Source of the DNA: a virus
Length of the DNA stretch: 64,000 nucleotides
Reading direction: 5' to 3' (one strand)
Virus record (IMG/VR): IMGVR_UViG_3300047494_000104
Coordinates: 1-64,000 of that record
How positions within the stretch are numbered: the stretch's first letter is position 1; each line of letters starts with the position of its first letter. Of the stretch, positions 1 to 64,000 are shown one piece after another. The notes beneath the pieces are model-generated. The model was not told the origin of the DNA, searched no databases, and saw only the letters and a list, made by a program, of their open reading frames with translations. Position numbers and translations under genes: made by a program.

Positions 1-86
1 AGTCCGAAGGACGCATTTCCCTAAACATTCGTTTATGGTCAAAAACCTGATAAGTGAACAAAAATAGCCAATTCCAGAGGAGAACG

Positions 87-398
87 ATGAACCAACCAAC
101 GACAAAAATGGCGCCAACGCGCATCCAACTGAAACGCACGAAAGGCTGGCGCAAGCCGGAGAACACTGTCGTCGTGTCGCGGCCTGGTCGATGGGGCAAT
201 CCGTTCGCGATCGGTATGTCCGGCGAGGTTGAATCCGCGGAGGAGGCCGTCCGGCTGTTCGAGGACCATTTTGCGAAGAACATTCTCTACCGAGCAAAGG
301 TGACGGAAGAGTTGCGCGGGAAGAATCTTGCCTGTTGGTGCCCGACGTCTTCGCCTCACTGTCATGCAATGGTCCTCCTGAAATGGGCGAACGAATGA
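87..398 (+). CDS. DUF4326 family protein
   Basis: A 103-aa protein carrying the DUF4326 pattern: an early RIQLKRTKGW stretch, the core VVVSRPGRWGNPF, and a C-terminal LACWCP...CHA segment with the Cys/His residues typical of the family. The biochemical role of DUF4326 is not established; the family is common in phages. Start 87 is chosen because AGAGGAGA lies 5 bp upstream; an in-frame ATG at 54 has no such site. Its stop overlaps the next start (ATGA), so it is probably translationally coupled to the methyltransferase. Confidence 0.8.
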   Translation: MNQPTTKMAPTRIQLKRTKGWRKPENTVVVSRPGRWGNPFAIGMSGEVESAEEAVRLFEDHFAKNILYRAKVTEELRGKNLACWCPTSSPHCHAMVLLKWANE

Positions 399-1141
399 GG
401 CCCTACTACGAAGACGCCGCGGTGAAGATCTACCACGGCGACGCTCGGGAGTTGATGCTCGAGTTGCCGGCCGATGACTACGTCACGATCGCGGATCCGC
501 CCTACGAAGAGACCAAGCTGAAGTGGGACAAGTGGCAGGACGGCTGGCCTTCCATCGTCGCGCACGTTTCCAAGACGATGTGGTGTTTCGGCTCCTTCCG
601 GATGTTCATGGCCAATATAGGCGAGTTCGACCAATGGACCTTCTCGCAGGACGTGATCTGGGAAAAGCACAATGGGTCCGGCGCGCACGCGGATCGTTTT
701 CGCCGGATCCACGAGACCGCCGTGTTCTTCTACCGCAAGGGGTGCGCGTGGTCCGGCCTTTACCACACCGTTCCACTCACCATGGACGGAACGAAGAAAC
801 GGGTGAAGCGTCGAACTCAGCCGCCGAACTGGTCGACGATCGGCACGGGCACTTTCATTTCCGAGGAGGGCGGCCCGCGGCAAGTCGGCTCCGTCATTTA
901 TTGCCGGTCCTGCCACGGTCATGCCATCCACGACACGCAGAAGCCGGAGGGCATAGTCCGGCCGTTGATGGAGTACGCCAGTCCACCGGGCGGCGTCATT
1001 TTGTCGCCGTTCATGGGCAGTGGAACGGATCTGCGCGTCGCCAAGGACAGCGGGCGCCGGGCGATCGGTATCGACTCGAACGAAGAAAACTGCGAAAAAG
1101 CAGCGAACAGGATGAGCCAATCCTCACTGGCAATAGCATGA
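395..1141 (+). CDS. DNA adenine methyltransferase, beta class
   Basis: A 248-aa SAM-dependent DNA methyltransferase. The catalytic motif IV (DPPYEE, residues 34-39) comes before the SAM-binding motif I (FMGSGTD, near residue 208). This is the order of the beta class of N6-adenine or N4-cytosine enzymes. DPPY favours adenine as the target. A Cys/His cluster (YCRSCHGHAIH) sits before motif I, next to the usual QKPEGIVRPLMEY segment. No restriction enzyme gene adjoins it, so it is probably an orphan phage methylase that protects the genome or marks sites. Start 395 gives ATGA overlap with the upstream stop; an earlier in-frame start at 335 would overlap that gene by 60 bp. Confidence 0.85.
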   Translation: MRPYYEDAAVKIYHGDARELMLELPADDYVTIADPPYEETKLKWDKWQDGWPSIVAHVSKTMWCFGSFRMFMANIGEFDQWTFSQDVIWEKHNGSGAHADRFRRIHETAVFFYRKGCAWSGLYHTVPLTMDGTKKRVKRRTQPPNWSTIGTGTFISEEGGPRQVGSVIYCRSCHGHAIHDTQKPEGIVRPLMEYASPPGGVILSPFMGSGTDLRVAKDSGRRAIGIDSNEENCEKAANRMSQSSLAIA

Positions 1142-1650
1142 TCACGCGCACCACACTCACGAAGCAGGAGAAGGAAAAGCTCGACGTCATCAAGTCCGAG
1201 CTGGTGGGCAAGTTTCGGAAGCGGGTGACGCCGGTGTTCAAGCGGGCCGACGGAACAATCGAGCCGATCCATCCCAAGCCCAAATCGCCGTGGCAATGGG
1301 TGATCTCGCCGGCGATAGCGGTTCCTTTCGGCAATGCCTGGAGCGTCAAGATTCCGCCTTACATGGCTCCCTCCCTTGAAGAAGTTCGGCGTAGCACCGT
1401 GATCGCGGCGAGACGAATCGACCAGCTTCGAGGCATCACCTACAACACCTTTATCCAGCGACTTATTGACGATCTGGTCAAATCGATGGGGATCCCCCCA
1501 GAACCAGCACCACTTGGCCGCGGCACCGTGACAATCATTCCTCCCCCCCAAAAGACAGAGTGGACGATGGCCAAGCCAACTTACTTTTACATGAAACCAT
1601 CCGTTCAGGCCGGCAAAACGCTTATGCTTATGGACTCGACCACGCCATGA
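1138..1650 (+). CDS. Hypothetical protein
   Basis: A 170-aa protein whose ATG overlaps the methyltransferase stop (ATGA). The N-terminal part is helical and charged (LTKQEKEKLDVIKSELVGKF). The middle is beta-rich with PWQWVISPAIAVPFGNAWSV, and the tail is proline-rich (ITIIPPPQKTEWTM). I do not recognise a family. It lies in a tightly coupled run leading to the terminase genes. Confidence 0.7.
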   Translation: MITRTTLTKQEKEKLDVIKSELVGKFRKRVTPVFKRADGTIEPIHPKPKSPWQWVISPAIAVPFGNAWSVKIPPYMAPSLEEVRRSTVIAARRIDQLRGITYNTFIQRLIDDLVKSMGIPPEPAPLGRGTVTIIPPPQKTEWTMAKPTYFYMKPSVQAGKTLMLMDSTTP

Positions 1651-1922
1651 GCAACGACGAATGGAACGCGCCCACGCCACCGGTGAAGTCGGTCACGACG
1701 CCGGCGCCGGGATTGAAGATGACGGCCGCGCCGGTGCATGCTGCGGAGCCGGTTGAATTGATCCTGGTCGACCCGGACGAGATTGCGGCGATGGACGAGT
1801 TGCGGCTGCAGAACAAGAAACTGCGCGCAGAGAACGACATGCTGATGAAGCAGATCGAAGATGCGTGGGAGATCATCAAGACGCGCGATTCTCAGCTCAC
1901 TGCCATGATGGAGGGACGGTAA
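1647..1922 (+). CDS. Coiled-coil hypothetical protein
   Basis: A 91-aa protein whose start overlaps the upstream stop (ATGA). It has a Pro/Val-rich N-terminal half and a C-terminal coiled coil from about residue 50 (ELRLQNKKLRAENDMLMKQ and onward), so it is likely to oligomerise. Function unknown. The longer in-frame start at 1560 would lie entirely inside the upstream gene. Confidence 0.7.
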   Translation: MSNDEWNAPTPPVKSVTTPAPGLKMTAAPVHAAEPVELILVDPDEIAAMDELRLQNKKLRAENDMLMKQIEDAWEIIKTRDSQLTAMMEGR

Positions 1923-1925
1923 TCT

Positions 1926-2036
1926 ATGACCCGAAAGTCCCGGCAGAAGTGGCGTAAAATCGCGAATAAAAAAAGGAGATTCCGCAACATGTGTCTTGCG
2001 CGGCTCCGCAACAAATCGAAGGCTCCGGTATTATGA
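1926..2036 (+). CDS. Basic 36-aa microprotein
   Basis: Very short ORF rich in Arg and Lys (starts MTRKSRQKWRKIANKKRRF). GGAGGGACGG lies just upstream of its ATG at 1926, and its stop overlaps the next start at 2033 as ATGA. The coupling pattern matches the rest of the operon, which is the main reason to believe it. It may simply couple translation into the TerS-like gene. Function unknown. Confidence 0.45.
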   Translation: MTRKSRQKWRKIANKKRRFRNMCLARLRNKSKAPVL

Positions 2037-2839
2037 AAAAGCCCAAAAAAAAGAACATGACGATCCGCGCGATGGCCGATCACTTCGGCGTCAGCCATTC
2101 CTACATCGCCGGGCTGAAGGACAAGGGCATGCCGATGGACAGCACGGAATCGGCCGAGGCGTGGCGCAACGAGCGCCAGCAGCGCGTTGGAACCAGGACG
2201 AAGAACCTACCGGATACAGAGCCGCCCGCGGATGCTCCTGAGATTCCGCCGGCGCCACCGATCGAGGAAGAGCCCGAAGAGCCGGAGCACGCCGAATTGC
2301 TGGGCATCGAGATGACGGGCTTGGAGCAGGAATTGAAGACCGCGCGCGCGATGGCAAAGAGCGCGGGCCGGCGGGTGAAGGAAGCTGAGCGCAATCCCAA
2401 GTTCGAGGCGGTGATCGGCCAGCGCCAGCAGACGTACAACAAGGCGGTGGAGAACTACGAGCGCATGGAGAAGTCGGTGCGTCGAGAGCGACAGGCTCGC
2501 GCGGAGCTTATGACCGTCGATCAACATAAGGTTCAACTAAACCGTCTTTGGGTTCCAGCGATCACGCTCATGCGCAAAATGCCTAGGACACTGGCGGTTA
2601 AAATTTGTCCCGGAGATGACGTTGCGGCCGAGAAGATCCTGGCCGAGGGTGTGGAAGAAGTGATCACCGAAATGCGTCGATCACTGAAAGACGAGGAACC
2701 GAACGGCGAGTGGCACCTTACCGTCTTCTTGGCGCACACTCTTCGAGAGCATGGTCCTGAGAAAGCGATCGAGCTGCTCGACCAAGCCAAGGCGGACGTG
2801 CAGGCAGCAATCGTGGGGAGGCCGGATGGCCCAGCTTGA
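2033..2839 (+). CDS. Terminase small subunit-like DNA-binding protein
   Basis: A 268-aa protein with an N-terminal helix-turn-helix of the Nu1/excisionase style (MADHFGVSHSYIAGLKDKGM, about residues 13-32), then an acidic Pro/Glu linker and a long charged helical region. That architecture, and the position 1.6 kb before TerL, fit a small terminase subunit that recognises packaging sites. Known: lambda Nu1 has a winged-HTH N-terminus. Inferred: the same role here. The start could also be the GTG at 1991, which has AGGAGA about 10 bp upstream; ATG 2033 gives the ATGA junction. Confidence 0.6.
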   Translation: MKKPKKKNMTIRAMADHFGVSHSYIAGLKDKGMPMDSTESAEAWRNERQQRVGTRTKNLPDTEPPADAPEIPPAPPIEEEPEEPEHAELLGIEMTGLEQELKTARAMAKSAGRRVKEAERNPKFEAVIGQRQQTYNKAVENYERMEKSVRRERQARAELMTVDQHKVQLNRLWVPAITLMRKMPRTLAVKICPGDDVAAEKILAEGVEEVITEMRRSLKDEEPNGEWHLTVFLAHTLREHGPEKAIELLDQAKADVQAAIVGRPDGPA

Positions 2840-3218
2840 GGGATTAGAAAATCTGCGGCCCGGCGCGACGATAACGCATCAGGGCAATGTCATAGGAACA
2901 GTGCACTCCGTCTCGATCGGTCGCGGACATCACGGTTCGCAGCAAGGCAATATCGAGATTTTTTACCACCCATCCATGAAATCACCTACAGCTTCAAGCG
3001 CGGTGAAAGCCGTATTCGGCGTGCCTGGTTGGAAAAAACCGTACCGCGGAAACCTGGTCGGCAACATCAAGATTCGCTATCGCACCACCGAATTTGCCAA
3101 GATTTATGTGCGTGATCCCTATCGCATTCGGGAATACCTTCTCGTGGACGAGGGCGATTACGTCACCCACGGGATCGAGATCGCCCAAAACCAACGAACC
3201 GATCCCAGATCTAAATGA
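2826..3218 (+). CDS. Hypothetical protein, beta-rich
   Basis: A 130-aa protein starting inside the 3' end of the TerS-like gene (14-bp overlap) and ending in a stop/start overlap with the next gene. The sequence is rich in Gly, Ile and Val (for example GATITHQGNVIGTVHSVSIG), suggesting a small beta barrel. No family recognised. The longer in-frame start at 2751 would extend deep into the upstream gene. Confidence 0.65.
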   Translation: MAQLEGLENLRPGATITHQGNVIGTVHSVSIGRGHHGSQQGNIEIFYHPSMKSPTASSAVKAVFGVPGWKKPYRGNLVGNIKIRYRTTEFAKIYVRDPYRIREYLLVDEGDYVTHGIEIAQNQRTDPRSK

Positions 3219-3859
3219 ACGTGAATATCGTTACGGCCGCATCGGAGGAATACTTCCCTCTCGCTGACATCACCGGCAAAAGAAAAGCGGAATACGCTGC
3301 AAAGCGAAATTGGCGCTACCGTATCTGCGGCCATAAGAAAGAAGGAATGGAAATAATGTGGGAGCGCCCGGAAATTTGGAGCCGGGAGGTCCGCGAGTGC
3401 GATTGGATGCTATTTATGGGCGCGGACGTCGGGATCACGAATCTCAAGCGTGAGATCAAGCACTTCTTGGATCTCGAGGCCGACCTCATCCTCACTGTGG
3501 CTCCAGATGGCGGAATAGAGAACGACGGGTTCATCGCGCGCAACTGTTTGGCGGTACGTCGGTTTTTTGATAGCATTCCTGATCTTCGTGGCTGGGCCGA
3601 CATTCAAAATGATAGCGACGCGATGACGGCTCTGCTCGCGGGAGGATCTTGTACCTATGGAGAACTCCGATCAGAAATCGACGCCGGCGCCAATCTTCTG
3701 GGTGTCTACAATCGTTCAAATGTGCGAGTGGCGCTTGCCTCGACGTCGTCATTGATGGCACCGCTTGAGAGCCATTGCTATGGCGACTTTGCGGTGCATT
3801 TGATCCGCCGCTCGCTGCGGGACCGCATTAAATGGTTTGAGGAGCATTTTACCACTTGA
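3215..3859 (+). CDS. Glycosyltransferase-like protein (GT-A, GT34-like)
   Basis: A 214-aa protein. It opens with a short strand (NVNIVTAAS). Residues ~30-60 have YRICGHKKEG followed by a Trp-rich loop, and DWMLFMGADVGITN resembles the WIWFLDADAVI metal-binding segment of GMA12/MNN10-type galactosyltransferases, though GAD replaces DAD. This suggests a sugar-nucleotide-dependent transferase that could modify DNA, a virion protein or a host glycan. Overlaps the upstream gene by 4 bp. Family assignment is by eye and moderate. Confidence 0.5.
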   Translation: MNVNIVTAASEEYFPLADITGKRKAEYAAKRNWRYRICGHKKEGMEIMWERPEIWSREVRECDWMLFMGADVGITNLKREIKHFLDLEADLILTVAPDGGIENDGFIARNCLAVRRFFDSIPDLRGWADIQNDSDAMTALLAGGSCTYGELRSEIDAGANLLGVYNRSNVRVALASTSSLMAPLESHCYGDFAVHLIRRSLRDRIKWFEEHFTT

Positions 3860-3893
3860 AAGTGGCGGCGCTCTTCTCTAGGAATGACCGCGC

Positions 3894-4085
3894 GTGAGCA
3901 CCCTGACCGTAAGCGACGTAAAGATTGAAGACCGCGGCAAGCACAAAAAGGTGGTAATTGTCATGGAAGGTTTGCTAACAGAGGAGGAAGCGCAACGCTG
4001 CCTGAAGCTCTTGAACCGTCCGATCTATGAGCGCCGTTTTGACATCCCACTACCAGAGCCTCCCCGACGTCCGAGAGTTGAGTAA
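3894..4085 (+). CDS. Hypothetical 63-aa protein
   Basis: GTG-started ORF with two strands (LTVSDVKIEDRG..KVVIVME) and a helix (TEEEAQRCLKLLN). Its 3' end overlaps the next gene by 59 bp in another frame, larger than the usual 4-bp junctions here. Function unknown. Confidence 0.5.
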   Translation: MSTLTVSDVKIEDRGKHKKVVIVMEGLLTEEEAQRCLKLLNRPIYERRFDIPLPEPPRRPRVE

Positions 4086-4485
4086 AAAAAAGGTCGCGGA
4101 GCTGTCGGAATTTATCGAATGGGTGAATCTCGAGATCGACAAGATCCAGGTCAGCGCCCGTCTAATCGGCGTCCACGTCGCATACATGCCCAACGCTGAA
4201 GGTCGGCGCTTGGGCCTGTTCGAGCGCAAGGGCGATGTTCTTGGCGCAACTTGTCACGTCGATGCGCACCCCCTGATGGGGATGCTTTGGTTCCACTGCG
4301 ATCGCGAGGTGATGGAAAAGAAGATCCGCTTGCCGGGTATCAACTCGGAATATGCCAATTATAGCTACAACGGGCAGGAAAGAACGCCTGATGAGGTAGA
4401 CGACACTGGGAGCGTAGGATTTTGGCATTACGGTCCTCACCGCTACGAGATCCACCACGGAACGGACCGCGACATCATCCAATGA
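4027..4485 (+). CDS. Hypothetical protein upstream of TerL
   Basis: A 152-aa protein with a helical N-terminus (SKKKVAELSEFIEWVNLEIDK) followed by a beta-rich domain with several His/Tyr/Trp residues (FWHYGPHRYEIHHG near the C-terminus). Its stop overlaps the TerL start (ATGA). No family recognised; a packaging accessory is possible from position only. Confidence 0.6.
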   Translation: MSAVLTSHYQSLPDVRELSKKKVAELSEFIEWVNLEIDKIQVSARLIGVHVAYMPNAEGRRLGLFERKGDVLGATCHVDAHPLMGMLWFHCDREVMEKKIRLPGINSEYANYSYNGQERTPDEVDDTGSVGFWHYGPHRYEIHHGTDRDIIQ

Positions 4486-6365
4486 CGCTTAGCGATCTCC
4501 AATGGCGGTTGTTGTATCACAGCAATTTGCTGGTGCAGGAGTCGCTTCGCCAGAGCAACGCCGCGCTGACGAGCATCCTTGAGCCCAGGGCGACCGGAGA
4601 CGTCTGGCGATGGCTCGAGGCCAACACCTACCTCGACGAGAAGGAGACGGCCAACCCCGGCCAGTATTCCACCAAGCTGACGCCCTACGTGCGCGAGCCG
4701 ATGGACTGCTTCGGGGATAGGTCGGTCACCGATCTGACGCTCTGCTGGGGCACGCAGACGAGCAAAAGTCTCACCCTTCGGGGCGGGATGGCTTACCGCA
4801 TCGTCAACGATCCGTGCGCGATGCTCTGGGTGATGCCGAATACGGACTTGGCCAAGTCCTTTGCGCAAAACCGATGGATGCCCTTCGTGGACTACTGCGC
4901 GCCGCTGAAGGCCCAGAAGCCCACCGGCACCGGCGCCCGGACGCTCTACAAGCGCACGGAGCAGTCGTTTACCAAGGCTACGGTGCATTGGGCCGGGTCT
5001 AATTCGCCGGCCAACATTGCGAGCTGGCCCGCCGGTTTCCTCGTGATGGATGAGGTCGACAAGTTCGCGGTGGAGACCGATGACGAGGCCGGCGCGCTTG
5101 AAAACGCCGAGGAGCGCACAAAGACGTTCCCGTACCCGCTCCGGGTAAAGGCCAGCACGCCGACGACGAAGGACGGCATGATCTGGATTGAGTTCCTCAT
5201 GGGGGACCAGCGCTACTACCACATGCCGTGCCCGCATTGCGCGAAGGAGATCACCTTCAAACACGCGCAGTTGAAATGGTTCGACGTCGAGGAAGGCGAA
5301 TCCCAGACGGATGGGGAGTGGGACATGCGGAAGGTAAAGCGGAATGCTTTCTATCGATGCCAAGAGTGCCAGGGCAAGATCCTCGATCGGCACAAGGCCG
5401 AGATGCTGGACAAGGGCCGGTGGATCGCGATGAACCCGCTAGCGGAACAGGGCCGTCGCAGCTACCACCTCAATTCCCTCTATGCCCCGTGGCGCGATTG
5501 TATGTTCGGCGCGATCGCGGTGAAGTGGATCCAGTCGATGGGCAAGCGGTCCAAGCGGCACAACTTCATCAACTCGATGCTGGCCGAGCCGTGGGACGAG
5601 TCGCGCATGTTCGACGATGCCGAGATCCCGGTGTTTCCGTACGACGCGGATCAGATCGCGGTCGCCGGCGGCCGCGTGCCGACCATGTTTATCGACATCC
5701 AAGAGAAGGAATACTGGACGGTCATTCGGTCATGGGACCGGACCGGGGAGAGCTATATGCTCTATGCGGGCCGGGTAGAAGACGAGGCGGACCTTGTCGC
5801 GCTGCAGGCAAAGTACCGCGTGGATGGCCGATGCGTCGCCGCGGACATGGCGCACTGGCCGAACAGGGCAGCGCAGATGATTGTGCGCAACGGGTGGCGC
5901 GGGCTATGGGGCTCCGACAAGGTGCACTTCCAGCACACGATGGAGAACGGGGACAAGGTCTACATGTACTATGGCAGGACCGAGCGGCGCGATCCGTACT
6001 TGGGCACCGTGCGCCAGTCCGAGACGAACCCGCGCGCGATCTGGAAATATTGGAGCAATCCGTCATTCAAGGACATGCTCAAGGAGCTGATGGACGAGGA
6101 GACGTCTCGGTTCCACGTTCTCTCAACGGTATGCCCGGAGTACCCGAAGCACATGAACGCCGAGATCAAACTGTTCAAGGAAGATCGCTATGGCCGGATG
6201 GTCGGTTACTGGAAACAGATCCGCAAAGCGAATCACCTGCGCGATGGCGAGCTGGGATGCCTGGCGATCGCAATCATCAACAAGATCATTGAGGACGTGG
6301 AGATTCCGTCGCCGACGGTTCGGCCGGTTCAAGGTCGACCGGCGCAGATGCAGGCAGCGGCATAA
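4482..6365 (+). CDS. terL: Terminase large subunit, GpA (lambda) family
   Basis: A 627-aa DNA-packaging motor and nuclease. The Walker A-type loop is CWGTQTSKS (about residues 88-96), in the degenerate form of GpA terminases. Walker B is FLVMDE (186-191). Two Cys pairs (CPHC and CQEC, about 250 and 295) form the insert zinc site seen in this family. The C-terminal nuclease region has MFIDIQEKEYW and later acidic residues (ADMAHWP, DGELGCLA). Start 4482 gives ATGA overlap; length fits lambda gpA (~640 aa). Its 3' end overlaps the convergent gene 6286-6645 by 80 bp. Confidence 0.93.
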   Translation: MTLSDLQWRLLYHSNLLVQESLRQSNAALTSILEPRATGDVWRWLEANTYLDEKETANPGQYSTKLTPYVREPMDCFGDRSVTDLTLCWGTQTSKSLTLRGGMAYRIVNDPCAMLWVMPNTDLAKSFAQNRWMPFVDYCAPLKAQKPTGTGARTLYKRTEQSFTKATVHWAGSNSPANIASWPAGFLVMDEVDKFAVETDDEAGALENAEERTKTFPYPLRVKASTPTTKDGMIWIEFLMGDQRYYHMPCPHCAKEITFKHAQLKWFDVEEGESQTDGEWDMRKVKRNAFYRCQECQGKILDRHKAEMLDKGRWIAMNPLAEQGRRSYHLNSLYAPWRDCMFGAIAVKWIQSMGKRSKRHNFINSMLAEPWDESRMFDDAEIPVFPYDADQIAVAGGRVPTMFIDIQEKEYWTVIRSWDRTGESYMLYAGRVEDEADLVALQAKYRVDGRCVAADMAHWPNRAAQMIVRNGWRGLWGSDKVHFQHTMENGDKVYMYYGRTERRDPYLGTVRQSETNPRAIWKYWSNPSFKDMLKELMDEETSRFHVLSTVCPEYPKHMNAEIKLFKEDRYGRMVGYWKQIRKANHLRDGELGCLAIAIINKIIEDVEIPSPTVRPVQGRPAQMQAAA

Positions 6366-6645
6366 TACCGATCCGTTTAAAATCCCCACGCAGCCGGCAT
6401 GTTTGAAACTGGCAGAACTGTCGGAAGGAAAAGGTGTTTTTTAGGATGTCACCCGTCGTAAGATTTTGGACAAAGTAAAAATCAAAGGAGATTTGTCCAC
6501 GATGGATTTCCCCTTCCGTCTCGCCTCCTTTCGGAAGACGACCGACTAGGAAGTGAGGCTTTGCGTTTTCGGGAACGTGAACCACATAAAGCAGCTCTCC
6601 GCTGGCGTAGCCCGCTATAGTGTTGGCGATAAAAGCATCGATCAT
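6286..6645 (-). CDS. Hypothetical protein, last gene of leftward operon
   Basis: A 119-aa protein starting MIDAFIANTIAGYASGELLYVVHVPE, coupled to the preceding leftward gene by ATGA. It contains a plausible small beta domain (residues 15-60) and a Pro/Ala-rich tail. The last 80 bp overlap TerL on the opposite strand, so the tail may be a by-product of the convergent junction. No family recognised. Confidence 0.6.
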   Translation of the reverse strand: MIDAFIANTIAGYASGELLYVVHVPENAKPHFLVGRLPKGGETEGEIHRGQISFDFYFVQNLTTGDILKNTFSFRQFCQFQTCRLRGDFKRIGIMPLPASAPVDLEPAEPSATESPRPQ

Positions 6646-6989
6646 AACCCCATCGCTCGCTTGAGTTTTTTCGCCTTGTCGCGCTCGGATACCGCCTGCA
6701 GCATCTTCTCTTTGAGCGGCCAAGCCCTCTTGTTCATCATCTCCAGCTCTCGAAACGTCATAGTGGAATGGATGACCTTGCCCTCTATGACGTCGAGAAC
6801 GTATTTGATCTTTGGGTTGCCCTCGCTAAAATCCTGATGCCTGATTGATCGCTTCGAGAACTCGGTCCACTTCATCCAAGGCTGGTGGAAAGCAGTCTCC
6901 TCCTCGTACATGAGCAACCAGTATCGCGGAGTCTTGAGAGTGATCTCCTTGATGTCGCCCTTGCTCGGGTTCGTGAACATCGTTTTCAT
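6642..6989 (-). CDS. Hypothetical protein
   Basis: A 115-aa protein (starts MKTMFTNPSKGDIKEITL) with a Trp/Glu-rich middle (YWLLMYEEETAFHQPWMKW) and a basic helical C-terminus (KKLKRAMGL). ATGA overlaps at both ends place it firmly in the leftward operon. Function unknown. Confidence 0.7.
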   Translation of the reverse strand: MKTMFTNPSKGDIKEITLKTPRYWLLMYEEETAFHQPWMKWTEFSKRSIRHQDFSEGNPKIKYVLDVIEGKVIHSTMTFRELEMMNKRAWPLKEKMLQAVSERDKAKKLKRAMGL

Positions 6990-7171
6990 GGAGCCGCATT
7001 CGTGGCCGGTTCGATTGGCTGATTCCACTCAAAACGAGTGCCTTCTCCGTGCGCGGCGTGGTGGTCGATTGCCGACTGGCGCATGCCGTCCAGGCTGATT
7101 CCGAATCCGAAAAAAAAGCTGACCATAGCGATGATGACGCAAAGCAAGACTGTCTCTGTTGTTGTTTTCAT
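6986..7171 (-). CDS. Small single-span membrane protein
   Basis: A 61-aa protein with one hydrophobic segment, residues ~8-28 (VLLCVIIAMVSFFFGFGISL), followed by a soluble tail. AAGGAAAA sits upstream of the ATG at 7171. Probably an inner-membrane protein; no specific role can be assigned. Confidence 0.65.
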   Translation of the reverse strand: MKTTTETVLLCVIIAMVSFFFGFGISLDGMRQSAIDHHAAHGEGTRFEWNQPIEPATNAAP

Positions 7172-7413
7172 ATTTTTCCTTGTAGCCTCAAAAAAACAAA
7201 TTGATGGCGGGCATAGCGCTTGGCGCACCGACGTCCGCAAAGCTTGGCGAAAAATTCATCGTTTGTTTTGCAGGTTATTTTGACCGAATCGCTCGCGCCC
7301 TCGATGCGTTCCAAGAGGTAGCAATGGCAGACGCGCAGATGTCGGCAGTTGTCACAAACGTACTCCTGTCCGCCAGTCATCTTGCGCACTCTGTACCCGA
7401 AATGCAGGCTCAC
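7168..7413 (-). CDS. Cys-rich mini-protein, distant paralogue of the 22707-24094 cluster
   Basis: An 81-aa protein with CDNC near residue 20 and a C-terminal CGRRCAKRY...FLRLQGKI. The same arrangement (C-x2-C, then C-x2/3-C-A-x2-Y/F, then x-R-L-x-G/N at the C-terminus) occurs in five adjacent proteins 15 kb upstream in the same operon direction. The four cysteines suggest a zinc site. Starts with GTG at 7413 overlapping the upstream stop (GTGA), with GAAAGGAAAA as ribosome binding site. Role unknown. Confidence 0.65.
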   Translation of the reverse strand: MSLHFGYRVRKMTGGQEYVCDNCRHLRVCHCYLLERIEGASDSVKITCKTNDEFFAKLCGRRCAKRYARHQFVFLRLQGKI

Positions 7414-7657
7414 TTTTCCTTTCGAGTCCCGCGCAGCCGGCGGATGCCCTTCACGCGCACTTTGGAGTCAGGAGCAAGTTCAGCCGACAGCGCATTGCCC
7501 CACAACTTCACGCGAAGGAATTTCGTGTTTAGCAGCTTCCGCATGGCGATGACGATGACGTTTTCTTGGTCGAGGGCGATGTCCAGCTCAAGCTCGCCGT
7601 ATTCCTTGTGGTCGAGTTTGAATCGGCCCTCGATGTACTTTTTGCCGGGCGCGTTTT

Positions 7658-7661
<4 letters not shown>
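7410..7661 (-). CDS. Hypothetical beta-rich protein
   Basis: An 83-aa protein (MKNAPGKKYIEGRFKLDHKE...) predicted to be mostly strands, with a basic end (KGIRRLRGTRKEK). ATGA/GTGA junctions on both sides. No family recognised. Confidence 0.65.
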
Positions 7662-8019
<358 letters not shown>

Positions 8020-8023
<4 letters not shown>

Positions 8024-8385
8024 TGGCCGTCCTCGATGAATTTCAGAAACGTTTTTTCCGAGGCCGGCGTCGTGGGAATTAACTCGATCGCGGAAGTCAG
8101 ATAAACCTCGCCGGTGCGGTTGAGGCGGCCGCCCTTGATCCCTTGGCTTGCGACGACGGAAAGCGAAAGTCCGCCGCCTTCCCACTTCCATAAGCGGAGC
8201 GCATTCTTCAGGTAGATCTCGTCGCCCTCGATCATCTCGACGTCGCCAATGTGGACGCCGGCGCCATAGCAGCGCACGAGGCAGCGGCGACCGAGCATGG
8301 GATGCTTCTTGTTACCGCGTTCCGAGATGCGAAGGTCGGCCAGCAATGACCGGACTTCTTTGATGGTTAATTGGTCGATGTTCAT
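8020..8385 (-). CDS. DUF6948-like phage protein
   Basis: A 121-aa protein. The core (GAGVHIGDVEMIEG, then LKNALRLWKWEGGGLSLS, then LIPTTPASEKTFL at the C-terminus) matches the pattern of the DUF6948 phage family: a short barrel with R/W-x-W-x-G-A/G and a final TTPxA segment. The function of the family is unknown. GGAG precedes the ATG at 8385. The next gene is the Gly-Ser-Asp repeat protein, an association I recall but cannot verify here. Confidence 0.6.
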
Positions 8386-8543
8386 AATTCTCCATCCGTA
8401 TCGCGTTCCTGCGCGATTCCTACCTGAAAGCCGCTGTCCCATTGGAGGTGATCCGTGGTGCCGTCAGGGTAGGGATTGCGATCGGATTCCGCGGCGTAAC
8501 TGGCGATCAGGCCCGCTTCGTAGCCTTCTTGGTAGGGGCTCAC
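8382..8543 (-). CDS. RMF/CrpP-like microprotein
   Basis: A 53-aa protein starting MSPYQEGYEAGLIASYAAES with the pattern YxxGxxA...NPYPxGTxxHxxWxxGF. This resembles the ribosome modulation factor/CrpP-like fold, where a PY motif and a W-x2-GF segment are conserved. Its GTG overlaps the stop of the methyltransferase and its own stop overlaps the next ATG, so it fits the operon exactly. A ribosome-binding role is only suggested by the family. Confidence 0.65.
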   Translation of the reverse strand: MSPYQEGYEAGLIASYAAESDRNPYPDGTTDHLQWDSGFQVGIAQERDTDGEL

Positions 8544-9280
8544 GATTTGTTAACCTCGAGCGTGATCGTGTTGACCATCGTGCCGGAGGATTTGAACGAG
8601 CCGGCCGGGTTTTCGTGGATGAACCAGACGTAGCAGCCGGCGGCGCGCATCTTATCGGTGAACTTCTGGAAAGCGGCGCTCGTGGTATTGCCCGCCATGA
8701 TGGAAACGAGCTTACCTCCATCGTGCAGCCATTCCAGCGCCCGGAGGACGTGCTTGATGTCGTGGCCCTTGGTAAAAGGCGGGTTCATCACCACGCGCTC
8801 GACCTTGGACCGAGGCATCTCGAGGAAGTCCATCTCGCAGTAGAGAAGCCCTTTGCTCTCCAGAACCTTGCACGCGACGGGATCCTTCTCGACGCACTTC
8901 ACCCAGCGCGCGCCAGCTTGCACGCAGAGCATCGCCAGCGCCCCGTGACCGGCCGACGGCTCGAGCACCGTGCGTTCTTCCACGTTCGCCAGCTCGACGA
9001 CGTAGGCTGCCAATTCCGGCGGGGTGTAGAACGCCTGGTTCGCTTGCTGGATGCTGGTGGACTCGCCGGTCTCGAGGACCATGCCGAGCAGCGGCCGCGG
9101 ATCGGAAACGAAAACGTGCGCCTTCGCGCCGCGATTCCATTTGCCGCCGGCGTTGGTCAGCACCTTGTTGACGCGCTCGTAAAGGCCGCGGTCGAGTTGT
9201 TGAGGGAGAACGACGCTATTTGCGCCGATGGTGGAGCGCTCGAGGACTGAGCGCACGTCGGGTGTCAGTGTGGTTGGCAT
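8540..9280 (-). CDS. SAM-dependent DNA methyltransferase
   Basis: A 246-aa methyltransferase with motif I LEPSAGHGAL (residues 106-115) before the catalytic NPPF (166-169), the order of gamma- or alpha-class N6-adenine methylases. FYTPPELAAYVVELA upstream of motif I is the usual motif X region. No clear separate target-recognition domain is present, so specificity may be loose or may need a partner. Second methylase in the window besides 395-1141. Confidence 0.85.
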   Translation of the reverse strand: MPTTLTPDVRSVLERSTIGANSVVLPQQLDRGLYERVNKVLTNAGGKWNRGAKAHVFVSDPRPLLGMVLETGESTSIQQANQAFYTPPELAAYVVELANVEERTVLEPSAGHGALAMLCVQAGARWVKCVEKDPVACKVLESKGLLYCEMDFLEMPRSKVERVVMNPPFTKGHDIKHVLRALEWLHDGGKLVSIMAGNTTSAAFQKFTDKMRAAGCYVWFIHENPAGSFKSSGTMVNTITLEVNKS

Positions 9281-9374
9281 AAGTTGATGTTCTGAATCTG
9301 GCGGGTTCGTGCCATGTCTCGCCGATCGCGAGTTTGGCGAATTTTTCGCGGCGTTCCTTGGCTGTGAGTTTCAC
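9216..9374 (-). CDS. Possible 52-aa protein overlapping the methyltransferase start
   Basis: GTG at 9374 overlaps the upstream stop as GTGA, as in neighbouring genes. The ORF starts MKLTAKERREKFAKLAIGE and then runs 65 bp into the methyltransferase gene. Without it there would be a 90-bp gap. It may be real, or only its first part may matter for coupling. Confidence 0.3.
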   Translation of the reverse strand: MKLTAKERREKFAKLAIGETWHEPARFRTSTYANHTDTRRALSPRALHHRRK

Positions 9375-9589
9375 GACTCAACCCGGATGGCGCCGACGAC
9401 ATCGCGATCAGCTTTGATGAGTGACTTGGCGCGGTCGATGTCCTCGTCGGTGTGATGAGGCTCGCGCAAAATTAGGAAGCCGGCGCCGTCACAGTTTGCC
9501 AGCCACCACTCGAAGGCGACTCCGTTATTCGTGACGTCGTGATGCTTACGCGCATGGGCAACGCGCTCTTGGATTGTGGGTTCGTTCAT
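9371..9589 (-). CDS. Hypothetical 72-aa protein
   Basis: Acidic protein with a helical start (TIQERVAHARKHHDV) and a mixed C-terminal half (FLILREPHHTDEDIDRAKSLI). Lies between the VWA gene and the methyltransferase. No family recognised. Confidence 0.6.
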   Translation of the reverse strand: MNEPTIQERVAHARKHHDVTNNGVAFEWWLANCDGAGFLILREPHHTDEDIDRAKSLIKADRDVVGAIRVES

Positions 9590-9590
9590 T

Positions 9591-10772
9591 TCAGTTCACG
9601 TCGATGTAGATCATCTCGCCCCACGGGATGATGCCGAATTTGTTGATCGATCCCCAGAGCACGGGATAGCCGGCAGGCTCGTCATGGGGAAATTGGCCCG
9701 CGAGGTCGGTGAGGTAGATAAGAGCGATAGGGTTGATGTCGCTCGTCTCCACGTAATCGAACACGGGCCGGAAGTCAGTGCCACCACCGCCAACCGCCTT
9801 CAGCTCGATCACGTCGCCGGCCTCGTACTCCTTCACCTTGTTGACCTCGGCGTCGCAGTATATGACGACGAGCTTTTCGGGCAAGCAATCGTCGATAATC
9901 CCCTGCATCTCGGAAGCGAAGGCTTGGAGCACCGTATCCGTGATGGATCCCGACGTATCGATCGCGACGACGATGGGCCCCATACGCGTCCCGGTCCTGG
10001 TCGGCAAGTGAAGGCCGAGATGGATCAGTGACCGCTTGGACTTGGCAAACGAGTAGTCGTCACCGGCCGCCACGACGTTGAAGAAGTGACGGAGCTGCTC
10101 ACGCCACGGCACGCGCGGGTCGACGACCTCTTCGATGAGGCGCTGGAGCATCTGCGGCAGTTTGCCGGCTTGGTTCGCGACGTTGGCCGCCTGGACGACT
10201 TTTACCTGCCAGTCGGCTTTCTCTTCCTCGATTTCTTCCGGGGTGCCTTGAGCCGGCATTACCTCGCCGGGTGACTTGAGTTCTCCCGGCTCATCACCCC
10301 CACCGTCGCCCTTACCTGGCGGCTCGACGGGCAGGAGGTTGTAAATCTCCTCGACACTGAGATTGTCGAAGGCTGGATTAGGCGGGCACCACTTGTCGAG
10401 ATCGGCCAGCTCGAAGTAATCGCGAAGCTGGGCGTCGCCGTTGGCAATAGCATGAGCATTCGAGGCCCGCATGACGTTCGCCACCGCGTAGTCGCACGCC
10501 TTGTTGTACCGCTTCGGCTCCCTTCCCTCCATGCGGAAGGTGTGCTGCAGCGCGCCGTGAAGGATGCACTCGCAAATTACCGTCCGCATTTGCTTCTTGG
10601 ACAGCTTGGCCGCGTGGTCCGGGTTGTACTCGATCTTCTCCCCGTCCATGCGGAAGGTGGGGATCGCCTTGTTCTCGACCGTCTTCAACGACACCAGCAA
10701 CGAGCCGAAGAACGGCAGGTCGATGATGATCGTCGCGCGGGCGAATTCAATGGCTTCGTCGATTGATTTCAT
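9591..10772 (-). CDS. VWA-domain protein with degenerate metallopeptidase-like N-domain (DUF2201-type)
   Basis: A 393-aa protein. The N-terminal ~120 residues resemble the DUF2201 putative metallopeptidase domain. Where HExxH is expected the sequence reads ECILH (followed by GALQH), so the catalytic His/Glu pair is missing. A Pro/Glu linker follows, then a VWA-like domain with the MIDAS start DTSGS (near residue 272) and downstream GGGGTDF. Known: such proteins pair with MoxR/CobS-type AAA ATPases, and the MoxR gene lies just upstream here. Likely a metal-dependent adaptor or chaperone. Confidence 0.8.
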   Translation of the reverse strand: MKSIDEAIEFARATIIIDLPFFGSLLVSLKTVENKAIPTFRMDGEKIEYNPDHAAKLSKKQMRTVICECILHGALQHTFRMEGREPKRYNKACDYAVANVMRASNAHAIANGDAQLRDYFELADLDKWCPPNPAFDNLSVEEIYNLLPVEPPGKGDGGGDEPGELKSPGEVMPAQGTPEEIEEEKADWQVKVVQAANVANQAGKLPQMLQRLIEEVVDPRVPWREQLRHFFNVVAAGDDYSFAKSKRSLIHLGLHLPTRTGTRMGPIVVAIDTSGSITDTVLQAFASEMQGIIDDCLPEKLVVIYCDAEVNKVKEYEAGDVIELKAVGGGGTDFRPVFDYVETSDINPIALIYLTDLAGQFPHDEPAGYPVLWGSINKFGIIPWGEMIYIDVN

Positions 10773-10936
10773 AGTTTAGCCTGTTGTTCGATTCCAATTT
10801 CGGTGAGTTCTGCGATGTCGTTTATCTCGTCGCCGAGAGGCCCAAATTTAACGAGCTCCAGACAATCCCACTCGCCTTTAATTCGAGCGCGGATTGCCTT
10901 GAGGGCTTCGATGGCCGTGAGTTGAGGTCGGTTCAT
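10769..10936 (-). CDS. Hypothetical 55-aa protein between MoxR and VWA genes
   Basis: Starts MNRPQLTAIEALKAIRARIK; mostly helical and acidic towards the end (EINDIAELTEIGIEQQ). Its ATG overlaps the MoxR stop and its stop overlaps the VWA start, so it is part of a three-gene coupled unit and may be a small partner of that pair. Confidence 0.65.
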   Translation of the reverse strand: MNRPQLTAIEALKAIRARIKGEWDCLELVKFGPLGDEINDIAELTEIGIEQQAKL

Positions 10937-11925
10937 GCGAAGAGGTGGCCGTGCTTAATCAGCCATTGGTTGAACGCCTTGCAGTTGGTCATGTCCAAGT
11001 TGCGCACCGCCATGTCCTTCACCGAGCACATCTCGAACTCGTTGGGCATCCGGCTCAGGTATTGGAACACGTTGTCCGCGTTCTTCGGCGTGACGTGCCG
11101 GGCGAGCGCCGTGGCGATGGCATACAAGGGCGCTGGATCCGTCGGCACCTTGGCCGTCATCGGCTTGGCGAGGATCTCGTCCATCGAGGGCAATTCTTGG
11201 TAGACCTTGAGGAAGCCATAGAACTCCGGCGCCGCATGAGGCCCAACGAACCCGTTCACGATCTGAAGGGACGTCTCGTTGTTGTTCTCCTTCATGTCGT
11301 GCGACAAAAACTCCCAGGTCCGAGGGCACGCAAACGGCGTGTTGTCCTTCCACTTCGCAGGATCGAAGTTCATCAGCATGCCCGGCTTGAAGCGCAGGAA
11401 CGCGACGATCTCCGGAATGATGCGCCCGGTGTTGGCGCCGTATTCCTCGAAGTCCTTCTGGCTGACCTCGAGCGTTTGCATGTTGAGGCGACTGACCAAT
11501 GCGCTCGGCATTTTGTAGCTCACCGCCCGGTCGGACTGACTATTGCCGGCCGCCATGACGCTCCATCCCGGAGGGAGCTCGTACTCGCCCAGCTTCCTGT
11601 CCAAGGTAATTTGGTACGCGGCCGCCTGCACCGCTGTCGTTGCGGCCGTGATTTCGTCGAATAAAACGATTCCCGATCCTTCCGTCGGGAAAAAGTCCGG
11701 CGTCATCCAGCGCGTCTTGCCCGTCTTCAGGTCCGGCATCGGAATGCCGCGGAGGTCGACCGGATCGAACATGTTCAGTCTCACATCTCGAAACTGAATG
11801 CCGAGCTCATCCGCGGCTTGCCGGATGATTGATGATTTGCCGACGCCGGGCGGCGACATCACCATGAACGGCTGTTTCGATCGGTAAAAACGCTTTGCTG
11901 CTTTCTTGAGGTCTTTCGGTCCCAT
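10933..11925 (-). CDS. MoxR-like AAA+ ATPase
   Basis: A 330-aa AAA+ ATPase with Walker A PPGVGKSS (about residues 24-31), Walker B GIVLFDEI, sensor-1 AAGNSQSD and an Arg-finger-like LVSRLN. AAA+ ATPases of this kind act with VWA proteins to mature or remodel metal-containing complexes; the VWA partner is two genes downstream. Opens a block: CAAAGGAAG precedes the ATG at 11925. The substrate in this phage is unknown. Confidence 0.85.
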   Translation of the reverse strand: MGPKDLKKAAKRFYRSKQPFMVMSPPGVGKSSIIRQAADELGIQFRDVRLNMFDPVDLRGIPMPDLKTGKTRWMTPDFFPTEGSGIVLFDEITAATTAVQAAAYQITLDRKLGEYELPPGWSVMAAGNSQSDRAVSYKMPSALVSRLNMQTLEVSQKDFEEYGANTGRIIPEIVAFLRFKPGMLMNFDPAKWKDNTPFACPRTWEFLSHDMKENNNETSLQIVNGFVGPHAAPEFYGFLKVYQELPSMDEILAKPMTAKVPTDPAPLYAIATALARHVTPKNADNVFQYLSRMPNEFEMCSVKDMAVRNLDMTNCKAFNQWLIKHGHLFA

Positions 11926-11946
11926 ATGCTTCCTTTGGTTTGTTGT

Positions 11947-12390
11947 TTACTGCCTGATCACTTTGACGATGGCGGCGAGTTCCTCGAGCGCCTCGTACTT
12001 GTCTGCCCAGTCCTGGGCCTCCTGCTTCGCGCGGGTTAAAATCTGTTTGCGGAGATTCTTATCCGCCAAGGCTCGCGTTGTACTGACGTAGGCGCGTTCC
12101 TGTGCATCATCCTCGCCGCCCAACGTCCTCGAACTGACGAACACGACGCTTTGAAAAGCCCTCACCGGCGCGCCTTCCTCGCGAACGATCATCACCGTTC
12201 GTATGAGTTGCCGCGCCTGCCATAGGCGATACTCGCTAGCTGCCTTGCTGTCGTCCCACTGAAAAAACCTGTGAAGCGGCGAATCGACCGGCTTCGCCTC
12301 TTTCACCACCGCTTGCGGCGTTAGGGTGCCGTCCCGTTTTTCTATCTTATCGAAATAGTTTTTGATGATTTCGTCTTTTGTTTTGCTCAT
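11947..12390 (-). CDS. Conserved phage protein of the recombination region
   Basis: A 147-aa protein containing LTPQAVVKEAKPVDSPLH followed by RFFQWDDSKAASEYRLWQAR. This is the SPLHxxFxWDDxxAAxxYRxxQAR pattern I recall from many phage proteins near annealing or exonuclease genes; function unknown. Start 12390 is preceded by AAAGGAC. Earlier in-frame ATGs at 12411 and 12426 would sit in the pentamer array. Confidence 0.65.
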   Translation of the reverse strand: MSKTKDEIIKNYFDKIEKRDGTLTPQAVVKEAKPVDSPLHRFFQWDDSKAASEYRLWQARQLIRTVMIVREEGAPVRAFQSVVFVSSRTLGGEDDAQERAYVSTTRALADKNLRKQILTRAKQEAQDWADKYEALEELAAIVKVIRQ

Positions 12391-12397
12391 ATTTTTG

Positions 12398-12913
12398 TCC
12401 TTTGCTGCCATTCCGTTACACTCCATTCCAACGCGGTCCTGTCCCGGAGCTTCCTTTCCTATCCAATTCTGCCCATGCGCTACAATGCTCTACGGTTCTC
12501 GACGTTACTTGCCGTTCCCTTGCTGCCCATGTTCGCCGGTCCTGTCCGTCCTGTCCCAGGCTCGACCCTCCAGTCCTATGCTGGCTTGCCGTGCCACGGC
12601 TCTCCTCGTCATTGCTCTCGCGTCCTGACCGTTCCGGTACTGCCCGTGCGTGCGATGCCATGCCTTTCCCTAGCTCTGCTCTCCAGTCCTTTACTGCCAC
12701 TTCCCGACATTGCCCTCCACCCTCTCGATTCCAAGACGGTCGATTCCAGTGCTGGCTTTCCGGGCCTTACCTTGCCGCTCACAGCGATTTCCCGCCCCGC
12801 CTCTGCTGGCATTCCTTTCCACTGATTCCGGTCCACTTCCCGCCGGTGCTGTGCTTTCCTTTACTGCCTATCCACTACACGGGTGGCCAATTCATTGCCC
12901 ACCCATCCCTTTC
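12398..12913 (-). repeat. Degenerate pentanucleotide array (GGNNN)n, about 100 units
   Basis: On the minus strand G-rich pairs recur every 5 nt for about 500 bp, for example GGATA GGAAA GGAAG and, further on, GGAAT GGAGT GTAAC GGAAT, with occasional phase slips and substituted units. The array fills the gap between genes 12922-13632 and 11947-12390 and runs into the latter's Shine-Dalgarno. Short open frames exist inside (12416-12700 and 12609-12836, minus strand) but look like by-products of a repeat without stop codons. No other gene is visible. Confidence 0.75.
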
Positions 12914-12921
12914 CCGCCTTT

Positions 12922-13632
12922 TCAAATTACGCGAAACATGCCCCACGAGCCGTTGCACTCGGGGCGATATTCAAAGATGCCAACGCCGAAGCCAGCGACG
13001 TTGAAGAGGTTGGTGATCTGGCCGGGCGTGATCACCCGCGAGTTGTACTCGACGAGGAACTTCACCCGCCAGGTCGGGAATTGAGCGCGAAACCGAATGT
13101 CGGACGTGCCCATGCCGACGCGGACCATGTCCGAACGCATCGAAGCGCCGTGCTTGCGCTCGAATTCGATCTCGTTCCAATACTTGGAATCTTCTTCGGT
13201 GATCGGCGTTTTGATCTCCGGCACTTCGATCTTGAGCATGTCGCCCTTGATGTGGAACGCCCGGCGCATCGCCGTCTTCTGGAGTTCGACGTCGTTCGCC
13301 GCGGTTACCGCCGCGTTCTTGAGCGACACGGCCGGAATTCCGAATCCCGATCCGTCCGGAAGACGATAGAGCGACGCCTTAAAGTCCTCCACCGGATTCC
13401 GCTTTTCGCGGCCCTTGCTGGCCTCGCCGAGCTGCTTGTCGAGCATCATCTTCTTGGCCTTTTCGCTCCAGGCGTGTACGACGAGTTGAGACGTTCCCTC
13501 GATCGTGACCTGAAAGGTAATCAGGTCAAGGCGGACGTCTTGGATTTGCAGCATCTCCGCAACGAGCTTTCCGCCTTTCGGCGTCGATCCGTTACGGGTT
13601 GCTTTGAGTTTGGGTGCTGATTTGACTGGCAT
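12922..13632 (-). CDS. Conserved phage protein with WSEKAKKMM motif
   Basis: A 236-aa protein with IEGTSQLVVHAWSEKAKKMM (residues ~45-65), DFKASLYRLPDGSGFGIPA, then DMVRVGMGTSDIRFR and a C-terminal ITNLFNVAGFGVGIFEYRPE. I recognise this set from a widespread uncharacterised phage family found beside single-strand annealing and exonuclease genes. Role unknown; a DNA-recombination function is guilt by association. CAAAGGAACAAC precedes the ATG. The pentamer array starts immediately after its stop. Confidence 0.7.
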   Translation of the reverse strand: MPVKSAPKLKATRNGSTPKGGKLVAEMLQIQDVRLDLITFQVTIEGTSQLVVHAWSEKAKKMMLDKQLGEASKGREKRNPVEDFKASLYRLPDGSGFGIPAVSLKNAAVTAANDVELQKTAMRRAFHIKGDMLKIEVPEIKTPITEEDSKYWNEIEFERKHGASMRSDMVRVGMGTSDIRFRAQFPTWRVKFLVEYNSRVITPGQITNLFNVAGFGVGIFEYRPECNGSWGMFRVI

Positions 13633-13774
13633 GTTGTTCCTTTGGTTCTTTGTTAATCACGAATTCGACGAACATCGTCAGCGTCGTGAGCGCGAAGGCG
13701 ATGCCTAAAGTGTAGATAATGGTGGCGACGAAGCGGTCGGCTCGATCGTGCGCGCAGAGGTTGGGTTTCTTCAT
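13592..13774 (-). CDS. Small single-span membrane protein
   Basis: A 60-aa protein with a hydrophobic segment at residues ~18-42 (IIYTLGIAFALTTLTMFVEF) and a Gln/Thr-rich tail. Coupled by ATGA to the upstream gene and overlapping the next gene by 41 bp. Function unknown. Confidence 0.55.
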   Translation of the reverse strand: MKKPNLCAHDRADRFVATIIYTLGIAFALTTLTMFVEFVINKEPKEQHASQISTQTQSNP

Positions 13775-14043
13775 AAAAGTTGGAGTTCGCCGCATGCAAT
13801 CCGCGCGCGCTGGAGAAGTCGATTGCCGATCGAGTCGACGACCTTGGGGCAATAGGTCGGAAGCATCGAGGACGTACAGAGCCGCCAATACGCTCCGACG
13901 CGGGTGAAGCATTCGTACTCCAGCTTGCCGTCATCGTCTCGGAAAGCCTCTGCCCTGAACCACACGCTATCGATCTCGAATTCCTCGCTCGAAATGATGC
14001 CGAGGTTCATGCCATTGGCATATTGGAGCTTGGCTTTGCTCAC
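13771..14043 (-). CDS. Hypothetical protein
   Basis: A 90-aa protein (GTG start at 14043; begins MSKAKLQYANGMNLGIISSE) with a beta-rich first half (FEIDSVWFRAEAFRDDDGKL) and a Cys-containing helical end. Start chosen for the GAGGGGG site 5 bp upstream. An open frame continues further upstream but lacks a site and overlaps the DUF3150-like gene. Confidence 0.6.
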   Translation of the reverse strand: MSKAKLQYANGMNLGIISSEEFEIDSVWFRAEAFRDDDGKLEYECFTRVGAYWRLCTSSMLPTYCPKVVDSIGNRLLQRARIACGELQLL

Positions 14044-14138
14044 TCGCGCCCCCTCGACGAGGGCGCGAGTCCGAGCCATTGCAAGCCGCGCGCATCCAAG
14101 CGATTCCCTGCCGAGGGATGCCATTGAGCGGACGTCAT
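14040..14138 (-). CDS. Possible 32-aa microprotein
   Basis: ATG at 14138 overlaps the DUF3150-like stop (ATGA) and the ORF ends in a GTGA junction with the next gene. Begins MTSAQWHPSAG. It bridges an otherwise empty 90-bp gap; only the junction pattern supports it. Confidence 0.3.
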   Translation of the reverse strand: MTSAQWHPSAGNRLDARGLQWLGLAPSSRGRE

Positions 14139-15010
14139 GCAGCCTCCGGTATTGGACCGAGCATTTCAAGAATATTCGACGCCCTTTGCAGCGCCTCTTT
14201 CCTGGTGAAAACGTCGTCGCGGATTTCGTCGGGACGCAGCTTTCCGATAGATCCCATAATCTCGCGGCGGACCTGCTCGAGGCGTTGGTCCCCGGTGACA
14301 TTGAGCGAGGGAATCAAATCGCAAATCTCGCGGATGTTCCCAACCAGAGAATCTCGAAATACTGCCGGCTTTCCATCGGATCCCTTCTCGTTCAACTTAT
14401 TAACGAAGTTTGCCAGCTTCTCGCCGAGCCGGGCGTAGAGCTCGTTCTCGGCCGCCTTTTCGGCTTCGCTGATGCGCTCACTGATCTCGCGCCGCATGGA
14501 TTCGATCTCCTGGGCCGGCAGGTCGACGCGAATGTCGCCGCCGTCGGGAACCGGTGCCCGAATGATGCGAAACGAGAAGTGACTCGCGATCGTGGTCTCA
14601 TCGGGATAGTCCGCTTCGTTGAACGTGCCGTTGAGATCGATGCGCGCTTGGCGCAGCTTCTCTGGCCACTTGGCGCAAAACCCGGCGGCCGCTACTTCGC
14701 CCTTTTCGATCAGGCCGCGGATGTTCTTCATGTAAACGTCGTGGTGCTTGCCGGGCAGCATGCGGGCTCCGTCGTCACCCCACGGCACGGTATTTTCGCG
14801 GTGGAACGTTCGGATCTCGGAGACGATCTTGTTGACCATCTGGAGGTCGGGATCTTCCTTCGACACCAAACGCTTCACCACGCGCAGGGCATCGCTCTTG
14901 GTCCGGTGATTTTCGCTCACCTCCGTGGTGAGCTTCTTGTCCGTCTTCGTGCCGGAAAACACGCTGATCTTGAGGTTGACCAGCAAACAGCTATCCGAGA
15001 TTTTGGGCAT
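14135..15010 (-). CDS. DUF3150-like phage protein
   Basis: A 291-aa mostly helical protein. Near the N-terminus it has LLVNLKISVFSGTKTDKKLT, then a middle with HRENTVPWGDDGARMLPG and RAPVPDGGDIRVDLPAQE. The [VI]F/WSGxKxDKKL start and the LPW-DxG-RLLP segment are what I recall of DUF3150-type proteins, which accompany MoxR/CobS and VWA genes in plasmids and phages. MoxR and VWA genes lie downstream in the same direction. Function of the family unknown. Confidence 0.5.
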   Translation of the reverse strand: MPKISDSCLLVNLKISVFSGTKTDKKLTTEVSENHRTKSDALRVVKRLVSKEDPDLQMVNKIVSEIRTFHRENTVPWGDDGARMLPGKHHDVYMKNIRGLIEKGEVAAAGFCAKWPEKLRQARIDLNGTFNEADYPDETTIASHFSFRIIRAPVPDGGDIRVDLPAQEIESMRREISERISEAEKAAENELYARLGEKLANFVNKLNEKGSDGKPAVFRDSLVGNIREICDLIPSLNVTGDQRLEQVRREIMGSIGKLRPDEIRDDVFTRKEALQRASNILEMLGPIPEAA

Positions 15011-15030
15011 AATTGATGTTTTGTTAGTGT

Positions 15031-15261
15031 TTAGTTATTCCCGGAAACGCTTCCTGCATTGCCGGTGAAATTATTGAACCGATCGACCATGACTTGGGAC
15101 ATCCTGGAAATCTCGAGCAATCCTTCCGAAATGCTCGCGACCGTCTTGGATTGGTCCATGACCGTCTTCCCATCGGCGCTCAGCTTCATTTCGAGCGTGG
15201 GCAGTTGGTCAAAAGGCGCAGTGAGTCGGAACTTAAAAACGTGGGGGGGCGGTTTGGACAT
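15031..15261 (-). CDS. Hypothetical 76-aa protein
   Basis: Starts MSKPPPHVFKFRLTAPFDQL, with an amphipathic helix in the second half (SISEGLLEISRMSQVMVDRF). Begins one base after the DnaN stop, so probably co-expressed with the clamp; a clamp-associated role is conceivable but no clamp-binding motif was identified. Confidence 0.6.
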   Translation of the reverse strand: MSKPPPHVFKFRLTAPFDQLPTLEMKLSADGKTVMDQSKTVASISEGLLEISRMSQVMVDRFNNFTGNAGSVSGNN

Positions 15262-16485
15262 TTACGAGACCCTCATCGGCATGATGACGATCTTCTGGTC
15301 GTAGTCGTTGGGACTGTCGATCGTGATCGGCGCCATCTCGTTCTCGAAATTCATCGTGACGCGGCCGCTGGTGAGCGATTCGAGCGCCTCCTGCAGGAAC
15401 GTCGCGTTGAGCGAGATCTTGAGCCGCTTCGTCATTCGGCCATAGAACGTGCAGGCGCCGACGGATTTGCCCTTGTCCGGAATCTTCTGCTCGAGCTCGA
15501 CGACGTGGTTGAAAAAGTCGAAGCTCATCGTGTCGTTGTTGCAGCCCTTCATCCGGGTGGATTTGATGGCGGCGATGAACTTCTCGCGGGGAAGCTCGAC
15601 CCAGTCCTTCAGTGACGTCGGAATCACTTGGCGCCAGTTCGGGAAGTTTCCCTCGATGAGCTTGGAAGTGATGATCGTGTCGACGAGGTGGAAGCGAATG
15701 AAGCCGGGCCAGGTCGCGTAATCCTTGGCGCCCTCCGGCTTTTCACTACGTTCCGACTGATGGCTGATCAGAAGGTCTGTCGGGATGCGCTTCTTGAGCT
15801 TCTCCAGCATGTAGACCGTGGCGTCGGGAATGATCGCGTTGATGTCATTCGGAACAGGTCCGCCCAGGCTGATGCTGGAAGTGGCCAAGCGCCGGCCGTC
15901 CGTGGCGATCATAGTGGTGGACATCGGCCGTTCCGGAATCTCTTTGACGAAAGGCTTACCGTCGGAATCTTTGGCCTTCTCCTTGCGGGCCGGCTGATAG
16001 GTCAGGTGCTCAAAGCAGATGCCGTTGAGCACATACCGCGAGGCGTCCTTCGACATGGCGTAGGAGGTGAGCCGGAGTGCGTCTTGAAAGACCTGGCCGG
16101 ACATGCCGAAGATCGTCGCGTCCTTGAGCTTAATGGACGGCGGGACGTCGTTCACATCGAACATGAGAGCTTCCATCCGCTGGCCGCCACAGATGACCTC
16201 GACGATGTTCTTCGTCTTCACCAAGAATGTGACGGTCTCCTCATTGGCGCCGGCGACGAAAGCCCGGAGATCCTTCCACGGCAGAACGATGTTGAGATCG
16301 CCCTCGCACTGGAGGAACGTCTCGATCGTGGAGTCGAGGTTGGTGGTGGCGAGCGTGAGCACACGGCCCAGCGCGTTGATATGGACCGCGTCGAGTATGG
16401 GCAGCGTCGATCCCTTACCCTTCTTGTTCACGGCCAGCCCGACAATGTCGAGCGCCGCCAGTATCAACTTGCGTGATGTTTGCAT
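15262..16485 (-). CDS. dnaN: DNA polymerase sliding clamp (beta-clamp, DnaN)
   Basis: A 407-aa protein with the segments of bacterial beta clamps in order: an N-terminal helix/strand (MQTSRKLILAALDIVG), RYVLNGICFE, the signature MIATDGRRLA, LIEGNFPNWRQVIPT at the domain 2/3 boundary, LNATFLQEALESL and the C-terminal APITIDSPND...IVIMPMRV. Bacterial DnaN is ~370 aa; the extra length lies in internal loops (for example around KAKDSDGKPF). Likely tethers a host or phage polymerase; no polymerase gene is in this window. AAAGGATAACG precedes the ATG, and palindrome 16506-16517 lies 21 bp upstream. Confidence 0.92.
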   Translation of the reverse strand: MQTSRKLILAALDIVGLAVNKKGKGSTLPILDAVHINALGRVLTLATTNLDSTIETFLQCEGDLNIVLPWKDLRAFVAGANEETVTFLVKTKNIVEVICGGQRMEALMFDVNDVPPSIKLKDATIFGMSGQVFQDALRLTSYAMSKDASRYVLNGICFEHLTYQPARKEKAKDSDGKPFVKEIPERPMSTTMIATDGRRLATSSISLGGPVPNDINAIIPDATVYMLEKLKKRIPTDLLISHQSERSEKPEGAKDYATWPGFIRFHLVDTIITSKLIEGNFPNWRQVIPTSLKDWVELPREKFIAAIKSTRMKGCNNDTMSFDFFNHVVELEQKIPDKGKSVGACTFYGRMTKRLKISLNATFLQEALESLTSGRVTMNFENEMAPITIDSPNDYDQKIVIMPMRVS

Positions 16486-16505
16486 CGTTATCCTTTCGTT
16501 TACGT

Positions 16506-16517
16506 CATTACGTAATG
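16506..16517. promoter_or_regulatory. CATTACGTAATG palindrome upstream of dnaN
   Basis: Perfect 12-bp palindrome (14 bp with flanking T/A), 21 bp before the dnaN start on the minus strand and just upstream of its Shine-Dalgarno. A further half-site (TTACGT) adjoins it. Candidate operator, one of seven copies in the window. Confidence 0.6.
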
Positions 16518-16523
16518 ATTTGG

Positions 16524-17138
16524 TTATTCTTCACCGTTCAAAATTTGCTCGGTCCTATACTCGATCGCCGCCTCGTATTCGAGATCGTGGAGACGGTCGA
16601 GCTGGCGGTAGATGCCGCGGTTGATCCGGCGCATCCACTCCTTAATGAGATCCTCGGCATCTAATTGCCAAGCCGTAGTCGCCTCACAAGTCCGGCCGTG
16701 AATTTCGCCATAAAATTCTTCTTGGACATCCACTGAGGTGCTGCATTCGTGAACGTAGCGGAAACCTCGGTCCCTTATAATTCGGAATGTCGTGCCATCG
16801 CGAATTTCATCCACGGCCATAAAACCTCGGCGCGGATATTCGTTGCGCAGTCGAGCGACGGCTTGGTCGTGCGTAATGGCGGCGTCAATCGCCAGCACGT
16901 GCTCCATCGACATTGGAAGCGGCCTCCATCCGCAAGTGAAGCTGGCGCCGTCTCCTTGGCTGCAAAAGCCGGAGAACTGGATATCGACGCCGGGGAATCC
17001 GGCACGCTCAAGTCGCTTTTCCCACTTAGCGAGAATCCCCTTAGCCCAGTCGTCGGGGATGTAGTGGTAAGCATCCTTCTCGGCAATGCGGCGCGCTTCG
17101 GCTTCGTCCATTTCGATCGCGAGGTCAGAGTGGCTCAT
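16524..17138 (-). CDS. Conserved phage protein (FSGFCSQGDGASF motif)
   Basis: A 204-aa acidic protein. The segment GVDIQFSGFCSQGDGASFTC (residues ~50-70) is a recognisable signature of an uncharacterised family frequent in phages and prophages. The C-terminus is helical and charged (LIKEWMRRINRGIYRQLDRL). Start 17138 gives ATGA overlap; an in-frame start 21 bp upstream is less likely. Confidence 0.65.
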   Translation of the reverse strand: MSHSDLAIEMDEAEARRIAEKDAYHYIPDDWAKGILAKWEKRLERAGFPGVDIQFSGFCSQGDGASFTCGWRPLPMSMEHVLAIDAAITHDQAVARLRNEYPRRGFMAVDEIRDGTTFRIIRDRGFRYVHECSTSVDVQEEFYGEIHGRTCEATTAWQLDAEDLIKEWMRRINRGIYRQLDRLHDLEYEAAIEYRTEQILNGEE

Positions 17139-17512
17139 TGTTCCCACCTCGATAGCCAATATGTGTAATTCCCGTATTCGAGATCAATGTCCTCGGTCTC
17201 ATGGTCTGGTAAAAAATTCTCGAGATCCTCCATCGCGCCGGAACCTGATTCGGCCGTGTTTCCGTCATAGACCCGGACTTCATCGGCCGTTAGCGCCTCG
17301 TATTCGCGGCGGTCCCATTCGCCGATCGAGTTGCCGGTGATGACGAGGTTGAAGAGCTGTTCTCCATCGGGAATCGCGGTCTCGATGTTATGGAAGCCGA
17401 GAAAGTTCAGGGCGGCGCGGAATTCAGCGGCGTCTCTGGGGTCTTTGGCAATCCATGCCTTCTGGATTTCGTCGGGATCGCTTTCGTAGATCGTGGTGGT
17501 GAAGCGTGTCAT
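17135..17512 (-). CDS. Hypothetical acidic protein
   Basis: A 125-aa acidic protein starting MTRFTTTIYESDPDEIQKAW and ending in a Tyr/Trp-rich stretch (YGNYTYWLSRWEQ). ATGA-coupled to the next gene. No family recognised. Confidence 0.65.
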   Translation of the reverse strand: MTRFTTTIYESDPDEIQKAWIAKDPRDAAEFRAALNFLGFHNIETAIPDGEQLFNLVITGNSIGEWDRREYEALTADEVRVYDGNTAESGSGAMEDLENFLPDHETEDIDLEYGNYTYWLSRWEQ

Positions 17513-17516
17513 AATT

Positions 17517-17924
17517 TTATTCAACAATGGGCAAGCAGAGGGCGCCGCAGTGAGGGCATTCGCCACTCGGAAAAATGTCGCCAGGCGCGATACGACTCCA
17601 AATGTCGTGAACCGGCAGAAGATCCAGATCGGGGTACTGACGGCCGCAATCTTGGCATTCGTTCGTTTTTTCCGGAAGCTTGACGCCAAAGCTCTTCTCA
17701 ATTTCCGGCGCCACTTCCTCGATCACCTCGGCGTCGTGGTGCATGGAGGCTATACGCAGGCAATTATCGAAGGATGGCATCTGCTCGCCCTGATCGCAGG
17801 CATGCATGAGGTCGGTCAGGATGTCGGTGACCAAGACGTCAAATTCGGCATGCACGTCCCCAAAGAGTCCGCGGGCATGGGCGATGATGATCTCGCCGAG
17901 TTCGGCGCGTTCTTTGTTGGTCAT
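17517..17924 (-). CDS. Zinc-ribbon phage protein
   Basis: A 135-aa protein with a helical N-terminal domain and a C-terminal zinc ribbon: CQDCGRQYPD then SRIAPGDIFPSGECPHCGAL. The PG-x3-PSGECPxCGAL signature is common in small phage accessory proteins of unknown function. ATGA overlap with the upstream gene at 17921-17924. Confidence 0.7.
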   Translation of the reverse strand: MTNKERAELGEIIIAHARGLFGDVHAEFDVLVTDILTDLMHACDQGEQMPSFDNCLRIASMHHDAEVIEEVAPEIEKSFGVKLPEKTNECQDCGRQYPDLDLLPVHDIWSRIAPGDIFPSGECPHCGALCLPIVE

Positions 17925-18352
17925 GGGATTTTGGGCTGATGTTTGGATGCAAGACGAGCGCTGTGCTTCAGGACGCGGGAAAGCATCTGGATGGCCTGAC
18001 ATTCCTTCTCAGGATCAGGGAATAGATCGACGACGGCCTGCGCTGCTTGCTCGACGGTCGGAACTCTGGCGCCATCAAAAAGGATGTTTTCGCGGCAGTC
18101 TTCTCTCCAGCTATCGACGGGCTCTTCATATCCGATTCCGCCCTTCCCGTCATCGTACCAATAGCCAAGATCCAAAATGTCGAACCCGGCCGGAAGTGAA
18201 GCGTGGGCCGGCATGTCCTTCCAGTATGCGAGATACTCCGTGAAGTTGAATCGGATCACCCTCAGACCATCGGACTTAGATAGCTCTTGGCTAACCCACC
18301 CGTCGCTGTCGGCTATAAATTCGCCGTGCGAGCTGCCGATATTGTGGTTCAC
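17921..18352 (-). CDS. Hypothetical protein
   Basis: A 143-aa protein (GTG start 18352) with Trp/Tyr/Asp-rich segments (FDILDLGYWYDDGKGGIGYE) and a helical C-terminus. GGAGA precedes the GTG. No family recognised. Confidence 0.6.
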   Translation of the reverse strand: MNHNIGSSHGEFIADSDGWVSQELSKSDGLRVIRFNFTEYLAYWKDMPAHASLPAGFDILDLGYWYDDGKGGIGYEEPVDSWREDCRENILFDGARVPTVEQAAQAVVDLFPDPEKECQAIQMLSRVLKHSARLASKHQPKIP

Positions 18353-18355
18353 GAT

Positions 18356-18460
18356 TTATTTTCTCCGGTAAAGGTTGAGAGCTTTCTGCAGCTCGGCGAT
18401 GAGACGGATATGTCCCAGGACGATGCGCTCTTCGCGGCGCTGGCGTTGGTAGGCGTTCAT
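18356..18460 (-). CDS. Possible 34-aa basic helix protein
   Basis: Starts MNAYQRQRREERIVLGHIRL; its ATG overlaps the upstream stop (ATGA) and it ends 3 bp before the next GTG. Entirely helical and positively charged. Supported mainly by operon geometry. Confidence 0.45.
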   Translation of the reverse strand: MNAYQRQRREERIVLGHIRLIAELQKALNLYRRK

Positions 18461-18654
18461 ATTTTTGTTGGGATAGTGATAATTTCCAGCTCGGTGACGA
18501 GGTCTATGGTCAACGATTCCTCTTTGCTTGGCTCATAGTTAAGATCCAGTGCCTTGACCACTTGCTTTTCGCTCGGTAAACGACAGCACCGGACGTGATA
18601 GACGCTGATTCCGAAACGGTGTTCGTGGGCTACGGAGTATAGGAGAAGTTTCAC
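18457..18654 (-). CDS. Hypothetical 65-aa protein
   Basis: GTG at 18654 overlaps the upstream stop (GTGA). Begins MKLLLYSVAHEHRFGISVYH; two strands with two adjacent Cys, then an acidic C-terminus (EESLTIDLVTELEIITI). No family recognised. Confidence 0.6.
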   Translation of the reverse strand: MKLLLYSVAHEHRFGISVYHVRCCRLPSEKQVVKALDLNYEPSKEESLTIDLVTELEIITIPTKI

Positions 18655-18716
18655 TTGCCGCCTTTCTTGCGTCCGTACAGCAGGAAGCCGATGAAGACGC
18701 CGATGATGATCCACAC
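18651..18716 (-). CDS. 21-aa transmembrane micropeptide
   Basis: ORF of 21 codons: a hydrophobic run (WIIIGVFIGFLLYG, residues 2-15) followed by RKKGGK. GGAGAGG lies 9 bp before its GTG, and its stop overlaps the next GTG. The positive-charged end would place the C-terminus inside. Either a real membrane micropeptide or a coupling ORF. Confidence 0.45.
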   Translation of the reverse strand: MWIIIGVFIGFLLYGRKKGGK

Positions 18717-18717
18717 G

Positions 18718-18924
18718 TTAGTAGTCCTCTCCGGGCAAGTCCTCGAATCCCATGCGGGTGATCTGCTGGCCGCCGGAATTGAACATGCGCTGGCAGCTTT
18801 CGCACTGCTCGTCCTTGCCGGGTTGCCAGAAGGTGATCTCGGCACCGCAAATGCAAGTGGCGACTCCGGGCTTCCAGTCGCCGAGGTCGTTGCGGTGACC
18901 GCGTTGGGTGAATTCGAGGCTCAT
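18718..18924 (-). CDS. Zinc-finger phage protein
   Basis: A 68-aa protein with CICGAEITFWQ then CESCQRMFNSGGQ, two Cys pairs forming a small zinc ribbon typical of short phage accessory proteins (C-x-C-G ... C-x2-C-x3-FN-x2-GQ). Start overlaps the upstream stop (ATGA). Function unknown. Confidence 0.65.
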   Translation of the reverse strand: MSLEFTQRGHRNDLGDWKPGVATCICGAEITFWQPGKDEQCESCQRMFNSGGQQITRMGFEDLPGEDY

Positions 18925-19145
18925 GGGTTTATTTCGATGAGATACTGGTGACACTTGGCGCCTTCGTTCTCGGTGCCATCGGCAGGAGCGACATCATAGC
19001 CGCCCTCAGTGCCGGCGTTGATATGGGCGACTTCCTTCCGGCACTCGGCCCGCGTGGCGAAGATCTCGACCATTCCAGTCTCGCTATCGCGGAGATCGTG
19101 GTAATCGGCTTGGACCTTCCATCCATGCGGGTGACGAGTGCTCAC
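18921..19145 (-). CDS. Hypothetical 74-aa protein
   Basis: GTG start at 19145 (begins MSTRHPHGWKVQADYHDLRD). Contains a strand-helix pattern (MVEIFATRAECRKEVAHINA). No family recognised. Confidence 0.55.
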   Translation of the reverse strand: MSTRHPHGWKVQADYHDLRDSETGMVEIFATRAECRKEVAHINAGTEGGYDVAPADGTENEGAKCHQYLIEINP

Positions 19146-19149
19146 GGCC

Positions 19150-19320
19150 TTAGTTCTTGATCCACTTGCCGTCGTCGCGCTGGTGCCAGCCGGGGCGATT
19201 GCTCGGCGGGCACTGCGACTTGGCGGGCGGCATGATGGGTTTGTCCAGGCCGTTCGTGGCGGGCGGTTCCGCGTGGAGGAAGCCAGCGGAAACAACGATG
19301 ATGAGGATGATTTTTTTCAT
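19150..19320 (-). CDS. Small secreted protein with signal peptide
   Basis: A 56-aa ORF with a clear signal peptide (MKKIILIIVVSAGFLHAE, cleavage likely after HA) and a Pro/Lys-rich mature part with one Cys, ending WHQRDDGKWIKN. Probably exported to the periplasm. Starts with ATG at 19320. Confidence 0.6.
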   Translation of the reverse strand: MKKIILIIVVSAGFLHAEPPATNGLDKPIMPPAKSQCPPSNRPGWHQRDDGKWIKN

Positions 19321-19354
19321 AGGTGCGGATGATAACTGATTCGACGCCGTCGGC

Positions 19355-19537
19355 CTAGTTCTTGATGTAGGCGTTCAGGCCCACGACGAGCGGCTTGCCG
19401 TCGACCTTGACGTCGTTCAGCGTCATGTTGCCGCCGGAGCTGGCGACGATGCGCGACTTGCCGGACTTGGACGCTTCGGGCGTCGCGTTGACCGGAATTT
19501 GGAGTGTGAGGATACCGTCTTTGATGGATGCTTTCAT
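19355..19537 (-). CDS. Conserved 60-aa phage protein
   Basis: Contains KSGKSRIVASSGGNMTL and the end KPLVVGLNAYIKN, a pattern I recall in short phage proteins (SGKxxVVAS...GxPVxVGLNAYI). Function unknown. GAAAGGAACAGC precedes the ATG. A 31-bp nested inverted repeat with the CATTACGTAATG core lies 15-46 bp upstream. Confidence 0.7.
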   Translation of the reverse strand: MKASIKDGILTLQIPVNATPEASKSGKSRIVASSGGNMTLNDVKVDGKPLVVGLNAYIKN

Positions 19538-19552
19538 GCTGTTCCTTTCGTA

Positions 19553-19583
19553 GCGTCACGTAAGAATCATTACGTAATGACGC
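19553..19583. promoter_or_regulatory. Nested palindrome with CATTACGTAATG core
   Basis: The 12-bp core is at 19568-19579; GCGTCA at 19553 and TGACGC at 19578-19583 form an outer inverted repeat around it. Lies between the stop of 19607-20449 and the start of 19355-19537, both leftward. Candidate operator for the downstream gene. Confidence 0.6.
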
Positions 19584-19606
19584 AGTGGTTTATGTGGTGA
19601 GAAAAC

Positions 19607-20449
19607 TCAGGCGGCCTTCGCCTTCGAGCGAATCGCGAATTCCTTTTCGACAACGATGTCGGCCAGGACCATGAAGTCCTTGGCGAGGAGAACGAAGTCG
19701 GCTTCCGCCAGCTCGGCAAAGATGTTCTGCAAGCTGTCGATGAGACCGCGGCCGTCGGCGAGAGTGACTTCCTTGCGGGGCATCTCGACGATGTTGGACA
19801 CTTCCGGTTCCTTCGCCGGGGCAGGAGTGGCAACAGGCTTCGTCTCCAGCGTGGTGACGTCCTTGCGCTCCGGCTCGGTCAGGTGGGTGATCTTCTCGCC
19901 CTTCTTGGTCACGTCCGGGGCGGGCTCTTCCTTCTTCGGGTCCGGCTTCTTCTCCGGTTCCTTGGTGGGCTCGGCGGCCTTGGGCTTCTCGGCCAGGCGC
20001 TTCGAGGTCTCGTCGGACGTTTCCTTGTGCTCGGCGATGTGTTCGATCTCGTCGAGGTTCCCGGCGGCCACCAGCGGGCCGACGTTGACGGCGCCCTTGA
20101 CCTTGATCGCGGCATTGATCTCCACGAAGGTCGCGTAGCTGAGCTTGTCGAATTGCTGTTCGGTGACGAGCTTGCGCACGACGAGATCGTCCCAGACGCG
20201 GACGGCCTGCATGGCGTTGTTGATGGTGGACGTACGGATGCCCTTCTTTCCGAGCAGACCGTGGATGGTCTGGGACTTGGTCATGGTGCCTCGGATATGC
20301 ACGATGAGCTTGGCGGATTCTTTGAACATATTGCTCACAGATACGGTTCGGTCGGCGAACAAGTTGACGGCATCGGCCTGATTCAACTTGGAGATGGCTT
20401 CCATCGACATGACGGAAGCGGCTGGCACTGCGTTGGCTTTTTTGGCCAT
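19607..20449 (-). CDS. Hypothetical protein with charged linker
   Basis: A 280-aa protein. Residues 1-130 are helical with KLIVHIRGTMTKSQTIHGLL and ISTINNAMQAVRVWDDLVV-like segments (HTH-like, unproven). A long Lys/Glu/Pro linker covers about 150-225, and a C-terminal helical domain has SLQNIFAELAEADFVLLAKD. CAAAGGAACC precedes the ATG. I do not recognise a family; the size and linker suggest a two-domain adaptor. Confidence 0.7.
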   Translation of the reverse strand: MAKKANAVPAASVMSMEAISKLNQADAVNLFADRTVSVSNMFKESAKLIVHIRGTMTKSQTIHGLLGKKGIRTSTINNAMQAVRVWDDLVVRKLVTEQQFDKLSYATFVEINAAIKVKGAVNVGPLVAAGNLDEIEHIAEHKETSDETSKRLAEKPKAAEPTKEPEKKPDPKKEEPAPDVTKKGEKITHLTEPERKDVTTLETKPVATPAPAKEPEVSNIVEMPRKEVTLADGRGLIDSLQNIFAELAEADFVLLAKDFMVLADIVVEKEFAIRSKAKAA

Positions 20450-20469
20450 ATGGTTCCTTTGGTTGGTGG

Positions 20470-20571
20470 TTACTGAAAATCGGTCGGTACTCGCGGATGT
20501 CTCAGTTCGCGGTTATTAGCCGCTTGCATGCTATCGCTTTCCCGACGGTACGAGTTGGCGTTCTGACGCAC
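20470..20571 (-). CDS. Possible 33-aa ORF
   Basis: GTG-started ORF (MRQNANSYRRESDS...) ending 20 bp before the next gene's ATG. Weak support; the surrounding 220 bp (20450-20670) otherwise hold only a 5-bp stem (CCGGG/CCCGG, 20630-20646) and no recognisable signal. Confidence 0.2.
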   Translation of the reverse strand: MRQNANSYRRESDSMQAANNRELRHPRVPTDFQ

Positions 20572-20670
20572 TCACCCGTTCGATCCGGTTGCTGTCGGGC
20601 AATCCCGGTTCGTCTGGATTCCGCCTCCACCGGGTGACAAGCCCGGAATATGTGCGTTATCCCAAAGTGG

Positions 20671-20916
20671 TTACTGGCGCCGCTTGTCCGGAAAGCCGTC
20701 TGGACGATCGGGCATCGTGACGACCGGACGGTCTTCCTTGGACTCGAAGTAATTCTGAATCTCCTGCGAGAGGGAGGTCAAGTCGGCGACTACCAAGCGA
20801 AGCGCGGCAGCTTCAGGCGTTGCGTCGAGCTTTTCGGTCGCTTCGGCTCGCGCCTCCAAAAGATCGGAACGGCGCTTGTACAGCGCGTCCCAAACGGGAT
20901 CAGTGTCTTGTTTCAT
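20671..20916 (-). CDS. Coiled-coil hypothetical protein
   Basis: An 81-aa protein starting MKQDTDPVWDALYKRRSDLL, mostly one long helix (to about residue 60), ending in a Pro/Asp/Lys-rich tail. First gene left of the terminator and repeat region 21092-21223, so probably near a promoter. A palindrome variant (20922-20933) lies 6 bp upstream. Confidence 0.6.
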   Translation of the reverse strand: MKQDTDPVWDALYKRRSDLLEARAEATEKLDATPEAAALRLVVADLTSLSQEIQNYFESKEDRPVVTMPDRPDGFPDKRRQ

Positions 20917-20921
20917 AGGAT

Positions 20922-20933
20922 CATTTCGTAATG
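20922..20933. promoter_or_regulatory. CATTTCGTAATG palindrome variant
   Basis: One-base variant of the 12-bp CATTACGTAATG palindrome, with matching AT/AT flanks on both sides, 6 bp upstream of the leftward start at 20916. Confidence 0.45.
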
Positions 20934-21091
20934 ATTGACCGAATCGGCCAGGCATCCACCACGGGCGGACACCGTCGAGTTTCAAACTCGTGCCGTAATA
21001 GGAATTACAGGAAGCTTGCAAGCGTGCTCTATTGCCACGTTTCCAATCCGCTTCCCGTTTCCATCGTGAAAGTGAAAGACTCACTTCCATA

Positions 21092-21126
21092 CTACCTAAT
21101 AGTGAGACGCAAACTTATTCAGTTTC
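21092..21126 (-). repeat. Repeat element A (GCAAACTTATTC core)
   Basis: Matches element B at 25 of 29 positions. Read on the minus strand it is GAATAAGTTTGC followed by CTATTAGGTAG. Lies just past terminator 21151-21184 and upstream of gene 20671-20916, so it may carry the promoter of that leftward segment. Confidence 0.5.
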
Positions 21127-21150
21127 CCTCTCCCCATCATCACAAAAGAA

Positions 21151-21184
21151 AAACTCTCACCCGCAGTTAAGCGAGTGAGAGTTT
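21151..21184 (-). terminator. Intrinsic terminator, leftward
   Basis: Stem AAACTCTCAC / GTGAGAGTTT (10 bp) with an inner CGC/GCG stem and a 6-nt loop. On the minus strand it is followed by TTTTTCTTTT. Lies 34 bp after the stop of gene 21218-22333. Confidence 0.85.
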
Positions 21185-21193
21185 AATCTCTCT

Positions 21194-21223
21194 TCTACCT
21201 AGTAGTGTCAGGCAAACTTATTC
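21194..21223 (-). repeat. Repeat element B
   Basis: Second copy of the GGCAAACTTATTC element. It contains the stop codon of gene 21218-22333 and lies between that gene and its terminator. Confidence 0.5.
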
Positions 21224-22333
21224 GATGGCATGCATGTTCCATGCCTCTGTTAGCTCTGTAGCGATGTTGGCAGGCTCCATCCGCAACAACTCCGCTCCCT
21301 TGGCGACATAGGCGCGGAAGTCCGCCACGATGTTACGCACCCGTTGTTTCGATGCGCCTAGATGCCCGGTAGACTGCCCTAGTGCTATTTGCTCCGCTAG
21401 GTCACAAGTGGCAATCATGGTGCGATATTTGGAGTATGCCTTATGAGCCTTGCGCGCCTTCTCATGGGCATACATTGCCACTACGCATGCCCGGTAATGC
21501 GTCGCCATGGTCTCTACCTCGCTTTGTGCCGCTTGTTCCTCTAGGGACTCTCCCAGAGAGTCAGAGAGCAATTCAGCATCGATAGAGAGTCTATCGCCGA
21601 AAGTAGCGCACCCGTCATCCGATGGGAATGTCAGAGGTGCATCATACTCTACAAGCTTAGACTGTATCTTGTGCATTCCGAGTGTGTCGCGCGCACCTTG
21701 GTAGAAGGCTTTGAACATGGGCGAACCCTTTTCGATGCGCTCGCCATGCCATTCCCCTTTCACAAGGGCTATCGCGAGGATTGTGCGCACTACGCTAATA
21801 ACCTCCTGCCTATCGTGGAACGAAAGCACGATGTCTTTTCGGGAGACAAAGCGCGAGGGAAAATTACCTCCCGCGCGAGGTGAAGTTTTCATCATTCCCG
21901 CAATGGGATTAGGCACAATTTTCGCCACCATAATTTTGCGATTACAAGGGCGGATGCGCGTAGGCACGTTTACCTCGAAATGCGGCACTTCGTTCATCCG
22001 CTTGGGTGTAGCAATTCTGTTGGCGATTACATTGCCGAGCTTTCCCGCAGTGCGATCTAGGAGGCGCGTAATGCGTAAATCCCTCGCGAGTTTCGCCCTC
22101 ACTTCAGGAGAGCCAAGCTTCAGGAATTCCGCTCCCGGTCCGTGCGTGCGGATGTTACTGCGGGACCCGATGCGCGCTTTGCCCTTGGCTGGCGCAATAT
22201 CCCTCCGATAACTGGGAGCGTTCTTTACCTTGCGTTCACTGCCCGGTTGCCAATCTGCCCGGTTTATCGTGCGAATATAGGAGTTGCTTTGTTTGCTGAT
22301 TACCTCTGAGTTTTCGTTATTTGTCGTTGTCAT
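21218..22333 (-). CDS. Hypothetical protein in a self-contained cassette
   Basis: A 371-aa basic protein (starts MTTTNNENSEVISKQS). The N-terminal third is Arg/Lys-rich and probably disordered. The C-terminal third is helical (MATHYRACVVAMYAHEKARK) with an HTH-like stretch (AEQIALGQSTGHLGASKQRV). This could be a DNA-binding or sigma-like regulator, but I do not recognise it. ACAAAGGACAAA precedes the ATG. Flanked by repeats (B, C) and its own terminator, and visibly less GC-rich than its neighbours. Confidence 0.6.
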   Translation of the reverse strand: MTTTNNENSEVISKQSNSYIRTINRADWQPGSERKVKNAPSYRRDIAPAKGKARIGSRSNIRTHGPGAEFLKLGSPEVRAKLARDLRITRLLDRTAGKLGNVIANRIATPKRMNEVPHFEVNVPTRIRPCNRKIMVAKIVPNPIAGMMKTSPRAGGNFPSRFVSRKDIVLSFHDRQEVISVVRTILAIALVKGEWHGERIEKGSPMFKAFYQGARDTLGMHKIQSKLVEYDAPLTFPSDDGCATFGDRLSIDAELLSDSLGESLEEQAAQSEVETMATHYRACVVAMYAHEKARKAHKAYSKYRTMIATCDLAEQIALGQSTGHLGASKQRVRNIVADFRAYVAKGAELLRMEPANIATELTEAWNMHAIE

Positions 22334-22390
22334 TTTGTCCTTTGTTTTGTTTGTATGATTAACTGACTGAGGCACCATCCTATCACATGC

Positions 22391-22441
22391 CTACCTAGGC
22401 AACAAACAAAATCACAAAATAGGGCAAACTTATTCAGTTTT
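22391..22441 (-). promoter_or_regulatory. Repeat element C with inverted repeat, candidate promoter/operator
   Basis: Contains GGCAAACTTATTCAGTTTT (22423-22441) and, nearer the gene, the inverted repeat GCCTACCTAGGC. On the minus strand TTGTTT and TGATAG flank the inverted repeat at a spacing near 18. Lies upstream of gene 21218-22333. Promoter reading is tentative. Confidence 0.4.
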
Positions 22442-22513
22442 CAGAGGTGAAACAAGCATAGATAAACCTATCTAAAGCATTGAATGAAATTCCTATGAAT
22501 AGCCGATGAATGC

Positions 22514-22756
22514 TTATTTCCGGCGTTTTAGCCACGCCTGGACCGTGAGCAAAAATTCCGCGTGAGGAAGCCGGGCCCGATGAATGACTCGGGAAATCTG
22601 AATGGCGTTGTCCCGATCTGAATGGCCGTTGTGCTTCCCGATGAATGAGATCAGGTCCGCCCTGGCGCCGTCGGGCCGGAGCCTCCTTTCGAGCCGTGCC
22701 AGCTCTTTATCGAGGAGAGGGGTGTTTGCGAGTCTTGTTCGTTTGGGTTCGGTCAT
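22514..22756 (-). CDS. Hypothetical 80-aa protein
   Basis: Basic helical protein starting MTEPKRTRLANTPLLDKELA and ending LLTVQAWLKRRK. It starts inside the 3' end of the Cys-rich gene 22707-23012 (50-bp overlap) and is the last gene of that operon. No family recognised. Confidence 0.55.
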   Translation of the reverse strand: MTEPKRTRLANTPLLDKELARLERRLRPDGARADLISFIGKHNGHSDRDNAIQISRVIHRARLPHAEFLLTVQAWLKRRK

Positions 22757-23012
22757 AAGTAAAAGTGGCCAGATCGCCGGCCAAGCGGTGAGTGCAATAG
22801 ATGGGCCAGAAATATCTCTCGGCGCAAAGCTTCTGGCAGAAGTAGCCGATGCCGGTAATGGAGCGGGAGGTTCGCTCATTGAATTCAATCCGGATATTCC
22901 ATCGCAGAGTTGGGAGTTTGTCCGTCCGGCAAAATAGACAGTCGCGCGACCAGTCGTAATCCTGGTCCGCGTCGTATCTGGCGCAGTAGGGGAATTCGGT
23001 TGGTAGGCTCAT
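22707..23012 (-). CDS. Cys-rich mini-protein, tandem family member 5
   Basis: A 101-aa protein with CLFC (near residue 26), then FCQKLCAERYFWPIYCTHRLAG in the second half, and a basic tail. It shares the C-x2-C ... C-x3-C-A-x2-Y-F ... R-L-x-G layout of its four upstream neighbours. ATGA overlap with 23009-23263. Likely binds zinc; role unknown. Confidence 0.65.
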   Translation of the reverse strand: MSLPTEFPYCARYDADQDYDWSRDCLFCRTDKLPTLRWNIRIEFNERTSRSITGIGYFCQKLCAERYFWPIYCTHRLAGDLATFTYDRTQTNKTRKHPSPR

Positions 23013-23263
23013 CGGAAATTCCCGTTCAATCGGCGGACACAAAATTCTTTCCAGAAATACTCGTAGCAACATTTCCCCTCGCAGAGCAGCGGCTCGTTCC
23101 TTGCCCGATCCGTGAGCGTGCAGAGGAATGAGCCGCCAAGGTTAACGAAGTGCGTGCGCGGAAATTCCACCGTTGACCCGCAATGGGCGCAACTCTTCCG
23201 CCAGCCGAGGTATCGCTCGCCCGTCACTACCGCATAGGGATATTTCTTCGGGTATTCGTCCAT
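23009..23263 (-). CDS. Cys-rich mini-protein, tandem family member 4
   Basis: An 84-aa protein with CAHC near residue 25 and LLCEGKCCYEYFWKEFCVRR followed by LNGNFR. Same C-terminal design as its neighbours (C-x3-C-x2-Y-F-W-x2-[FY]-C-x2-R-L-x-G). Starts with ATG two bases after the preceding gene's stop. Confidence 0.65.
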   Translation of the reverse strand: MDEYPKKYPYAVVTGERYLGWRKSCAHCGSTVEFPRTHFVNLGGSFLCTLTDRARNEPLLCEGKCCYEYFWKEFCVRRLNGNFR

Positions 23264-23265
23264 GA

Positions 23266-23556
23266 TCAGAAGGGAATGTCGGCGACGTCGAACTCTTTGT
23301 TCTTCAGTCGGTGGACCTGATAGCTACGGAGGAAGTATGCCTCCGCGCACTCAGTCGAACAAAATATAGGCGTGCGGCTTTTTATCCAATCGACGAGTTG
23401 GTAGATTCTTCCCTCACCCCACATGTTTTTACGACGCGCATCCACCGCGTTGTATGGAACGCATCGCTTCGCCGCAAGGCACTCATCACATCGTCTCGGA
23501 TGGCCGGCACAACTCACTCCCTCGAATGGGGTAAAATCAGAGAGAGGAAAGCTCAC
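23266..23556 (-). CDS. Cys-rich mini-protein, tandem family member 3
   Basis: A 96-aa protein (GTG start 23556, GTGA overlap) with CDEC near residue 23 and FCSTECAEAYFLRSYQVHRL followed by KNKEF. Same layout as neighbours with a longer middle section. Confidence 0.65.
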   Translation of the reverse strand: MSFPLSDFTPFEGVSCAGHPRRCDECLAAKRCVPYNAVDARRKNMWGEGRIYQLVDWIKSRTPIFCSTECAEAYFLRSYQVHRLKNKEFDVADIPF

Positions 23557-23786
23557 TGGATCACCTCGCCGCGCAATCGTTGAAGGCAGTATCTTTGCCA
23601 CACTCCGGGCCGTCCGCAATCTGCGCAGAACGCTCCACTGGCGAGAAGCTTGTTGTCCAGAAAACCGAAGAACAACCAGAGCTTTTTCCTATCGCCCCGG
23701 CAGTGGGAACAAGTTTCCGGAAGACCGCCTTGCATTGAAACTTGGCGACTAACCGTAAACCCATCCGGTATCCCTTCGTCGCTCAC
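23553..23786 (-). CDS. Cys-rich mini-protein, tandem family member 2
   Basis: A 77-aa protein (GTG start 23786, GTGA overlap) with CSHC near residue 26 and FCADCGRPGVWQRYCLQRLR ending GEVIQ. It has C-x2-C in place of C-x3-C and a Gly-Arg insert, but keeps the final RYC-x2-RLRG. Confidence 0.65.
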   Translation of the reverse strand: MSDEGIPDGFTVSRQVSMQGGLPETCSHCRGDRKKLWLFFGFLDNKLLASGAFCADCGRPGVWQRYCLQRLRGEVIQ

Positions 23787-24094
23787 CACTTCCCCTTGAT
23801 GCGCGCGAGCAGGTAGATTTTGTAGTACGCCTTCATCGCGCATACGATCGAGCAGAAGCCGCCACCGCTATTCGTCCCAGGTGCAGCAACGTGCGCGCGG
23901 TTCGGACCATTCTTGCCGCGCGCCTCCCATTCGAGGAACGATTTGTCGTCGGGGAAGCGGATGAAGTAGTAGTCGATCTTCCCTTCCTTCTTGCACCAGA
24001 CGCACGTCTTGGCGTGGCACATGGCGTTCGTCTCGATCGCGCAGGTGTAGGGCAATTCGCCCGGCAATTCAAAGTCTTCGATCTCTTCGCTCAT
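23783..24094 (-). CDS. Cys-rich mini-protein, tandem family member 1
   Basis: A 103-aa protein starting MSEEIEDFELPGELPYTCAI, with CVWC near residue 30 and FCSIVCAMKAYYKIYLLARI ending KGKW. First of five adjacent genes with this layout. Repeat element D lies 20-31 bp upstream. Confidence 0.65.
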   Translation of the reverse strand: MSEEIEDFELPGELPYTCAIETNAMCHAKTCVWCKKEGKIDYYFIRFPDDKSFLEWEARGKNGPNRAHVAAPGTNSGGGFCSIVCAMKAYYKIYLLARIKGKW

Positions 24095-24113
24095 TACTGT
24101 TAAAGTAACGAGA

Positions 24114-24125
24114 GGCAAACTTATT
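24114..24125 (-). repeat. Repeat element D (GGCAAACTTATT)
   Basis: Fourth copy of the core, containing the stop codon of ORF 24121-24261 and lying upstream of the Cys-rich cluster start at 24094. Confidence 0.4.
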
Positions 24126-24261
24126 TGACCGCCTGGACTTGGCTGAGAGTGCGCTTGGTCATTATCGCGATCGTCTCGTCCGATCGGCCGCGTTTGCGAT
24201 GATGCTTCACGTCCGCCTCGAATGTCCTGTCGGCGAAGCCGTAGCCGAAGCGTTTCTTCAT
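24121..24261 (-). CDS. Possible 46-aa basic protein
   Basis: Starts MKKRFGYGFADRTFEADVKH and ends with an HTH-like half (SDETIAIMTKRTLSQVQA). Its start codon lies inside the CATTACGTAATG palindrome 24259-24270, and no Shine-Dalgarno is seen. Fills the gap between the LmbU-like gene and the Cys-rich cluster. Confidence 0.5.
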   Translation of the reverse strand: MKKRFGYGFADRTFEADVKHHRKRGRSDETIAIMTKRTLSQVQAVK

Positions 24262-24270
24262 TACGTAATG
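24259..24270. promoter_or_regulatory. CATTACGTAATG palindrome at a start codon
   Basis: Exact copy; the ATG of ORF 24121-24261 is part of the palindrome, so a bound protein would block the translation/transcription start region. Confidence 0.55.
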
Positions 24271-24273
24271 ATT

Positions 24274-25002
24274 TTAGAGGCCGCGCGACCGGAAGAACTT
24301 TAAGATCGGCTCGTGCCATGCCGCGTGCGCTTGGATCTCGGCCTCTGTCCATTTTTCCGATTCGACCATGAACTTGCGCACGAACTCGGCATGCTCTTGA
24401 GCGAAAAGGTTTGGCCTGGTGGTGAGTGGCGACGGCGCCTCCGTGCGCAGGCTCTTTCTCAATTCCACGCGGACCTCGCGGGTCGAAAGATTCTCGGTCA
24501 GTACCCGATGGGCCCAGAAAGGAAACTGCGCGTCCGGGACCGCCTGCAGGATCTCTCGCGCCGCGTAGACCGAAAGGTCGGGATGACGCCATCCAATCTC
24601 GACGCGCAGGCAAACGCTCTTCACGTCATGGATCACGTTGACCGAGTACCCGGTGATCTGCGCGAGCTCGGCCGCGACGCCGTTGCCGAGGCGCTTCAGG
24701 TTTCGTTTGTCGCGCGCTCGATCGTCCGGACCGACGGCGAACATGCGATCACCATAAAGGATCCAGTCACCCAGCCACCACAGCACTGCTTTCGCCATCC
24801 CCTTCAGATTTACGCCGAGCTGCTTCCATTCTTCCTTGGTCAGCTCCCGGGTGAACTCGAGCCCGGTCTTGAGAAAGCGAACGCCTTCAGGAAACGCCGG
24901 CGGGACATAAGCCTCCACCAACGGCTGGTAGGGCGTAGCTAGAGAGGCTGGGACCGCGAGCCGCGTCTCCGACGGGGGCGGTGTGGGTGTTGCTTTGGGC
25001 AT
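24274..25002 (-). CDS. LmbU-like transcriptional regulator
   Basis: A 242-aa protein. Residues ~50-75 contain LTKEEWKQLGVNLKGMAKAV followed by LWWLGDWILYGDRMF. Later HPDLSVYAAREILQAVPDAQ precedes LSTREVRVELRKSL. This is the pattern of LmbU-family regulators and related plasmid proteins (LxxxEWxxxGxxLxxxxxAxxWWxGDWxxYG). Likely DNA-binding. Its first 116 bp overlap the gene upstream in another frame. Confidence 0.6.
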   Translation of the reverse strand: MPKATPTPPPSETRLAVPASLATPYQPLVEAYVPPAFPEGVRFLKTGLEFTRELTKEEWKQLGVNLKGMAKAVLWWLGDWILYGDRMFAVGPDDRARDKRNLKRLGNGVAAELAQITGYSVNVIHDVKSVCLRVEIGWRHPDLSVYAAREILQAVPDAQFPFWAHRVLTENLSTREVRVELRKSLRTEAPSPLTTRPNLFAQEHAEFVRKFMVESEKWTEAEIQAHAAWHEPILKFFRSRGL

Positions 25003-25627
25003 AGGTATCGCTGGCCTCGGGTTTCTTGTTGTAGCGGGACCGAGGCAAATTCAGTCCTGCTTTCACCGCGTCACAAAGTTTGTGGATCCCCTGCTTGGTG
25101 ATCCCGTACCGCTTGGCGATTGTATCGAGGGAGACTCCATCCGATAGCGGGTGACCGGTGGTCTGGACGATGCAGTCCACGACGCTTTTCGGCTCCTGAT
25201 ATTTGGCGACAAAAAGCAGCGCGGTGACCAGGCCGTGCGATGCGGCGAACAACGGGCCGGAGCGCATTCGGCTGAGATTGTCGATATGGACGTCGCTCAA
25301 GCCGAACCGCGTCTGGAATTCTTTCACCCGCGTTCCGACGCTTTGCTTGGTCACCCCGTTCCAGCCTGCGATCTGGTTGAGGCTGAAACATGCATAAACC
25401 GGGTGCTTCAGGCCATAAATTGCCGCATCGATGCATAAATGCGGCCGGGCGTCCTCTTTGACGATGAGCAATCCGCGGATCAGAAACTCGAGCGCCAGGG
25501 CATCCGGGCAAGATATGGTCGTCTTTGTTTCGAGCCGTCTGTCCACTTCGTCATAATCGAAACTGTAGGAGGCGTTCTCCGTGTTCCGGCTAGGATCCCT
25601 TCCAGCAGAGTCGTGCGGGTCGGACAT
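24887..25627 (-). CDS. Double helix-turn-helix regulator
   Basis: A 246-aa protein (starts MSDPHDSAGRDPSRN) with two HTH-like segments: FSLNQIAGWNGVTKQSVGTR (about 105-125) and VSLDTIAKRYGITKQGIHKL (about 185-205). Probably a sequence-specific regulator; it is the first gene of the leftward arm, next to the divergent region. Its C-terminal 116 bp overlap the LmbU-like gene. An in-frame ATG at 25699 would lie in terminator 25689-25724, so 25627 is preferred. Confidence 0.65.
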   Translation of the reverse strand: MSDPHDSAGRDPSRNTENASYSFDYDEVDRRLETKTTISCPDALALEFLIRGLLIVKEDARPHLCIDAAIYGLKHPVYACFSLNQIAGWNGVTKQSVGTRVKEFQTRFGLSDVHIDNLSRMRSGPLFAASHGLVTALLFVAKYQEPKSVVDCIVQTTGHPLSDGVSLDTIAKRYGITKQGIHKLCDAVKAGLNLPRSRYNKKPEASDTYAQSNTHTAPVGDAARGPSLSSYALPAVGGGLCPAGVS

Positions 25628-25688
25628 TGACGGGAAGGTATCGGGAAAGAATTCTTTCGGCAAGATATTCCTCTCGAATGAAAGAAAA

Positions 25689-25724
25689 AGGCCGGCCAAA
25701 ACTCAGAAAAGTTTTGACCGGCCT
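25689..25724 (-). terminator. Intrinsic terminator, leftward
   Basis: Stem AGGCCGG + CAAAACT against AGTTTTG + CCGGCCT with one internal C/A mismatch; on the minus strand it is followed by TTTTTCTTTC. No leftward gene lies upstream, so it may end a leftward non-coding transcript or attenuate the regulator gene. Confidence 0.7.
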
Positions 25725-25808
25725 AGGGGAAACTGCCAATGTTCCGTTACCAGGCGGCACACTCGACATGAAAAATCTACCAATTTACGGCTCTTCGTCA
25801 ATGGTAAT

Positions 25809-25836
25809 CGCGTCGACATTTCTCCTGGTCGACGCG
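25809..25836. other. Stem-loop, 9-bp perfect stem
   Basis: CGCGTCGAC / GTCGACGCG with a 10-nt loop. No U-tract. Could be an operator or part of a structured RNA. Confidence 0.5.
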
Positions 25837-25873
25837 GGTGGACGCTTAGTGTGTTGCACGCCGTCTTTTAGTA

Positions 25874-25912
25874 GGAACGCCAGGGGCTAACCCGACCTGG
25901 ATACGGCGTTCC
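25874..25912. other. Stem-loop, 8-bp stem with inner hairpin
   Basis: GGAACGCC (25874-25881) pairs with GGCGTTCC (25905-25912); AGG and CCT inside can extend the fold. Part of the same gene-free region. Confidence 0.4.
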
Positions 25913-26108
25913 ACCCTTGGAGCGCTGAGCTTTTGTGTGGGATTCATCGCGCCGCAAGTCGGGCATAGGGCTTATGAGCAGTTCCCCGAGATGAATCAAC
26001 TTCAAACCCCGGCCGGCTCCGTTACTCGAAGTTTCACCACCTCCGGATGGGGGTGGTATGCCCAGCGCTCTCCACCCTCGAAATTAACCAACAAACGAAA
26101 GGAAACCA

Positions 26109-26510
26109 ATGATCACGATAGAATTCGACGGCGGAACGAGTTGCAACATCCCGAGCAGGGGATATGGCGACGGATACGGATCCTTCAAGATCGGAGACCG
26201 CGAAGTGGAAAGGATCGAGCATCGGCGACCGATGTCCTGCAATGTTGCTGAGATAATGACCGCCGTTGTCGCGCTCGATCGGTGCCGCCATTTTTTCGGC
26301 AGTTCCGAGATCCTTTTGCGTGGCGACTCCAAAATCGCCCTCAACTGGGCAAATATTGGCAATGGCCGAAAGCCAATTTTGCCCAACAAAAAAAAGGCCG
26401 AATCGTTCCGAAACGCTGTAAGCGAGCTTATCGTCGCCATTCGGCATCACAAAAATGTGAAAACGGAATGGCGTAACCGGAATCATTCGGTTACTCTCTT
26501 TGGACATTAA
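26109..26510 (+). CDS. RNase H-like protein (RNase HI fold)
   Basis: A 133-aa protein with FDGGTSCN near the N-terminus (first catalytic Asp), CNVAEIMTAVVALDRC (Glu at about 48), LRGDSKIALNW (second Asp) and a C-terminal TEWRNRNHS. This order matches RNase HI, which cleaves RNA in RNA:DNA hybrids, such as Okazaki primers. GAAAGGAAACC precedes the ATG. First gene of the rightward arm; ends one base before the tRNA. Confidence 0.75.
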   Translation: MITIEFDGGTSCNIPSRGYGDGYGSFKIGDREVERIEHRRPMSCNVAEIMTAVVALDRCRHFFGSSEILLRGDSKIALNWANIGNGRKPILPNKKKAESFRNAVSELIVAIRHHKNVKTEWRNRNHSVTLFGH

Positions 26511-26511
26511 C

Positions 26512-26583
26512 GGCGCGAAGGACAAACGGTAAGTCACCGGGCCCATAACCCGGAAATAGTAGGTTCAACTCCTGCTCCCGCTA
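26512..26583 (+). tRNA. tRNA with CAT anticodon (Met, initiator-like)
   Basis: A 72-nt cloverleaf. Acceptor arms are 26512-26518 and 26576-26582 (one C/C mismatch and G-T at 1:72). The D arm is GAC/GTC with GG in the loop. The anticodon stem CCGGG/CCCGG encloses loop CCCATAA (anticodon 26544-26546). The T arm is GTAGG/CCTGC with loop TTCAACT, and the discriminator is A. CCA is not encoded. Three G:C pairs in the anticodon stem, an A11:T24 pair and a weak 1:72 pair are features of initiator tRNA. Position 33 is C rather than the usual T. Confidence 0.75.
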
Positions 26584-26592
26584 TTCTGAAGG

Positions 26593-26598
26593 TTGACA
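26593..26598 (+). promoter_or_regulatory. TTGACA 15 nt before start 26614
   Basis: TTGACA followed by 15 nt and ATG. The 27-bp leader closely resembles that of the internal start at 34550 (TTGACACGTC ... AAGAATATG). Confidence 0.35.
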
Positions 26599-26613
26599 CG
26601 TCGCGGGAAGAAT

Positions 26614-27018
26614 ATGGCAAACCGCACCATCGTTGCTGCAAACGTTCTTCCCTCCGCGTCCGCAACCATCAATCGGCTCACGGCCGGGGTCGCCATTACG
26701 GCGGGACAAGTCCTTTATCGCGACGTCAATAACCTGGCGCAGCTCGCTTCGGCCAATGCATCGACACCGGTGACGCCAATCGGCATCGCCGTCAACAACG
26801 CGGCGGCCGGCCAGCCCGTCAACTATGTGGCGGCGGATCCTGCTTTCGTTCCTGGCTACGCCACTTCGGTCGGCGATGCCTCTTATCTCGCCGAAACAGC
26901 GGGCGCGCTTTGCCCGGTCGGCGATCTCGTCACCGGCGATCAGCCTGTGTTCATGTTGCTCGGCACCGGCTCGGCGTCCGCGAATCTCCAGATCATCCCT
27001 GCCGGGGTGAAGAAGTAA
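26614..27018 (+). CDS. Capsid decoration-like protein
   Basis: A 134-aa protein (starts MANRTIVAANVLPSASATIN), Ala/Gly/Val-rich, with ITAGQVLYRD, TPIGIAVNNAAAGQPVNYV and VTGDQPVFMLLG. These small beta-rich proteins near head genes are typical of head decoration or fibre proteins. Position directly before the gpW-like and portal genes is unusual for lambda gpD but compatible. GGGAAG precedes ATG 26614, so the upstream GTG/ATG frame start at 26593 is not needed. Confidence 0.55.
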   Translation: MANRTIVAANVLPSASATINRLTAGVAITAGQVLYRDVNNLAQLASANASTPVTPIGIAVNNAAAGQPVNYVAADPAFVPGYATSVGDASYLAETAGALCPVGDLVTGDQPVFMLLGTGSASANLQIIPAGVKK

Positions 27019-27043
27019 CCCGGCATGATGGTCGTCCTCGACC

Positions 27044-27352
27044 ATGAGCGCCGATGCTGTTAACGACTGGCTGATAATTTATCGTGGGTACACGCCCGAT
27101 CAAATTGCGGCCGAAAGGGCTACACTACAACGGTGGCTCTCTACGCCCTACGACGCCCAGACGCAAGGCTCGAAATCGTACCAAAAGAACCTCGAAGGCA
27201 TAAGGTCCAGGCTCGCGGCGCTCCAGCGCGCGGTCAATGAGAAGAGTGGCGTTCCTTCCGTCGGCATCATGGACGCAAGCGCCGGCATCTGGGGCGGACA
27301 ATGTGCTTCCAATATCGGGGCGAACGGCTACCCCAACTCCACGAGCTGGTAA
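27044..27352 (+). CDS. Small head protein in gpW position
   Basis: A 102-aa helical protein (TPDQIAAERATLQRWLS, later YQKNLEGIRSRLAALQRAVN) between the decoration-like gene and the portal, the place of lambda gpW (head completion). Two helices and a flexible Gly/Asn-rich tail. The family match is positional rather than by clear motif. Confidence 0.45.
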   Translation: MSADAVNDWLIIYRGYTPDQIAAERATLQRWLSTPYDAQTQGSKSYQKNLEGIRSRLAALQRAVNEKSGVPSVGIMDASAGIWGGQCASNIGANGYPNSTSW

Positions 27353-29164
27353 ATGAACTCCATCGTACCCTATCAAGTTTCCGAAGGCCAGAGACTCAAT
27401 CTTTTTGAGCGCGGGCTCTCCTACGTCGCGCCGGAATACGCGCGGGATCGGGCCATCGCTCGCACGCAGCTCCAGCACATCACGCAGTTTTCCTACGACG
27501 CGGCTTATCCGGGCACCGCGCGCGGCTGGAGCGGTGGAACATCCAAGAACGCACCGTCCGAATCCATCCGGGCCCAGACCGACCGCGTCCGCATGATGTG
27601 GGACGCCCGGGACATGGAACGGCAGTTCGGCCTGGTCGTCGGCGTTCTTGATCGCACGGCCCAGTACGTTTGCCAGCGGGTGAAGTACCAGCCGCAAACC
27701 GGCCACCGCGGTGTGGACCAGAAGTACAGCGACTATTTCGAGGAATGGTCCCTCGGCGCCGACTTCTGCAATAAATTCACTTTTCAAGAGCTGGTGGAGC
27801 TCGGGTTCCGGGCCATGCTGCGCGACGGCGACTGCGGGTTCATCAAGCGGTACGACAACATGCGGCTCAAGCTTCAGCCGATCGAGGGAGACCGCATCGG
27901 TAACCCGCTGCAGATCGGCGATCCCAACGAGCGGTACATTTCCGGCGTGGGCATCGATGACGACGGATCTCCCGAGTTTTATCGCATCTTCCGCCGCACG
28001 CGGACAGCGATGTACGATAAGCCGCAGGACATCCCAGCCTCACGGTTCCTTCATCTTTACAAGCCAATTCGCCTCGACCAGTATCGCGGCTTTACCTGGT
28101 TCGCGGCCGCACTCCCGCTGGTCCGCGACCTGTACGAGATCTTTCGTTGCGAGCGAGGCGCCGCCAAATGGGCGAGCGGGTTTGCCGGGTTCAAGAAGGT
28201 GCCCGATCCGTTTGCTGGATCCGGCACTACAGCTTGGACTGCGCGGACGGCAGGCAATCGCGGAGTGGGCGTCGACGCGCTGATCCCGGATAAGATCGTG
28301 AACCTCGGCCCAGGCGAGGACATTATCTTTCCTAATATGCCCGATCGCCCATCGGGAGCCTTCATGCAGCACGTGAAGGCCATTCACCAGCAGATCGCCA
28401 TCAGCCTCAACCTGCCCTACGGTTTCATCTGCGACATGAGCGAATTCGGCTCCGCGTCGGCCCGCATCGAGACCATGCAGGCCCAGCGTTCGTTCCAGCG
28501 GTTCCAGCAGATCCTCATCGACCGCATGCTGCGTGAGTGCAAAAACGACGTCATCTCCGGCGGCATCGCCCGGGGCGAGATCCCGGCGCACCCTAATTGG
28601 CGCAAGGGCCGGTGGAACTTTGGAGCGCACATCACGGCCGATTACGGTCAGTGGACCCAGGCGGATCTCCAGCTACTCGCGGTCGGCGCCACCACGCAGC
28701 ACGCGATGGCCGATGCGCAGGGATTCGACTTCGAAGCAAACGTGGAAACGTCTGGGTCCGAGGCCCAAGCCTGGTACGATCAATCGGTAAAGCGCCAGCT
28801 CCCGCTCGAGCTGATCAACGCGAAGTATCAGGGCGCCACCCCGCTCCTCGCCCAGATGAACGGTCCCACCGAGCAGGAAGAAGCCGAACAGCAGGCCGCG
28901 CAGCCCCCGCCCACGATTTTCCAGGAAGTCGGCGACAAGGGTGGAATGGTCATTCTCGGCGCGATGGAAAAGGTCGGCCAGGGCATCATCACGCACGAGG
29001 CCGCGGTCGCCTTCATCGCCGGATTCCTTGGCAAATCGAAAGAACAGGTCGAGGGTATGATTCCGCCCAAGGGCAAGCCCATGCCCACCGCGGCGCCGGC
29101 GGCGGGCGGTAAAAAGAAGAGCAAGCCGGCCGGCGGGTTCCGGACGGACGCGAAACGGAAATAA
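27353..29164 (+). CDS. Portal protein, lambda gpB family
   Basis: A 603-aa portal protein: ring through which DNA enters and leaves the capsid. Recognised by SESIRAQTDRVRMMWDARDM, LDRTAQYVCQRVKYQPQTG, DGDCGFIKRYDNMRLKLQPI and the later LNLPYGFICDMSEFGSASAR, matching lambda-type portals. C-terminus is Gln/Glu- then Lys/Pro-rich. Starts at the base after the upstream stop. Followed by three Lys-rich genes instead of the protease. Confidence 0.9.
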   Translation: MNSIVPYQVSEGQRLNLFERGLSYVAPEYARDRAIARTQLQHITQFSYDAAYPGTARGWSGGTSKNAPSESIRAQTDRVRMMWDARDMERQFGLVVGVLDRTAQYVCQRVKYQPQTGHRGVDQKYSDYFEEWSLGADFCNKFTFQELVELGFRAMLRDGDCGFIKRYDNMRLKLQPIEGDRIGNPLQIGDPNERYISGVGIDDDGSPEFYRIFRRTRTAMYDKPQDIPASRFLHLYKPIRLDQYRGFTWFAAALPLVRDLYEIFRCERGAAKWASGFAGFKKVPDPFAGSGTTAWTARTAGNRGVGVDALIPDKIVNLGPGEDIIFPNMPDRPSGAFMQHVKAIHQQIAISLNLPYGFICDMSEFGSASARIETMQAQRSFQRFQQILIDRMLRECKNDVISGGIARGEIPAHPNWRKGRWNFGAHITADYGQWTQADLQLLAVGATTQHAMADAQGFDFEANVETSGSEAQAWYDQSVKRQLPLELINAKYQGATPLLAQMNGPTEQEEAEQQAAQPPPTIFQEVGDKGGMVILGAMEKVGQGIITHEAAVAFIAGFLGKSKEQVEGMIPPKGKPMPTAAPAAGGKKKSKPAGGFRTDAKRK

Positions 29165-29166
29165 CC

Positions 29167-31821
29167 ATGAAAACACCTTTCAAGTTCAAGCCCAAAGTCG
29201 TCCGTCGCCCGGTCAATCCGAAGCATGACGAAGGCATCCATAGCTGGAAGGACGCGGCCAAAGAGGTCGGCGTCATCGCGGGTGGATCTTTTGTCGGCGG
29301 CGCGGCCTACGACGGCATCAAGAAAGCGGCGCCGATCAAGAAGAAGAACACCGAATCACCGCGCGAATTCGCCGGCATGAGCAAGGCGGCGTGGGTTGGA
29401 ACCATTGCGGCGGGCGATGTCATTGGCGAGGGAACGCTCGAGGCGATCAAAAACCGGAAGAAGAAGGTCCGTCACGGAGTCCAGAAGACGACCGCCGTTC
29501 CCGGATCCGGGCCGACGTCGCTCAGCGCGCGCATCCCGCTCATCACGTTTTTCATCAAGAAGCCGGATCCCTACATCATCCGGCGCGCTACCCTCCGCGG
29601 CAAGAAGCCGGTCGGGGTGCCGAAGATCAAGAAATTCGAGGACGAGCGGAAGCAGATCCACCTCCAGCCGAAGAAGAATAAGAGCGAAACGTTGAAGAAC
29701 GTCGCGGTCGGAACCGGTGCCGCAGTAGCCGGGGCGGGCGTCGGTTATGGTGGGTACAAGATCGGCCGGGCCGCCGACACCGCCGACAAACTCCAGCGCC
29801 ACGTCGGGCTCATGGCCACTCAAGCGCACCACAAGGCCAGCGCGCACGTCGATTATATCGGCCACCACGCGGCCGAAGCCGCAAAGGAAGCCACGCGCAC
29901 GGCCCGAGCGACACGGAAAACTGCCACGGCCTACCATCCGCGCGCGGTGGCAAAGATGGTCGGCGGCAAGCTGAAGCGCGCCGGCGCCGCGATCAAGGCC
30001 ATCGGCCGGACTAAGATCTTTTCCGGCAAGGTCAGCACCACCAATTTCAACGCGATGAAGGAAAAGCATCCGAGCGGCGAAGAGGACAAGGATTCCTTCC
30101 TCAAGCGCAACGGCGTCCGGATCGCCGGTACCGCGGCGGGCATTGCCGGCACGGCGCTGTTCTACAAGCATTTTAAGCCGGTGAAGACTGCGGCCGTGAA
30201 GACGGATGCGACAGCGGTGGCCGCGGCAGTCCACACGAAGCCGGGCGAAAAAAAGATTCGCCGTAAGCCGTCCGATCCCGGCATTTCCAACATCCGGAAG
30301 GTGCGTAAGCCGAAACCCAAAAAGATGAGCGCCATCCGCCGGCCGACCTATTTCTCTCAGCCGCGCGACACCGACAACAAGTTTGGGCCGCAAGCCGAGC
30401 TCGTGCCCAGCTTCAAAAAGGCAAAAAAGATCGTCCAAGTCGGCAAGCGCGGCGGGGATGTCGCCGAAGATCTCCACAACGTCGTGCGCGGAAAGCCGGG
30501 CGACCCAAAGAAAAAGAAGTTTTGGGAAAAAGCCTGGTTCCAGACCGGCGCCCTATCCCTCGCCGGCGCTCTCGCCATCCGCAAGCATCGCCAGTGGGCA
30601 GAAAAGAAAGGCGTCGCACCCTATTTCTCATGGAACGTCACGCCGACGGAATTTTCCAAGCTGACCGACGCGATCACGCACCACAAGCTGGTAATGGCCA
30701 CAAAGCGCCGCATCCTTCGCATCGCCTCTCACCCTTTGCTGCAGCGCAATCCCAAGCTTCGGAAAACGCTTATCACGAATGAGCAGCACAAGTATCGCGC
30801 ATTGGTTCAGGCCCAGCCCCATATGGCGCTCCTCGAGCAGCACGTCACGCCGACGGAACTCGCCTTTCTCATCCATGACGACGCCTTTCCGATCGTGCCG
30901 TTGAAGCAGCCCAAGCTCCCCAAAGGCATGAAGCAGCGCGTACCGAACGCCGAGACCCGGGCCGAGGTGATCAAGCGCATGCAGGACAAGACCGAGCTTT
31001 CCGGCGGCGGCGGTGCTGGCAAAGTAGTCGCCGAAACGATCATCGACGGTACTACGATCGGCGCGGACCTGGGCCCGAAGAAAAAGAAGTCCAAGGCCAA
31101 GAAGGCGGCCGATGACGCGGATCCAGATCTCACGCCGACGAACAACTGGACGGCCGACCCGCAGGCGAACGTGATCAAAACGAGCAACCGCACGCCCCTG
31201 CTCTATTTCGCGATGAAGCTTCCCGTCGGCATTCCTCCCGTTCGCCCGACACCTCGATCGGTGAATCATGTCGCGCCGAAGCAAGATTTTCGCGGCCAGT
31301 CGACCAAGAACCACGGCCTGGACAAGTTCAACCGTGAAGCGATCGGCACCCGGCTCCACGCGCGCATGCCGCTGCTCGAATTCTACGGCACCAGCGATGG
31401 CGTGACCAAGAGCTGGGACACCCGCGGCCGCTCCAAGGACAAGGCCGCAAATGGCGCGCACTGGTGGACTCACTCGCCGACGAAGAACAGCGTCCGCGTC
31501 GTCCGAAGCACTTCCGAGTCCGGCCCGCGCACGCGCCGGGGCAAGAAATTCCACGAGAAGACCAGCACGCACAAGGCAGCAATCGCGGTCGCATCCGGCG
31601 CTGCCTTGGGCTTGGGCGGTATCGCGGCCTACAAGCACGGGAAACTGAAGGCACTCGAGAAGCAGGTCCACATCCCGGGTCATACGGTCAATGTGGTGAA
31701 CAGGAAGGGACAGCCTCCGGTCTATGTCTCACAAAAGCACTCGAAACCCGCAGTTTCCCCCACCGTCGTGAAGGCAAAAACGAGAACCACCAAACCCGGT
31801 CGAAAGTCGCCAAAGGGTTGA
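29167..31821 (+). CDS. Large Lys-rich protein with glycine-zipper segments
   Basis: An 884-aa very basic protein. Short glycine-zipper hydrophobic stretches (VGVIAGGSFVGGAAYDGI near 35-52, GAAVAGAGVGYGGYKIG near 195, AGTAAGIAGTALFYKHF near 320, IAVASGAALGLGGIAAYKHG near the end) alternate with long Lys/Arg/Pro tracts. Repeated elements such as VTPTEFSKL and VTPTELAFL occur. Lies between portal and protease. Could be an internal capsid or DNA-ejection protein that packs with DNA and later inserts in a membrane. No family recognised. Confidence 0.6.
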   Translation: MKTPFKFKPKVVRRPVNPKHDEGIHSWKDAAKEVGVIAGGSFVGGAAYDGIKKAAPIKKKNTESPREFAGMSKAAWVGTIAAGDVIGEGTLEAIKNRKKKVRHGVQKTTAVPGSGPTSLSARIPLITFFIKKPDPYIIRRATLRGKKPVGVPKIKKFEDERKQIHLQPKKNKSETLKNVAVGTGAAVAGAGVGYGGYKIGRAADTADKLQRHVGLMATQAHHKASAHVDYIGHHAAEAAKEATRTARATRKTATAYHPRAVAKMVGGKLKRAGAAIKAIGRTKIFSGKVSTTNFNAMKEKHPSGEEDKDSFLKRNGVRIAGTAAGIAGTALFYKHFKPVKTAAVKTDATAVAAAVHTKPGEKKIRRKPSDPGISNIRKVRKPKPKKMSAIRRPTYFSQPRDTDNKFGPQAELVPSFKKAKKIVQVGKRGGDVAEDLHNVVRGKPGDPKKKKFWEKAWFQTGALSLAGALAIRKHRQWAEKKGVAPYFSWNVTPTEFSKLTDAITHHKLVMATKRRILRIASHPLLQRNPKLRKTLITNEQHKYRALVQAQPHMALLEQHVTPTELAFLIHDDAFPIVPLKQPKLPKGMKQRVPNAETRAEVIKRMQDKTELSGGGGAGKVVAETIIDGTTIGADLGPKKKKSKAKKAADDADPDLTPTNNWTADPQANVIKTSNRTPLLYFAMKLPVGIPPVRPTPRSVNHVAPKQDFRGQSTKNHGLDKFNREAIGTRLHARMPLLEFYGTSDGVTKSWDTRGRSKDKAANGAHWWTHSPTKNSVRVVRSTSESGPRTRRGKKFHEKTSTHKAAIAVASGAALGLGGIAAYKHGKLKALEKQVHIPGHTVNVVNRKGQPPVYVSQKHSKPAVSPTVVKAKTRTTKPGRKSPKG

Positions 31822-31848
31822 CATACCGGCAAAAATCAACCGCACCAT

Positions 31849-31860
31849 CATTACGTAATG
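31849..31860. promoter_or_regulatory. CATTACGTAATG palindrome upstream of 31858 gene
   Basis: Exact copy, extended to 16 bp by AT/AT flanks. It overlaps the ATG at 31858 and lies 9 bp before the alternative ATG at 31870. TTGACA is 25 bp further upstream (31818-31823). Confidence 0.55.
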
Positions 31861-32595
31861 ATCCAAACTATGAAAACCACTTCCTTCTCCGAACGTTTCG
31901 ACCAGCAGCTCATTGAGCTTTCCGCCTTCGCGGGAGCGACTATTCAGCAGGGCGCGCAAATGCTCGGTCGGCATGATTTTGATTCCGACGACAAGAAAAA
32001 GGGCTCGAAGCTCCGTACGGCGGCCGACATCGGCGCGGCGGGCGCGGTTGGCGCGGGTGCCGGGGCGGTTGGAACCTATGTTCACGGCGTTCGCAAGTCG
32101 GGCGGTAACGCATCCGGCATGGACGCCATGCGGGTTGGCGCGCGTGATATTTCCAACAAGGTCGTCGGCGCGACCAAGGCCCCGATCAAGGCCGGCGGTG
32201 CAAAGCTCGGCAAGTTCCTCGGTAAGGCCGGGCGCACCGTCGCCAAGGCCGCGAAGAATCTCAGCGCGCTCGATCGCATCACCGAATTCACCCGCGAGGT
32301 CGAGCAGATCGTCAATTTCGAGACGATCGACAACGCCACGGCCAAGAAGCCCGTCAACAAGCAGCCCGCCAAGAGTCATAAATGGGCAACGGCAGTCGGC
32401 ATGGGCACTGCCGCCGGCGTTGGCGCCGCCGCCGGTCACTACGGCACCAAGCACTCGGCCCAGATCGCCAAGGCTGGAAAGAGCGGGGTGACCATGGCGA
32501 AGGCCGGCTACAAGACCGGCAAGAGCAAGATGGCGTCCGTCGGCAAGGGCGTCATGGGCGAGATGCGCAAGGTTGCCGGCAAGTTCAAGAAATAA
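31858..32595 (+). CDS. Lys-rich glycine-zipper protein 2
   Basis: A 245-aa basic protein of the same build as its upstream neighbour: IGAAGAVGAGAGAVGTYVHG near 60 and VGMGTAAGVGAAAGHYG near 180, set in Lys/Ala-rich sequence. LSALDRITEFTREVEQIVNF lies in the middle. Start could be 31858 or 31870 (MKTTSFSERF); neither has a Shine-Dalgarno. Confidence 0.6.
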   Translation: MIQTMKTTSFSERFDQQLIELSAFAGATIQQGAQMLGRHDFDSDDKKKGSKLRTAADIGAAGAVGAGAGAVGTYVHGVRKSGGNASGMDAMRVGARDISNKVVGATKAPIKAGGAKLGKFLGKAGRTVAKAAKNLSALDRITEFTREVEQIVNFETIDNATAKKPVNKQPAKSHKWATAVGMGTAAGVGAAAGHYGTKHSAQIAKAGKSGVTMAKAGYKTGKSKMASVGKGVMGEMRKVAGKFKK

Positions 32596-32600
32596 TCCCC

Positions 32601-33833
32601 ATGGCCAAGGAAGACACCGATTACAACCCGGCGATCCGCAAAGAGATCAAGGCTGACGCGGAAACCGGGCGCTCGTTCAAGAAGTGGAAGCACCGCGCGC
32701 AGGGTGCTGCCGTGGGAACTGCGATCGGAACTGTTGCCGGAGTTCTCGCGGGCCGCAAACTTCGCCGGGCTCTTTCCGCTGAAGAGGCGTTCGTCAGCTT
32801 CACGGTGCGCGACTCTCGATCAGGGAAGATCACGAATTTCGGCCACCGTGATATGGCCTCGATTTTGGGAGTAACTGAATTCAAGGACAAACAGCTTCGC
32901 GCGATTCAAAAAGAGGGATCCGACGATCTAAAGGCCAATGGAATTGGCGCTGGAATAGGTGCCGGCGTTGGACTATATGCAAGCCGCGGGCCCGGCAAAC
33001 AGCACATCAAGGAAAAAAAATTGGTCGCAGGTAAAGATGGAATACTTCACCCCAGGGTTCCTATCAAAGATACGCTTAAGGCTTGGGGGCCGCATATTAA
33101 GGCCAAAGGTCGAGCCGCGCTGATCGGCGCCTCTATAGGCGGACTCACGGGATCGGCGATCAGCGAACATCGGCGCAATAAAGCCGACCAACGCGTAGGA
33201 AGAAATATTCGGTACGGTCGAAACATGGCATCGATCCTCGGCACCACCAATCTTTCTGTCGGCGCCTTCCGCGAGATGGTCGAATCCGCCGAGAAGCTGA
33301 AGAAGCTCCACGTGAAAAAGTGGAAGGAGATGGACCCGAAAATGCGCGACGCAGAGCGCAAAGATCTCCGCATACATCGCCAAGCACTAAGCGACGTGGA
33401 AAACGCCTCCAGCGATTACCCGACCTACTATAGCTCGACCGAGCAGACGACCGATATGGACTGCGGAGTCGAGCGCCATCCTGGTGACCTCCCGATGGAT
33501 CCCGCGACGCTGAAGCGCAAGAAGCTGAATGCCGGCCAAACGGGCCCGCAATCGCCGCTCATGCCCCAGGATCCGATCAAGAAGATCACGAGCAGCAACG
33601 GCAAGATGCACTTCAGCGATCGACGCACGTTCTTCGCGGCCGACGCCAATGGTCGCCCGCATAGTTCCGCCGGCACCTTCCAGCCCGAAGTCGATGGTGT
33701 GACTTCGCAGCAGGTCCAGCGCGCGTACAATCCGAAGACCAGGCTGACCGGGATCACGCCCGGCAAGGGACTGGTCAAACGGCAGATCATGCGCCGCGCG
33801 CTCGCTCGAGTGGGTGCAACAACCGATCTCTGA
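32601..33833 (+). CDS. Lys-rich glycine-zipper protein 3
   Basis: A 410-aa basic protein with AAVGTAIGTVAGVLAGRKL (near 30), IGAGIGAGVGLYASRG (near 115) and ALIGASIGGLTGSAIS (near 175). A DMASILGVTEF / NMASILGTTNL motif occurs twice. The C-terminal part is less basic (TSSNGKMHFSDRRTFFAADA). Third in a row of related design between portal and protease. Confidence 0.6.
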   Translation: MAKEDTDYNPAIRKEIKADAETGRSFKKWKHRAQGAAVGTAIGTVAGVLAGRKLRRALSAEEAFVSFTVRDSRSGKITNFGHRDMASILGVTEFKDKQLRAIQKEGSDDLKANGIGAGIGAGVGLYASRGPGKQHIKEKKLVAGKDGILHPRVPIKDTLKAWGPHIKAKGRAALIGASIGGLTGSAISEHRRNKADQRVGRNIRYGRNMASILGTTNLSVGAFREMVESAEKLKKLHVKKWKEMDPKMRDAERKDLRIHRQALSDVENASSDYPTYYSSTEQTTDMDCGVERHPGDLPMDPATLKRKKLNAGQTGPQSPLMPQDPIKKITSSNGKMHFSDRRTFFAADANGRPHSSAGTFQPEVDGVTSQQVQRAYNPKTRLTGITPGKGLVKRQIMRRALARVGATTDL

Positions 33834-33834
33834 T

Positions 33835-33996
33835 ATGAAAATTACGGCGATGCTCGAGGTGAGGGACGAGCAAGGAATGGTTATCGCCGTCCGTTATTTC
33901 AGGGAAGACGGCACCTATGCCGACCACGGCGACATGCAGGCGCTCAAGTCCGCGATCGAGCTGTTCCGCGGCAAGCCTCTCCCCGACGAAGCGTAA
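33835..33996 (+). CDS. Small 53-aa protein before the protease
   Basis: Starts MKITAMLEVRDEQGMVIAVR; two strands, then a helix (DMQALKSAIELFRG). Begins one base after the upstream stop. No family recognised. Confidence 0.6.
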   Translation: MKITAMLEVRDEQGMVIAVRYFREDGTYADHGDMQALKSAIELFRGKPLPDEA

Positions 33997-33999
33997 TCG

Positions 34000-34005
34000 T
34001 TGACA
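34000..34005 (+). promoter_or_regulatory. TTGACA 13 nt before start 34019
   Basis: TTGACA immediately after the upstream stop, 13 nt before the protease ATG. Confidence 0.35.
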
Positions 34006-34018
34006 TGGCCGAAGGGTC

Positions 34019-35128
34019 ATGTCCACCAAGCTCACTTACTTCAGCCGCCTCACTCCCGAGCGCGTCGATAAAGAAAAAGGAATCATCACCGGCGTTTCGG
34101 TGATCACCGGCGGCGTGCAAGCCAAAGGCCACCCTTTGATTTGCGACGACCAAACTGTGCAGCAAATGTTCTCGGCGTGCGCCTCGAAGGGCCAGATCAA
34201 GACGAAGGCGAACCACAAGTCCGGAGTGAAAGAGGTCAATGGTTACCTCGCTGACTTCCGGGTTGTTCAAGGTCCCACCGGCGAGAAACTTTTGGCCGAT
34301 TGGCATTTACTTCACAAGGACCCGAACTACGAGCACACCCTCGAGATCGCCGAGCGCATGCCGGCCACCGTGGGCCTTTCCGCCTCGTTCACTTCGCCCA
34401 AGGGATTCGAAAAAGGTCAGACCACCCGCTTCGGGAAAGCGGCCCGCGTGAAGGAAGTCCTCTCTGTGGATTTCGTGACGGATCCAGCGGCCAATCCCGA
34501 CGGCCTATTTGAAATCGGCAACCAAGAAGTTGACACGTCAGAAAAGAATATGACCACCGAAGAGATGCTTGCTCAACTCCTGAAAAATCAGACTGAACTT
34601 TCGGCCGCCGTCGCAGGCATCCAGGAGTTCAACGAAAACCTCGTCGCCGAGCGCGAAGCCTATGAAGAGCAGGCCGAGCTCGAGCCCGAACAGGAAGAGC
34701 AGGAGGAAGAGGAGCAGGCCGAAGAGCAGGAGGAAGAGAATCCCATGCTCGCAGCCGCCCTCGCCCGCATCGAGCAGCTCGAGGCCCGCGTTGAGGCCGA
34801 AGAGCAGGAAGAGGTCGAGAATAAATACGAGATGGCCCTCGGCGTTCTTCGCGACCAGGTCACTCTCCTCGCCGCCCAGCGCGACGAAGCGATCGCCGAA
34901 CTCGAGTCCTACAAGACTCCCCGAGTCGCCACCTCTTCGGACGGAATGCGCCTGTTCTCCCGCGGCGCATCCGGCCAAACCGAATTTGAGCAACACGTCT
35001 CGGAAGCAGTCGCCAGCGGCAAGAAGCGCACCGATGCGATCCGCGAGTTCATCGCTCAATACCCCGATCTCTACGAGACGCACCTGAACTCCAAAGAGGC
35101 CGTCGGTTCCATCTCTCTGACCCGGTAA
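34019..35128 (+). CDS. Prohead protease fused to scaffold
   Basis: A 369-aa protein. Residues 1-165 match prohead serine proteases: GHPLICDDQTVQQMF, KTKANHKSGVKEVNGYLADF (His near 67), PATVGLSASF (Ser near 120) and VLSVDFVTDPAANPDGLF. From about 178 a coiled-coil, Glu-rich scaffold follows (YEEQAELEPEQEEQEEEEQA). A nested start at 34550 could make the scaffold alone, like lambda C/Nu3. Cleaves scaffold and capsid delta domain during maturation, by family analogy. Confidence 0.8.
   Translation: MSTKLTYFSRLTPERVDKEKGIITGVSVITGGVQAKGHPLICDDQTVQQMFSACASKGQIKTKANHKSGVKEVNGYLADFRVVQGPTGEKLLADWHLLHKDPNYEHTLEIAERMPATVGLSASFTSPKGFEKGQTTRFGKAARVKEVLSVDFVTDPAANPDGLFEIGNQEVDTSEKNMTTEEMLAQLLKNQTELSAAVAGIQEFNENLVAEREAYEEQAELEPEQEEQEEEEQAEEQEEENPMLAAALARIEQLEARVEAEEQEEVENKYEMALGVLRDQVTLLAAQRDEAIAELESYKTPRVATSSDGMRLFSRGASGQTEFEQHVSEAVASGKKRTDAIREFIAQYPDLYETHLNSKEAVGSISLTR
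34530..34535 (+). promoter_or_regulatory. TTGACA 14 nt before internal scaffold start 34550
   Basis: Inside the protease gene; the following ATG at 34550 is in frame and would begin MTTEEMLAQLLKNQ, the scaffold part. Leader resembles that of gene 26614. Confidence 0.4.
34550..35128 (+). CDS. Possible nested scaffold protein
   Basis: In-frame internal ATG at 34550 of the protease-scaffold gene, giving a 192-aa Glu-rich coiled-coil protein. Lambda-type heads make scaffold (Nu3) from an internal start of the protease gene. Support here is the domain boundary and the TTGACA-N14-ATG motif shared with other late genes. There is no strong Shine-Dalgarno. Confidence 0.4.
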   Translation: MTTEEMLAQLLKNQTELSAAVAGIQEFNENLVAEREAYEEQAELEPEQEEQEEEEQAEEQEEENPMLAAALARIEQLEARVEAEEQEEVENKYEMALGVLRDQVTLLAAQRDEAIAELESYKTPRVATSSDGMRLFSRGASGQTEFEQHVSEAVASGKKRTDAIREFIAQYPDLYETHLNSKEAVGSISLTR

Positions 35129-35159
35129 TCATCACCATCATCGAACACCTCCCAAAACC

Positions 35160-35561
35160 ATGAATCCGAATCGCGTTCTTTCCTTTCCCAACGGCTCCAC
35201 GGCCATGATCCTCGGCACCCGAGTCATCCTGGCCGTTCAGGGCGGCGTGCTGGTGACCGTTCCTGCCGGTACAGCCGCGGGCGCAATCGGCACGCTCGTT
35301 CGGGATGTTGCCGCTGGCGGCGCTCCGGCGGCCGGCACGGTGGCAAACGGCCTTGGCCAGTATTCGACGTCCGACGTTTTCTGCCCGGGCGCTCTTTCTT
35401 GGGGCGTGGCCGATGGCCCGATCACTGCGGGCGCCACGGTCTACGGCCAGATCAACGGCCAGATCACGGCAACCGTCACTGGGGCCGCGGTTGGTATTGC
35501 GACTCAAACCGCTGGCGCCGCCGGCGATCAAATCGAATTCCTCCACGGCACCTCGGACTAA
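35160..35561 (+). CDS. Head decoration protein-like
   Basis: A 133-aa Gly/Ala/Thr/Val-rich protein (AGTAAGAIGTLVRDVAAGGA, later ITAGATVYGQINGQITATV) lying between protease/scaffold and capsid, the usual place of lambda gpD. Probably trimeric capsid cement. Similar composition to 26614-27018. Confidence 0.65.
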   Translation: MNPNRVLSFPNGSTAMILGTRVILAVQGGVLVTVPAGTAAGAIGTLVRDVAAGGAPAAGTVANGLGQYSTSDVFCPGALSWGVADGPITAGATVYGQINGQITATVTGAAVGIATQTAGAAGDQIEFLHGTSD

Positions 35562-35595
35562 TCCCAGATTTCCATAACCCCAAAAAAATACATCC

Positions 35596-36567
35596 ATGTA
35601 CGAAAATTCAGCCGCTATCAGCCGTCCGGAAATCTCCGCATTTCTGGAAGAGGCATCTGACGACGCAGGACTAATCGCAGGAAAAGTCCTCCCGATCTAC
35701 ACCTCTTCGGCCCGCGCTGGGCGCTACCCGCGCATCCGCATCGCGGCTGGTGCGTTGATGAAGGCCGGCTCGACCCGCCGCGGCACCTCCGGCACCTATA
35801 ACGAAACGACTCGCTCGTTCGAGTGGGACACCTTCGACTGCCAGGACTACGGCCTCACGGAACGCGTCGACGACGTCGTTGCGCGCGAGATGTCCAACTT
35901 CTTCGACGCCGAGGTCTACACGGCCAAGTTCGTCAAGGAGAACATGGAGCTCGACTACGAGAACCGCGTGGCAGGCTTGGTGTTCAACCCGAACACCTTC
36001 ACCGTCACGAATTCCGCCGTGCCCTACACGAACGCGAATCTCGCGACCATCTCCTTCCCGACCGACTTGAACAACGCGATCGCCACGATGCGCTTGCGTC
36101 GGTATAAACCGAATTGCATGGTACTCAACAGGCTCGTATTCAACAGATTGCGCGCATCCACCCTGCTTCAAAATTACCTTTACGGTAACATCGGAGCGGG
36201 CACGCAGTATCGCCTCATCACGCCCGAGGATCTGGGGTCCGCGTTCGGAATTCCCAACGTCTTTATTGCCGATGCGGCCATCGATCCGACGCCCTTGGGT
36301 CGCGGGACTGCCTCTGTTCTCGCCAATCTGCAATTCGTTTGGTCCAGCGCCTACGTCGGACTGTTCAAAGTTGCGGGCGGTGATTTCAGTGCCGGCGGAA
36401 TGGGCCGTACCATTTCGTGGGGCGCTGATGTTCCTGGCGGACTTTTTGTTTCCGAGACTTTCCGGAACGAGGAACGCCGAGGGAATATTGTTCGCGTCAG
36501 GATGAACACAGCGGAGAAGATCATCGACACGAATGCCGGCTATCTTATCGGCACTCAGTACAGTTGA
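35596..36567 (+). CDS. Major capsid protein (HK97 fold, lambda gpE-like)
   Basis: A 323-aa capsid protein. A short N-terminal helical part is followed by VLPIYTSSARAGRYPRIRIA, a loop with TRRGTSGTYNE, YGLTERVDDVVAREMSNFFD, and the C-terminal SWGADVPGGLFVSETFRNEE with RVRMNTAEKIIDTNAGYLIG. These segments match phage major capsid proteins that lack the long delta domain because scaffold is separate. No Shine-Dalgarno is obvious. A strong terminator follows the stop. Confidence 0.9.
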   Translation: MYENSAAISRPEISAFLEEASDDAGLIAGKVLPIYTSSARAGRYPRIRIAAGALMKAGSTRRGTSGTYNETTRSFEWDTFDCQDYGLTERVDDVVAREMSNFFDAEVYTAKFVKENMELDYENRVAGLVFNPNTFTVTNSAVPYTNANLATISFPTDLNNAIATMRLRRYKPNCMVLNRLVFNRLRASTLLQNYLYGNIGAGTQYRLITPEDLGSAFGIPNVFIADAAIDPTPLGRGTASVLANLQFVWSSAYVGLFKVAGGDFSAGGMGRTISWGADVPGGLFVSETFRNEERRGNIVRVRMNTAEKIIDTNAGYLIGTQYS

Positions 36568-36595
36568 TCATCATAGGAATTTCTTAGTTGTCGTC

Positions 36596-36627
36596 AGCCC
36601 GCTAGGAGGATACTCTTAGCGGGCTTT
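36596..36627 (+). terminator. Intrinsic terminator after the capsid gene
   Basis: A 13-bp stem (AGCCCGCTAGGAG against CTCTTAGCGGGCT, one G-T pair) with a GATA loop and then TTTCC. It ends 29 bp after the capsid stop; AGGAGGA in the stem could also serve as ribosome binding site of the next gene when unfolded. Confidence 0.8.
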
Positions 36628-36630
36628 CCT

Positions 36631-37419
36631 ATGGACGTTTTTATCTATGCTCTCATCGATCCAATAAATGGCGACGTTCGATATATAGGGAAAACGATAG
36701 ATCTTAAAGTTAGGTTTCGCCTTCACCTCAACCAGACGTGGAAAAACATCCACAAAAACAACTGGATTAAAGCGCTTCTTGCGCAAGGCAAGGAACCCAT
36801 CATGGAGGTCATCGAAACGATCCCTAATTCCGACGACACCGACTGGCAAATCCGAGAGACTCATTGGATCCAATTTTATAGAGCGCTCGGATCACCTCTT
36901 ACCAATTTAGATACCGGCGGCATCGGAGGAAAGAAGCGCTCGGAAGAAACGAAGCTTAAAATCGGGTTGTCTCAAAAAGGCAAAAGACTGTCTGACCGGC
37001 ACATTCAATTTCTGAAGGAAAGGTCGATATCACCTGAAACGCGGATGAGGCTTAGCGCCGCAAACAAAGGGCGCTTAGTCTCTCTCGAATTAGCAGCCCT
37101 GCGTGGTGCAGCTCAGAAAGGGCTCAAGCGGTCGGATGAGTTCAAGGAAAAGCAGAGGTTGGCCGGGCTCAACCGTCGGCATTCGGCTGAAACGATCGCC
37201 AAAATGAAAGATCTCCACGCCAATCGAGATCCAGCCATTAATGCCAAAATTAGCGCGACTAAAACGGGCGTGAAAGACAGCCCGGAAACCCGGGAGAAGA
37301 AGCGGTTGATGCGCATCGGCAAGAAGCATTCGCCTGAGACCATTCAGAGAATGAGGGAGGCGGCCGCGCGGCGCAAGGCGTTGACAGCCTCCCAAGTGAG
37401 TGCAGAACCCGCTATCTGA
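36631..37419 (+). CDS. GIY-YIG homing endonuclease with NUMOD3 repeats
   Basis: A 262-aa protein with a GIY-YIG nuclease domain: IYALIDPINGDVRYIGKT at the N-terminus, Arg near 30, His and an E residue (QIRETHW) near 76. It continues with NUMOD3-like DNA-binding repeats (SEETKLKIGLSQKGK, SPETRMRLSAANKG, SAETIAKM, SPETREKKR, SPETIQRMREAA). This is the design of SegA/F-like free-standing homing endonucleases. It sits between the capsid terminator and the head-tail genes, AT-richer than its neighbours, and overlaps the next gene by 20 bp: a typical invader. Confidence 0.88.
   Translation: MDVFIYALIDPINGDVRYIGKTIDLKVRFRLHLNQTWKNIHKNNWIKALLAQGKEPIMEVIETIPNSDDTDWQIRETHWIQFYRALGSPLTNLDTGGIGGKKRSEETKLKIGLSQKGKRLSDRHIQFLKERSISPETRMRLSAANKGRLVSLELAALRGAAQKGLKRSDEFKEKQRLAGLNRRHSAETIAKMKDLHANRDPAINAKISATKTGVKDSPETREKKRLMRIGKKHSPETIQRMREAAARRKALTASQVSAEPAI
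37381..37386 (+). promoter_or_regulatory. TTGACA 13 nt before GTG 37400
   Basis: Within the 3' end of the endonuclease gene, 13 nt before the GTG of the next structural gene; it may supply expression past the capsid terminator. Confidence 0.4.
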
Positions 37420-37765
37420 CTTCGACCAAGGAATTTTAGAAGCTCAGCTCGACGGCGCCCTAGTGGAGATGCCGGACGAGATCACGATCAAGGGCATAAC
37501 GGTCCGGGCGGTGATCACGGAGCGGACCAATTCCAAGAGGAACATTCGGGGCGGCCAATCTTACGAGGTTAGCGCATCGGTCAACATCTTGCGGACTGAT
37601 TTTCTTGCGACCGGCGGGGATATTTCGGGCGGCGATCAGGTCACCTTTTCCGACGGTCTCGTGGGCAAGATCCGGCTGGTCGACGATTGCGCCGGGCCGG
37701 TGTTCACCCTGCGCATCGGTCCCATACTCGAAGGCTCGGCTGGTCCTGGTGGAGGTGAGTGGTGA
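37400..37765 (+). CDS. Head-tail joining protein-like
   Basis: A 121-aa protein (GTG start) with a helical start and a beta-rich body (VRAVITERTNSKRNIRGGQS, GDQVTFSDGLVGKIRLVDD). Small beta-barrel proteins at this point after the capsid gene are usually head-tail connectors (gpFII-like stopper). Assignment is by position and fold impression. Confidence 0.5.
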   Translation: MQNPLSDFDQGILEAQLDGALVEMPDEITIKGITVRAVITERTNSKRNIRGGQSYEVSASVNILRTDFLATGGDISGGDQVTFSDGLVGKIRLVDDCAGPVFTLRIGPILEGSAGPGGGEW

Positions 37766-38211
37766 CCGGAGCGCGTCGATCGATCGAGATAGTCCTCGCG
37801 GACGTCTTCGGTCAGTTCATCACGGACTTTAAGGTGCTGCCCGGGCGCAACGACGGGCAAGTCACGATGCCGTATTTTTCCGTGGTGGCGGAAGAGGTGC
37901 TGGAGCAGCCGCGCGGGTCCGGGGTTTACTTGGGCGTGATCAAATTCATCGTGGTGACGGACAGCAATACGCAGATCACCGCCGCCCAGGACGCGCGGAT
38001 CGGTGAATGCATGGAGCTGGTGCGGTCTCTATCTGATACGCTCTGCAATGCGAACACCTGCATTGCAGACGAGACGCTCAACCTGATCGTGGAGGGCATG
38101 GCGCAAATGTCCCAGTTCGTTGCCGATGAGGAACAGGCTTACGAGGATGAAGTGGAGCTGCGGGTCGGGTTTCGGCAGACGAACACGCCTCCTATTATCC
38201 CGCCCGGTTGA
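37762..38211 (+). CDS. Tail terminator/connector-like protein
   Basis: A 149-aa protein (GTG at 37762; GGAGG ends 6 bp upstream). Alternating helix/strand pattern with FKVLPGRNDGQVTMPYFSVV and LGVIKFIVVTDSNTQITAA, typical of the minor tail/tail-terminator group in siphophages. Its stop lies within a TTGACA. Positional assignment. Confidence 0.5.
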   Translation: MTGARRSIEIVLADVFGQFITDFKVLPGRNDGQVTMPYFSVVAEEVLEQPRGSGVYLGVIKFIVVTDSNTQITAAQDARIGECMELVRSLSDTLCNANTCIADETLNLIVEGMAQMSQFVADEEQAYEDEVELRVGFRQTNTPPIIPPG

Positions 38212-38213
38212 CA
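38208..38213 (+). promoter_or_regulatory. TTGACA 14 nt before start 38228
   Basis: Overlaps the upstream stop (TGA inside TTGACA) and precedes the tail tube-like gene by 14 nt. Confidence 0.35.
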
Positions 38214-38227
38214 TTCCTTAAAACAAC

Positions 38228-38569
38228 ATGGCAACATTCGTCCAACGCGGCGTACAGGATGCGGTTTTCGGCATCGTAACAGTCGTCAATTTCCTTTACC
38301 TCGAGCAGGTGGATGAAGATCTCTCGCCGGAGTTCATGGCAGAGATGGCCGACCAGAACGGCATTTGCGTGGGCAAGGTTTACGGGCCCACCAAGCCGAC
38401 CGCCTCGTTCCAGGGCACGCTCAAGGGTACGCCCGCGGTTGCCGGATCTGTTTTCACCTTTAACGGGCTCAACTACATCGTCGAGAAAGTTACGCGCGTG
38501 CAAAAGAACAAGGATTTTGTTAAGTCTTCGTTCGATGCGACTGCGTACCCCGGAATTCCGAATCCTTAA
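38228..38569 (+). CDS. Major tail (tube) protein-like
   Basis: A 113-aa beta-rich protein (GIVTVVNFLYLEQVDEDLSP, then KPTASFQGTLKGTPAVAGSV and FTFNGLNYIVEKVTRVQ). Size, beta content and the place before tail chaperone and tape measure suggest the tail tube. It is short for a tube protein, so a tail completion role is an alternative. Confidence 0.5.
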   Translation: MATFVQRGVQDAVFGIVTVVNFLYLEQVDEDLSPEFMAEMADQNGICVGKVYGPTKPTASFQGTLKGTPAVAGSVFTFNGLNYIVEKVTRVQKNKDFVKSSFDATAYPGIPNP

Positions 38570-38591
38570 CCTATGGAGGCGGTGAGCCTTC

Positions 38592-39260
38592 ATGGAAAAT
38601 AAGTATCTCAGCGAGGCTTGGGATAATAAGCCCGGTCGCAAGGTCTACGGCTTTCGCCTGAAGCCGTTTTGCTACTACTACCTGCACCTACTGCAGTCGA
38701 TCGATAGCCCGCTTTTGCATCCAGATCGGCCATTCAAGGCGTCGCATTTGCTCATAGGAGCGGAGATCTGTTCATCGCCTTGGAGTGAGGAAGGGTATAC
38801 GCTGGATCGGATTTTGAGTCCTGGGCAATTTCGCAGGCGTCGCAATCAGCTTCGAATCGCTACCTGCAATTTCTCAAACCAGATAGACGCGTGGCGCGAC
38901 TATTACGCGGACTTCTTAGTTGAGGCCAAAAAGTGGGAAGACTCGGGAGAGGAATACGACGACGAGGGCAACGTCGTTCGAAAGCACAAGGTCATGGGCA
39001 GGCTGGATCTCGACCGGGTCATGGCGTCCGCGACGGCGGTCATTGTTCCGTCGGGATGGGACGAGGAAAAGGTAATGATGATGCCGATCGGTCGAGCGTT
39101 CGGGTGGGCGGACTACTTCGCCATTCACGCTGGGAACGACAAGATCAAGTTCGTCACGGCCGTTGAAGAGGCGATCGAGGAAGCTTTCGAAAAGAAGATG
39201 GCCGAAGAGGAGCGTAAGCAGAAAGAAAAGGAGGCCAATGGCAACCCCACGACTAAGTAA
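38592..39260 (+). CDS. Tail assembly chaperone-like protein
   Basis: A 222-aa helical protein directly before the tape measure gene, where tail assembly chaperones lie. LKPFCYYYLHLLQSID and FGWADYFAIHAGND are notable. The C-terminus is a charged coiled coil (MAEEERKQKEKEAN). GGAGGCGGTGAG lies upstream. I saw no slippery sequence for the usual -1 frameshift. Confidence 0.5.
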   Translation: MENKYLSEAWDNKPGRKVYGFRLKPFCYYYLHLLQSIDSPLLHPDRPFKASHLLIGAEICSSPWSEEGYTLDRILSPGQFRRRRNQLRIATCNFSNQIDAWRDYYADFLVEAKKWEDSGEEYDDEGNVVRKHKVMGRLDLDRVMASATAVIVPSGWDEEKVMMMPIGRAFGWADYFAIHAGNDKIKFVTAVEEAIEEAFEKKMAEEERKQKEKEANGNPTTK

Positions 39261-42200
39261 GCTTGCCAGCGACTATGGCGGGGATCTTCTTTTGCCCGTC
39301 GCCACTCTCGTTTCCGGCGGAAGCAAAATCGCCGCCGGGATGCAGCTCGTGGGCGGCATCATCGTTACCAAGGTTCTCGGTCCTCTGGGGGCCGTCGCCG
39401 GCATCATGAGCGGCATCATCGTATCCCTTGTGAAATGGGAACAGACGGCTCAGCTCGTGGCACGCGCGATGGACAAGGCGGCGGCCAAGGAAGCGATGAC
39501 GAAACAGTTTGCCGAGCTCACCAAGAGCGTTGCGACCGCCAAGGCCCGGCTTCAGGATCTCTTTCAGTTCGCCGAAAAATCGCCCTTCCGCTTCGAAAGC
39601 GTGATTGAGGGCGGCAAAGCGCTGCAGCAACTCACGAAGGGCGCGCTGATTACCCAGGACAACCTCAAGCTGGTTGGAGATGTGGCAGCGGCTTCCGGGC
39701 AACAATTTGGCACGGCCGCGGAGAAGGTGGGCGCATTCTACGGCGACCTTCAGGACGGCCGACCGGTGCGCGCGTCGGCGGAAGAACTGCGCAACATGGG
39801 CGTTATCTCCCAAACGACAGTTGAGCGCGTCGTCGCCCTTCAAGCCGCTGGTGCTGGATTAAGTTCCACATGGAACATTGCGCGCGCGGACCTCGAGAAA
39901 GCTCAAGGGGCGATGCAGGGCGTTTCGCAGACGATCGAGGATCTTCAGGGGAAGAAGGAAACGACCAAGGCGGGCATCGTGGCGCCGGCAGGGCAGATCT
40001 ACAACGACGGCATGAAGCGCGGGCTCGAGGCGCAAAATCAGTTGCTCGAAAAGGCGGCGCCGGTGCTGACTCAGATCTTCCAAATTGTCGCCCGGGTATC
40101 GGTCGGGTTCGGCTACCTCCAGAGCGGCATCGTGCGGATGATCGGATCGATTCCCGGGCTCACGACGCTTCTCGGAGGTCTTTCGATCGCGTTCGCAACC
40201 TTGGCGACGTCGGCGCTGGCACTCTCTGCCCTGAAGCTGGCCGCGTTCTTTCGGGATTCCGCGCTCGGGCTCAACAGCTACGCGGCGTCCGTGCGGCGCG
40301 CCACGGCCGAAACGGAGGATCTCACCAAAGCGACCATTCTGCAAACTGAGGCCGAAAGAATCGCGGCCAACGCGGCCGGCCCGGCGATCTCGGGAACCTA
40401 CGCGGCTGAACAGGCGGAAAAAGCGGGCGCTCAGAAGGCGGTGATCAAGATGAAAACTGGCGCGCGATCCGTTGGCGGCGGCCTGTCGACCATTTTTCAG
40501 GGCGCGCAGACGGCTTTCAATGAGGCGCGGCGGCCGGCTGGATCCTTCGGTCCCGAGCTTCCGCCCAACTATGTTGCTAACGTTGCGTCCGCTGGCGCCA
40601 AAGAGGCGGTGGTGGGCACGGAAGCCGTCGCCATGGGCGCGGGCGCCAAGCTGGCCACTGGGGCGGTAAAGCTGCTCGGAGAAGGGGTGTCCTATCTCGC
40701 CAAGGGGCTCGGGATGCTTTTCACCGGAGCCGGGGCGGTGGTGAGCGTTTTTGCGGTGCTGGCCGTCGGGGCGACGATTCTCTGGAATAAGTACGAGACG
40801 GCGTCGGAAGCCATCAAAACGTTCAATGACGCGACGGCGGAATCGGTAAAGCAGCTCAAGCAACAGAGCGACAACATTCAGACGGCGACCGATCAGGCGG
40901 CGGCGTACCAAAAAGCGATCGAACTGGTAAAGACGGGCCAGGATGAACTCAACGCCGCGATGGCCGAAAAGAGCTCCGCGCCCGTCATTGGCGGATTGCT
41001 GGACTATTTCAACCAGGTCGACGGCAAGATCAAAGCAGCCAAGGACGCCATCGCCCAGGGAACAGGTCTCCAGACTCAGATCAAGGGCAAGCAGGGCCTC
41101 GCACTGTCCGACGACCAGAACAAGCAAGTGCTCGATTTCCAACTCGGGGCGCAGCAGGCGGCGCAACAGCGGGAGCTTGTCGGGGTATCTCCGGAGCGGC
41201 AGGCAGCAATTCTTCAGCAGCGCGCAGATGCGGCGGCCAAAGAGCAGGCGGCTCAAATCGATGTTCAGAAGCGGCTTGCGCAACAGCAGCTCAATCTCAC
41301 TCCAGAGCAGCAGACTGCGATGGGATCCGAGCAGACGGATCAAAAGGCCGTCGACGAGGCCAAGGCCAAAGAAGACGCGGAAAAAGCGCGTTTAGTGAAC
41401 GCGAACAAGGCGGGGCGCCGGGTCAACACTGATTCCATTCGATCTGACATCGCTAAAGCGACCGCCGATCGCGAGAAAGCCGAAGCGTCAGCGGCCCAGA
41501 ACGCATCATTACGTAATGGCGTGAACGCGGCCCAGACAGGCATCATGGCCACCTACGGCGGTGAGCAGGGCAAAATCAATGCGCAGCTCGCCCAGCCTGA
41601 TTTGACGCAGGAGAAGCGCCAAGAACTCGGGCGGCAGCTCGTTGTGACTCAAGCGCGGCTGGCAAATCCTGCCGAACAAGAGGCTCAGGCGGCATCCGCG
41701 ACCCAGCAGCTCGGTATCTCCAAGGCGCAGTCGGCCGCGGAAGCCCCCATTCTCGCCGAACAGGCCAAGGCCGTCCAGGGCGCTCCATTTACGCCGGAAG
41801 AAGAGCTCGAGTCGCAACAGAAGATCACCGATGCAAAGAAGGATCAGTTGGACCAGACGGGCAAGCTTAACGGCATGACTCAGGACCAGATTGATCAGGC
41901 CAAACAGGCGCTCGACACAGAACAGGCCGGCCGGAAACAGGCGCTCGAGTACCGCACGAAACAGGCCGAGGCAGCGAAAAAGCTCCAAGACATCGATCAA
42001 GCCGTCGCGGAGATCAACGCAGAAGCGCTCGGCACCGCCAAGGACCAGTGGGGCACTCTACAGGATCAAGTGCGAGCCATTCAGGCGCGCAAAGATCTCA
42101 CCAAAGAGGAGCAGGCCAATGCCATCCAGCTTCTCAAGATCTCGCAGGAACAGGCGGCGCTCGAAGCATACCGGAGCCAAGAGGCGACGAAACTTGCTGG

Positions 42201-43134
42201 CAACCAACTTCGTAGCCAAGCGCTTTTAATGACCGGGCACCTCGCCGAATCACGGCAGCTCGAAAATCAATCATCGATCGAGGCGGCCAACAATCGGCAG
42301 AAGGAGCGCGAAGCGCAATACACCGCCCAAAACATTGCTGGCGGAAAATATGCCAGCAATGATGCGGCCAAGGCGTCCGCGATTCAGCAGGCGGCGGACG
42401 ATCGCAAAAACGACGCGCTGGATAGCTTCCTTGCCAAGAATAAGGAAATAGCGGACATGACCAAGCAGACGGCCGTTGGGCCCATTGCTCCTAATTCGGT
42501 CAATAAATTCACTCCGGAAGAAGCAGAGGCAGGACGGCAGGCGGGATTTGGCGTCTCCGATAATGACGTCGATCAAGATCAGAAGTCTCCAGCCCGCACC
42601 GATGAATATCCCGCTCAGCCTCGGCCCGCGCAACAGCCGGAATCTCCTCAAGACGAAAGCATGCGAGAACAAGACAGGCTCCATGGAGCGGCGGAAGCGT
42701 CGACCGGTACTCAGCGAGACGAGATCTTGAAGAAAATGCTCACCTTCGGAGGTTCGGACAGCCTGCCGTCGGCTAATCGTCCGCAGAACTGGATCTACGA
42801 CAAAATGGGCCCTGGCGCTTCTCAACAGGCGGCCGCAAGCAAAGGAAACATTCCTCAGCTTGGTGGGCCGAGCCCGCTCGATGCGCCGGAAGGCGGCGGC
42901 CATCACGGAATGGGTAGTCTGGGCCATGAAGGACTTGGCGCGCAAAAGGGCGGCGGCAGACATTTTGGCATGGACGCCGTTTTAGGGGCGGTGGCGAAGC
43001 CGGCGTCTTCGCAGGTCAAGCCGACCGATCCTCTTTTGACAGAAAACCAGAAGCAGACGGGGCTGTTGACGGTCATCGCGACGAACTCGGCTAAATGGGC
43101 TGCGAGTAGTTCTGAAAAGAAGGAAGCGATATAG
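39238..43134 (+). CDS. Tape measure protein
   Basis: A 1298-aa protein, mostly helical, with hydrophobic segments near the N-terminus (MQLVGGIIVTKVLGPLGAVA, GIMSGIIVSLVKW) and near 510 (VVSVFAVLAVGATILW), and long Gln/Ala/Lys coiled-coil repeats in between. Sets tail length (about 0.15 nm per residue in siphophages, so roughly 190 nm). GGAGG precedes ATG 39238, which overlaps the upstream gene by 23 bp. A copy of the CATTACGTAATG palindrome lies inside the coding region at 41507. Confidence 0.85.
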   Translation: MATPRLSKLASDYGGDLLLPVATLVSGGSKIAAGMQLVGGIIVTKVLGPLGAVAGIMSGIIVSLVKWEQTAQLVARAMDKAAAKEAMTKQFAELTKSVATAKARLQDLFQFAEKSPFRFESVIEGGKALQQLTKGALITQDNLKLVGDVAAASGQQFGTAAEKVGAFYGDLQDGRPVRASAEELRNMGVISQTTVERVVALQAAGAGLSSTWNIARADLEKAQGAMQGVSQTIEDLQGKKETTKAGIVAPAGQIYNDGMKRGLEAQNQLLEKAAPVLTQIFQIVARVSVGFGYLQSGIVRMIGSIPGLTTLLGGLSIAFATLATSALALSALKLAAFFRDSALGLNSYAASVRRATAETEDLTKATILQTEAERIAANAAGPAISGTYAAEQAEKAGAQKAVIKMKTGARSVGGGLSTIFQGAQTAFNEARRPAGSFGPELPPNYVANVASAGAKEAVVGTEAVAMGAGAKLATGAVKLLGEGVSYLAKGLGMLFTGAGAVVSVFAVLAVGATILWNKYETASEAIKTFNDATAESVKQLKQQSDNIQTATDQAAAYQKAIELVKTGQDELNAAMAEKSSAPVIGGLLDYFNQVDGKIKAAKDAIAQGTGLQTQIKGKQGLALSDDQNKQVLDFQLGAQQAAQQRELVGVSPERQAAILQQRADAAAKEQAAQIDVQKRLAQQQLNLTPEQQTAMGSEQTDQKAVDEAKAKEDAEKARLVNANKAGRRVNTDSIRSDIAKATADREKAEASAAQNASLRNGVNAAQTGIMATYGGEQGKINAQLAQPDLTQEKRQELGRQLVVTQARLANPAEQEAQAASATQQLGISKAQSAAEAPILAEQAKAVQGAPFTPEEELESQQKITDAKKDQLDQTGKLNGMTQDQIDQAKQALDTEQAGRKQALEYRTKQAEAAKKLQDIDQAVAEINAEALGTAKDQWGTLQDQVRAIQARKDLTKEEQANAIQLLKISQEQAALEAYRSQEATKLAGNQLRSQALLMTGHLAESRQLENQSSIEAANNRQKEREAQYTAQNIAGGKYASNDAAKASAIQQAADDRKNDALDSFLAKNKEIADMTKQTAVGPIAPNSVNKFTPEEAEAGRQAGFGVSDNDVDQDQKSPARTDEYPAQPRPAQQPESPQDESMREQDRLHGAAEASTGTQRDEILKKMLTFGGSDSLPSANRPQNWIYDKMGPGASQQAAASKGNIPQLGGPSPLDAPEGGGHHGMGSLGHEGLGAQKGGGRHFGMDAVLGAVAKPASSQVKPTDPLLTENQKQTGLLTVIATNSAKWAASSSEKKEAI
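41507..41518. repeat. CATTACGTAATG palindrome inside the tape measure gene
   Basis: Exact 12-bp copy, not extended by flanks. Encodes part of an ordinary helical stretch, so its presence is not explained by a start region. Confidence 0.5.
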
Positions 43135-43136
43135 CC

Positions 43137-43835
43137 ATGCCTACCTCAAACCCTCCATCGCTGACCATCGTCAAAAATGGTATTGTCGAGCTAACCTACC
43201 GCGGGTCGATCGCGCTCACCATTCAAGCCGTGGGCCGTGTTTCAGTCAGCAGATATGGCTTGGCTGAAGGCGATGTGACCTGGAAAGCGCCCACGTCGCT
43301 CATTTCCGACTTGGCTCCCGCATTCGGCAGCGTGCATCCTGTTTTTGCGTGGCTCAATCTTGAAACGGTCACCTTCGATTACGATAAAGCCTACAGCACC
43401 ATCACCGGCCACTACGCCGGCGCCTTTCCTGGCGCGATCTCGGTTTACGATTACCAGCCCAGCACGGCTACGGTGCCAATTCAGGCCAGTCCGAATCTTT
43501 CTTCTATTCTCAGTGCAGCCGGCGCGGCGGGCACGGACTATATCGCCAATCCGGACGGTTCCTATAGCTTCAAGGCATCAGCCGGGGACAATCTCGGCGG
43601 TTACACGGAATATATGATCTCGAAAGGGTTCTATGTCGAGAGCTCGGTTTCCTCGAGCCCACCGGATTGCAGCGCGGACTGCACGCAAACATCTCCCGAC
43701 GGATCTCCACCTTCGACCAGCGGCAACTGGCTTCAGATGCCCACGTTCTTTCAACAGCGCGCCCTCGTTTACGACATCCGCCGGTCTTGGCAAAACTCCG
43801 GACCGCGTGAACTTCCGTCTTCCGTCTACGGCTAA
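43137..43835 (+). CDS. Distal tail protein-like
   Basis: A 232-aa beta-rich protein (TIVKNGIVELTYRGSIALTI, FDYDKAYSTITGHYAGAFPG) directly after the tape measure gene, the usual place for distal tail or minor tail proteins. Four Cys near the C-terminus (DCSADC). No firm family. Confidence 0.45.
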   Translation: MPTSNPPSLTIVKNGIVELTYRGSIALTIQAVGRVSVSRYGLAEGDVTWKAPTSLISDLAPAFGSVHPVFAWLNLETVTFDYDKAYSTITGHYAGAFPGAISVYDYQPSTATVPIQASPNLSSILSAAGAAGTDYIANPDGSYSFKASAGDNLGGYTEYMISKGFYVESSVSSSPPDCSADCTQTSPDGSPPSTSGNWLQMPTFFQQRALVYDIRRSWQNSGPRELPSSVYG

Positions 43836-44506
43836 TGGACTCGCTCATTTCACTCCTCAATCAGAAGACGGCTACGCCGGGGAAAAGGTACGACCTTTCC
43901 GGGGATACCTTCAATCTGCTCAAGAGGCTGATCATCGCGCTCTGGCGGCTCGAGAACGTCGGAGACACGAGCACGGTGAGGGTTTTGCACAACGGTCTTG
44001 CGGGAGCACTTTTAAATGGAAGCGCGCCCTCTGTGACGCAGAGCGTCGCAACGCCCAAGTCTTTCCAAGAGATCGGCCTCGTTCCAGTCGATGGCGACAC
44101 CACCGGCGATTCCGGTTATACCCTGACCCTTCAGCCAGGCGTGGTGAATGCGAATGTTAGCCCCACTGTCGGGGGGACTTATATGTGGCAGCTTATCAGC
44201 AATGGGGCCATGCCTCCGGTTTACGCGCTCCCCACGCTAACGGTGTATAAAGGCGATTATGTTTACCTCGGAGGCACGGTGGCTGGCGGTTACCTGACCG
44301 ACTGCATCGTCACCGCCGGATCGACCGATCCCAGCACGCTCGAAACCGATGGCTACACCACCAAGCTCATCGGCACCGTGGACCCTTCTACCGGCGCGTG
44401 GGTCCAAGCTTTTACCGGCAACTTGCTCTACACCGCTTCGGCCGCCTACTGGGCGGCGGGCTCGCGTCTTGTCATCCATACCTGGCAGGGAACGGGGGGC
44501 GGGTGA
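43835..44506 (+). CDS. Minor tail protein-like
   Basis: A 223-aa protein with a helical N-terminus (LLKRLIIALWRLENV) and a Thr/Gly/Ser-rich beta region (TLTVYKGDYVYLGGTVAGGY). Its ATG overlaps the upstream stop (TAATG). Positional assignment to the tail tip. Confidence 0.45.
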   Translation: MDSLISLLNQKTATPGKRYDLSGDTFNLLKRLIIALWRLENVGDTSTVRVLHNGLAGALLNGSAPSVTQSVATPKSFQEIGLVPVDGDTTGDSGYTLTLQPGVVNANVSPTVGGTYMWQLISNGAMPPVYALPTLTVYKGDYVYLGGTVAGGYLTDCIVTAGSTDPSTLETDGYTTKLIGTVDPSTGAWVQAFTGNLLYTASAAYWAAGSRLVIHTWQGTGGG

Positions 44507-45723
44507 GTCACCTAACCATCACCGGAAATTTTCCGCAATTCCGGCCTCCTAACTTCGCCGGCCTGGGCCTCTATGTGAAACAGGGCGACGGTTCGATCTT
44601 TGAACTTAGTTCGTCGGGAAACACCTATTCTACTTCAGGTTTCGCCGGTTTTGATGCCTTCATCGGTTGGTCTGTGGACCCATCCATAACGTATTTCATA
44701 CCGAACGGCGACGCCGTCATCCCTTACGGCTATCTCAAGACAACTAACACGCTTTACGGCTACTCGGATGACGGCAGCCCCGCCACCGCAGCGGACTATA
44801 CCACCTCGTTAACGGGTCCGACATTCTTATCCGTATCGCAGACGATTGAGCACGATTCCGTCAACGACATTGATTATATCTCCCTCGCATCTCTCACCCT
44901 TCCCGGCGACGACACCCCGCTGGCCGGGTGGGTGGGAGGCGACCCGCCGGCCACCGCGTCCGCCGCCATCTTCGGTGGTGTGCAGGATTACCTCCCCTCG
45001 CTTTTCGGTGTTCCGGTTGGAGCCTTTCTTGCAGATTCGTCGGGGTTCCCTAATGCAAACGGGCAGATCGTCTACGTTTTTGCAAACAGCCTTTTCCCTG
45101 CCTTCGATATGAGCGATGGCTGGTACGCCACCATCACGACCACGTCGATCATTGGCGGAGTCACAACCACGACCTCGCGGAGCAGCCCCACCTTGTTTAT
45201 TGATGGTGCGGGCAATTACCCTTCCAACGAGTACACTCCGAAGCCCGGTTACACGCTCACCTCGCAAACCTCCTCTACCCGCGTATGGACCAAGGGCAGC
45301 GACACCATCACCATTGCCCTGAGCGCGCCAGCCACGAGACTCACGCCTTCGGACTGGGCCGCCGACGGCGATCCCGTCATTAACGTTCGCGCCGGTCAGG
45401 CGCTGATCTACGGAACATCGACCGTGACGGTTTATAATGGCCTCGGCAGTCTTACCGCGCTTTCCAATAGCTGGAATCCTACCACCCACATGCTGGATCA
45501 AACCTTTACCACCACCGTTCCCGTCAGCAATGGCTATTTGTTCGGCGTCGATCTGTCGAACCCCGACTCGCCCGTAACCGCAATTGAGCCCGTCGCTACC
45601 ACTGGCACGCTCACGCCCGACGGAAACACGGTCAGCGAGCCGCGCAAACTCTTTTATCAATCCGGCATCGCATGGGATTTCTACATCGGCGACGGAAGAT
45701 TTACCCTTATGGCATCGGTGTAA
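44503..45723 (+). CDS. Tail tip/fibre-associated protein
   Basis: A 406-aa beta-rich protein (GTG at 44503, GTGA overlap): LTITGNFPQFRPPNFAGLGL, DGWYATITTTSIIGGVTTTT, SDWAADGDPVINVRAGQALI. Rich in Thr, Ser, Gly and Tyr, as in virion surface proteins. No family recognised. Confidence 0.45.
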   Translation: MSHLTITGNFPQFRPPNFAGLGLYVKQGDGSIFELSSSGNTYSTSGFAGFDAFIGWSVDPSITYFIPNGDAVIPYGYLKTTNTLYGYSDDGSPATAADYTTSLTGPTFLSVSQTIEHDSVNDIDYISLASLTLPGDDTPLAGWVGGDPPATASAAIFGGVQDYLPSLFGVPVGAFLADSSGFPNANGQIVYVFANSLFPAFDMSDGWYATITTTSIIGGVTTTTSRSSPTLFIDGAGNYPSNEYTPKPGYTLTSQTSSTRVWTKGSDTITIALSAPATRLTPSDWAADGDPVINVRAGQALIYGTSTVTVYNGLGSLTALSNSWNPTTHMLDQTFTTTVPVSNGYLFGVDLSNPDSPVTAIEPVATTGTLTPDGNTVSEPRKLFYQSGIAWDFYIGDGRFTLMASV

Positions 45724-45734
45724 CCATTCGGGCG

Positions 45735-45740
45735 TTGACA
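45735..45740 (+). promoter_or_regulatory. TTGACA 14 nt before start 45755
   Basis: Shortly after the stop of 44503-45723 and 14 nt before the next ATG. Confidence 0.35.
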
Positions 45741-45754
45741 GCGAAACGACAGAT

Positions 45755-45955
45755 ATGATCGAACCACTCACTCCGGTAACCCTCGAAGCTTCAGAAGTTA
45801 TCGCCGTTGCTGACGCGCCCGCCATCTTAACCGCGTTGACGACAGCGCCCTTTCCGGCTCTTCCTGCCGGCAAGACAATCGACGAAATCAGCATTCTTCA
45901 GATCGTCAAACAGGCAAACGGCTCGTACAAGTGGGACGTTCGCTTCAGCAAATAA
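45755..45955 (+). CDS. Hypothetical 66-aa protein
   Basis: Starts MIEPLTPVTLEASEVIAVAD and ends IVKQANGSYKWDVRFSK; probably a small adapter among fibre genes. No family recognised. Confidence 0.5.
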   Translation: MIEPLTPVTLEASEVIAVADAPAILTALTTAPFPALPAGKTIDEISILQIVKQANGSYKWDVRFSK

Positions 45956-45960
45956 TCCCC

Positions 45961-46299
45961 ATGAAAACCTACCTTTCAATCCTTCTTTGCGCCCTGCTGT
46001 CGACCGGACCGCTTTTGGCGGCCATTAACGTCAATCAGGTCAGCATTCCCACGACAGCCGGAGGCACGCTAATCTGGCAACCGTCTGTCCAGACTCCGAA
46101 TACGTCCAAAATGGGCATTACGATTCTGAACACGGACGCCACGAACACCGTCTACGTCGGCAATCAAGGCGTCACTGCGAGCACCGGGTTTCCGCTCAAA
46201 GCTGGCGCGGCGGTCACCTTTCGAACTCAAGGGCCTGTTTACGGCCTGGGCGTTGGAGGCACCGTTGTTGTAGCCTACGTCGCGGACGACAACCAATAA
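45961..46299 (+). CDS. Secreted/virion beta protein with signal peptide
   Basis: A 112-aa protein with an apparent signal peptide ([20 protein letters not shown], then A/INVNQV) and a beta-sandwich-like body ([20 protein letters not shown]). Bodies like this occur in phage fibre-associated proteins, but export signals do not. Confidence 0.5.
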
Positions 46300-46303
46300 C
46301 GCC

Positions 46304-48787
46304 ATGATAAAAACCATCTTCGCGCTGGTCCTTCTTTCGACGGGCCTTGCGATCGGGCAATATACGCCTCCTTCTGGCGGCGGGGGCGGCGGTGGCTCAT
46401 ATACGGCAGGCACCGGGCTAACGCTTTCCGGCACACAATTCAGCGTCACTCCTTCAACTTACGCGCCGTGGATCGGCTCTACGTCGATCACCACGCTCGG
46501 CCCGATCACGACTGGCACTTGGAACGGCACGGCCATCGGGAACGCCTATCTCGCCAACAGCGCCATCACGCTCAACACCCATTCCGTTTCCCTCGGCGGG
46601 TCGCTATCGCTGACGGTTGTCGATCTTGGCGCGCCTTCCGCCAACATCGCGATCCAAAACTCCTCGGCGCTTGTCGTCATTGGTGCATCGATCTCGCAAG
46701 GCTACCGCAACACCAATCCCTTCGCTCAAGATTGGGCTTACCTCATTTCCCAGAGCGCGCAGTTTGCCGGAAAGCTGAAGACCTACACGACTAACGGCAC
46801 AGTCTCAAGCGCGGCGGGCGGGGCTGGCGCATGGACTGCCTCGCTTGCGGTCTCCAGCGCCACCGGCATTACGGTTGGCCAGCAGGTCACCGGCAGCGGA
46901 GGCACGGGCGTTATTCCTGCGGGCACCATCGTCGGCTTCGTGACCGGCACGACCGTCACGCTTTCCTGCCAAAACACGACGGGCTCGAATCCCTTCACCA
47001 ACGGCACGATCACGACCGTCACCTGCACCGACCTGATCCAAGGCGCGGTCGGCTCGGCTCAAAGTCCTGCCGGAACTGTGGGCGGTCAAACGGTCACAAC
47101 AAGTGGAACGGCCTCATCGGGCGCAACGACAATCACGCTCACGACGTCGCCTACCGCGCCCTCGGGTGCGATGGCGGTCGATCCCGCGAATCTGGTTACT
47201 GGCATTCCCCTCGGCACAACAGGAACGCTTTCGGGCACGACGCTGACGCTATCCGCGCCGCTGACCGCATCAGTCGCGTCCGGAACCTCGATCACGCTCG
47301 GAGGAAACAACATCACCGACCGGCTTGAGGCGGACCTTTACCCGCATCGATCAACCGCCAACGGCGGCGATGGCGGAACGAATCCCATCGTAATTCTTGG
47401 TGATGATAACGCCTTAAACGACATCGGTAATGGTGGCGCTTCTGCGAGCACGATTGAGACTGCGATAAGCGCTGCGATTACCCAAGCCAAGGCATGGGGC
47501 TATACGGTTATGGCTTTAACGCCGACTCAGGTTTCTTACGGAAGCAACGGTTTCACGAATGTATGGACGGCCACTCCCAACACCACGCGATTCACAATTT
47601 GCAACTGGCTTCGCAGCAGTTCCTCGGGCGCAAATCTAGTCATCGACGCGGGAGGCCAAGCGGTGACCGATCCTTCCAACGCCTACGCCACTTACTACTA
47701 TTCCGATGGCATTCATTTGGTCGCGGCAGGTCATGTTGCCATCGCCAATCTGATTACCGGCCAGCTTGTCAGCGCCAGCCCGAACTACTTTCAGCAAGGA
47801 CCGATCACCTCTGATTTTAATGTGTTTCCGAATGGCATCAGCCTCGGCTCCGGCACGCCTGCCGCCTACAACCCGTCTAACGTCATTCAAAGTTCGGCGG
47901 GTACATTCGCGCTAAGCGCGGCGGGCGCGTGGAATGCGGGGAGTTACACGGCAGGTGGAGTTTTCCAGTGCAATTCCAGCACGACCGGTTTTTTCGACCA
48001 ATCACTGACCGGCCAGTTTTACTGGAATGATGCCGCCTTGGGTCGCACGGCTACGGGGATGGTTTCTTCCATCGCCTCCGCGCAGACCAGTCATGCCAAT
48101 CAGCCCACCACCTTGGGTGGACTACAAGCGGGGATATTGCTGGCTTCCGTCACGCCGCCGATTAACTCGTTGGTGCTCAGTACGCATGGCACACCAAACA
48201 CAACGACCTACACCTACGTTCTTGCGGGTTACGATGTGCTTGGAAACTTCGTTAACGCCTATCCCCAAACCATCACCACGGGTCCTACGACGCTCTCGAG
48301 TTCTAATTATATTGGCCTCAATGGCACTGCTTCCACGGATCGATGCTACTCGGTCAAACTCTACCGCACTGCGGGAGGAGCCACGCAGGGGCTCATCGGC
48401 AACTATGTCGGATACTCTGCCAGCGCGATCAACATCAACGATCAGGGCTTGGTCGGAGATGGCTCGACCGCGCCGAGCACGACCGCCGCGAATACGACCG
48501 GCTTCGTGCAGATGGATCACGCCAACATTAACGCAGCGCAAACGACCGTCAGCGGCTCAACCTCGGGAAGCGCGGTATTCTCTCAGCCGTTTCAGGGTTC
48601 GAGTTATAAAAACGTTATTATTCACACAACAGCTCTCCTCGGTACGGCGTCTTACACTTTTCCAGTTGCCTTCACTAATACGCCGGTTGTGGTGAATTCC
48701 GATGGAGTTGCCACAAACGTTTCGACAACAGCCGTTACGGTCACAGGAACAACAACGACGGATACGATTATTTTGGAAGGCAATTAA
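46304..48787 (+). CDS. Tail fibre with split SGNH/GDSL hydrolase domain
   Basis: An 827-aa protein. An apparent signal peptide ([19 protein letters not shown]) is followed by a Gly-rich linker. A hydrolase domain of SGNH type has block I VVIGASIS (Ser near 129), [10 protein letters not shown] (Asn near 372) and [10 protein letters not shown] (Asp/His near 468-471). Between block I and the rest lies about 200 residues of beta repeats ([11 protein letters not shown]...GTTVTLSC). The C-terminus ([20 protein letters not shown]) resembles fibre tip domains. Likely a receptor-binding protein that deacetylates host glycan. Confidence 0.65.
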
Positions 48788-49146
48788 TGGGCGATCTTCA
48801 ATACAGAAACGCCGTTTGCAGTAAAAAGATCATCGATGTTGCCGACAAGATGGAAGCAAACATTGAAAAGGCGAAACTCTGCTATGAAGTCGAACAATCC
48901 TTTATCGCCGAGCATGCGACCAAGTGGCGAGAGCACTGCCGGGCAACCAAAGCCGAAGTGGCTCGCTTCATGCGCGTTAGTCACGCCAGCGTCAGCTTTC
49001 TCGAGCAAAACAAAATGCGCTGGACCAAATCTCTCGTCGTCAGCTACGTCAGAGCGTGTAACCTTAAGCATTCCAAGCCAAGCGTGATACCTCGCCGAGG
49101 CGTGCAAAGAACCCCACGAATTTTCAACATCCGAAAGGGAAAATAA
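48787..49146 (+). CDS. HTH protein
   Basis: A 119-aa basic protein. Residues ~53-80 (KAEVARFMRVSHASVSFLEQ...) form a helix-turn-helix, XRE-like. It is placed between fibre and glycosidase genes, so it may regulate late genes. ATG overlaps the upstream stop by one base. Confidence 0.6.
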   Translation: MGDLQYRNAVCSKKIIDVADKMEANIEKAKLCYEVEQSFIAEHATKWREHCRATKAEVARFMRVSHASVSFLEQNKMRWTKSLVVSYVRACNLKHSKPSVIPRRGVQRTPRIFNIRKGK

Positions 49147-49147
49147 T

Positions 49148-50221
49148 ATGCCCGGCAAAATTCAATTCGGCGTTTGCTTTCACCCCGCGTGGCCCGAGTA
49201 CGCTTTCTGGACGCCCGCCAACGCGGCGGCGGCCATGGGCCTGGCCAAGCAACTCGGCTGCGCTTACGTGCGCTGCTCGCTCGACATGGCGCAACCGCCC
49301 TACTCGCCGCAAAACCTCGATATGTTCTGCCCCGCGGCGGCGGCCGCAGGCCTGACCGCTTTGCCCGTGATGCATCCGACCGTGACGCCGGGCCTGTCGT
49401 ACATGGACAGCTACAAGGCCGAGTACCCGAAAGCGAAAGCCTTCGTCGCCGCCGTCGTGGCCAAGGGCTACAAAATCCCGGCATGGGAAATCGGCAACGA
49501 AATGGAGGACGCCTATTACCACATCATCTCGGATGGCACCATCCCGGCGCACTACACCGAGAAAACGCCCGGTAACGAAGTCGCGCTGATCGGTGCGATC
49601 TATGCCTGGTACGATGCGCTGCACGCGGGTTACAAGGCCGCCGGGTTGCCCGCTCCGATCGTGATGATCGGCGGCACCTACTACCACTGGGGCTTCCTTC
49701 AGCGCATCTACGATTACCAGGCCGCCGAGCACTTCGCCGGCATGCCCTGCGACGCCATCGCATGGCACTGGTACCAGCCGCAATGCCAATCCTTCAACGC
49801 GCCGCTTTCGTGGATCGACAGCCCGATGCATGGCAAGGTGCCCGCCGAATGCCTCGCCGCCTTCCCCGCGCGCGGTTGGACCCAACTGCAGAAAGGCGCG
49901 CCCTCCATGCTCGTGTGGATCACCGAGACCAATCGCATGGTCGCCGGTACGCCGGCGCAGAACGGTTCCTACAGCAATACCGCGCCCGGCAACCAAGACC
50001 AGGCCGCGCAAGGCGCCCAGATCACCGCCACCATCGCCGACTTGAGCAAGGCGCCCAACGTCCAAGCCATCTTTGTTTTCGAGCTCTACGACGAGCCCAA
50101 AGCCTATGCCGGCAAGACCGGCGCCGCTCAATCCGAGTTCTTCGGCCTTGTCGCCAACGGCGTCCCGAAGCTCGCCTTCACGGCGTATCAGACCGCCATC
50201 AAAAACAGCCAAGCAACATGA
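49148..50221 (+). CDS. Glycoside hydrolase, clan GH-A
   Basis: A 357-aa (beta/alpha)8-type enzyme. WEIGNE gives the acid/base Glu (N117-E118), HWYQ lies at 207-210, and VWITE gives the nucleophile (E260). This arrangement is typical of clan GH-A retaining glycosidases; the exact family is unsure (GH39-like candidates). No signal peptide. Lies before the holin-like genes and may be the endolysin or a depolymerase. Codons are visibly more GC-rich than in the fibre genes, a sign of recent transfer. Confidence 0.7.
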   Translation: MPGKIQFGVCFHPAWPEYAFWTPANAAAAMGLAKQLGCAYVRCSLDMAQPPYSPQNLDMFCPAAAAAGLTALPVMHPTVTPGLSYMDSYKAEYPKAKAFVAAVVAKGYKIPAWEIGNEMEDAYYHIISDGTIPAHYTEKTPGNEVALIGAIYAWYDALHAGYKAAGLPAPIVMIGGTYYHWGFLQRIYDYQAAEHFAGMPCDAIAWHWYQPQCQSFNAPLSWIDSPMHGKVPAECLAAFPARGWTQLQKGAPSMLVWITETNRMVAGTPAQNGSYSNTAPGNQDQAAQGAQITATIADLSKAPNVQAIFVFELYDEPKAYAGKTGAAQSEFFGLVANGVPKLAFTAYQTAIKNSQAT

Positions 50222-50619
50222 CGCAAGCACTCGAAAAAATCACGGCGAACATTTACGTTCTTTGGAGCGGCATCATTTTTGCCGCGGCGGGCGCATGGGC
50301 AACCTGCGCTGTCCTAGGTGGCATCTCCGCTCAAATCGTCGAGGTCTCGCACAAAGTCGATACCAAGAACGACGAGGTCTCGGCGCAGATTTCCGAGGTG
50401 GCGCATAAGGTGGACATGACCAACGCCAAGGTGCAAAGCCTGGGCGACACGACGGATCGCAATCAGGAATGGATCAAGGCCGTGTCGGCCAAGGTGGATG
50501 GCGCGACCTCGGCGTTGAATGCGCACGATCTCGTGCTGCAAAAGCAGGCGGATCAGTTGGACGAAATGCAGCGGGCAATCAATAAAGACGCGGCGGCGAA
50601 TCGAGCAAGCCAGAAATAA
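50218..50619 (+). CDS. Membrane-anchored coiled-coil protein
   Basis: A 133-aa protein with a transmembrane segment at residues ~12-35 (YVLWSGIIFAAAGAWATCAV) and then a long coiled coil with heptad-like VSAQISEVAHKVDM repeats. ATGA overlap with the glycosidase. Similar small anchored coiled coils occur in phage lysis cassettes; spanin-like or holin-partner role is possible. Confidence 0.6.
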   Translation: MTQALEKITANIYVLWSGIIFAAAGAWATCAVLGGISAQIVEVSHKVDTKNDEVSAQISEVAHKVDMTNAKVQSLGDTTDRNQEWIKAVSAKVDGATSALNAHDLVLQKQADQLDEMQRAINKDAAANRASQK

Positions 50620-50656
50620 ACTTGAAGCGGAAAAAATTAAGGAGTAGAAGCAACCC

Positions 50657-51016
50657 ATGTCCTGGACATCATACCTGCCAACGGTTTTCCAGTTACCGCA
50701 GCTTTATTTCGCGATGGCAGTATGCGTCGCGATCGTCCGCATGTTCAAGGCGTTCCCGGCAAAGTACGCGCAGCCGTGGATGGTTCAGCTTTCCTCGATC
50801 GGCGCCGGATGCTTGATTATGCTCGGCCAGATGGGAACTCTTTCAATCGTTTACGCGCTGGGCTCCGGCGTTATTTGCGGAGCGCTCGCCACAAGTTTCT
50901 ATGATCTCATCGTCGCCCAAGTCGAGTTAAAGGTCCGGGCTTGGCTTGGCGCACCTCAACCTCCGAACCTCGTCAGCACTCCTCCAACACCCACCCCACC
51001 CAAAACCACAATATGA
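50657..51016 (+). CDS. Holin-like protein
   Basis: A 119-aa protein with three hydrophobic segments (LPQLYFAMAVCVAIVRMF; LSSIGAGCLIMLGQMGTLSI; VYALGSGVICGALATSFYDL) and a short Pro-rich tail, the layout of a class I holin. Lies between anchored coiled coil and lipoprotein genes, which supports a lysis role. Confidence 0.65.
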   Translation: MSWTSYLPTVFQLPQLYFAMAVCVAIVRMFKAFPAKYAQPWMVQLSSIGAGCLIMLGQMGTLSIVYALGSGVICGALATSFYDLIVAQVELKVRAWLGAPQPPNLVSTPPTPTPPKTTI

Positions 51017-51639
51017 AATTCCTCCGAAATCTCCCCCAAGCCGCCCGTACGGCACTCGCCGCATTCTCCTGCCTATGTCTTGCCGCGTGCTCCGCCGCCC
51101 AAGAGGCCGCCTTTCTTTCCAACGCTCCCGCCGTTATCAGCGGCGCCTTGGCCACTGGTCAGGAGCTTGCCGCCGCCTATTCCGCCGCGCAACAGTCTGT
51201 CGGTAGCAATGGCGGAAAGCTCAACGCCACGACGGGCCTCGCAGCCGCGCAAGCCGCATTCGGTTCGGCCGCCAGCGCAAATCTGGGCACCACGGTTAAA
51301 AATGTGTTCGCGGCCGCTAACCAGCTCGGCGCCGACATCAAGGCCGCCAATCCGAGCGCGACGACCGCCCAGATTGCCGCCGCTCAGTCCTCGGCCATCA
51401 CGTCGGCGCAGATCGCCATTCAGGCAGCCGCCCCTGCTGGATCTCCTGCAGCTACAACTGCGGTGTTCCAAGTCCATTGCGATCACGGCAAACTCTACGT
51501 CACGAATGAACGCCCGTTGTCGTCTTCGAAGCAACTGACCTACGTGTCGCCGCTGATGCGGCTTCACGCGGATCTCCGGGCGCCATACGGCTGCGTGCGG
51601 CCGGAAAGCGCCTACGATCTCCACGTTGCCTCGAACTAA
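51013..51639 (+). CDS. Lipoprotein, possible outer spanin-like
   Basis: A 208-aa protein with a lipobox at LAAC (residue about 25) after a signal peptide (starts MKFLRNLPQAARTALAAFSC). Body is Ala/Ser/Thr-rich and helical, with a C-terminal beta part and Cys. Start ATG overlaps the upstream stop. May act at the outer membrane during lysis. Confidence 0.55.
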   Translation: MKFLRNLPQAARTALAAFSCLCLAACSAAQEAAFLSNAPAVISGALATGQELAAAYSAAQQSVGSNGGKLNATTGLAAAQAAFGSAASANLGTTVKNVFAAANQLGADIKAANPSATTAQIAAAQSSAITSAQIAIQAAAPAGSPAATTAVFQVHCDHGKLYVTNERPLSSSKQLTYVSPLMRLHADLRAPYGCVRPESAYDLHVASN

Positions 51640-51646
51640 CGTGATC

Positions 51647-51790
51647 ATGGGCATTATCGTTCTCATCGTTGTGCTCCTGCTGCTGTTTGGCGGCGGGGGC
51701 TATCAGTACGCCGGGCCGATCGGCGGCGGCGGCGGTCTCGGCCTGGTCTTGGTCGTCCTGCTGGTGGCCTATCTTCTCGGCTATCTTTAA
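51647..51790 (+). CDS. DUF3309-like small membrane protein
   Basis: A 47-aa protein with two hydrophobic stretches (MGIIVLIVVLLLLFGGGGYQ; LGLVLVVLLVAYLLGYL) around a Gly/Tyr loop, the design of DUF3309. Common in proteobacteria and sometimes in phages; function unknown. An upstream GTG at 51641 adds two residues. Confidence 0.7.
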   Translation: MGIIVLIVVLLLLFGGGGYQYAGPIGGGGGLGLVLVVLLVAYLLGYL

Positions 51791-51791
51791 A

Positions 51792-52070
51792 ATGGCAAAG
51801 ATCGTTGCCTTCATTTTGCGCGCGATCGCCAATCGACTCGATATGGCAAACCCTCTCACTCTCGGCATCACCACAGACGTTGGCGCGGTGGCTAACATGG
51901 TCACCGAATGCTTCAAGGCCGGAATGAGCGTCGTCGATTTCTTCGATCAACCGTCCATGGTGGCAGCTCGAGCTTCCGCTGAAGAGCAGAAGCAGAAGGC
52001 TCTCGACGCCAAGGCGGTCACCGATGCGATTGCGGGCAATCCGACAACTCTCGAGGAGCGGAGTTCGTAA
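51792..52070 (+). CDS. Hypothetical 92-aa protein
   Basis: Starts MAKIVAFILRAIANRLDMAN, with a middle helical part (MVTECFKAGMSVVDFFDQ) and a charged C-terminus (EEQKQKALDAKAV). Sits in the lysis region. No family recognised. Confidence 0.6.
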   Translation: MAKIVAFILRAIANRLDMANPLTLGITTDVGAVANMVTECFKAGMSVVDFFDQPSMVAARASAEEQKQKALDAKAVTDAIAGNPTTLEERSS

Positions 52071-52444
52071 TGAACGCCCTTTCCTCATTTCGCTGCACAC
52101 TAGCCGCGTTGTGTATCGCGACCTGCACACTAATCGGCTGCGGCACACCAACGCAACCGACCGGCGCATCCGATCCGTCTGGTATCGCCTACGTCGGCAA
52201 CGTCCAGTCCGCCGGCTTCGTTCACGATGCCAATGGGCGCGAGATCTGGCTTTATGACGAGAACCATGCGCTGATTGGAGGCGAAGTCTATCCGGGGTAC
52301 GTCGACAAATACGTCGCGCTCTGGGCTAAAGTTGGCGTCAAGGAGATGGCTCCGAAATACCCATTCACTCCGCATGGCGATCTCTTTCTCGTTACCGCCG
52401 AGGGAGCGCAGGCGTTTGAAAGCATGAACCGAGCGGCAAAATGA
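52070..52444 (+). CDS. Lipoprotein
   Basis: A 124-aa protein with a signal peptide and lipobox LIGC (Cys near residue 24). Mature part has GIAYVGNVQSAGFVHDANGR and ends with a helical tail. Possibly a second outer-membrane lipoprotein of the lysis cassette. TAATG junction with the upstream gene. Confidence 0.6.
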   Translation: MNALSSFRCTLAALCIATCTLIGCGTPTQPTGASDPSGIAYVGNVQSAGFVHDANGREIWLYDENHALIGGEVYPGYVDKYVALWAKVGVKEMAPKYPFTPHGDLFLVTAEGAQAFESMNRAAK

Positions 52445-52917
52445 TCACTTGGAAGCCCATCGTCGACGGCGAGGATCTGCTCATCGGCACGTTCGATGAG
52501 CCGGTGATCGCCAGTTGGTTCGGAGGGCCCGCAGATAGCCTTGACGACGGCCAAACCGCATCTGGCGTCGACAACACCAAGATGGGCGTCCGCGGCTGCT
52601 CCCTGCCCATGTGGAAGACGGCCAACGGCCACGAGGTTCCGCACTGCGCTGACAGCCCGCTGGGCCCTATCCCGTGGAAGACGCTCATCACCGTGAACTC
52701 CATCACGCGCGGGCCGGGCGGGATCCATCTCGGCACTCAGGCCATCCTTGAACTGATCGATGTAGGGCCCGAGACCATTCCCCGAGATGGCGTCTCTTTG
52801 AATCGTCCCATCGATCTTTGCCCGCAATCGTTCATAAATCTTGGCGGAAACATTAAACAAGGCCTTTTGCCCGTCTTCTTTCGCATTCCCGGCGGCGCGC
52901 AATATCTACGAACATGA
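52441..52917 (+). CDS. DPBB/RlpA-like protein
   Basis: A 158-aa protein with IASWFGGPADSLDDGQTASG followed by VRGCSLPM and later HLGTQAILELIDVGP. The ASWFGxxDxxDDGxTASG...GCxLP pattern resembles double-psi beta-barrel (RlpA/expansin-like) proteins that bind or cut cell-wall glycan. It may be a virion-associated or lysis-accessory glycan-binding protein. ATGA overlap with the lipoprotein. Confidence 0.45.
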   Translation: MITWKPIVDGEDLLIGTFDEPVIASWFGGPADSLDDGQTASGVDNTKMGVRGCSLPMWKTANGHEVPHCADSPLGPIPWKTLITVNSITRGPGGIHLGTQAILELIDVGPETIPRDGVSLNRPIDLCPQSFINLGGNIKQGLLPVFFRIPGGAQYLRT

Positions 52918-53132
52918 CAAAGCCCGCGCACGAAGAGATCCAGGTGAGGGCCTATTTCATTTGGCTCAAACGAGGCATGCGCCCAAACAACGCCCTCTCC
53001 GACTGGCTAGACGCGGAAATGGAATGCGAATATGAGCATCATAGGATCAACGTTGCGCGTCGCTTGCCAAGCTCTTCGCGATCACAAGTGGCGCCGCCAA
53101 TAAAGATTTCCAAATGGCCGCAAGTGTCCTAG
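52914..53132 (+). CDS. DUF2934-like small protein
   Basis: A 72-aa protein: EEIQVRAYFIWLKRGMRPNN followed by DWLDAEME matches the DUF2934 pattern (EExxxxAYxxWxxxGxxxxxxxxxWxxAE). The family is common in bacteria; function unknown. ATGA-type overlap with the upstream gene; ends the rightward late block. Confidence 0.65.
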   Translation: MTKPAHEEIQVRAYFIWLKRGMRPNNALSDWLDAEMECEYEHHRINVARRLPSSSRSQVAPPIKISKWPQVS

Positions 53133-53142
53133 CTTTATCCGC

Positions 53143-54174
53143 ATGCACCAGCTCAAGTTCTTGGAGGAGCTGCGGGCGGTCAACATCACCTTGGAGAAGG
53201 ACGTCCCCTACGTCGTCGAGACGCAAATGGTGGGACCATTTGCGATGGCGGTCAGCGGCAATATCGAGACGGAGCCGATGAAGATGGGGCGCCGCTACTA
53301 CGACAACCCGAATAGCATCCTCATCATGCGCGCGGGCGGCGTCGGCGATATCCTCTTTCTCACGCCGGCATTGAAGGCGCTCCGCGAAAAATACCCGTCC
53401 GCGCATCTGGCCCTTGCGGCGAATCAAGATAATCACTGGATCCTGGAGGGGTCCGGCCTAGTCGATTCTCAAGTCGCGTTCCCCATCCGCGTGAGGGATC
53501 TCGCCCGATGGGATTGGCTCGTCCCCCTCGAGCACACGATCGAGCAGAATAACGGCGCCCATATCGTCGACATCTTTGCGACCGAACTGGGCGTGAAAGC
53601 CGATAGTCACAAAACGACTTACAAGCCATCGACGGATCTCGCCGAGTTTGATCGCGAACTGCCGAAACAGAGGAAACGCATCGCGGTCCAGTTCAAGGCG
53701 TCCACGCCGGTGCGAACCTATCCGCTGGTGTGGGCACTGAAGGATGCCTTGCTCGCCGCCGGATGGGAAGTGGTGATCTGTTGTGCGCCTGGCGGCCTGA
53801 AGATTATCACGCCGATTCCACATCTCCACAGCACCGGCATGATGAACTGGAGCTTTCGAAAATCGATGGACTTCCTGCAGACGTGCGATTTCGTCATCGG
53901 GCCGGACTCGAGCATGATCCATTTTGCGGCCGCGCTGGGCATTCCAGGCATAGGACTATACGGCTCATTCGATGCCAAGTTGAGACTGGAAGAAGCCGGA
54001 TCGATCAAAGCCATCCAATCGCGAAGGGAATGCGATCTTGCTCCCTGCTTTTATCACAGTGGAATCGGCCTCCTTCCGTCCGACGGCCCATGCGATAAAG
54101 CTCGGATGTGTACTGCGCTGGCCGCGATTTCGATCGACGAGATCATGGCGAAGATGTCGCTCATGGGTTTCTAG
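53143..54174 (+). CDS. Glycosyltransferase family 9-like (heptosyltransferase-like)
   Basis: A 343-aa protein with GVGDILFLTPALKALREKYP near 65 and FVIGPDSSMIHFAAALGIPG followed by IGLYGSFD near 265. These are the N- and C-lobe signatures of GT9 enzymes that add heptose to lipopolysaccharide. Residues 1-55 are extra. Likely modifies host surface (superinfection exclusion) or a virion glycan. No Shine-Dalgarno seen. Confidence 0.75.
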   Translation: MHQLKFLEELRAVNITLEKDVPYVVETQMVGPFAMAVSGNIETEPMKMGRRYYDNPNSILIMRAGGVGDILFLTPALKALREKYPSAHLALAANQDNHWILEGSGLVDSQVAFPIRVRDLARWDWLVPLEHTIEQNNGAHIVDIFATELGVKADSHKTTYKPSTDLAEFDRELPKQRKRIAVQFKASTPVRTYPLVWALKDALLAAGWEVVICCAPGGLKIITPIPHLHSTGMMNWSFRKSMDFLQTCDFVIGPDSSMIHFAAALGIPGIGLYGSFDAKLRLEEAGSIKAIQSRRECDLAPCFYHSGIGLLPSDGPCDKARMCTALAAISIDEIMAKMSLMGF

Positions 54175-54186
54175 AACTTTTTTACA

Positions 54187-54203
54187 GAGGAGAAATGCTC
54201 CTC
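54187..54203 (+). promoter_or_regulatory. Stem-loop occluding a Shine-Dalgarno
   Basis: GAGGAG / CTCCTC with a 5-nt AAATG loop. The GAGGAG half is the Shine-Dalgarno of a 10-codon ORF (54206-54238, MKKVLGIAWN). Looks like a leader that could gate translation. Confidence 0.35.
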
Positions 54204-54252
54204 ATATGAAGAAAGTTCTTGGCATCGCGTGGAATTAGTTTATTGGTAGCGC

Positions 54253-54441
54253 ATGGCCCAAAAGCTTCCTATGAAAAAGGTTCCGGCGAAAAAGAAGTTC
54301 ACCGGATTCATGCTCCCTCTCACATTGACCGCCAAGATTCGCGCGCTCGCCAAAGGGCGCAATCGTTCCGAAAAGAAAGCGGGCTCTCGCCTCACGACCC
54401 AGAGCGACATCGTTGTCGAAGCTCTTCGCGCCCATCTCTAA
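54253..54441 (+). CDS. Ribbon-helix-helix-like regulator
   Basis: A 62-aa basic protein. After a Lys-rich start, FTGFMLPLTLTAKIRALAKG then TQSDIVVEALRAHL fits the RHH (CopG/Arc) pattern of one strand and two helices. It opens the replication block, so may regulate it. Followed directly by the strong stem-loop 54449-54480. Confidence 0.6.
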   Translation: MAQKLPMKKVPAKKKFTGFMLPLTLTAKIRALAKGRNRSEKKAGSRLTTQSDIVVEALRAHL

Positions 54442-54448
54442 AAACAAA

Positions 54449-54480
54449 ACCCGGTCGAGCGGACAAACGCTCGACCGGGT
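54449..54480. terminator. Perfect 13-bp stem-loop after the RHH gene
   Basis: ACCCGGTCGAGCG against CGCTCGACCGGGT with a GACAAA loop. On the plus strand no U-tract follows; on the minus strand TTTTGTTTT follows. It could act as a bidirectional stop or a stable mRNA stem between genes. Confidence 0.6.
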
Positions 54481-54499
54481 AAACAAAGGACCAATCCAC

Positions 54500-54943
54500 A
54501 TGAAGAAAACCACATCCGCCAAATCCCGTCAAGAAACAGATCGTGTCAAAGAACCTTCGCTACAGGAGCAGCTCGACCAAGCCAACGAATGGCTCGAAGA
54601 GTGTCGGGTAGCCATCAACAACGAGCGCCAGAAGTTCGAGTCCGATCTCGCCACCGCCAGGCAGGAGCGCATGTTCTGGTTCTGGATGTGCTACAATTAC
54701 AAATTCCACCACACTGCGCTGAATGTCGCCGCTTCCGGCGCGACGGCGGAACTTCTCCAGAATCTCGAGACGGCCACAATGGACATGCTTATGGCCCCGT
54801 CCGAGCCCGATAGCCGACCAACGCGCTCATTCCACCAAGACCAGATTCGTCACCGCGTGATTTTTGGAGCGCCCCAGCACCCGATGGCCGTCGAGGCTTG
54901 GTACGCGGATGCGGTAGGAACGCAAATCGTGGGAAAGAAATAA
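54500..54943 (+). CDS. Hypothetical coiled-coil protein
   Basis: A 147-aa protein starting MKKTTSAKSRQETDRVKEPS, with a helix pair (LQEQLDQANEWLEECRVAIN and the stretch to MFWFWMCYN). CAAAGGACC precedes the ATG. Upstream partner of the P-loop ATPase; function unknown. Confidence 0.6.
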   Translation: MKKTTSAKSRQETDRVKEPSLQEQLDQANEWLEECRVAINNERQKFESDLATARQERMFWFWMCYNYKFHHTALNVAASGATAELLQNLETATMDMLMAPSEPDSRPTRSFHQDQIRHRVIFGAPQHPMAVEAWYADAVGTQIVGKK

Positions 54944-54944
54944 C

Positions 54945-55868
54945 GTGGACGACGTTATCCAGCTACGGCCGGTGGACCGCGCCTTGGCCAAGTTCGTAAT
55001 CGTGCTCGCCTCCCGCACCGGAGACGGCAAAACCTACTCTGCGTTGCAGCTCGCTCTCGGGCTGGCCGACGGCAATCCGGAGAAGATCGCGCTGCTCGAT
55101 GCTGAGAACCGGCGCGGTTCTCTTTACGCGAACGTCTTCGCGCCGAAGAAGTTTCTCATCGGCGACTTGGTGCCGCCCTTTTCGCCTGACCGCTACTGCC
55201 GCGCGCTGCGCCAGGTCGGTGAAAGCGGCTGCGAGGTCGCGATCGTCGATTCCTACACGCACTCGTGGAATGGCGAGGGTGGCTGTGAGGACATCGCTAA
55301 TCGTCCCAAGGCGGACGGTTCTCCGCGGAAGATCGCCGATTGGATCACGGCCAAGCGCGAGAACAAGAAGCTGGTGAACACCGTTCTTTTCATGCCGATG
55401 CACGTCATTCTGTGCGTGCGGGCTCAGGAAAAGATGGACTTCAAAGATCCTCAGCATCCGGTATCGCTTGGCGTTCAGCCCATCTGCGAAAAAAACCTCA
55501 TGTTCGAGGCCACGATCAGCTACATGCTGCACGATGGTGGCCGGCGGCGGGAGAACCTGAAGCCGAACCGCGAGTTCGATGCCATCATGGCGCCTGGAGA
55601 ATACATTTCGGCTGACCATGGCAAAGCGTTGCGCGATTGGAGCGGCGGATTCGATCCTCTCGAGCAGGCGCGGGCCGCGCTTCGACTCGGCGCCAGCCAG
55701 GGCATCGAAGGACTAAAATCCGCATGGGCCATGGTTTCGGCCGAGCGGAAAAAGCTGCTGACCGGATTCAAAGATTCGCTAAAGGAGACGGCCGAATACG
55801 CCGACAACGAATCTCGCCTCGCGTCCCTGCAACAGGAGAAAGAGCAGCAGGAAGAACCGCTCACATAA
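54945..55868 (+). CDS. P-loop ATPase, AAA_24/Sak4-like
   Basis: A 307-aa RecA-type ATPase: Walker A ASRTGDGKT (residues 22-30), then KIALLDAENRRGSLYAN and VAIVDSYTHSWNGEGG (Walker B-like), and a C-terminal basic/charged coiled coil. Phage Sak4-like proteins bind ssDNA and help annealing. This protein sits in the recombination block with an SMC-like ATPase and RecE-like nuclease, which supports such a role. GTG start. Confidence 0.65.
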   Translation: MDDVIQLRPVDRALAKFVIVLASRTGDGKTYSALQLALGLADGNPEKIALLDAENRRGSLYANVFAPKKFLIGDLVPPFSPDRYCRALRQVGESGCEVAIVDSYTHSWNGEGGCEDIANRPKADGSPRKIADWITAKRENKKLVNTVLFMPMHVILCVRAQEKMDFKDPQHPVSLGVQPICEKNLMFEATISYMLHDGGRRRENLKPNREFDAIMAPGEYISADHGKALRDWSGGFDPLEQARAALRLGASQGIEGLKSAWAMVSAERKKLLTGFKDSLKETAEYADNESRLASLQQEKEQQEEPLT

Positions 55869-55961
55869 ATGCACGTACTGGTCTGTTTAATTACGGGCTG
55901 GTTTATCGGGTTGCTCTCAAATCACCTAGAACGCCAAGTTCTTTTTAGCATCTACCTATGA
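55869..55961 (+). CDS. Possible 30-aa membrane microprotein
   Basis: Starts MHVLVCLITGWFIGLLSNHL. Begins right after the preceding stop and overlaps the next ATG (ATGA). One hydrophobic segment. Confidence 0.4.
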   Translation: MHVLVCLITGWFIGLLSNHLERQVLFSIYL

Positions 55962-57241
55962 AAATCGTTTCCCTCAAAGCCGACAACATCCTTCGAATCA
56001 AAGCTATTTTTGTGGAGGCCAACGGCAAGTCCGTCACGCTCTCCGGCAAGAATGGATCCGGAAAAACGTCCGTCATGCGGGCGATCACCATGGCGCTCGC
56101 CGGCGCCGACTCGATCGCGGAGCAGCCGATTCACGGCGACGAGGAGTTTGCTCGCGTCATCCTCGACTTGGGCGACCTGATCGTCACCCGCACGTTTGAG
56201 AAGGACGGCAACAAGACGACGCTCAAGGTCACGTCGAAGGAAGGCGCCGTCTTCCCGACGCCGCAATCCGTGCTCAACAAACTGTGCGGGAAACTCAGCT
56301 TCGACCCGCTCGAGTTCGCCCGCATGGGACAATCCGATCCGGGCAAGCAGCTCAAGACGCTGAAGTCGCTCGTCGGGCTGGACTTTTCCGAGTTGGACAT
56401 GAAGCGCCAGGGTCTCTTCGACGAGCGCACGATGGTCGGCCGAGATGTGAAGGCGGCGGAAGCCAAGGTCGCCGGCAAATCGATGATGCCTGGAATCCCC
56501 GATGAACCTGTGAGCGTTTCGGACCTGATGAAGGAACTGCAGGAAGCGGAGGCGCGCAATCGCCAAGTAGACGAGGCGGCCTCGTCATTACGTAATGACG
56601 AGGCCAGCCTTCAGGCGGATCGGCAGGCGCTTGCTGCCACAAAGGCCGAGATCGCTGCCACCGAGGCGAAGCTGGCCGAATTGAAGAGCAAGCTGGAGGC
56701 CCAAGTGACGGCCGGCAAGTCGAAGGTAGCGGCAATTCAAGCTCGGGCCGAGACGGTTGCCGGCATGAAGCGTGTGGACGTTTCACCTATTAGGCAAAAA
56801 ATCACCAACTCCGAGGCGACCAACGCCGACATTCGGGCGAATATTCAGCTCAAGGCAGATCAGGCAAATCTCGAAAAGTATATCGCGAAGTACGACTCGC
56901 TGACTGATCAGATCACGGCCATCGACGCGGACAAGCAGGCGCAACTGAAGGCGGCAAAGTTCCCGCTCAAGGGCCTCGGCTTTACCGATACCGGCGTCAC
57001 GCTCGACAACATTCCGTTCGATCAATGCTCCACCGGCGATCAGATACGGGCGTCCGCGGCGATCGGCATGGCTTTGAATCCCAAATTGCGCGTGCTGCTC
57101 ATCCGCGACGCCTCCCTGCTCGATAAGGCCGGGCTGGAGATCCTCGCGAAGATGTCGCACGAGAAAGACGTACAATTGTGGTTGGAGTCGGTTTCTGATT
57201 CCGATGAGGTCGCGGTTACCATTGAGGGAGATGGAAAATGA
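55958..57241 (+). CDS. SMC/Rad50-like ATPase
   Basis: A 427-aa ABC-type ATPase: Walker A GKNGSGKTSV (30-39), central coiled coil (about 190-330), signature STGDQIRASAAIG and Walker B-type RVLLIRDAS, then TIEGDGK at the C-terminus. Resembles Rad50/SbcC and RecF-like phage ATPases acting in DNA end processing. The upstream ATPase and the downstream PD-(D/E)XK nuclease are likely partners. A 22-bp palindrome lies inside the gene at 56581-56602. Confidence 0.75.
   Translation: MKIVSLKADNILRIKAIFVEANGKSVTLSGKNGSGKTSVMRAITMALAGADSIAEQPIHGDEEFARVILDLGDLIVTRTFEKDGNKTTLKVTSKEGAVFPTPQSVLNKLCGKLSFDPLEFARMGQSDPGKQLKTLKSLVGLDFSELDMKRQGLFDERTMVGRDVKAAEAKVAGKSMMPGIPDEPVSVSDLMKELQEAEARNRQVDEAASSLRNDEASLQADRQALAATKAEIAATEAKLAELKSKLEAQVTAGKSKVAAIQARAETVAGMKRVDVSPIRQKITNSEATNADIRANIQLKADQANLEKYIAKYDSLTDQITAIDADKQAQLKAAKFPLKGLGFTDTGVTLDNIPFDQCSTGDQIRASAAIGMALNPKLRVLLIRDASLLDKAGLEILAKMSHEKDVQLWLESVSDSDEVAVTIEGDGK
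56581..56602. repeat. 22-bp perfect palindrome with CATTACGTAATG core
   Basis: The core 56586-56597 is extended to 22 bp by CTCGT and ACGAG flanks. It lies inside the SMC-like gene (coiled-coil region), far from any start. Confidence 0.6.
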
Positions 57242-57468
57242 CCATCGAACTGAATAACAGTACTCGCGCCGAAGTCATGCCAAGCGTGAGAAATAGCCTA
57301 CTGATCACGCAGGTCCGGGACCTTATCAGCTACAAACCTGGTTCCGAGCCTCAAGCGCATCCTCACTCGGTAATCCTTGAAAAAGAAGCGGCCCACAAAC
57401 TGATGACCTTCCTTCAGCAGGTATTTTCCGAGGAAGTTGCCGTCACGATCGAGGGAGAGGGCAAATGA
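57238..57468 (+). CDS. Hypothetical 76-aa protein with duplicated tail
   Basis: Starts MTIELNNSTRAEVMPSVRNS and ends EEVAVTIEGEGK. The SMC-like protein just upstream ends DEVAVTIEGDGK. The tail codons also contain GAGGGAG, the ribosome binding site of the next gene. ATGA overlaps at both ends. Confidence 0.6.
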   Translation: MTIELNNSTRAEVMPSVRNSLLITQVRDLISYKPGSEPQAHPHSVILEKEAAHKLMTFLQQVFSEEVAVTIEGEGK

Positions 57469-57812
57469 GCAAATCCAAAAGGCTGGCGGAAAAGAAAGCT
57501 CGAGCGGAAATTAAAAAGGAATTCCTTGAGAAAATCATGATCACTGCCTCGAATGCCGTCGACGATTTCGACATATTGGGCTTAGAACGTCCTTACGCTT
57601 GCGTGAGCCATTCCTGCGGCAAAAGAGCAATCGTGTTTAGTATATCGCGCGGAGGCGACGAGTGCGGGTACCACGAATTTACTGCGGGAGACTTCCTGAA
57701 AGATGTGGGCCAATTCGTAGATAGTGAAGACAAGATATTAGCAAAAAGGTGGGCCTCCTTCGCAAAACAACTAAGAAAATCGGCCGCTGAAATTGAATCT
57801 TTCCTTCCGTGA
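57465..57812 (+). CDS. Hypothetical 115-aa protein
   Basis: Basic helical start (KRLAEKKARAEIKKEFLEK), then a Cys-bearing segment (CVSHSCGKRAIVFSISRG) and an acidic helical end. No family recognised. Confidence 0.6.
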   Translation: MSKSKRLAEKKARAEIKKEFLEKIMITASNAVDDFDILGLERPYACVSHSCGKRAIVFSISRGGDECGYHEFTAGDFLKDVGQFVDSEDKILAKRWASFAKQLRKSAAEIESFLP

Positions 57813-58627
57813 ACCAGATCATCAAAGGCATGTCCGAAGAGACATACTCGAGCCGCAACGATTACGTGCGCTCCTCGCTGCTGAAGAAGGTGCTGACCGA
57901 GCCTCTTTCCACGGTGAAGTGCATCATCGATGGCACGATCAAGTTTCAGTCCGACGCGATGAAGATGGGAACCGCTTTTCACGCCTTGATGCTCGAGGGC
58001 AAGAGGGATTACGTCGTCAAGCCGGAAGAATATGGCTACGGCCACAAGTGGACCCGGCGCGCGAAATATTGCGCCGACTGGGAGGACAAACAAACGCTTC
58101 CAGTCGTCAGCGCGCGAGAAGTGGAAAGTCTCGAGGGAATGGTTAAAGCGGTCCACGCCCATCCTGACCTGAAGCCCTACCTCAACGGCCAGTGCGAGCT
58201 GTCCATTTTCGTCGACAAGATCGCCAAGCTGAAGTGCCGAATCGATCTGCTGCCCCGGGATCCAGATGCGCCCGTGATCGACTTCAAAAAGACTCGGAGC
58301 GCCGACCCCGTCGAGTTTACGAAGCAGCTCTTCGACATGAAATACTACCTCTCGGCGGCCATGTATTTGGACATCTTGCGGGCCGTGGACATCGTGCGCC
58401 GCGAGTTCTGGTTCGTCGCGATCGAGGAACATTTCCCCTACAACATTTGGATCTGCAAGATGGTTGACCGCCCGATCGGCTTTCTCGATGCCGGTCGGCG
58501 TGAGTACAAAGCCGCCTATCACACGCTGATGCGCGCGATGCAGACCAACGAATGGCCAACTTACAGGACGTCAGAACCCGAAGAGCACATGACGGCCTGG
58601 ATGCAAAGTGCTCTCGAAAACCAATAA
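57809..58627 (+). CDS. PD-(D/E)XK exonuclease, RecE-like
   Basis: A 272-aa protein. MKMGTAFHALMLEGKR gives the conserved His helix, LKCRIDLLP the first acidic residue, APVIDFKKTRSADP the D-x-K core, then KQLFDMKYYLSAAMY the Gln/Tyr helix. Matches RecE/lambda-exonuclease-type 5'-3' exonucleases of phage recombination systems. The recT/bet partner was not recognised; the annealing role could fall to the P-loop ATPase. GTG start overlaps the upstream stop. Confidence 0.8.
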   Translation: MNQIIKGMSEETYSSRNDYVRSSLLKKVLTEPLSTVKCIIDGTIKFQSDAMKMGTAFHALMLEGKRDYVVKPEEYGYGHKWTRRAKYCADWEDKQTLPVVSAREVESLEGMVKAVHAHPDLKPYLNGQCELSIFVDKIAKLKCRIDLLPRDPDAPVIDFKKTRSADPVEFTKQLFDMKYYLSAAMYLDILRAVDIVRREFWFVAIEEHFPYNIWICKMVDRPIGFLDAGRREYKAAYHTLMRAMQTNEWPTYRTSEPEEHMTAWMQSALENQ

Positions 58628-58634
58628 ATAACCT

Positions 58635-58823
58635 ATGAACGAAACCCTACTCCCAACCAACGAAAAAGAGCGCAAAGAACTATCATTCCTGCTCACCCTA
58701 GTTTTCACCGGCATTTACATCTTCAAGCGCGGCGGCGATATGACTCCGATCGATGTGGTGCGTAACGCCCGCTCGTGCGCCGTTGAAGTTACCGCTTTCT
58801 CTAAGGATCTCGACCTGAATTAA
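58635..58823 (+). CDS. Hypothetical 62-aa protein
   Basis: One hydrophobic stretch (LSFLLTLVFTGIYIF, residues 16-30), then MTPIDVVRNARSCAVEVTAF. No family recognised. Confidence 0.5.
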   Translation: MNETLLPTNEKERKELSFLLTLVFTGIYIFKRGGDMTPIDVVRNARSCAVEVTAFSKDLDLN

Positions 58824-58824
58824 T

Positions 58825-59112
58825 ATGAACATCCCAACCGAAATCACCAAACACATCGAAGAACAAGCCGAAGTAAAGGCCAAGAAACGTGCGCTCGAGG
58901 CAACCAAGATCCTGGCCGAAGAGGTCACGGCCCGCGGCGACCTCAACGTGCCGGCGCCCAACGGTGGCGTAATCACGATTAACGGCGTGTGGCTCGAGCA
59001 GCTTCAAGCCTCGATCATCAATTCTTCCCGCGACCACTTTCAGAAGATCGAGCTCGATGCGTTTCTGGAGCAGGCTGACGCCGCCCTCGCCGGGCTGAAG
59101 CCGAAGAAGTAA
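58825..59112 (+). CDS. Hypothetical 95-aa helical protein
   Basis: Starts MNIPTEITKHIEEQAEVKAK; helices flank a short beta segment (GGVITINGVWLEQLQASIIN). No family recognised. Confidence 0.6.
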   Translation: MNIPTEITKHIEEQAEVKAKKRALEATKILAEEVTARGDLNVPAPNGGVITINGVWLEQLQASIINSSRDHFQKIELDAFLEQADAALAGLKPKK

Positions 59113-59138
59113 GTATCACTATCAACAAAGGAACCAAC

Positions 59139-59759
59139 ATGCCCACTATCCCCGAAAACTATAAGCCCACCACGAAGCCCTGCTCGCAACAACTCCGGTA
59201 TCAATTCAACGACGCCGAGCTGCTGGAGCGCGGCAAGAAACTTGCCGAGACCAACCACAAGCTGGCCGAGATCAAGAACGACAAAGCCCGCGTCGTGAAG
59301 GACTACTCCGCTAAGGAATCGGCCGTCACCGCCGAGGCCGTCAGCCTTTCCGGCATGGTCAGCACCGGCTACGAGGTCCGCGAGATCGCCTGCACCGCGA
59401 CCATGGACACGCCGAAGATCGGCCAGAAGCGCATCACGCGCGACGATACCGGCGAGGAAGTCGAGATCCAGCCGATGACGCCGTCGGAGAACAACGAAGC
59501 TCAGGACGCGCGCGCCAAGGCCGAGTACGACCTGAAGAACCCGGTGCTGGATCTCGAAGAGCCGAAGAGCGACGAGCAGCACACCGCCGAGGCCAACGAG
59601 AAGCACGATCCGGAGAACACGTTGCCGGAGAAGGACGACGAGCCCAAGGAAGGCGAGGGCGAAACCCTTTCCGAAGAAGAGCAGGCTGAGCTCACGGGCG
59701 CCAAGCCGGACAAAAAGAAGAAGGGCAAGAAGTCCACGTCTCCTGGCGACGATTTCTAA
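59139..59759 (+). CDS. Conserved phage protein with acidic tail
   Basis: A 206-aa protein. The N-terminal half has a coiled coil (LLERGKKLAETNHKLAEIKN) and GYEVREIACTATMDTPKIGQ, a pattern seen in uncharacterised phage proteins of replication regions. The second half is Glu/Lys-rich and disordered. CAAAGGAACCAAC precedes the ATG. Confidence 0.6.
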   Translation: MPTIPENYKPTTKPCSQQLRYQFNDAELLERGKKLAETNHKLAEIKNDKARVVKDYSAKESAVTAEAVSLSGMVSTGYEVREIACTATMDTPKIGQKRITRDDTGEEVEIQPMTPSENNEAQDARAKAEYDLKNPVLDLEEPKSDEQHTAEANEKHDPENTLPEKDDEPKEGEGETLSEEEQAELTGAKPDKKKKGKKSTSPGDDF

Positions 59760-59765
59760 TCAACC

Positions 59766-59876
59766 GTGAGACTCTTCCTCGTAATCCTGGCCGCGATTGT
59801 TGGAGTGGAGGGGATCGTCCATCTGGCGCTCGATCTCTGGTTCCTCTTCAATCACGTCTCGATAACCATCAAATAA
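59766..59876 (+). CDS. 36-aa membrane microprotein
   Basis: GTG-started ORF: MRLFLVILAAIVGVEGIVHL and LDLWFLFNHVSITIK. One transmembrane helix. Plausible but short. Confidence 0.45.
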   Translation: MRLFLVILAAIVGVEGIVHLALDLWFLFNHVSITIK

Positions 59877-59967
59877 TTTGCGGCTCCGCTGGCTAAAACG
59901 TCCGGCCTCTTGTGAGGCATGGTCGGTTCCGAATATCAAATAAGGAACTTGGCGGATCAACCGTAAA

Positions 59968-60001
59968 CGTAGTCGGTCGGATTGGTGTTTGGCCGACTAC
60001 G
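59968..60001. other. Stem-loop upstream of the RusA-like gene
   Basis: CGTAGTCGG / CCGACTACG, 9-bp stem with a 16-nt loop, in the 140-bp gap (59877-60017) before the RusA-like gene. No U-tract follows. Confidence 0.5.
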
Positions 60002-60017
60002 AATCACTTTCAAAAAT

Positions 60018-60476
60018 ATGAGCGTAATGATCAAATTCACGCTTCCCATCACCCCTCAGACGATGCAGAGCGAAAACCGCATTCGTCACATTCCGGCAAA
60101 GGGAGGTAAACCTGCGATCAGCCTCATATTCTCCACGGCGAAGAAGAAACAATATCTGATGGATATTGCCATGCTGGCTAAGCCCCACGCGCCCCGCGAA
60201 CCATGGCTTGGCCCAATCCATCTCGAGATCCTATTCGTGCTGCCCAGGCCCAAGTACGCGATGGCAAAGAGCTATGACGACGGGCTCATCTGGGCCCCGG
60301 TCAATCCGGATGAGGATAATCTGTCAAAATCATCGGTCGACGGTCTATCGAAGGCCGGGTTTTGGAAAAACGACGCGCAGATCGTGCGCAAAAAGATCCG
60401 CAAATGCTTCGCCGAAAAGACCGGAATGGCGCGCTTCGAGATCGCGATCGAGGAATTGGGAGGGCCGCTGTTGTGA
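60018..60476 (+). CDS. rusA: RusA-like Holliday junction resolvase
   Basis: A 152-aa protein (starts MSVMIKFTLPITP) with FVLPRPKYAM, then PDEDNLSKSSVDGLSKAGFW and KNDAQIVRKKIRKCF. This matches the RusA core PDxDNLxKxxxDxLxxxGxxxDDxQV. The second Asp pair is ND here. Cuts Holliday junctions in phage recombination. ATG 60027 is an alternative start. Confidence 0.8.
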   Translation: MSVMIKFTLPITPQTMQSENRIRHIPAKGGKPAISLIFSTAKKKQYLMDIAMLAKPHAPREPWLGPIHLEILFVLPRPKYAMAKSYDDGLIWAPVNPDEDNLSKSSVDGLSKAGFWKNDAQIVRKKIRKCFAEKTGMARFEIAIEELGGPLL

Positions 60477-60643
60477 AAGTGCGCCTCATCAAAAAGCTTC
60501 CCGGTCTCAGCCAGCACGTCAAAGAAGGCGAAGAGCTGACTGCAACCAAATGTACGCACGTTAAGGGCTGCTTCAATCTTTTTAGGGACCACGTTCCCGT
60601 CGAATGGTGCGTGCCGGCCGAATACCTCGAGGAGATCAAGTGA
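60473..60643 (+). CDS. Hypothetical 56-aa protein
   Basis: GTG start overlapping the RusA stop (MKVRLIKKLPGLSQHVKEGE). Beta-rich with Cys (CTHVKGCFN). No family recognised. Confidence 0.55.
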   Translation: MKVRLIKKLPGLSQHVKEGEELTATKCTHVKGCFNLFRDHVPVEWCVPAEYLEEIK

Positions 60644-60888
60644 CGCCAGCGCAACGGCAAACCAACAGCGCGCTCAAATGGCTGAAGGAATCCGTGAAAG
60701 ATGCCTCGTCGATTGCGAAGTTGATCGAGGAATTCTTGGCTTCTCCAGCCTCGGCTGATATGCCTGCGAGCTCAGCTGCCGCAATCGAAGGATTCGCTGT
60801 CGCTCTTCGCAAATCAGCGAAACGCTGCGCCTACCACGGCTTAGGCATGAGCGTCCAAGAACTTTTACCACTCAAACCAAAGGAATAA
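60640..60888 (+). CDS. Hypothetical 82-aa protein
   Basis: GTG start overlapping the upstream stop (MTPAQRQTNSALKWLKESVK). Helical. No family recognised. Confidence 0.55.
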   Translation: MTPAQRQTNSALKWLKESVKDASSIAKLIEEFLASPASADMPASSAAAIEGFAVALRKSAKRCAYHGLGMSVQELLPLKPKE

Positions 60889-60889
60889 T

Positions 60890-61144
60890 ATGAAACTCAC
60901 TCCCACTGAGGTCGTCGCCTTAATAAATGAAATTGAATCAATGCGGGACGATCTGACGCAGGCCGAGGAAAAACTTCTGAGGTCGCAGGGCTGGGAGTAT
61001 AAGACATCTCCTATCGATTGCTGCTGGTATTGGTACAAAGCGATCGACGGCGTTCTTCATGCCGCCGACTCACACATCGCTCTTCGCTGGGCAATACGGG
61101 AATTTCAGGACTCGCACCAAGAACTGTACGACGAGGTAAATTGA
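60890..61144 (+). CDS. Hypothetical 84-aa protein
   Basis: Starts MKLTPTEVVALINEIESMRD; helical hairpin then Trp/Tyr-rich stretch (DCCWYWYKAIDGVL). No family recognised. Confidence 0.55.
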   Translation: MKLTPTEVVALINEIESMRDDLTQAEEKLLRSQGWEYKTSPIDCCWYWYKAIDGVLHAADSHIALRWAIREFQDSHQELYDEVN

Positions 61145-61145
61145 G

Positions 61146-61652
61146 ATGACTCTCCTGCTCACATTTAAGACGTCGGTCGTCTGCTGCGCGCGCTGCCAGC
61201 AGGATCATCTTGATCTGGAATTCCGAGAGCTCAATAACCCTGGGGAGATCAAGGCATCGCACTGGGCATTGTGTCCAACGAATGGCCAGCCGATCTTGCT
61301 GCGCATTTCCAAGGATGGAGCCAGGCGCGTGAATATACCCAAATCTGATCCGCGTATCGGCGCCGCGTTCGATCGCTTCTGGAATGCCTATCCCCGAAAG
61401 ATAGCCAAGCCTCACGCATTCAGTTCGTTCACCTCGGATATGGTGGACAAGATCGAAGACATCCTCGAAGCGATTCGGATCCAGCGCACATTGCCGGCTT
61501 GGACTAAAGACGGCGGCCAGTTCATTCCACATCCCGCTACGTGGTTGCGCGCCCGCCGATGGGAAGATCAAATGCATGTTGCCAATCCGCCGTCCCGCCA
61601 ACTTCGCACCGCTCCAGGCCAATCCGTGGCCGACATCAGGAACCGCAAATGA
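61146..61652 (+). CDS. Replication initiator/helicase-loader-like protein
   Basis: A 168-aa protein. A Cys pair near the N-terminus (CCARCQ) may bind zinc. The C-terminal part, FDRFWNAYPRKIAKPHAFSS followed by GGQFIPHPATWLRARRWED, fits the FxxFWxxYPRKxxKxxA...IPxPxTWLxxxRW module of phage replication proteins (lambda O/DnaT-like loaders). Directly precedes dnaB with ATGA overlap, which fits a loader. Confidence 0.7.
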   Translation: MTLLLTFKTSVVCCARCQQDHLDLEFRELNNPGEIKASHWALCPTNGQPILLRISKDGARRVNIPKSDPRIGAAFDRFWNAYPRKIAKPHAFSSFTSDMVDKIEDILEAIRIQRTLPAWTKDGGQFIPHPATWLRARRWEDQMHVANPPSRQLRTAPGQSVADIRNRK

Positions 61653-62950
61653 GCGAAGAAGAGCTCATGCCCCAGGCGCTTTACAGCGCCGAAGCCGAAA
61701 GGGCCGTGCTCGGCTGTATGTTGGCGCAACCTGGAGAAGTAATCGTAGAAGTGGTGGAGCATCTCATTAAGGACGACTTTTTCGTACCGGCCCATCAAGA
61801 GGTTTATGCCGTGCTTCGCGACATGGATTCGGCGAAACAGCCCATCGATGTTATGACCGTGCATCAGTTGCTCACGGATCGAAAGCTCGAAAAAGAGGTC
61901 GGATCCCCGGGTATTCTGGCGGAATTGCTCACCGGCTTCGCCACGCATCTCAATGTCGGCTCCTACATCAAGATCGTTAAGGACAAGAGCGTTCTTCGGG
62001 AGCTGCAACGCGTCTGCACCTTAATCGTTCGGGATATTGTCGACATGCCCGATTCAGTTGCATCGGTGCTCGATCGCGCGGAGAGCCGGATCATGGCGAT
62101 TACCAATCCGCGCGGTGACTCACAGATCATGGACGCGCGGGCCGCGTGCCAAGATTTCAGACGCTATCTCGAGGAAGTAGAGAAGGGCGAAACCGTTCCT
62201 TTGCTGCCCACCAAAATCAAACCGATCGATGATCTGATAGGAGGATTACCATGTCCCGCTTACTTCGTAATTGCCGGCCCCCCTGGTGGTGGAAAATCCG
62301 CCATGATGATGACCCTACAGGAGAACTGGTCAAGCGACGGAATCGGAGTTGGAATCTTCAGCCTCGAGATGACGATGCGAAAGCTAATGCAGCGCCGGGT
62401 TGCTCGCGTCGCCCGCATGAACAGCCGGCTCATGAATTGGCCTTTGGACGAGATCGCAAAGCTCGAGGTCGAGAACGCTTTGGGCCACATTGAATCAACA
62501 CCCTTTTGGATAGATCCCACCAGCAACCTCGCGCCGTCTGATCTACGATCGCGCACTCTGAAGATGGTTCAGATGGGCGCCAAGGTGATCATTCTCGATT
62601 ACGTGCAACTGCTTCGCGGATCCAGCGACCGCGACCGTCGTGTCGACCAGCTCACCGAAGCATCGCGCATGATCTCCGTCATTCAAAAAGAGCTTGGTGT
62701 GCTCTTTATTGGATTAGCCCAAATCACGCGCGATGCCCAAAAAAAGGGCGATTACAAAACATTCGATCTCGCCGATTGCGCCGCGATTGCCAACGACGCG
62801 CGCGGGATTCTATTTCTTGAGCAGGACGACAGCGTTTCCGGAGCCCAAGACCATGACATTCCTCTTATCGGCCGCTTTGCCAAGATGTCGGACGGCCCGG
62901 CCGGAGACGTTCGCCTTTCATTCAACAAACTCACTCAACAAATATCGTGA
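61649..62950 (+). CDS. dnaB: Replicative DNA helicase (DnaB family)
   Basis: A 433-aa hexameric helicase: N-terminal DnaB domain (SAEAERAVLGCMLAQPG, FFVPAHQEVYAV), RecA-like C-domain with Walker A AGPPGGGKS near 205, FSLEMTMRKL, Walker B VIILDYVQLLR and the Arg-finger region LGVLFIGLAQ. Unwinds the phage replication fork. ATGA overlap with the loader-like gene. Confidence 0.93.
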   Translation: MSEEELMPQALYSAEAERAVLGCMLAQPGEVIVEVVEHLIKDDFFVPAHQEVYAVLRDMDSAKQPIDVMTVHQLLTDRKLEKEVGSPGILAELLTGFATHLNVGSYIKIVKDKSVLRELQRVCTLIVRDIVDMPDSVASVLDRAESRIMAITNPRGDSQIMDARAACQDFRRYLEEVEKGETVPLLPTKIKPIDDLIGGLPCPAYFVIAGPPGGGKSAMMMTLQENWSSDGIGVGIFSLEMTMRKLMQRRVARVARMNSRLMNWPLDEIAKLEVENALGHIESTPFWIDPTSNLAPSDLRSRTLKMVQMGAKVIILDYVQLLRGSSDRDRRVDQLTEASRMISVIQKELGVLFIGLAQITRDAQKKGDYKTFDLADCAAIANDARGILFLEQDDSVSGAQDHDIPLIGRFAKMSDGPAGDVRLSFNKLTQQIS

Positions 62951-63594
62951 TTATCTGGGACAAAATTATGAGCTACATCAACGAATACGCCTACGGGCAG
63001 GTCGGCAACAGCACGGCGCGCAAAAAGCTTCTCACAGGCAAGGTAGAGATCCACATAGAAGGCAGATGGGTTCCTGTGACCAAAGCGGCCGCTAAAACCT
63101 TTATCGATGCCGCTCCCCCCGAAGATCCAGGCGAACCGCCGCCCCTGGCTGAAACTCCGTCCGTAAACAAGAAGCGAAAGAAGGTCAATGCTGCCGAGTT
63201 TGATAACGGTGGCGACATTCCTCCGGCCGATGAAGAGGCGCCCAAAATCGATATGGCGGCTGTTCGCCGGCGCCAACAGGCTGACGTGGAGCGCGCCATG
63301 CAGGAGCAGTTGAAGGGCAAAAAACTTCAGCCGCCAGCGCCCGCGAAGAAGGGAAAGGGGAAAAAGGCCAAGGTTGAGCCTGAGCACGAAGAGGAGCCGG
63401 AACAAATCGCGCCTACTTATGCCGGCGATCCAGAATTCTTCCTGTCGCAAATGGAGGAACTGCTTCAGCGGCTCGACCAAGTCCAATTCTCCAGCGCCAG
63501 CGGGTATCGTGACCTGCAACAGATTCGCGGCGATATGCGTGACTGTATTGCTGCGTTCCGAGGGGACGACCAGCCTGATGGGGCCGTGGAATAA
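62947..63594 (+). CDS. Hypothetical protein downstream of dnaB
   Basis: A 215-aa protein (GTG 62947; ATG 62968 alternative). Starts with a short strand region, then a Lys/Glu/Pro-rich linker (QLKGKKLQPPAPAKKGKGKK) and a helical C-terminus (FFLSQMEELLQRLDQVQF). No family recognised; may help at the fork. Confidence 0.55.
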   Translation: MIIWDKIMSYINEYAYGQVGNSTARKKLLTGKVEIHIEGRWVPVTKAAAKTFIDAAPPEDPGEPPPLAETPSVNKKRKKVNAAEFDNGGDIPPADEEAPKIDMAAVRRRQQADVERAMQEQLKGKKLQPPAPAKKGKGKKAKVEPEHEEEPEQIAPTYAGDPEFFLSQMEELLQRLDQVQFSSASGYRDLQQIRGDMRDCIAAFRGDDQPDGAVE

Positions 63595-63831
63595 ATGGCC
63601 ACACTTCACCATGGGGATCCTTTCGCGAGCGATAGGAAGGATTATTACATCGAGTTCGACGACACTGGAGCAAATAGGCGCAAGCCTCACTCGACGCGCG
63701 TCGTGAGCGAATATCCCTTGGTCACAATCGATATCGACGAATCCGGAGAACCTATCGGCGTATCTGTTCGACAACCCATTTGCAAGCCTGAACCCATGAC
63801 AGAGATCTCCCAAATCACGAGGGTAGAATGA
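63595..63831 (+). CDS. DUF2283-like small protein
   Basis: A 78-aa protein with YPLVTIDIDESGEPIGVSVR, matching the DUF2283 style (VxIDIDxxGxxxGVEV). Starts directly after the upstream stop. Weak but plausible. Confidence 0.5.
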   Translation: MATLHHGDPFASDRKDYYIEFDDTGANRRKPHSTRVVSEYPLVTIDIDESGEPIGVSVRQPICKPEPMTEISQITRVE

Positions 63832-64000
63832 AGAGAGGCGCTCCCTGCAAAGACAGCCTTCACGCACGGCTCGCCAAGTTGAAGGTGAAGGGCGAGCTGA
63901 CGCTAACCAACGAGAACCAGCGTAATCGTGCGCTCAAATATGCTAGGCATAACAGAATGCTTCTCGTGACTCGAACCTTGGCTAACGGCAAAATACTCGT
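63828..64000 (+). CDS. Hypothetical protein, cut by window end
   Basis: ATG 63828 overlaps the upstream stop (ATGA). Starts MKRGAPCKDSLHARLAKLKV; basic and helical, open to the window edge (at least 57 residues). No function can be given. Confidence 0.6.
   Translation, partial: MKRGAPCKDSLHARLAKLKVKGELTLTNENQRNRALKYARHNRMLLVTRTLANGKIL

Follow-up and report, generated by a model that had tools for sequence, protein, structure and literature searches.

The question raised by this locus is what a short palindrome that recurs across a phage genome does there, and by which protein it is bound. The window, i.e., the whole stretch of 64,000 nucleotides that was analysed (positions 1 to 64,000 of IMG/VR record IMGVR_UViG_3300047494_000104), had been predicted from its letters to carry six exact copies and a one-base variant of the 12-mer CATTACGTAATG. 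All seven were re-found, and are given here with the genes that they adjoin:

Site 1, 16506..16517: TCATTACGTAATGA core, 20 bp ahead of the dnaN start codon in a gap of 38 bp and just 5′ of the Shine–Dalgarno sequence
dnaN-like sliding clamp gene, 15262..16485, minus strand: downstream of site 1
Site 2, 19568..19579: in a gap of 69 bp, 30 bp from the start of the 60-aa gene (19355-19537, minus strand)
Site 3, 20922..20933: variant CATTTCGTAATG with one base changed, 5 bp ahead of the 81-aa gene start
81-aa gene, 20671..20916, minus strand: site 3 just before its start
Site 4, 24259..24270: overlapping the first codon of an HTH-like ORF of 46 aa (24121-24261, minus strand), 3 bp past the stop of the LmbU-like gene
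Site 5, 31849..31860: ATCATTACGTAATGAT, a palindrome of 16 bp where the 245-aa gene begins
245-aa Lys-rich protein gene, 31858..32595, plus strand: site 5 at its start
Site 6, 41507..41518: in the 1298-aa gene, reading SLRNG with the rare codons TCA and TTA
Site 7, 56578..56605: 28-bp perfect palindrome GGCCTCGTCATTACGTAATGACGAGGCC around the copy at 56586-56597, in the SbcC-like ATPase gene, reading SLRND
SbcC-like ATPase gene (phrog_1499, 427 aa), 55958..57241, plus strand: contains site 7

The claim that the copies lie far above chance was borne out, with 0.0008 copies expected under a Markov model, in which CATTACGTAATG was the most over-represented 12-mer, its own overlaps aside; a reversed control pattern gave no matches. 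Allowing up to two mismatches, eight matches were obtained against a mean of 1.0 in dinucleotide shuffles, none of which reached eight. The record (68,342 bp) has seven perfect palindromes of at least 14 bp, and five of them are the motif. A second variant copy (TCATTACGAAATGA) lies beyond the window at 65961-65974, within the gene of a 122-aa HTH protein (65788-66156), and is identical to the variant at 20922 on the opposite strand, which brings the phage to eight sites in 68 kb (six exact and two copies of one variant). The core of the motif is TCATTACGTAATGA, which five sites match exactly. The repeats are real and functional-looking.

As had been noted, five sites lie at or near gene starts (those of dnaN and of the 60-aa, 81-aa, 46-aa, and 245-aa genes), in both arms of the genome. 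Two further sites had been placed inside genes, which holds for the 1298-aa and 427-aa genes, whereas the long palindrome there had been given as 22 bp and measures 28 bp. The codons TTA (2.3%) and TCA (6.7%) are rare in this phage, which encodes a gpA-type terminase, a lambda-type portal, a major head protein, DnaN, a DnaB helicase, the SbcC-like ATPase, and an exonuclease VIII-like protein. The record itself states no host; we infer Verrucomicrobia from the LmbU prophages found there (see below).

Viral contigs were scanned with RTCATTACGTAATGAY, yielding 42 matches, near our estimate of the chance number. In three GC-rich matches (L005, L036, L040), the site lies within an LmbU-like gene, where its codons specify SLRND. 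A protein-based search that was blind to the motif returned two more such genes from Verrucomicrobia MAGs (L134, L135), both with the identical codons TCA TTA CGT AAT GAC despite the rarity of TTA and TCA in such DNA, and in both source genomes (9.4 and 7.0 Mb) the sole copy of the site sits in the LmbU gene. Five LmbU-family genes of 37-88% protein identity thus share the same palindrome in the same codons, and all five of these CATTACGTAATG-bearing genes encode a GTLRN or GTLKN helix. Contrary to the refuting case named in the original prediction, that the motif might be equally common in the host, TCATTACGTAATGA occurs at about one copy per gigabase in Verrucomicrobia: it was found in 2 of 286 genomes of the class, in one of the two inside an LmbU-family gene. 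A single copy in genome G501 (L201) was set aside, as it lies 5′ of an unrelated gene and fits chance at the estimated one per gigabase. Because the identical site is built into LmbU-type genes of related prophages, the motif is very probably a site bound by the LmbU-type protein family, and its assignment as an LmbU-class operator appears highly likely.

Is the palindrome a property of the DNA, of the encoded peptide, or of the RNA? In all, 67 LmbU-family genes were collected by HMM from the Verrucomicrobia class and order, from Streptomyces, and from Pseudonocardia plasmids. Many of them carry a palindrome of up to 26 bp centred on the C|G of a conserved Arg codon just after the HTH. These palindromes vary by gene (GTCATTACGTAATGAC, TTTTCGTTTCGAAACGAAAA, TATTGATGCGCATCAATA, AATTTTGTTTCCGGAAACAAAATT, AATTGTGCATGCGCATGCACAATT, AAATTTTCCATTCGAATGGAAAATTT, AATTGTCTGCGCGCGCAGACAATT, and TTCGTTGCGCAACGAA); a count of 8 or more of 11 pairs at the Arg codon is reached by 35 genes, and roughly half of the sampled genes are without an embedded palindrome there. 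In L166 (DR-TL helix class), the class motif TTGTTGCGCAACAA stands elsewhere in the gene itself, and other palindromes lie upstream of L145 and L180. Over the 67 genes, 473 positions around the Arg codon were paired, against 328.7 ± 10.6 (maximum 360 in 1000) under synonymous resampling with each gene’s own codon usage, the genes being kin and hence not independent tests, with palindromes that themselves differ. Among 53,168 centres, 21 palindromes of 22 bp were near-perfect (10 or 11 of 11 pairs), and by our count 19 of these fell on the Arg codon. The palindrome also covaries with the recognition helix, over and above the remaining protein (partial Mantel r = 0.27, p = 0.0005).

These data speak against two of the alternatives. 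One holds that a conserved SLRND peptide is palindromic by accident and that the phage repeats are unrelated to it or form a restriction/modification motif, for which speak the near-chance yield of the viral-contig scan and the in-gene copies, which mostly read SLRN. Since synonymous codon choice favours pairing, a protein-level explanation is excluded, and chance is refuted as a full explanation by the same resampling. Moreover, rare TTA and TCA codons are used, different peptides (CFRKQN, SIRMEN, CMRMHN) are all palindromic at the DNA level, and intergenic copies exist. The suggestion of a modification target found no support either, methyltransferase targets being usually far shorter than 12-14 bp, and altogether this account is hardly credible. 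The other alternative, an RNA hairpin or attenuator acting in leaders and coding regions, would suit the sites in 5′ leaders and the long palindromes, which are foldable. However, the pairing excess reaches the dyad centre (second pair, 46 seen against 19.7 expected), i.e., the would-be loop of a hairpin, which argues for a DNA dyad and against an RNA hairpin, and the 12-14-bp phage copies are without a loop. An RNA-level element is very improbable.

The embedded palindromes can be connected to an experimentally shown binding site. LmbU of S. lincolnensis, whose HTH was modelled on Spo0J (PMC6510168, PMC10763038), binds the palindromic CGCCGGCG (PMC6510168), and negative autoregulation has been reported for it (PMC6510168, PMC10763038). 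Near a Streptomyces LmbU gene (L254), we found GTCCCGCCGGCGGGAC, which contains the CGCCGGCG core. A related palindrome, GTCCCGTCGACGGGAC, is built into L195 on the Arg codon and lies between genes close to LmbU in L199 and L251, all from Streptomyces. As GTCCCGCCGGCGGGAC includes the proven core and GTCCCGTCGACGGGAC occurs in either setting, the embedded palindromes look like operators of the family. Relative to LmbU (NF038070), which has in common with the present case a Spo0J-like HTH and palindromic sites, the difference is one of placement: known sites are in promoters, whereas here they lie at the Arg codon of the regulator’s own gene and are dispersed over phages, with Verrucomicrobia as the host group (PMC6510168, PMC10763038).

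The LmbU genes of Verrucomicrobia that were examined lie in lambda-type prophages with homologues of the terminase (gpA) and portal of the window phage, and the same HTH gene stands directly upstream of LmbU in these prophages and in the window phage. In such prophages, the LmbU gene appears usually to carry its own cognate palindrome. Three prophages (G047, G194, G216) have the palindrome once, embedded in LmbU, which indicates that genome-wide dispersal is not general. Genome G312, in contrast, contains two prophages of about 91% identity with the embedded copy and dispersed copies of TTCGTTGCGCAACGAA at orthologous places; all 14 palindrome copies of this 7.8-Mb genome are on four contigs. 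Many dispersed copies were likewise found in the G251 prophage. The layout of the G312 prophages is that of the window phage. Their in-gene copies all read S/L-LRN-E/K, perhaps the best tolerated frame for copies inside genes.

The candidate binder in the window phage and its neighbour are:

LmbU-like DNA-binding protein gene (242 aa, start codon uncertain), 24274..25002, minus strand: matches NF038070
HTH protein gene, 24887..25663, minus strand: immediate upstream neighbour of the LmbU-like gene; similar in its HTH segment to the gene that directly precedes LmbU in prophages of Verrucomicrobia (a conserved pair)

The match of the first to NF038070 (48.3 bits, E = 1e-12) covers profile positions 1-45 only and is below the curated cut-off of 125 bits (L135/L138 reaches 125.5); the protein is therefore termed LmbU-like only. 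It is 27-30% identical to the prophage LmbU proteins. The conserved Arg is present in an alignable region (GWRHPDLSVYA), the helix residues and the HH of the ...L...HH motif that follows the Arg in the family are not conserved, and the recognition segment is SVNVIHD against GTLRN in the TCATTACGTAATGA-class LmbU. Its gene has no good embedded palindrome (7 of 11 pairs at the Arg codon, p = 0.41). No Pfam family matched this protein or the L135 LmbU at the thresholds used, a CTP-binding ParB domain was not seen, the PDB held no sequence relative of LmbU, and the AlphaFold model of the window protein was poor (pLDDT 51). The earlier guess of an LmbU-like protein as binder has gained strong independent support from the identical palindrome in LmbU-family genes and from LmbU-linked prophages with dispersed palindromes of their own, and on balance we favour the phage’s own LmbU-like protein as the putative binder.

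The sites may instead be read by another protein, namely the 122-aa HTH protein, the HTH protein at 24887-25663, or a GTLRN-class LmbU of a host prophage acting as immunity repressor. A variant site does lie within the 122-aa protein’s own gene, and the helix of the window protein is unlike that of the GTLRN class to which the palindrome belongs. The covarying palindrome, however, is found in LmbU genes only, and retention of eight sites by a phage just for a foreign repressor would be unexpected; we regard a different binder as unlikely. A somewhat less likely alternative is a partition or nucleoprotein site, at which an LmbU-type protein with an HTH similar to that of ParB/Noc would cover the DNA of the phage or phage-plasmid so as to segregate or condense it, with secondary effects on genes. 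The top 13 PDB matches in a Foldseek search with an LmbU model (pLDDT 64) were all ParB, Spo0J, or Noc, at weak E-values of 0.2-2. The sites are dispersed, several of them within genes, and the lone embedded site of some prophages recalls a single parS; one B. subtilis parS lies within spo0J. Partition would nevertheless have no need for five of the seven window sites to hug gene starts, and neither a ParA-type partner nor a CTP-binding domain was seen.

As the LmbU model matches ParB/Spo0J/Noc, if weakly, KorB with its OB operators on plasmid RK2 is the closest working analogue of the proposed LmbU-type system: KorB has a ParB-type HTH and 16-bp palindromic operators across the replicon, promoter-proximal as well as distal, whereas the LmbU-type proteins are without a recognisable ParB CTPase domain and no KorA-like partner was found (PMC11790492). 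ParB-parS and Noc-NBS resemble the present case in the HTH (weakly, by Foldseek), in a dyad of 14-16 bp, and in a specificity that derives from few residues in or near the recognition helix, but parS and NBS are nearly fixed across bacteria and LmbU palindromes vary by gene (PMC7383237). The closest phage analogue by comparison is the stoperators of Cluster A mycobacteriophages, where a single repressor site recurs throughout the phage genome, often near gene starts, with a motif that diverges with the repressor as the palindrome does with the helix here; unlike the perfect dyad here, stoperators are asymmetric and oriented to transcription (PMC6550527, PMC9283540).

Searches for relatives of the phage were less productive. 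No close relatives were found in IMG/VR via dnaN, the MoxR ATPase, or the window LmbU-like protein, and GenBank phages included remote relatives only. In the stretches examined from 80 relatives of the 427-aa ATPase, no exact site was present. A pattern of the site plus a Shine–Dalgarno sequence gave three matches, all AT-rich and unrelated. Six motif matches fall in AT-rich contigs that also encode homologues of the window VWA/MoxR genes; they were judged coincidental, since the site is in each case in one conserved coding stretch of what is apparently a single phage group.

At the sequence level, motif identity with the LmbU-embedded palindrome, DNA-level selection, helix covariation, and prophage linkage are established; the motif is probably the operator of one LmbU-type specificity class, with the window phage as a dispersed-site type that has a remote LmbU-like protein. 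The identical LmbU-embedded palindrome and the dispersed-site prophages also lend support to the idea, raised in the original prediction, of an operator or genome-wide binding site. A dimer of the phage LmbU-like protein would bind the dyad sites; at the starts of dnaN and of the 60-aa, 81-aa, 46-aa, and 245-aa genes, transcription would be blocked or tuned, and the in-gene sites would act as a roadblock. The outcome would be a coordinated control of the phage genome including the binder’s own locus, as by KorB operators or stoperators.

For the family as a whole, it seems moderately likely that the LmbU-type regulator is a self-addressing cassette whose operator is written in its own coding sequence and has been multiplied by phages, the window phage being a dispersed-site user; address and reader would then co-evolve within about 60 bp. 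Phage lambda has its ori in gene O, where the sites of a DNA-binding protein lie in the protein’s own gene and vary between relatives. There, several iterons make an origin, in contrast to the one dyad or the dispersed copies at gene starts here. A self-operator placed at one fixed codon of the regulator’s gene is apparently new, our literature search having found neither a published embedded operator nor a link between LmbU and prophages. If the proposal is true, the target-site code of a large, little-studied regulator family could be read from the gene alone, the palindrome at the Arg codon being the predicted operator, and dozens of natural protein/site pairs would be at hand for the study of how DNA-binding specificity changes. 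The findings further suggest a system of genome-wide control in the phages of Verrucomicrobia, hosts from which few phages have been characterised.

The genes of the phage and of a viral contig considered here include the following:

395-1141, strand +, DNA methyltransferase
8540-9280, strand -, DNA methyltransferase
65788-66156 of the record, beyond the window (L043), 122-aa HTH protein
L005:994-1956 (viral contig), strand -, fusion of an LmbU domain with an MT-A70 methyltransferase

The fusion gene on L005 contains an embedded palindrome, CATTACGTAATG. In the LmbU-family genes of L145, L180 and L166, the palindrome centred on the conserved Arg codon was absent, and long palindromes were located at other places in or near the gene (GTCGTGTTAACACGAC, present twice; TAGTCGTATCGTTAACGATACGACTA; and GAAGGTTGTTGCGCAACAACCTTC).

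The 278-kb contig C45 of the Verrucomicrobia-class genome G047 (L228-L238) carries two lambda-type prophages that differ in their LmbU palindromes, i.e., TCATTACGTAATGA and TCGTTTCGAAACGA, each found in one copy in the stretch read. Additional elements bearing copies of TTCGTTGCGCAACGAA were present on contigs C36 and C54 of another such genome, G312 (L221, L222); these share about 90% identity across 15 kb, and no match to terminase, portal or LmbU was found in the stretch read.

Within the window phage, the two DNA methyltransferase genes had no detectable connection with the palindrome. A 121-aa protein (7658-8023, strand -) has a long tract of GSGDGSGDG repeat, and a MoxR-type ATPase is paired with a DUF2201 (VWA) protein at 9591-11925 (strand -), a pair also known from N4-like phages but carried here by a phage with a gpA terminase. 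Site 4 (24259-24270) contains the start codon of a 46-aa HTH-like ORF (24121-24261, strand -). A variant site, TCATTACGAAATGA, lies inside the gene for the 122-aa protein and coincides with its HTH-coding part, possibly a second instance of a site being embedded in the gene for a DNA-binding protein.
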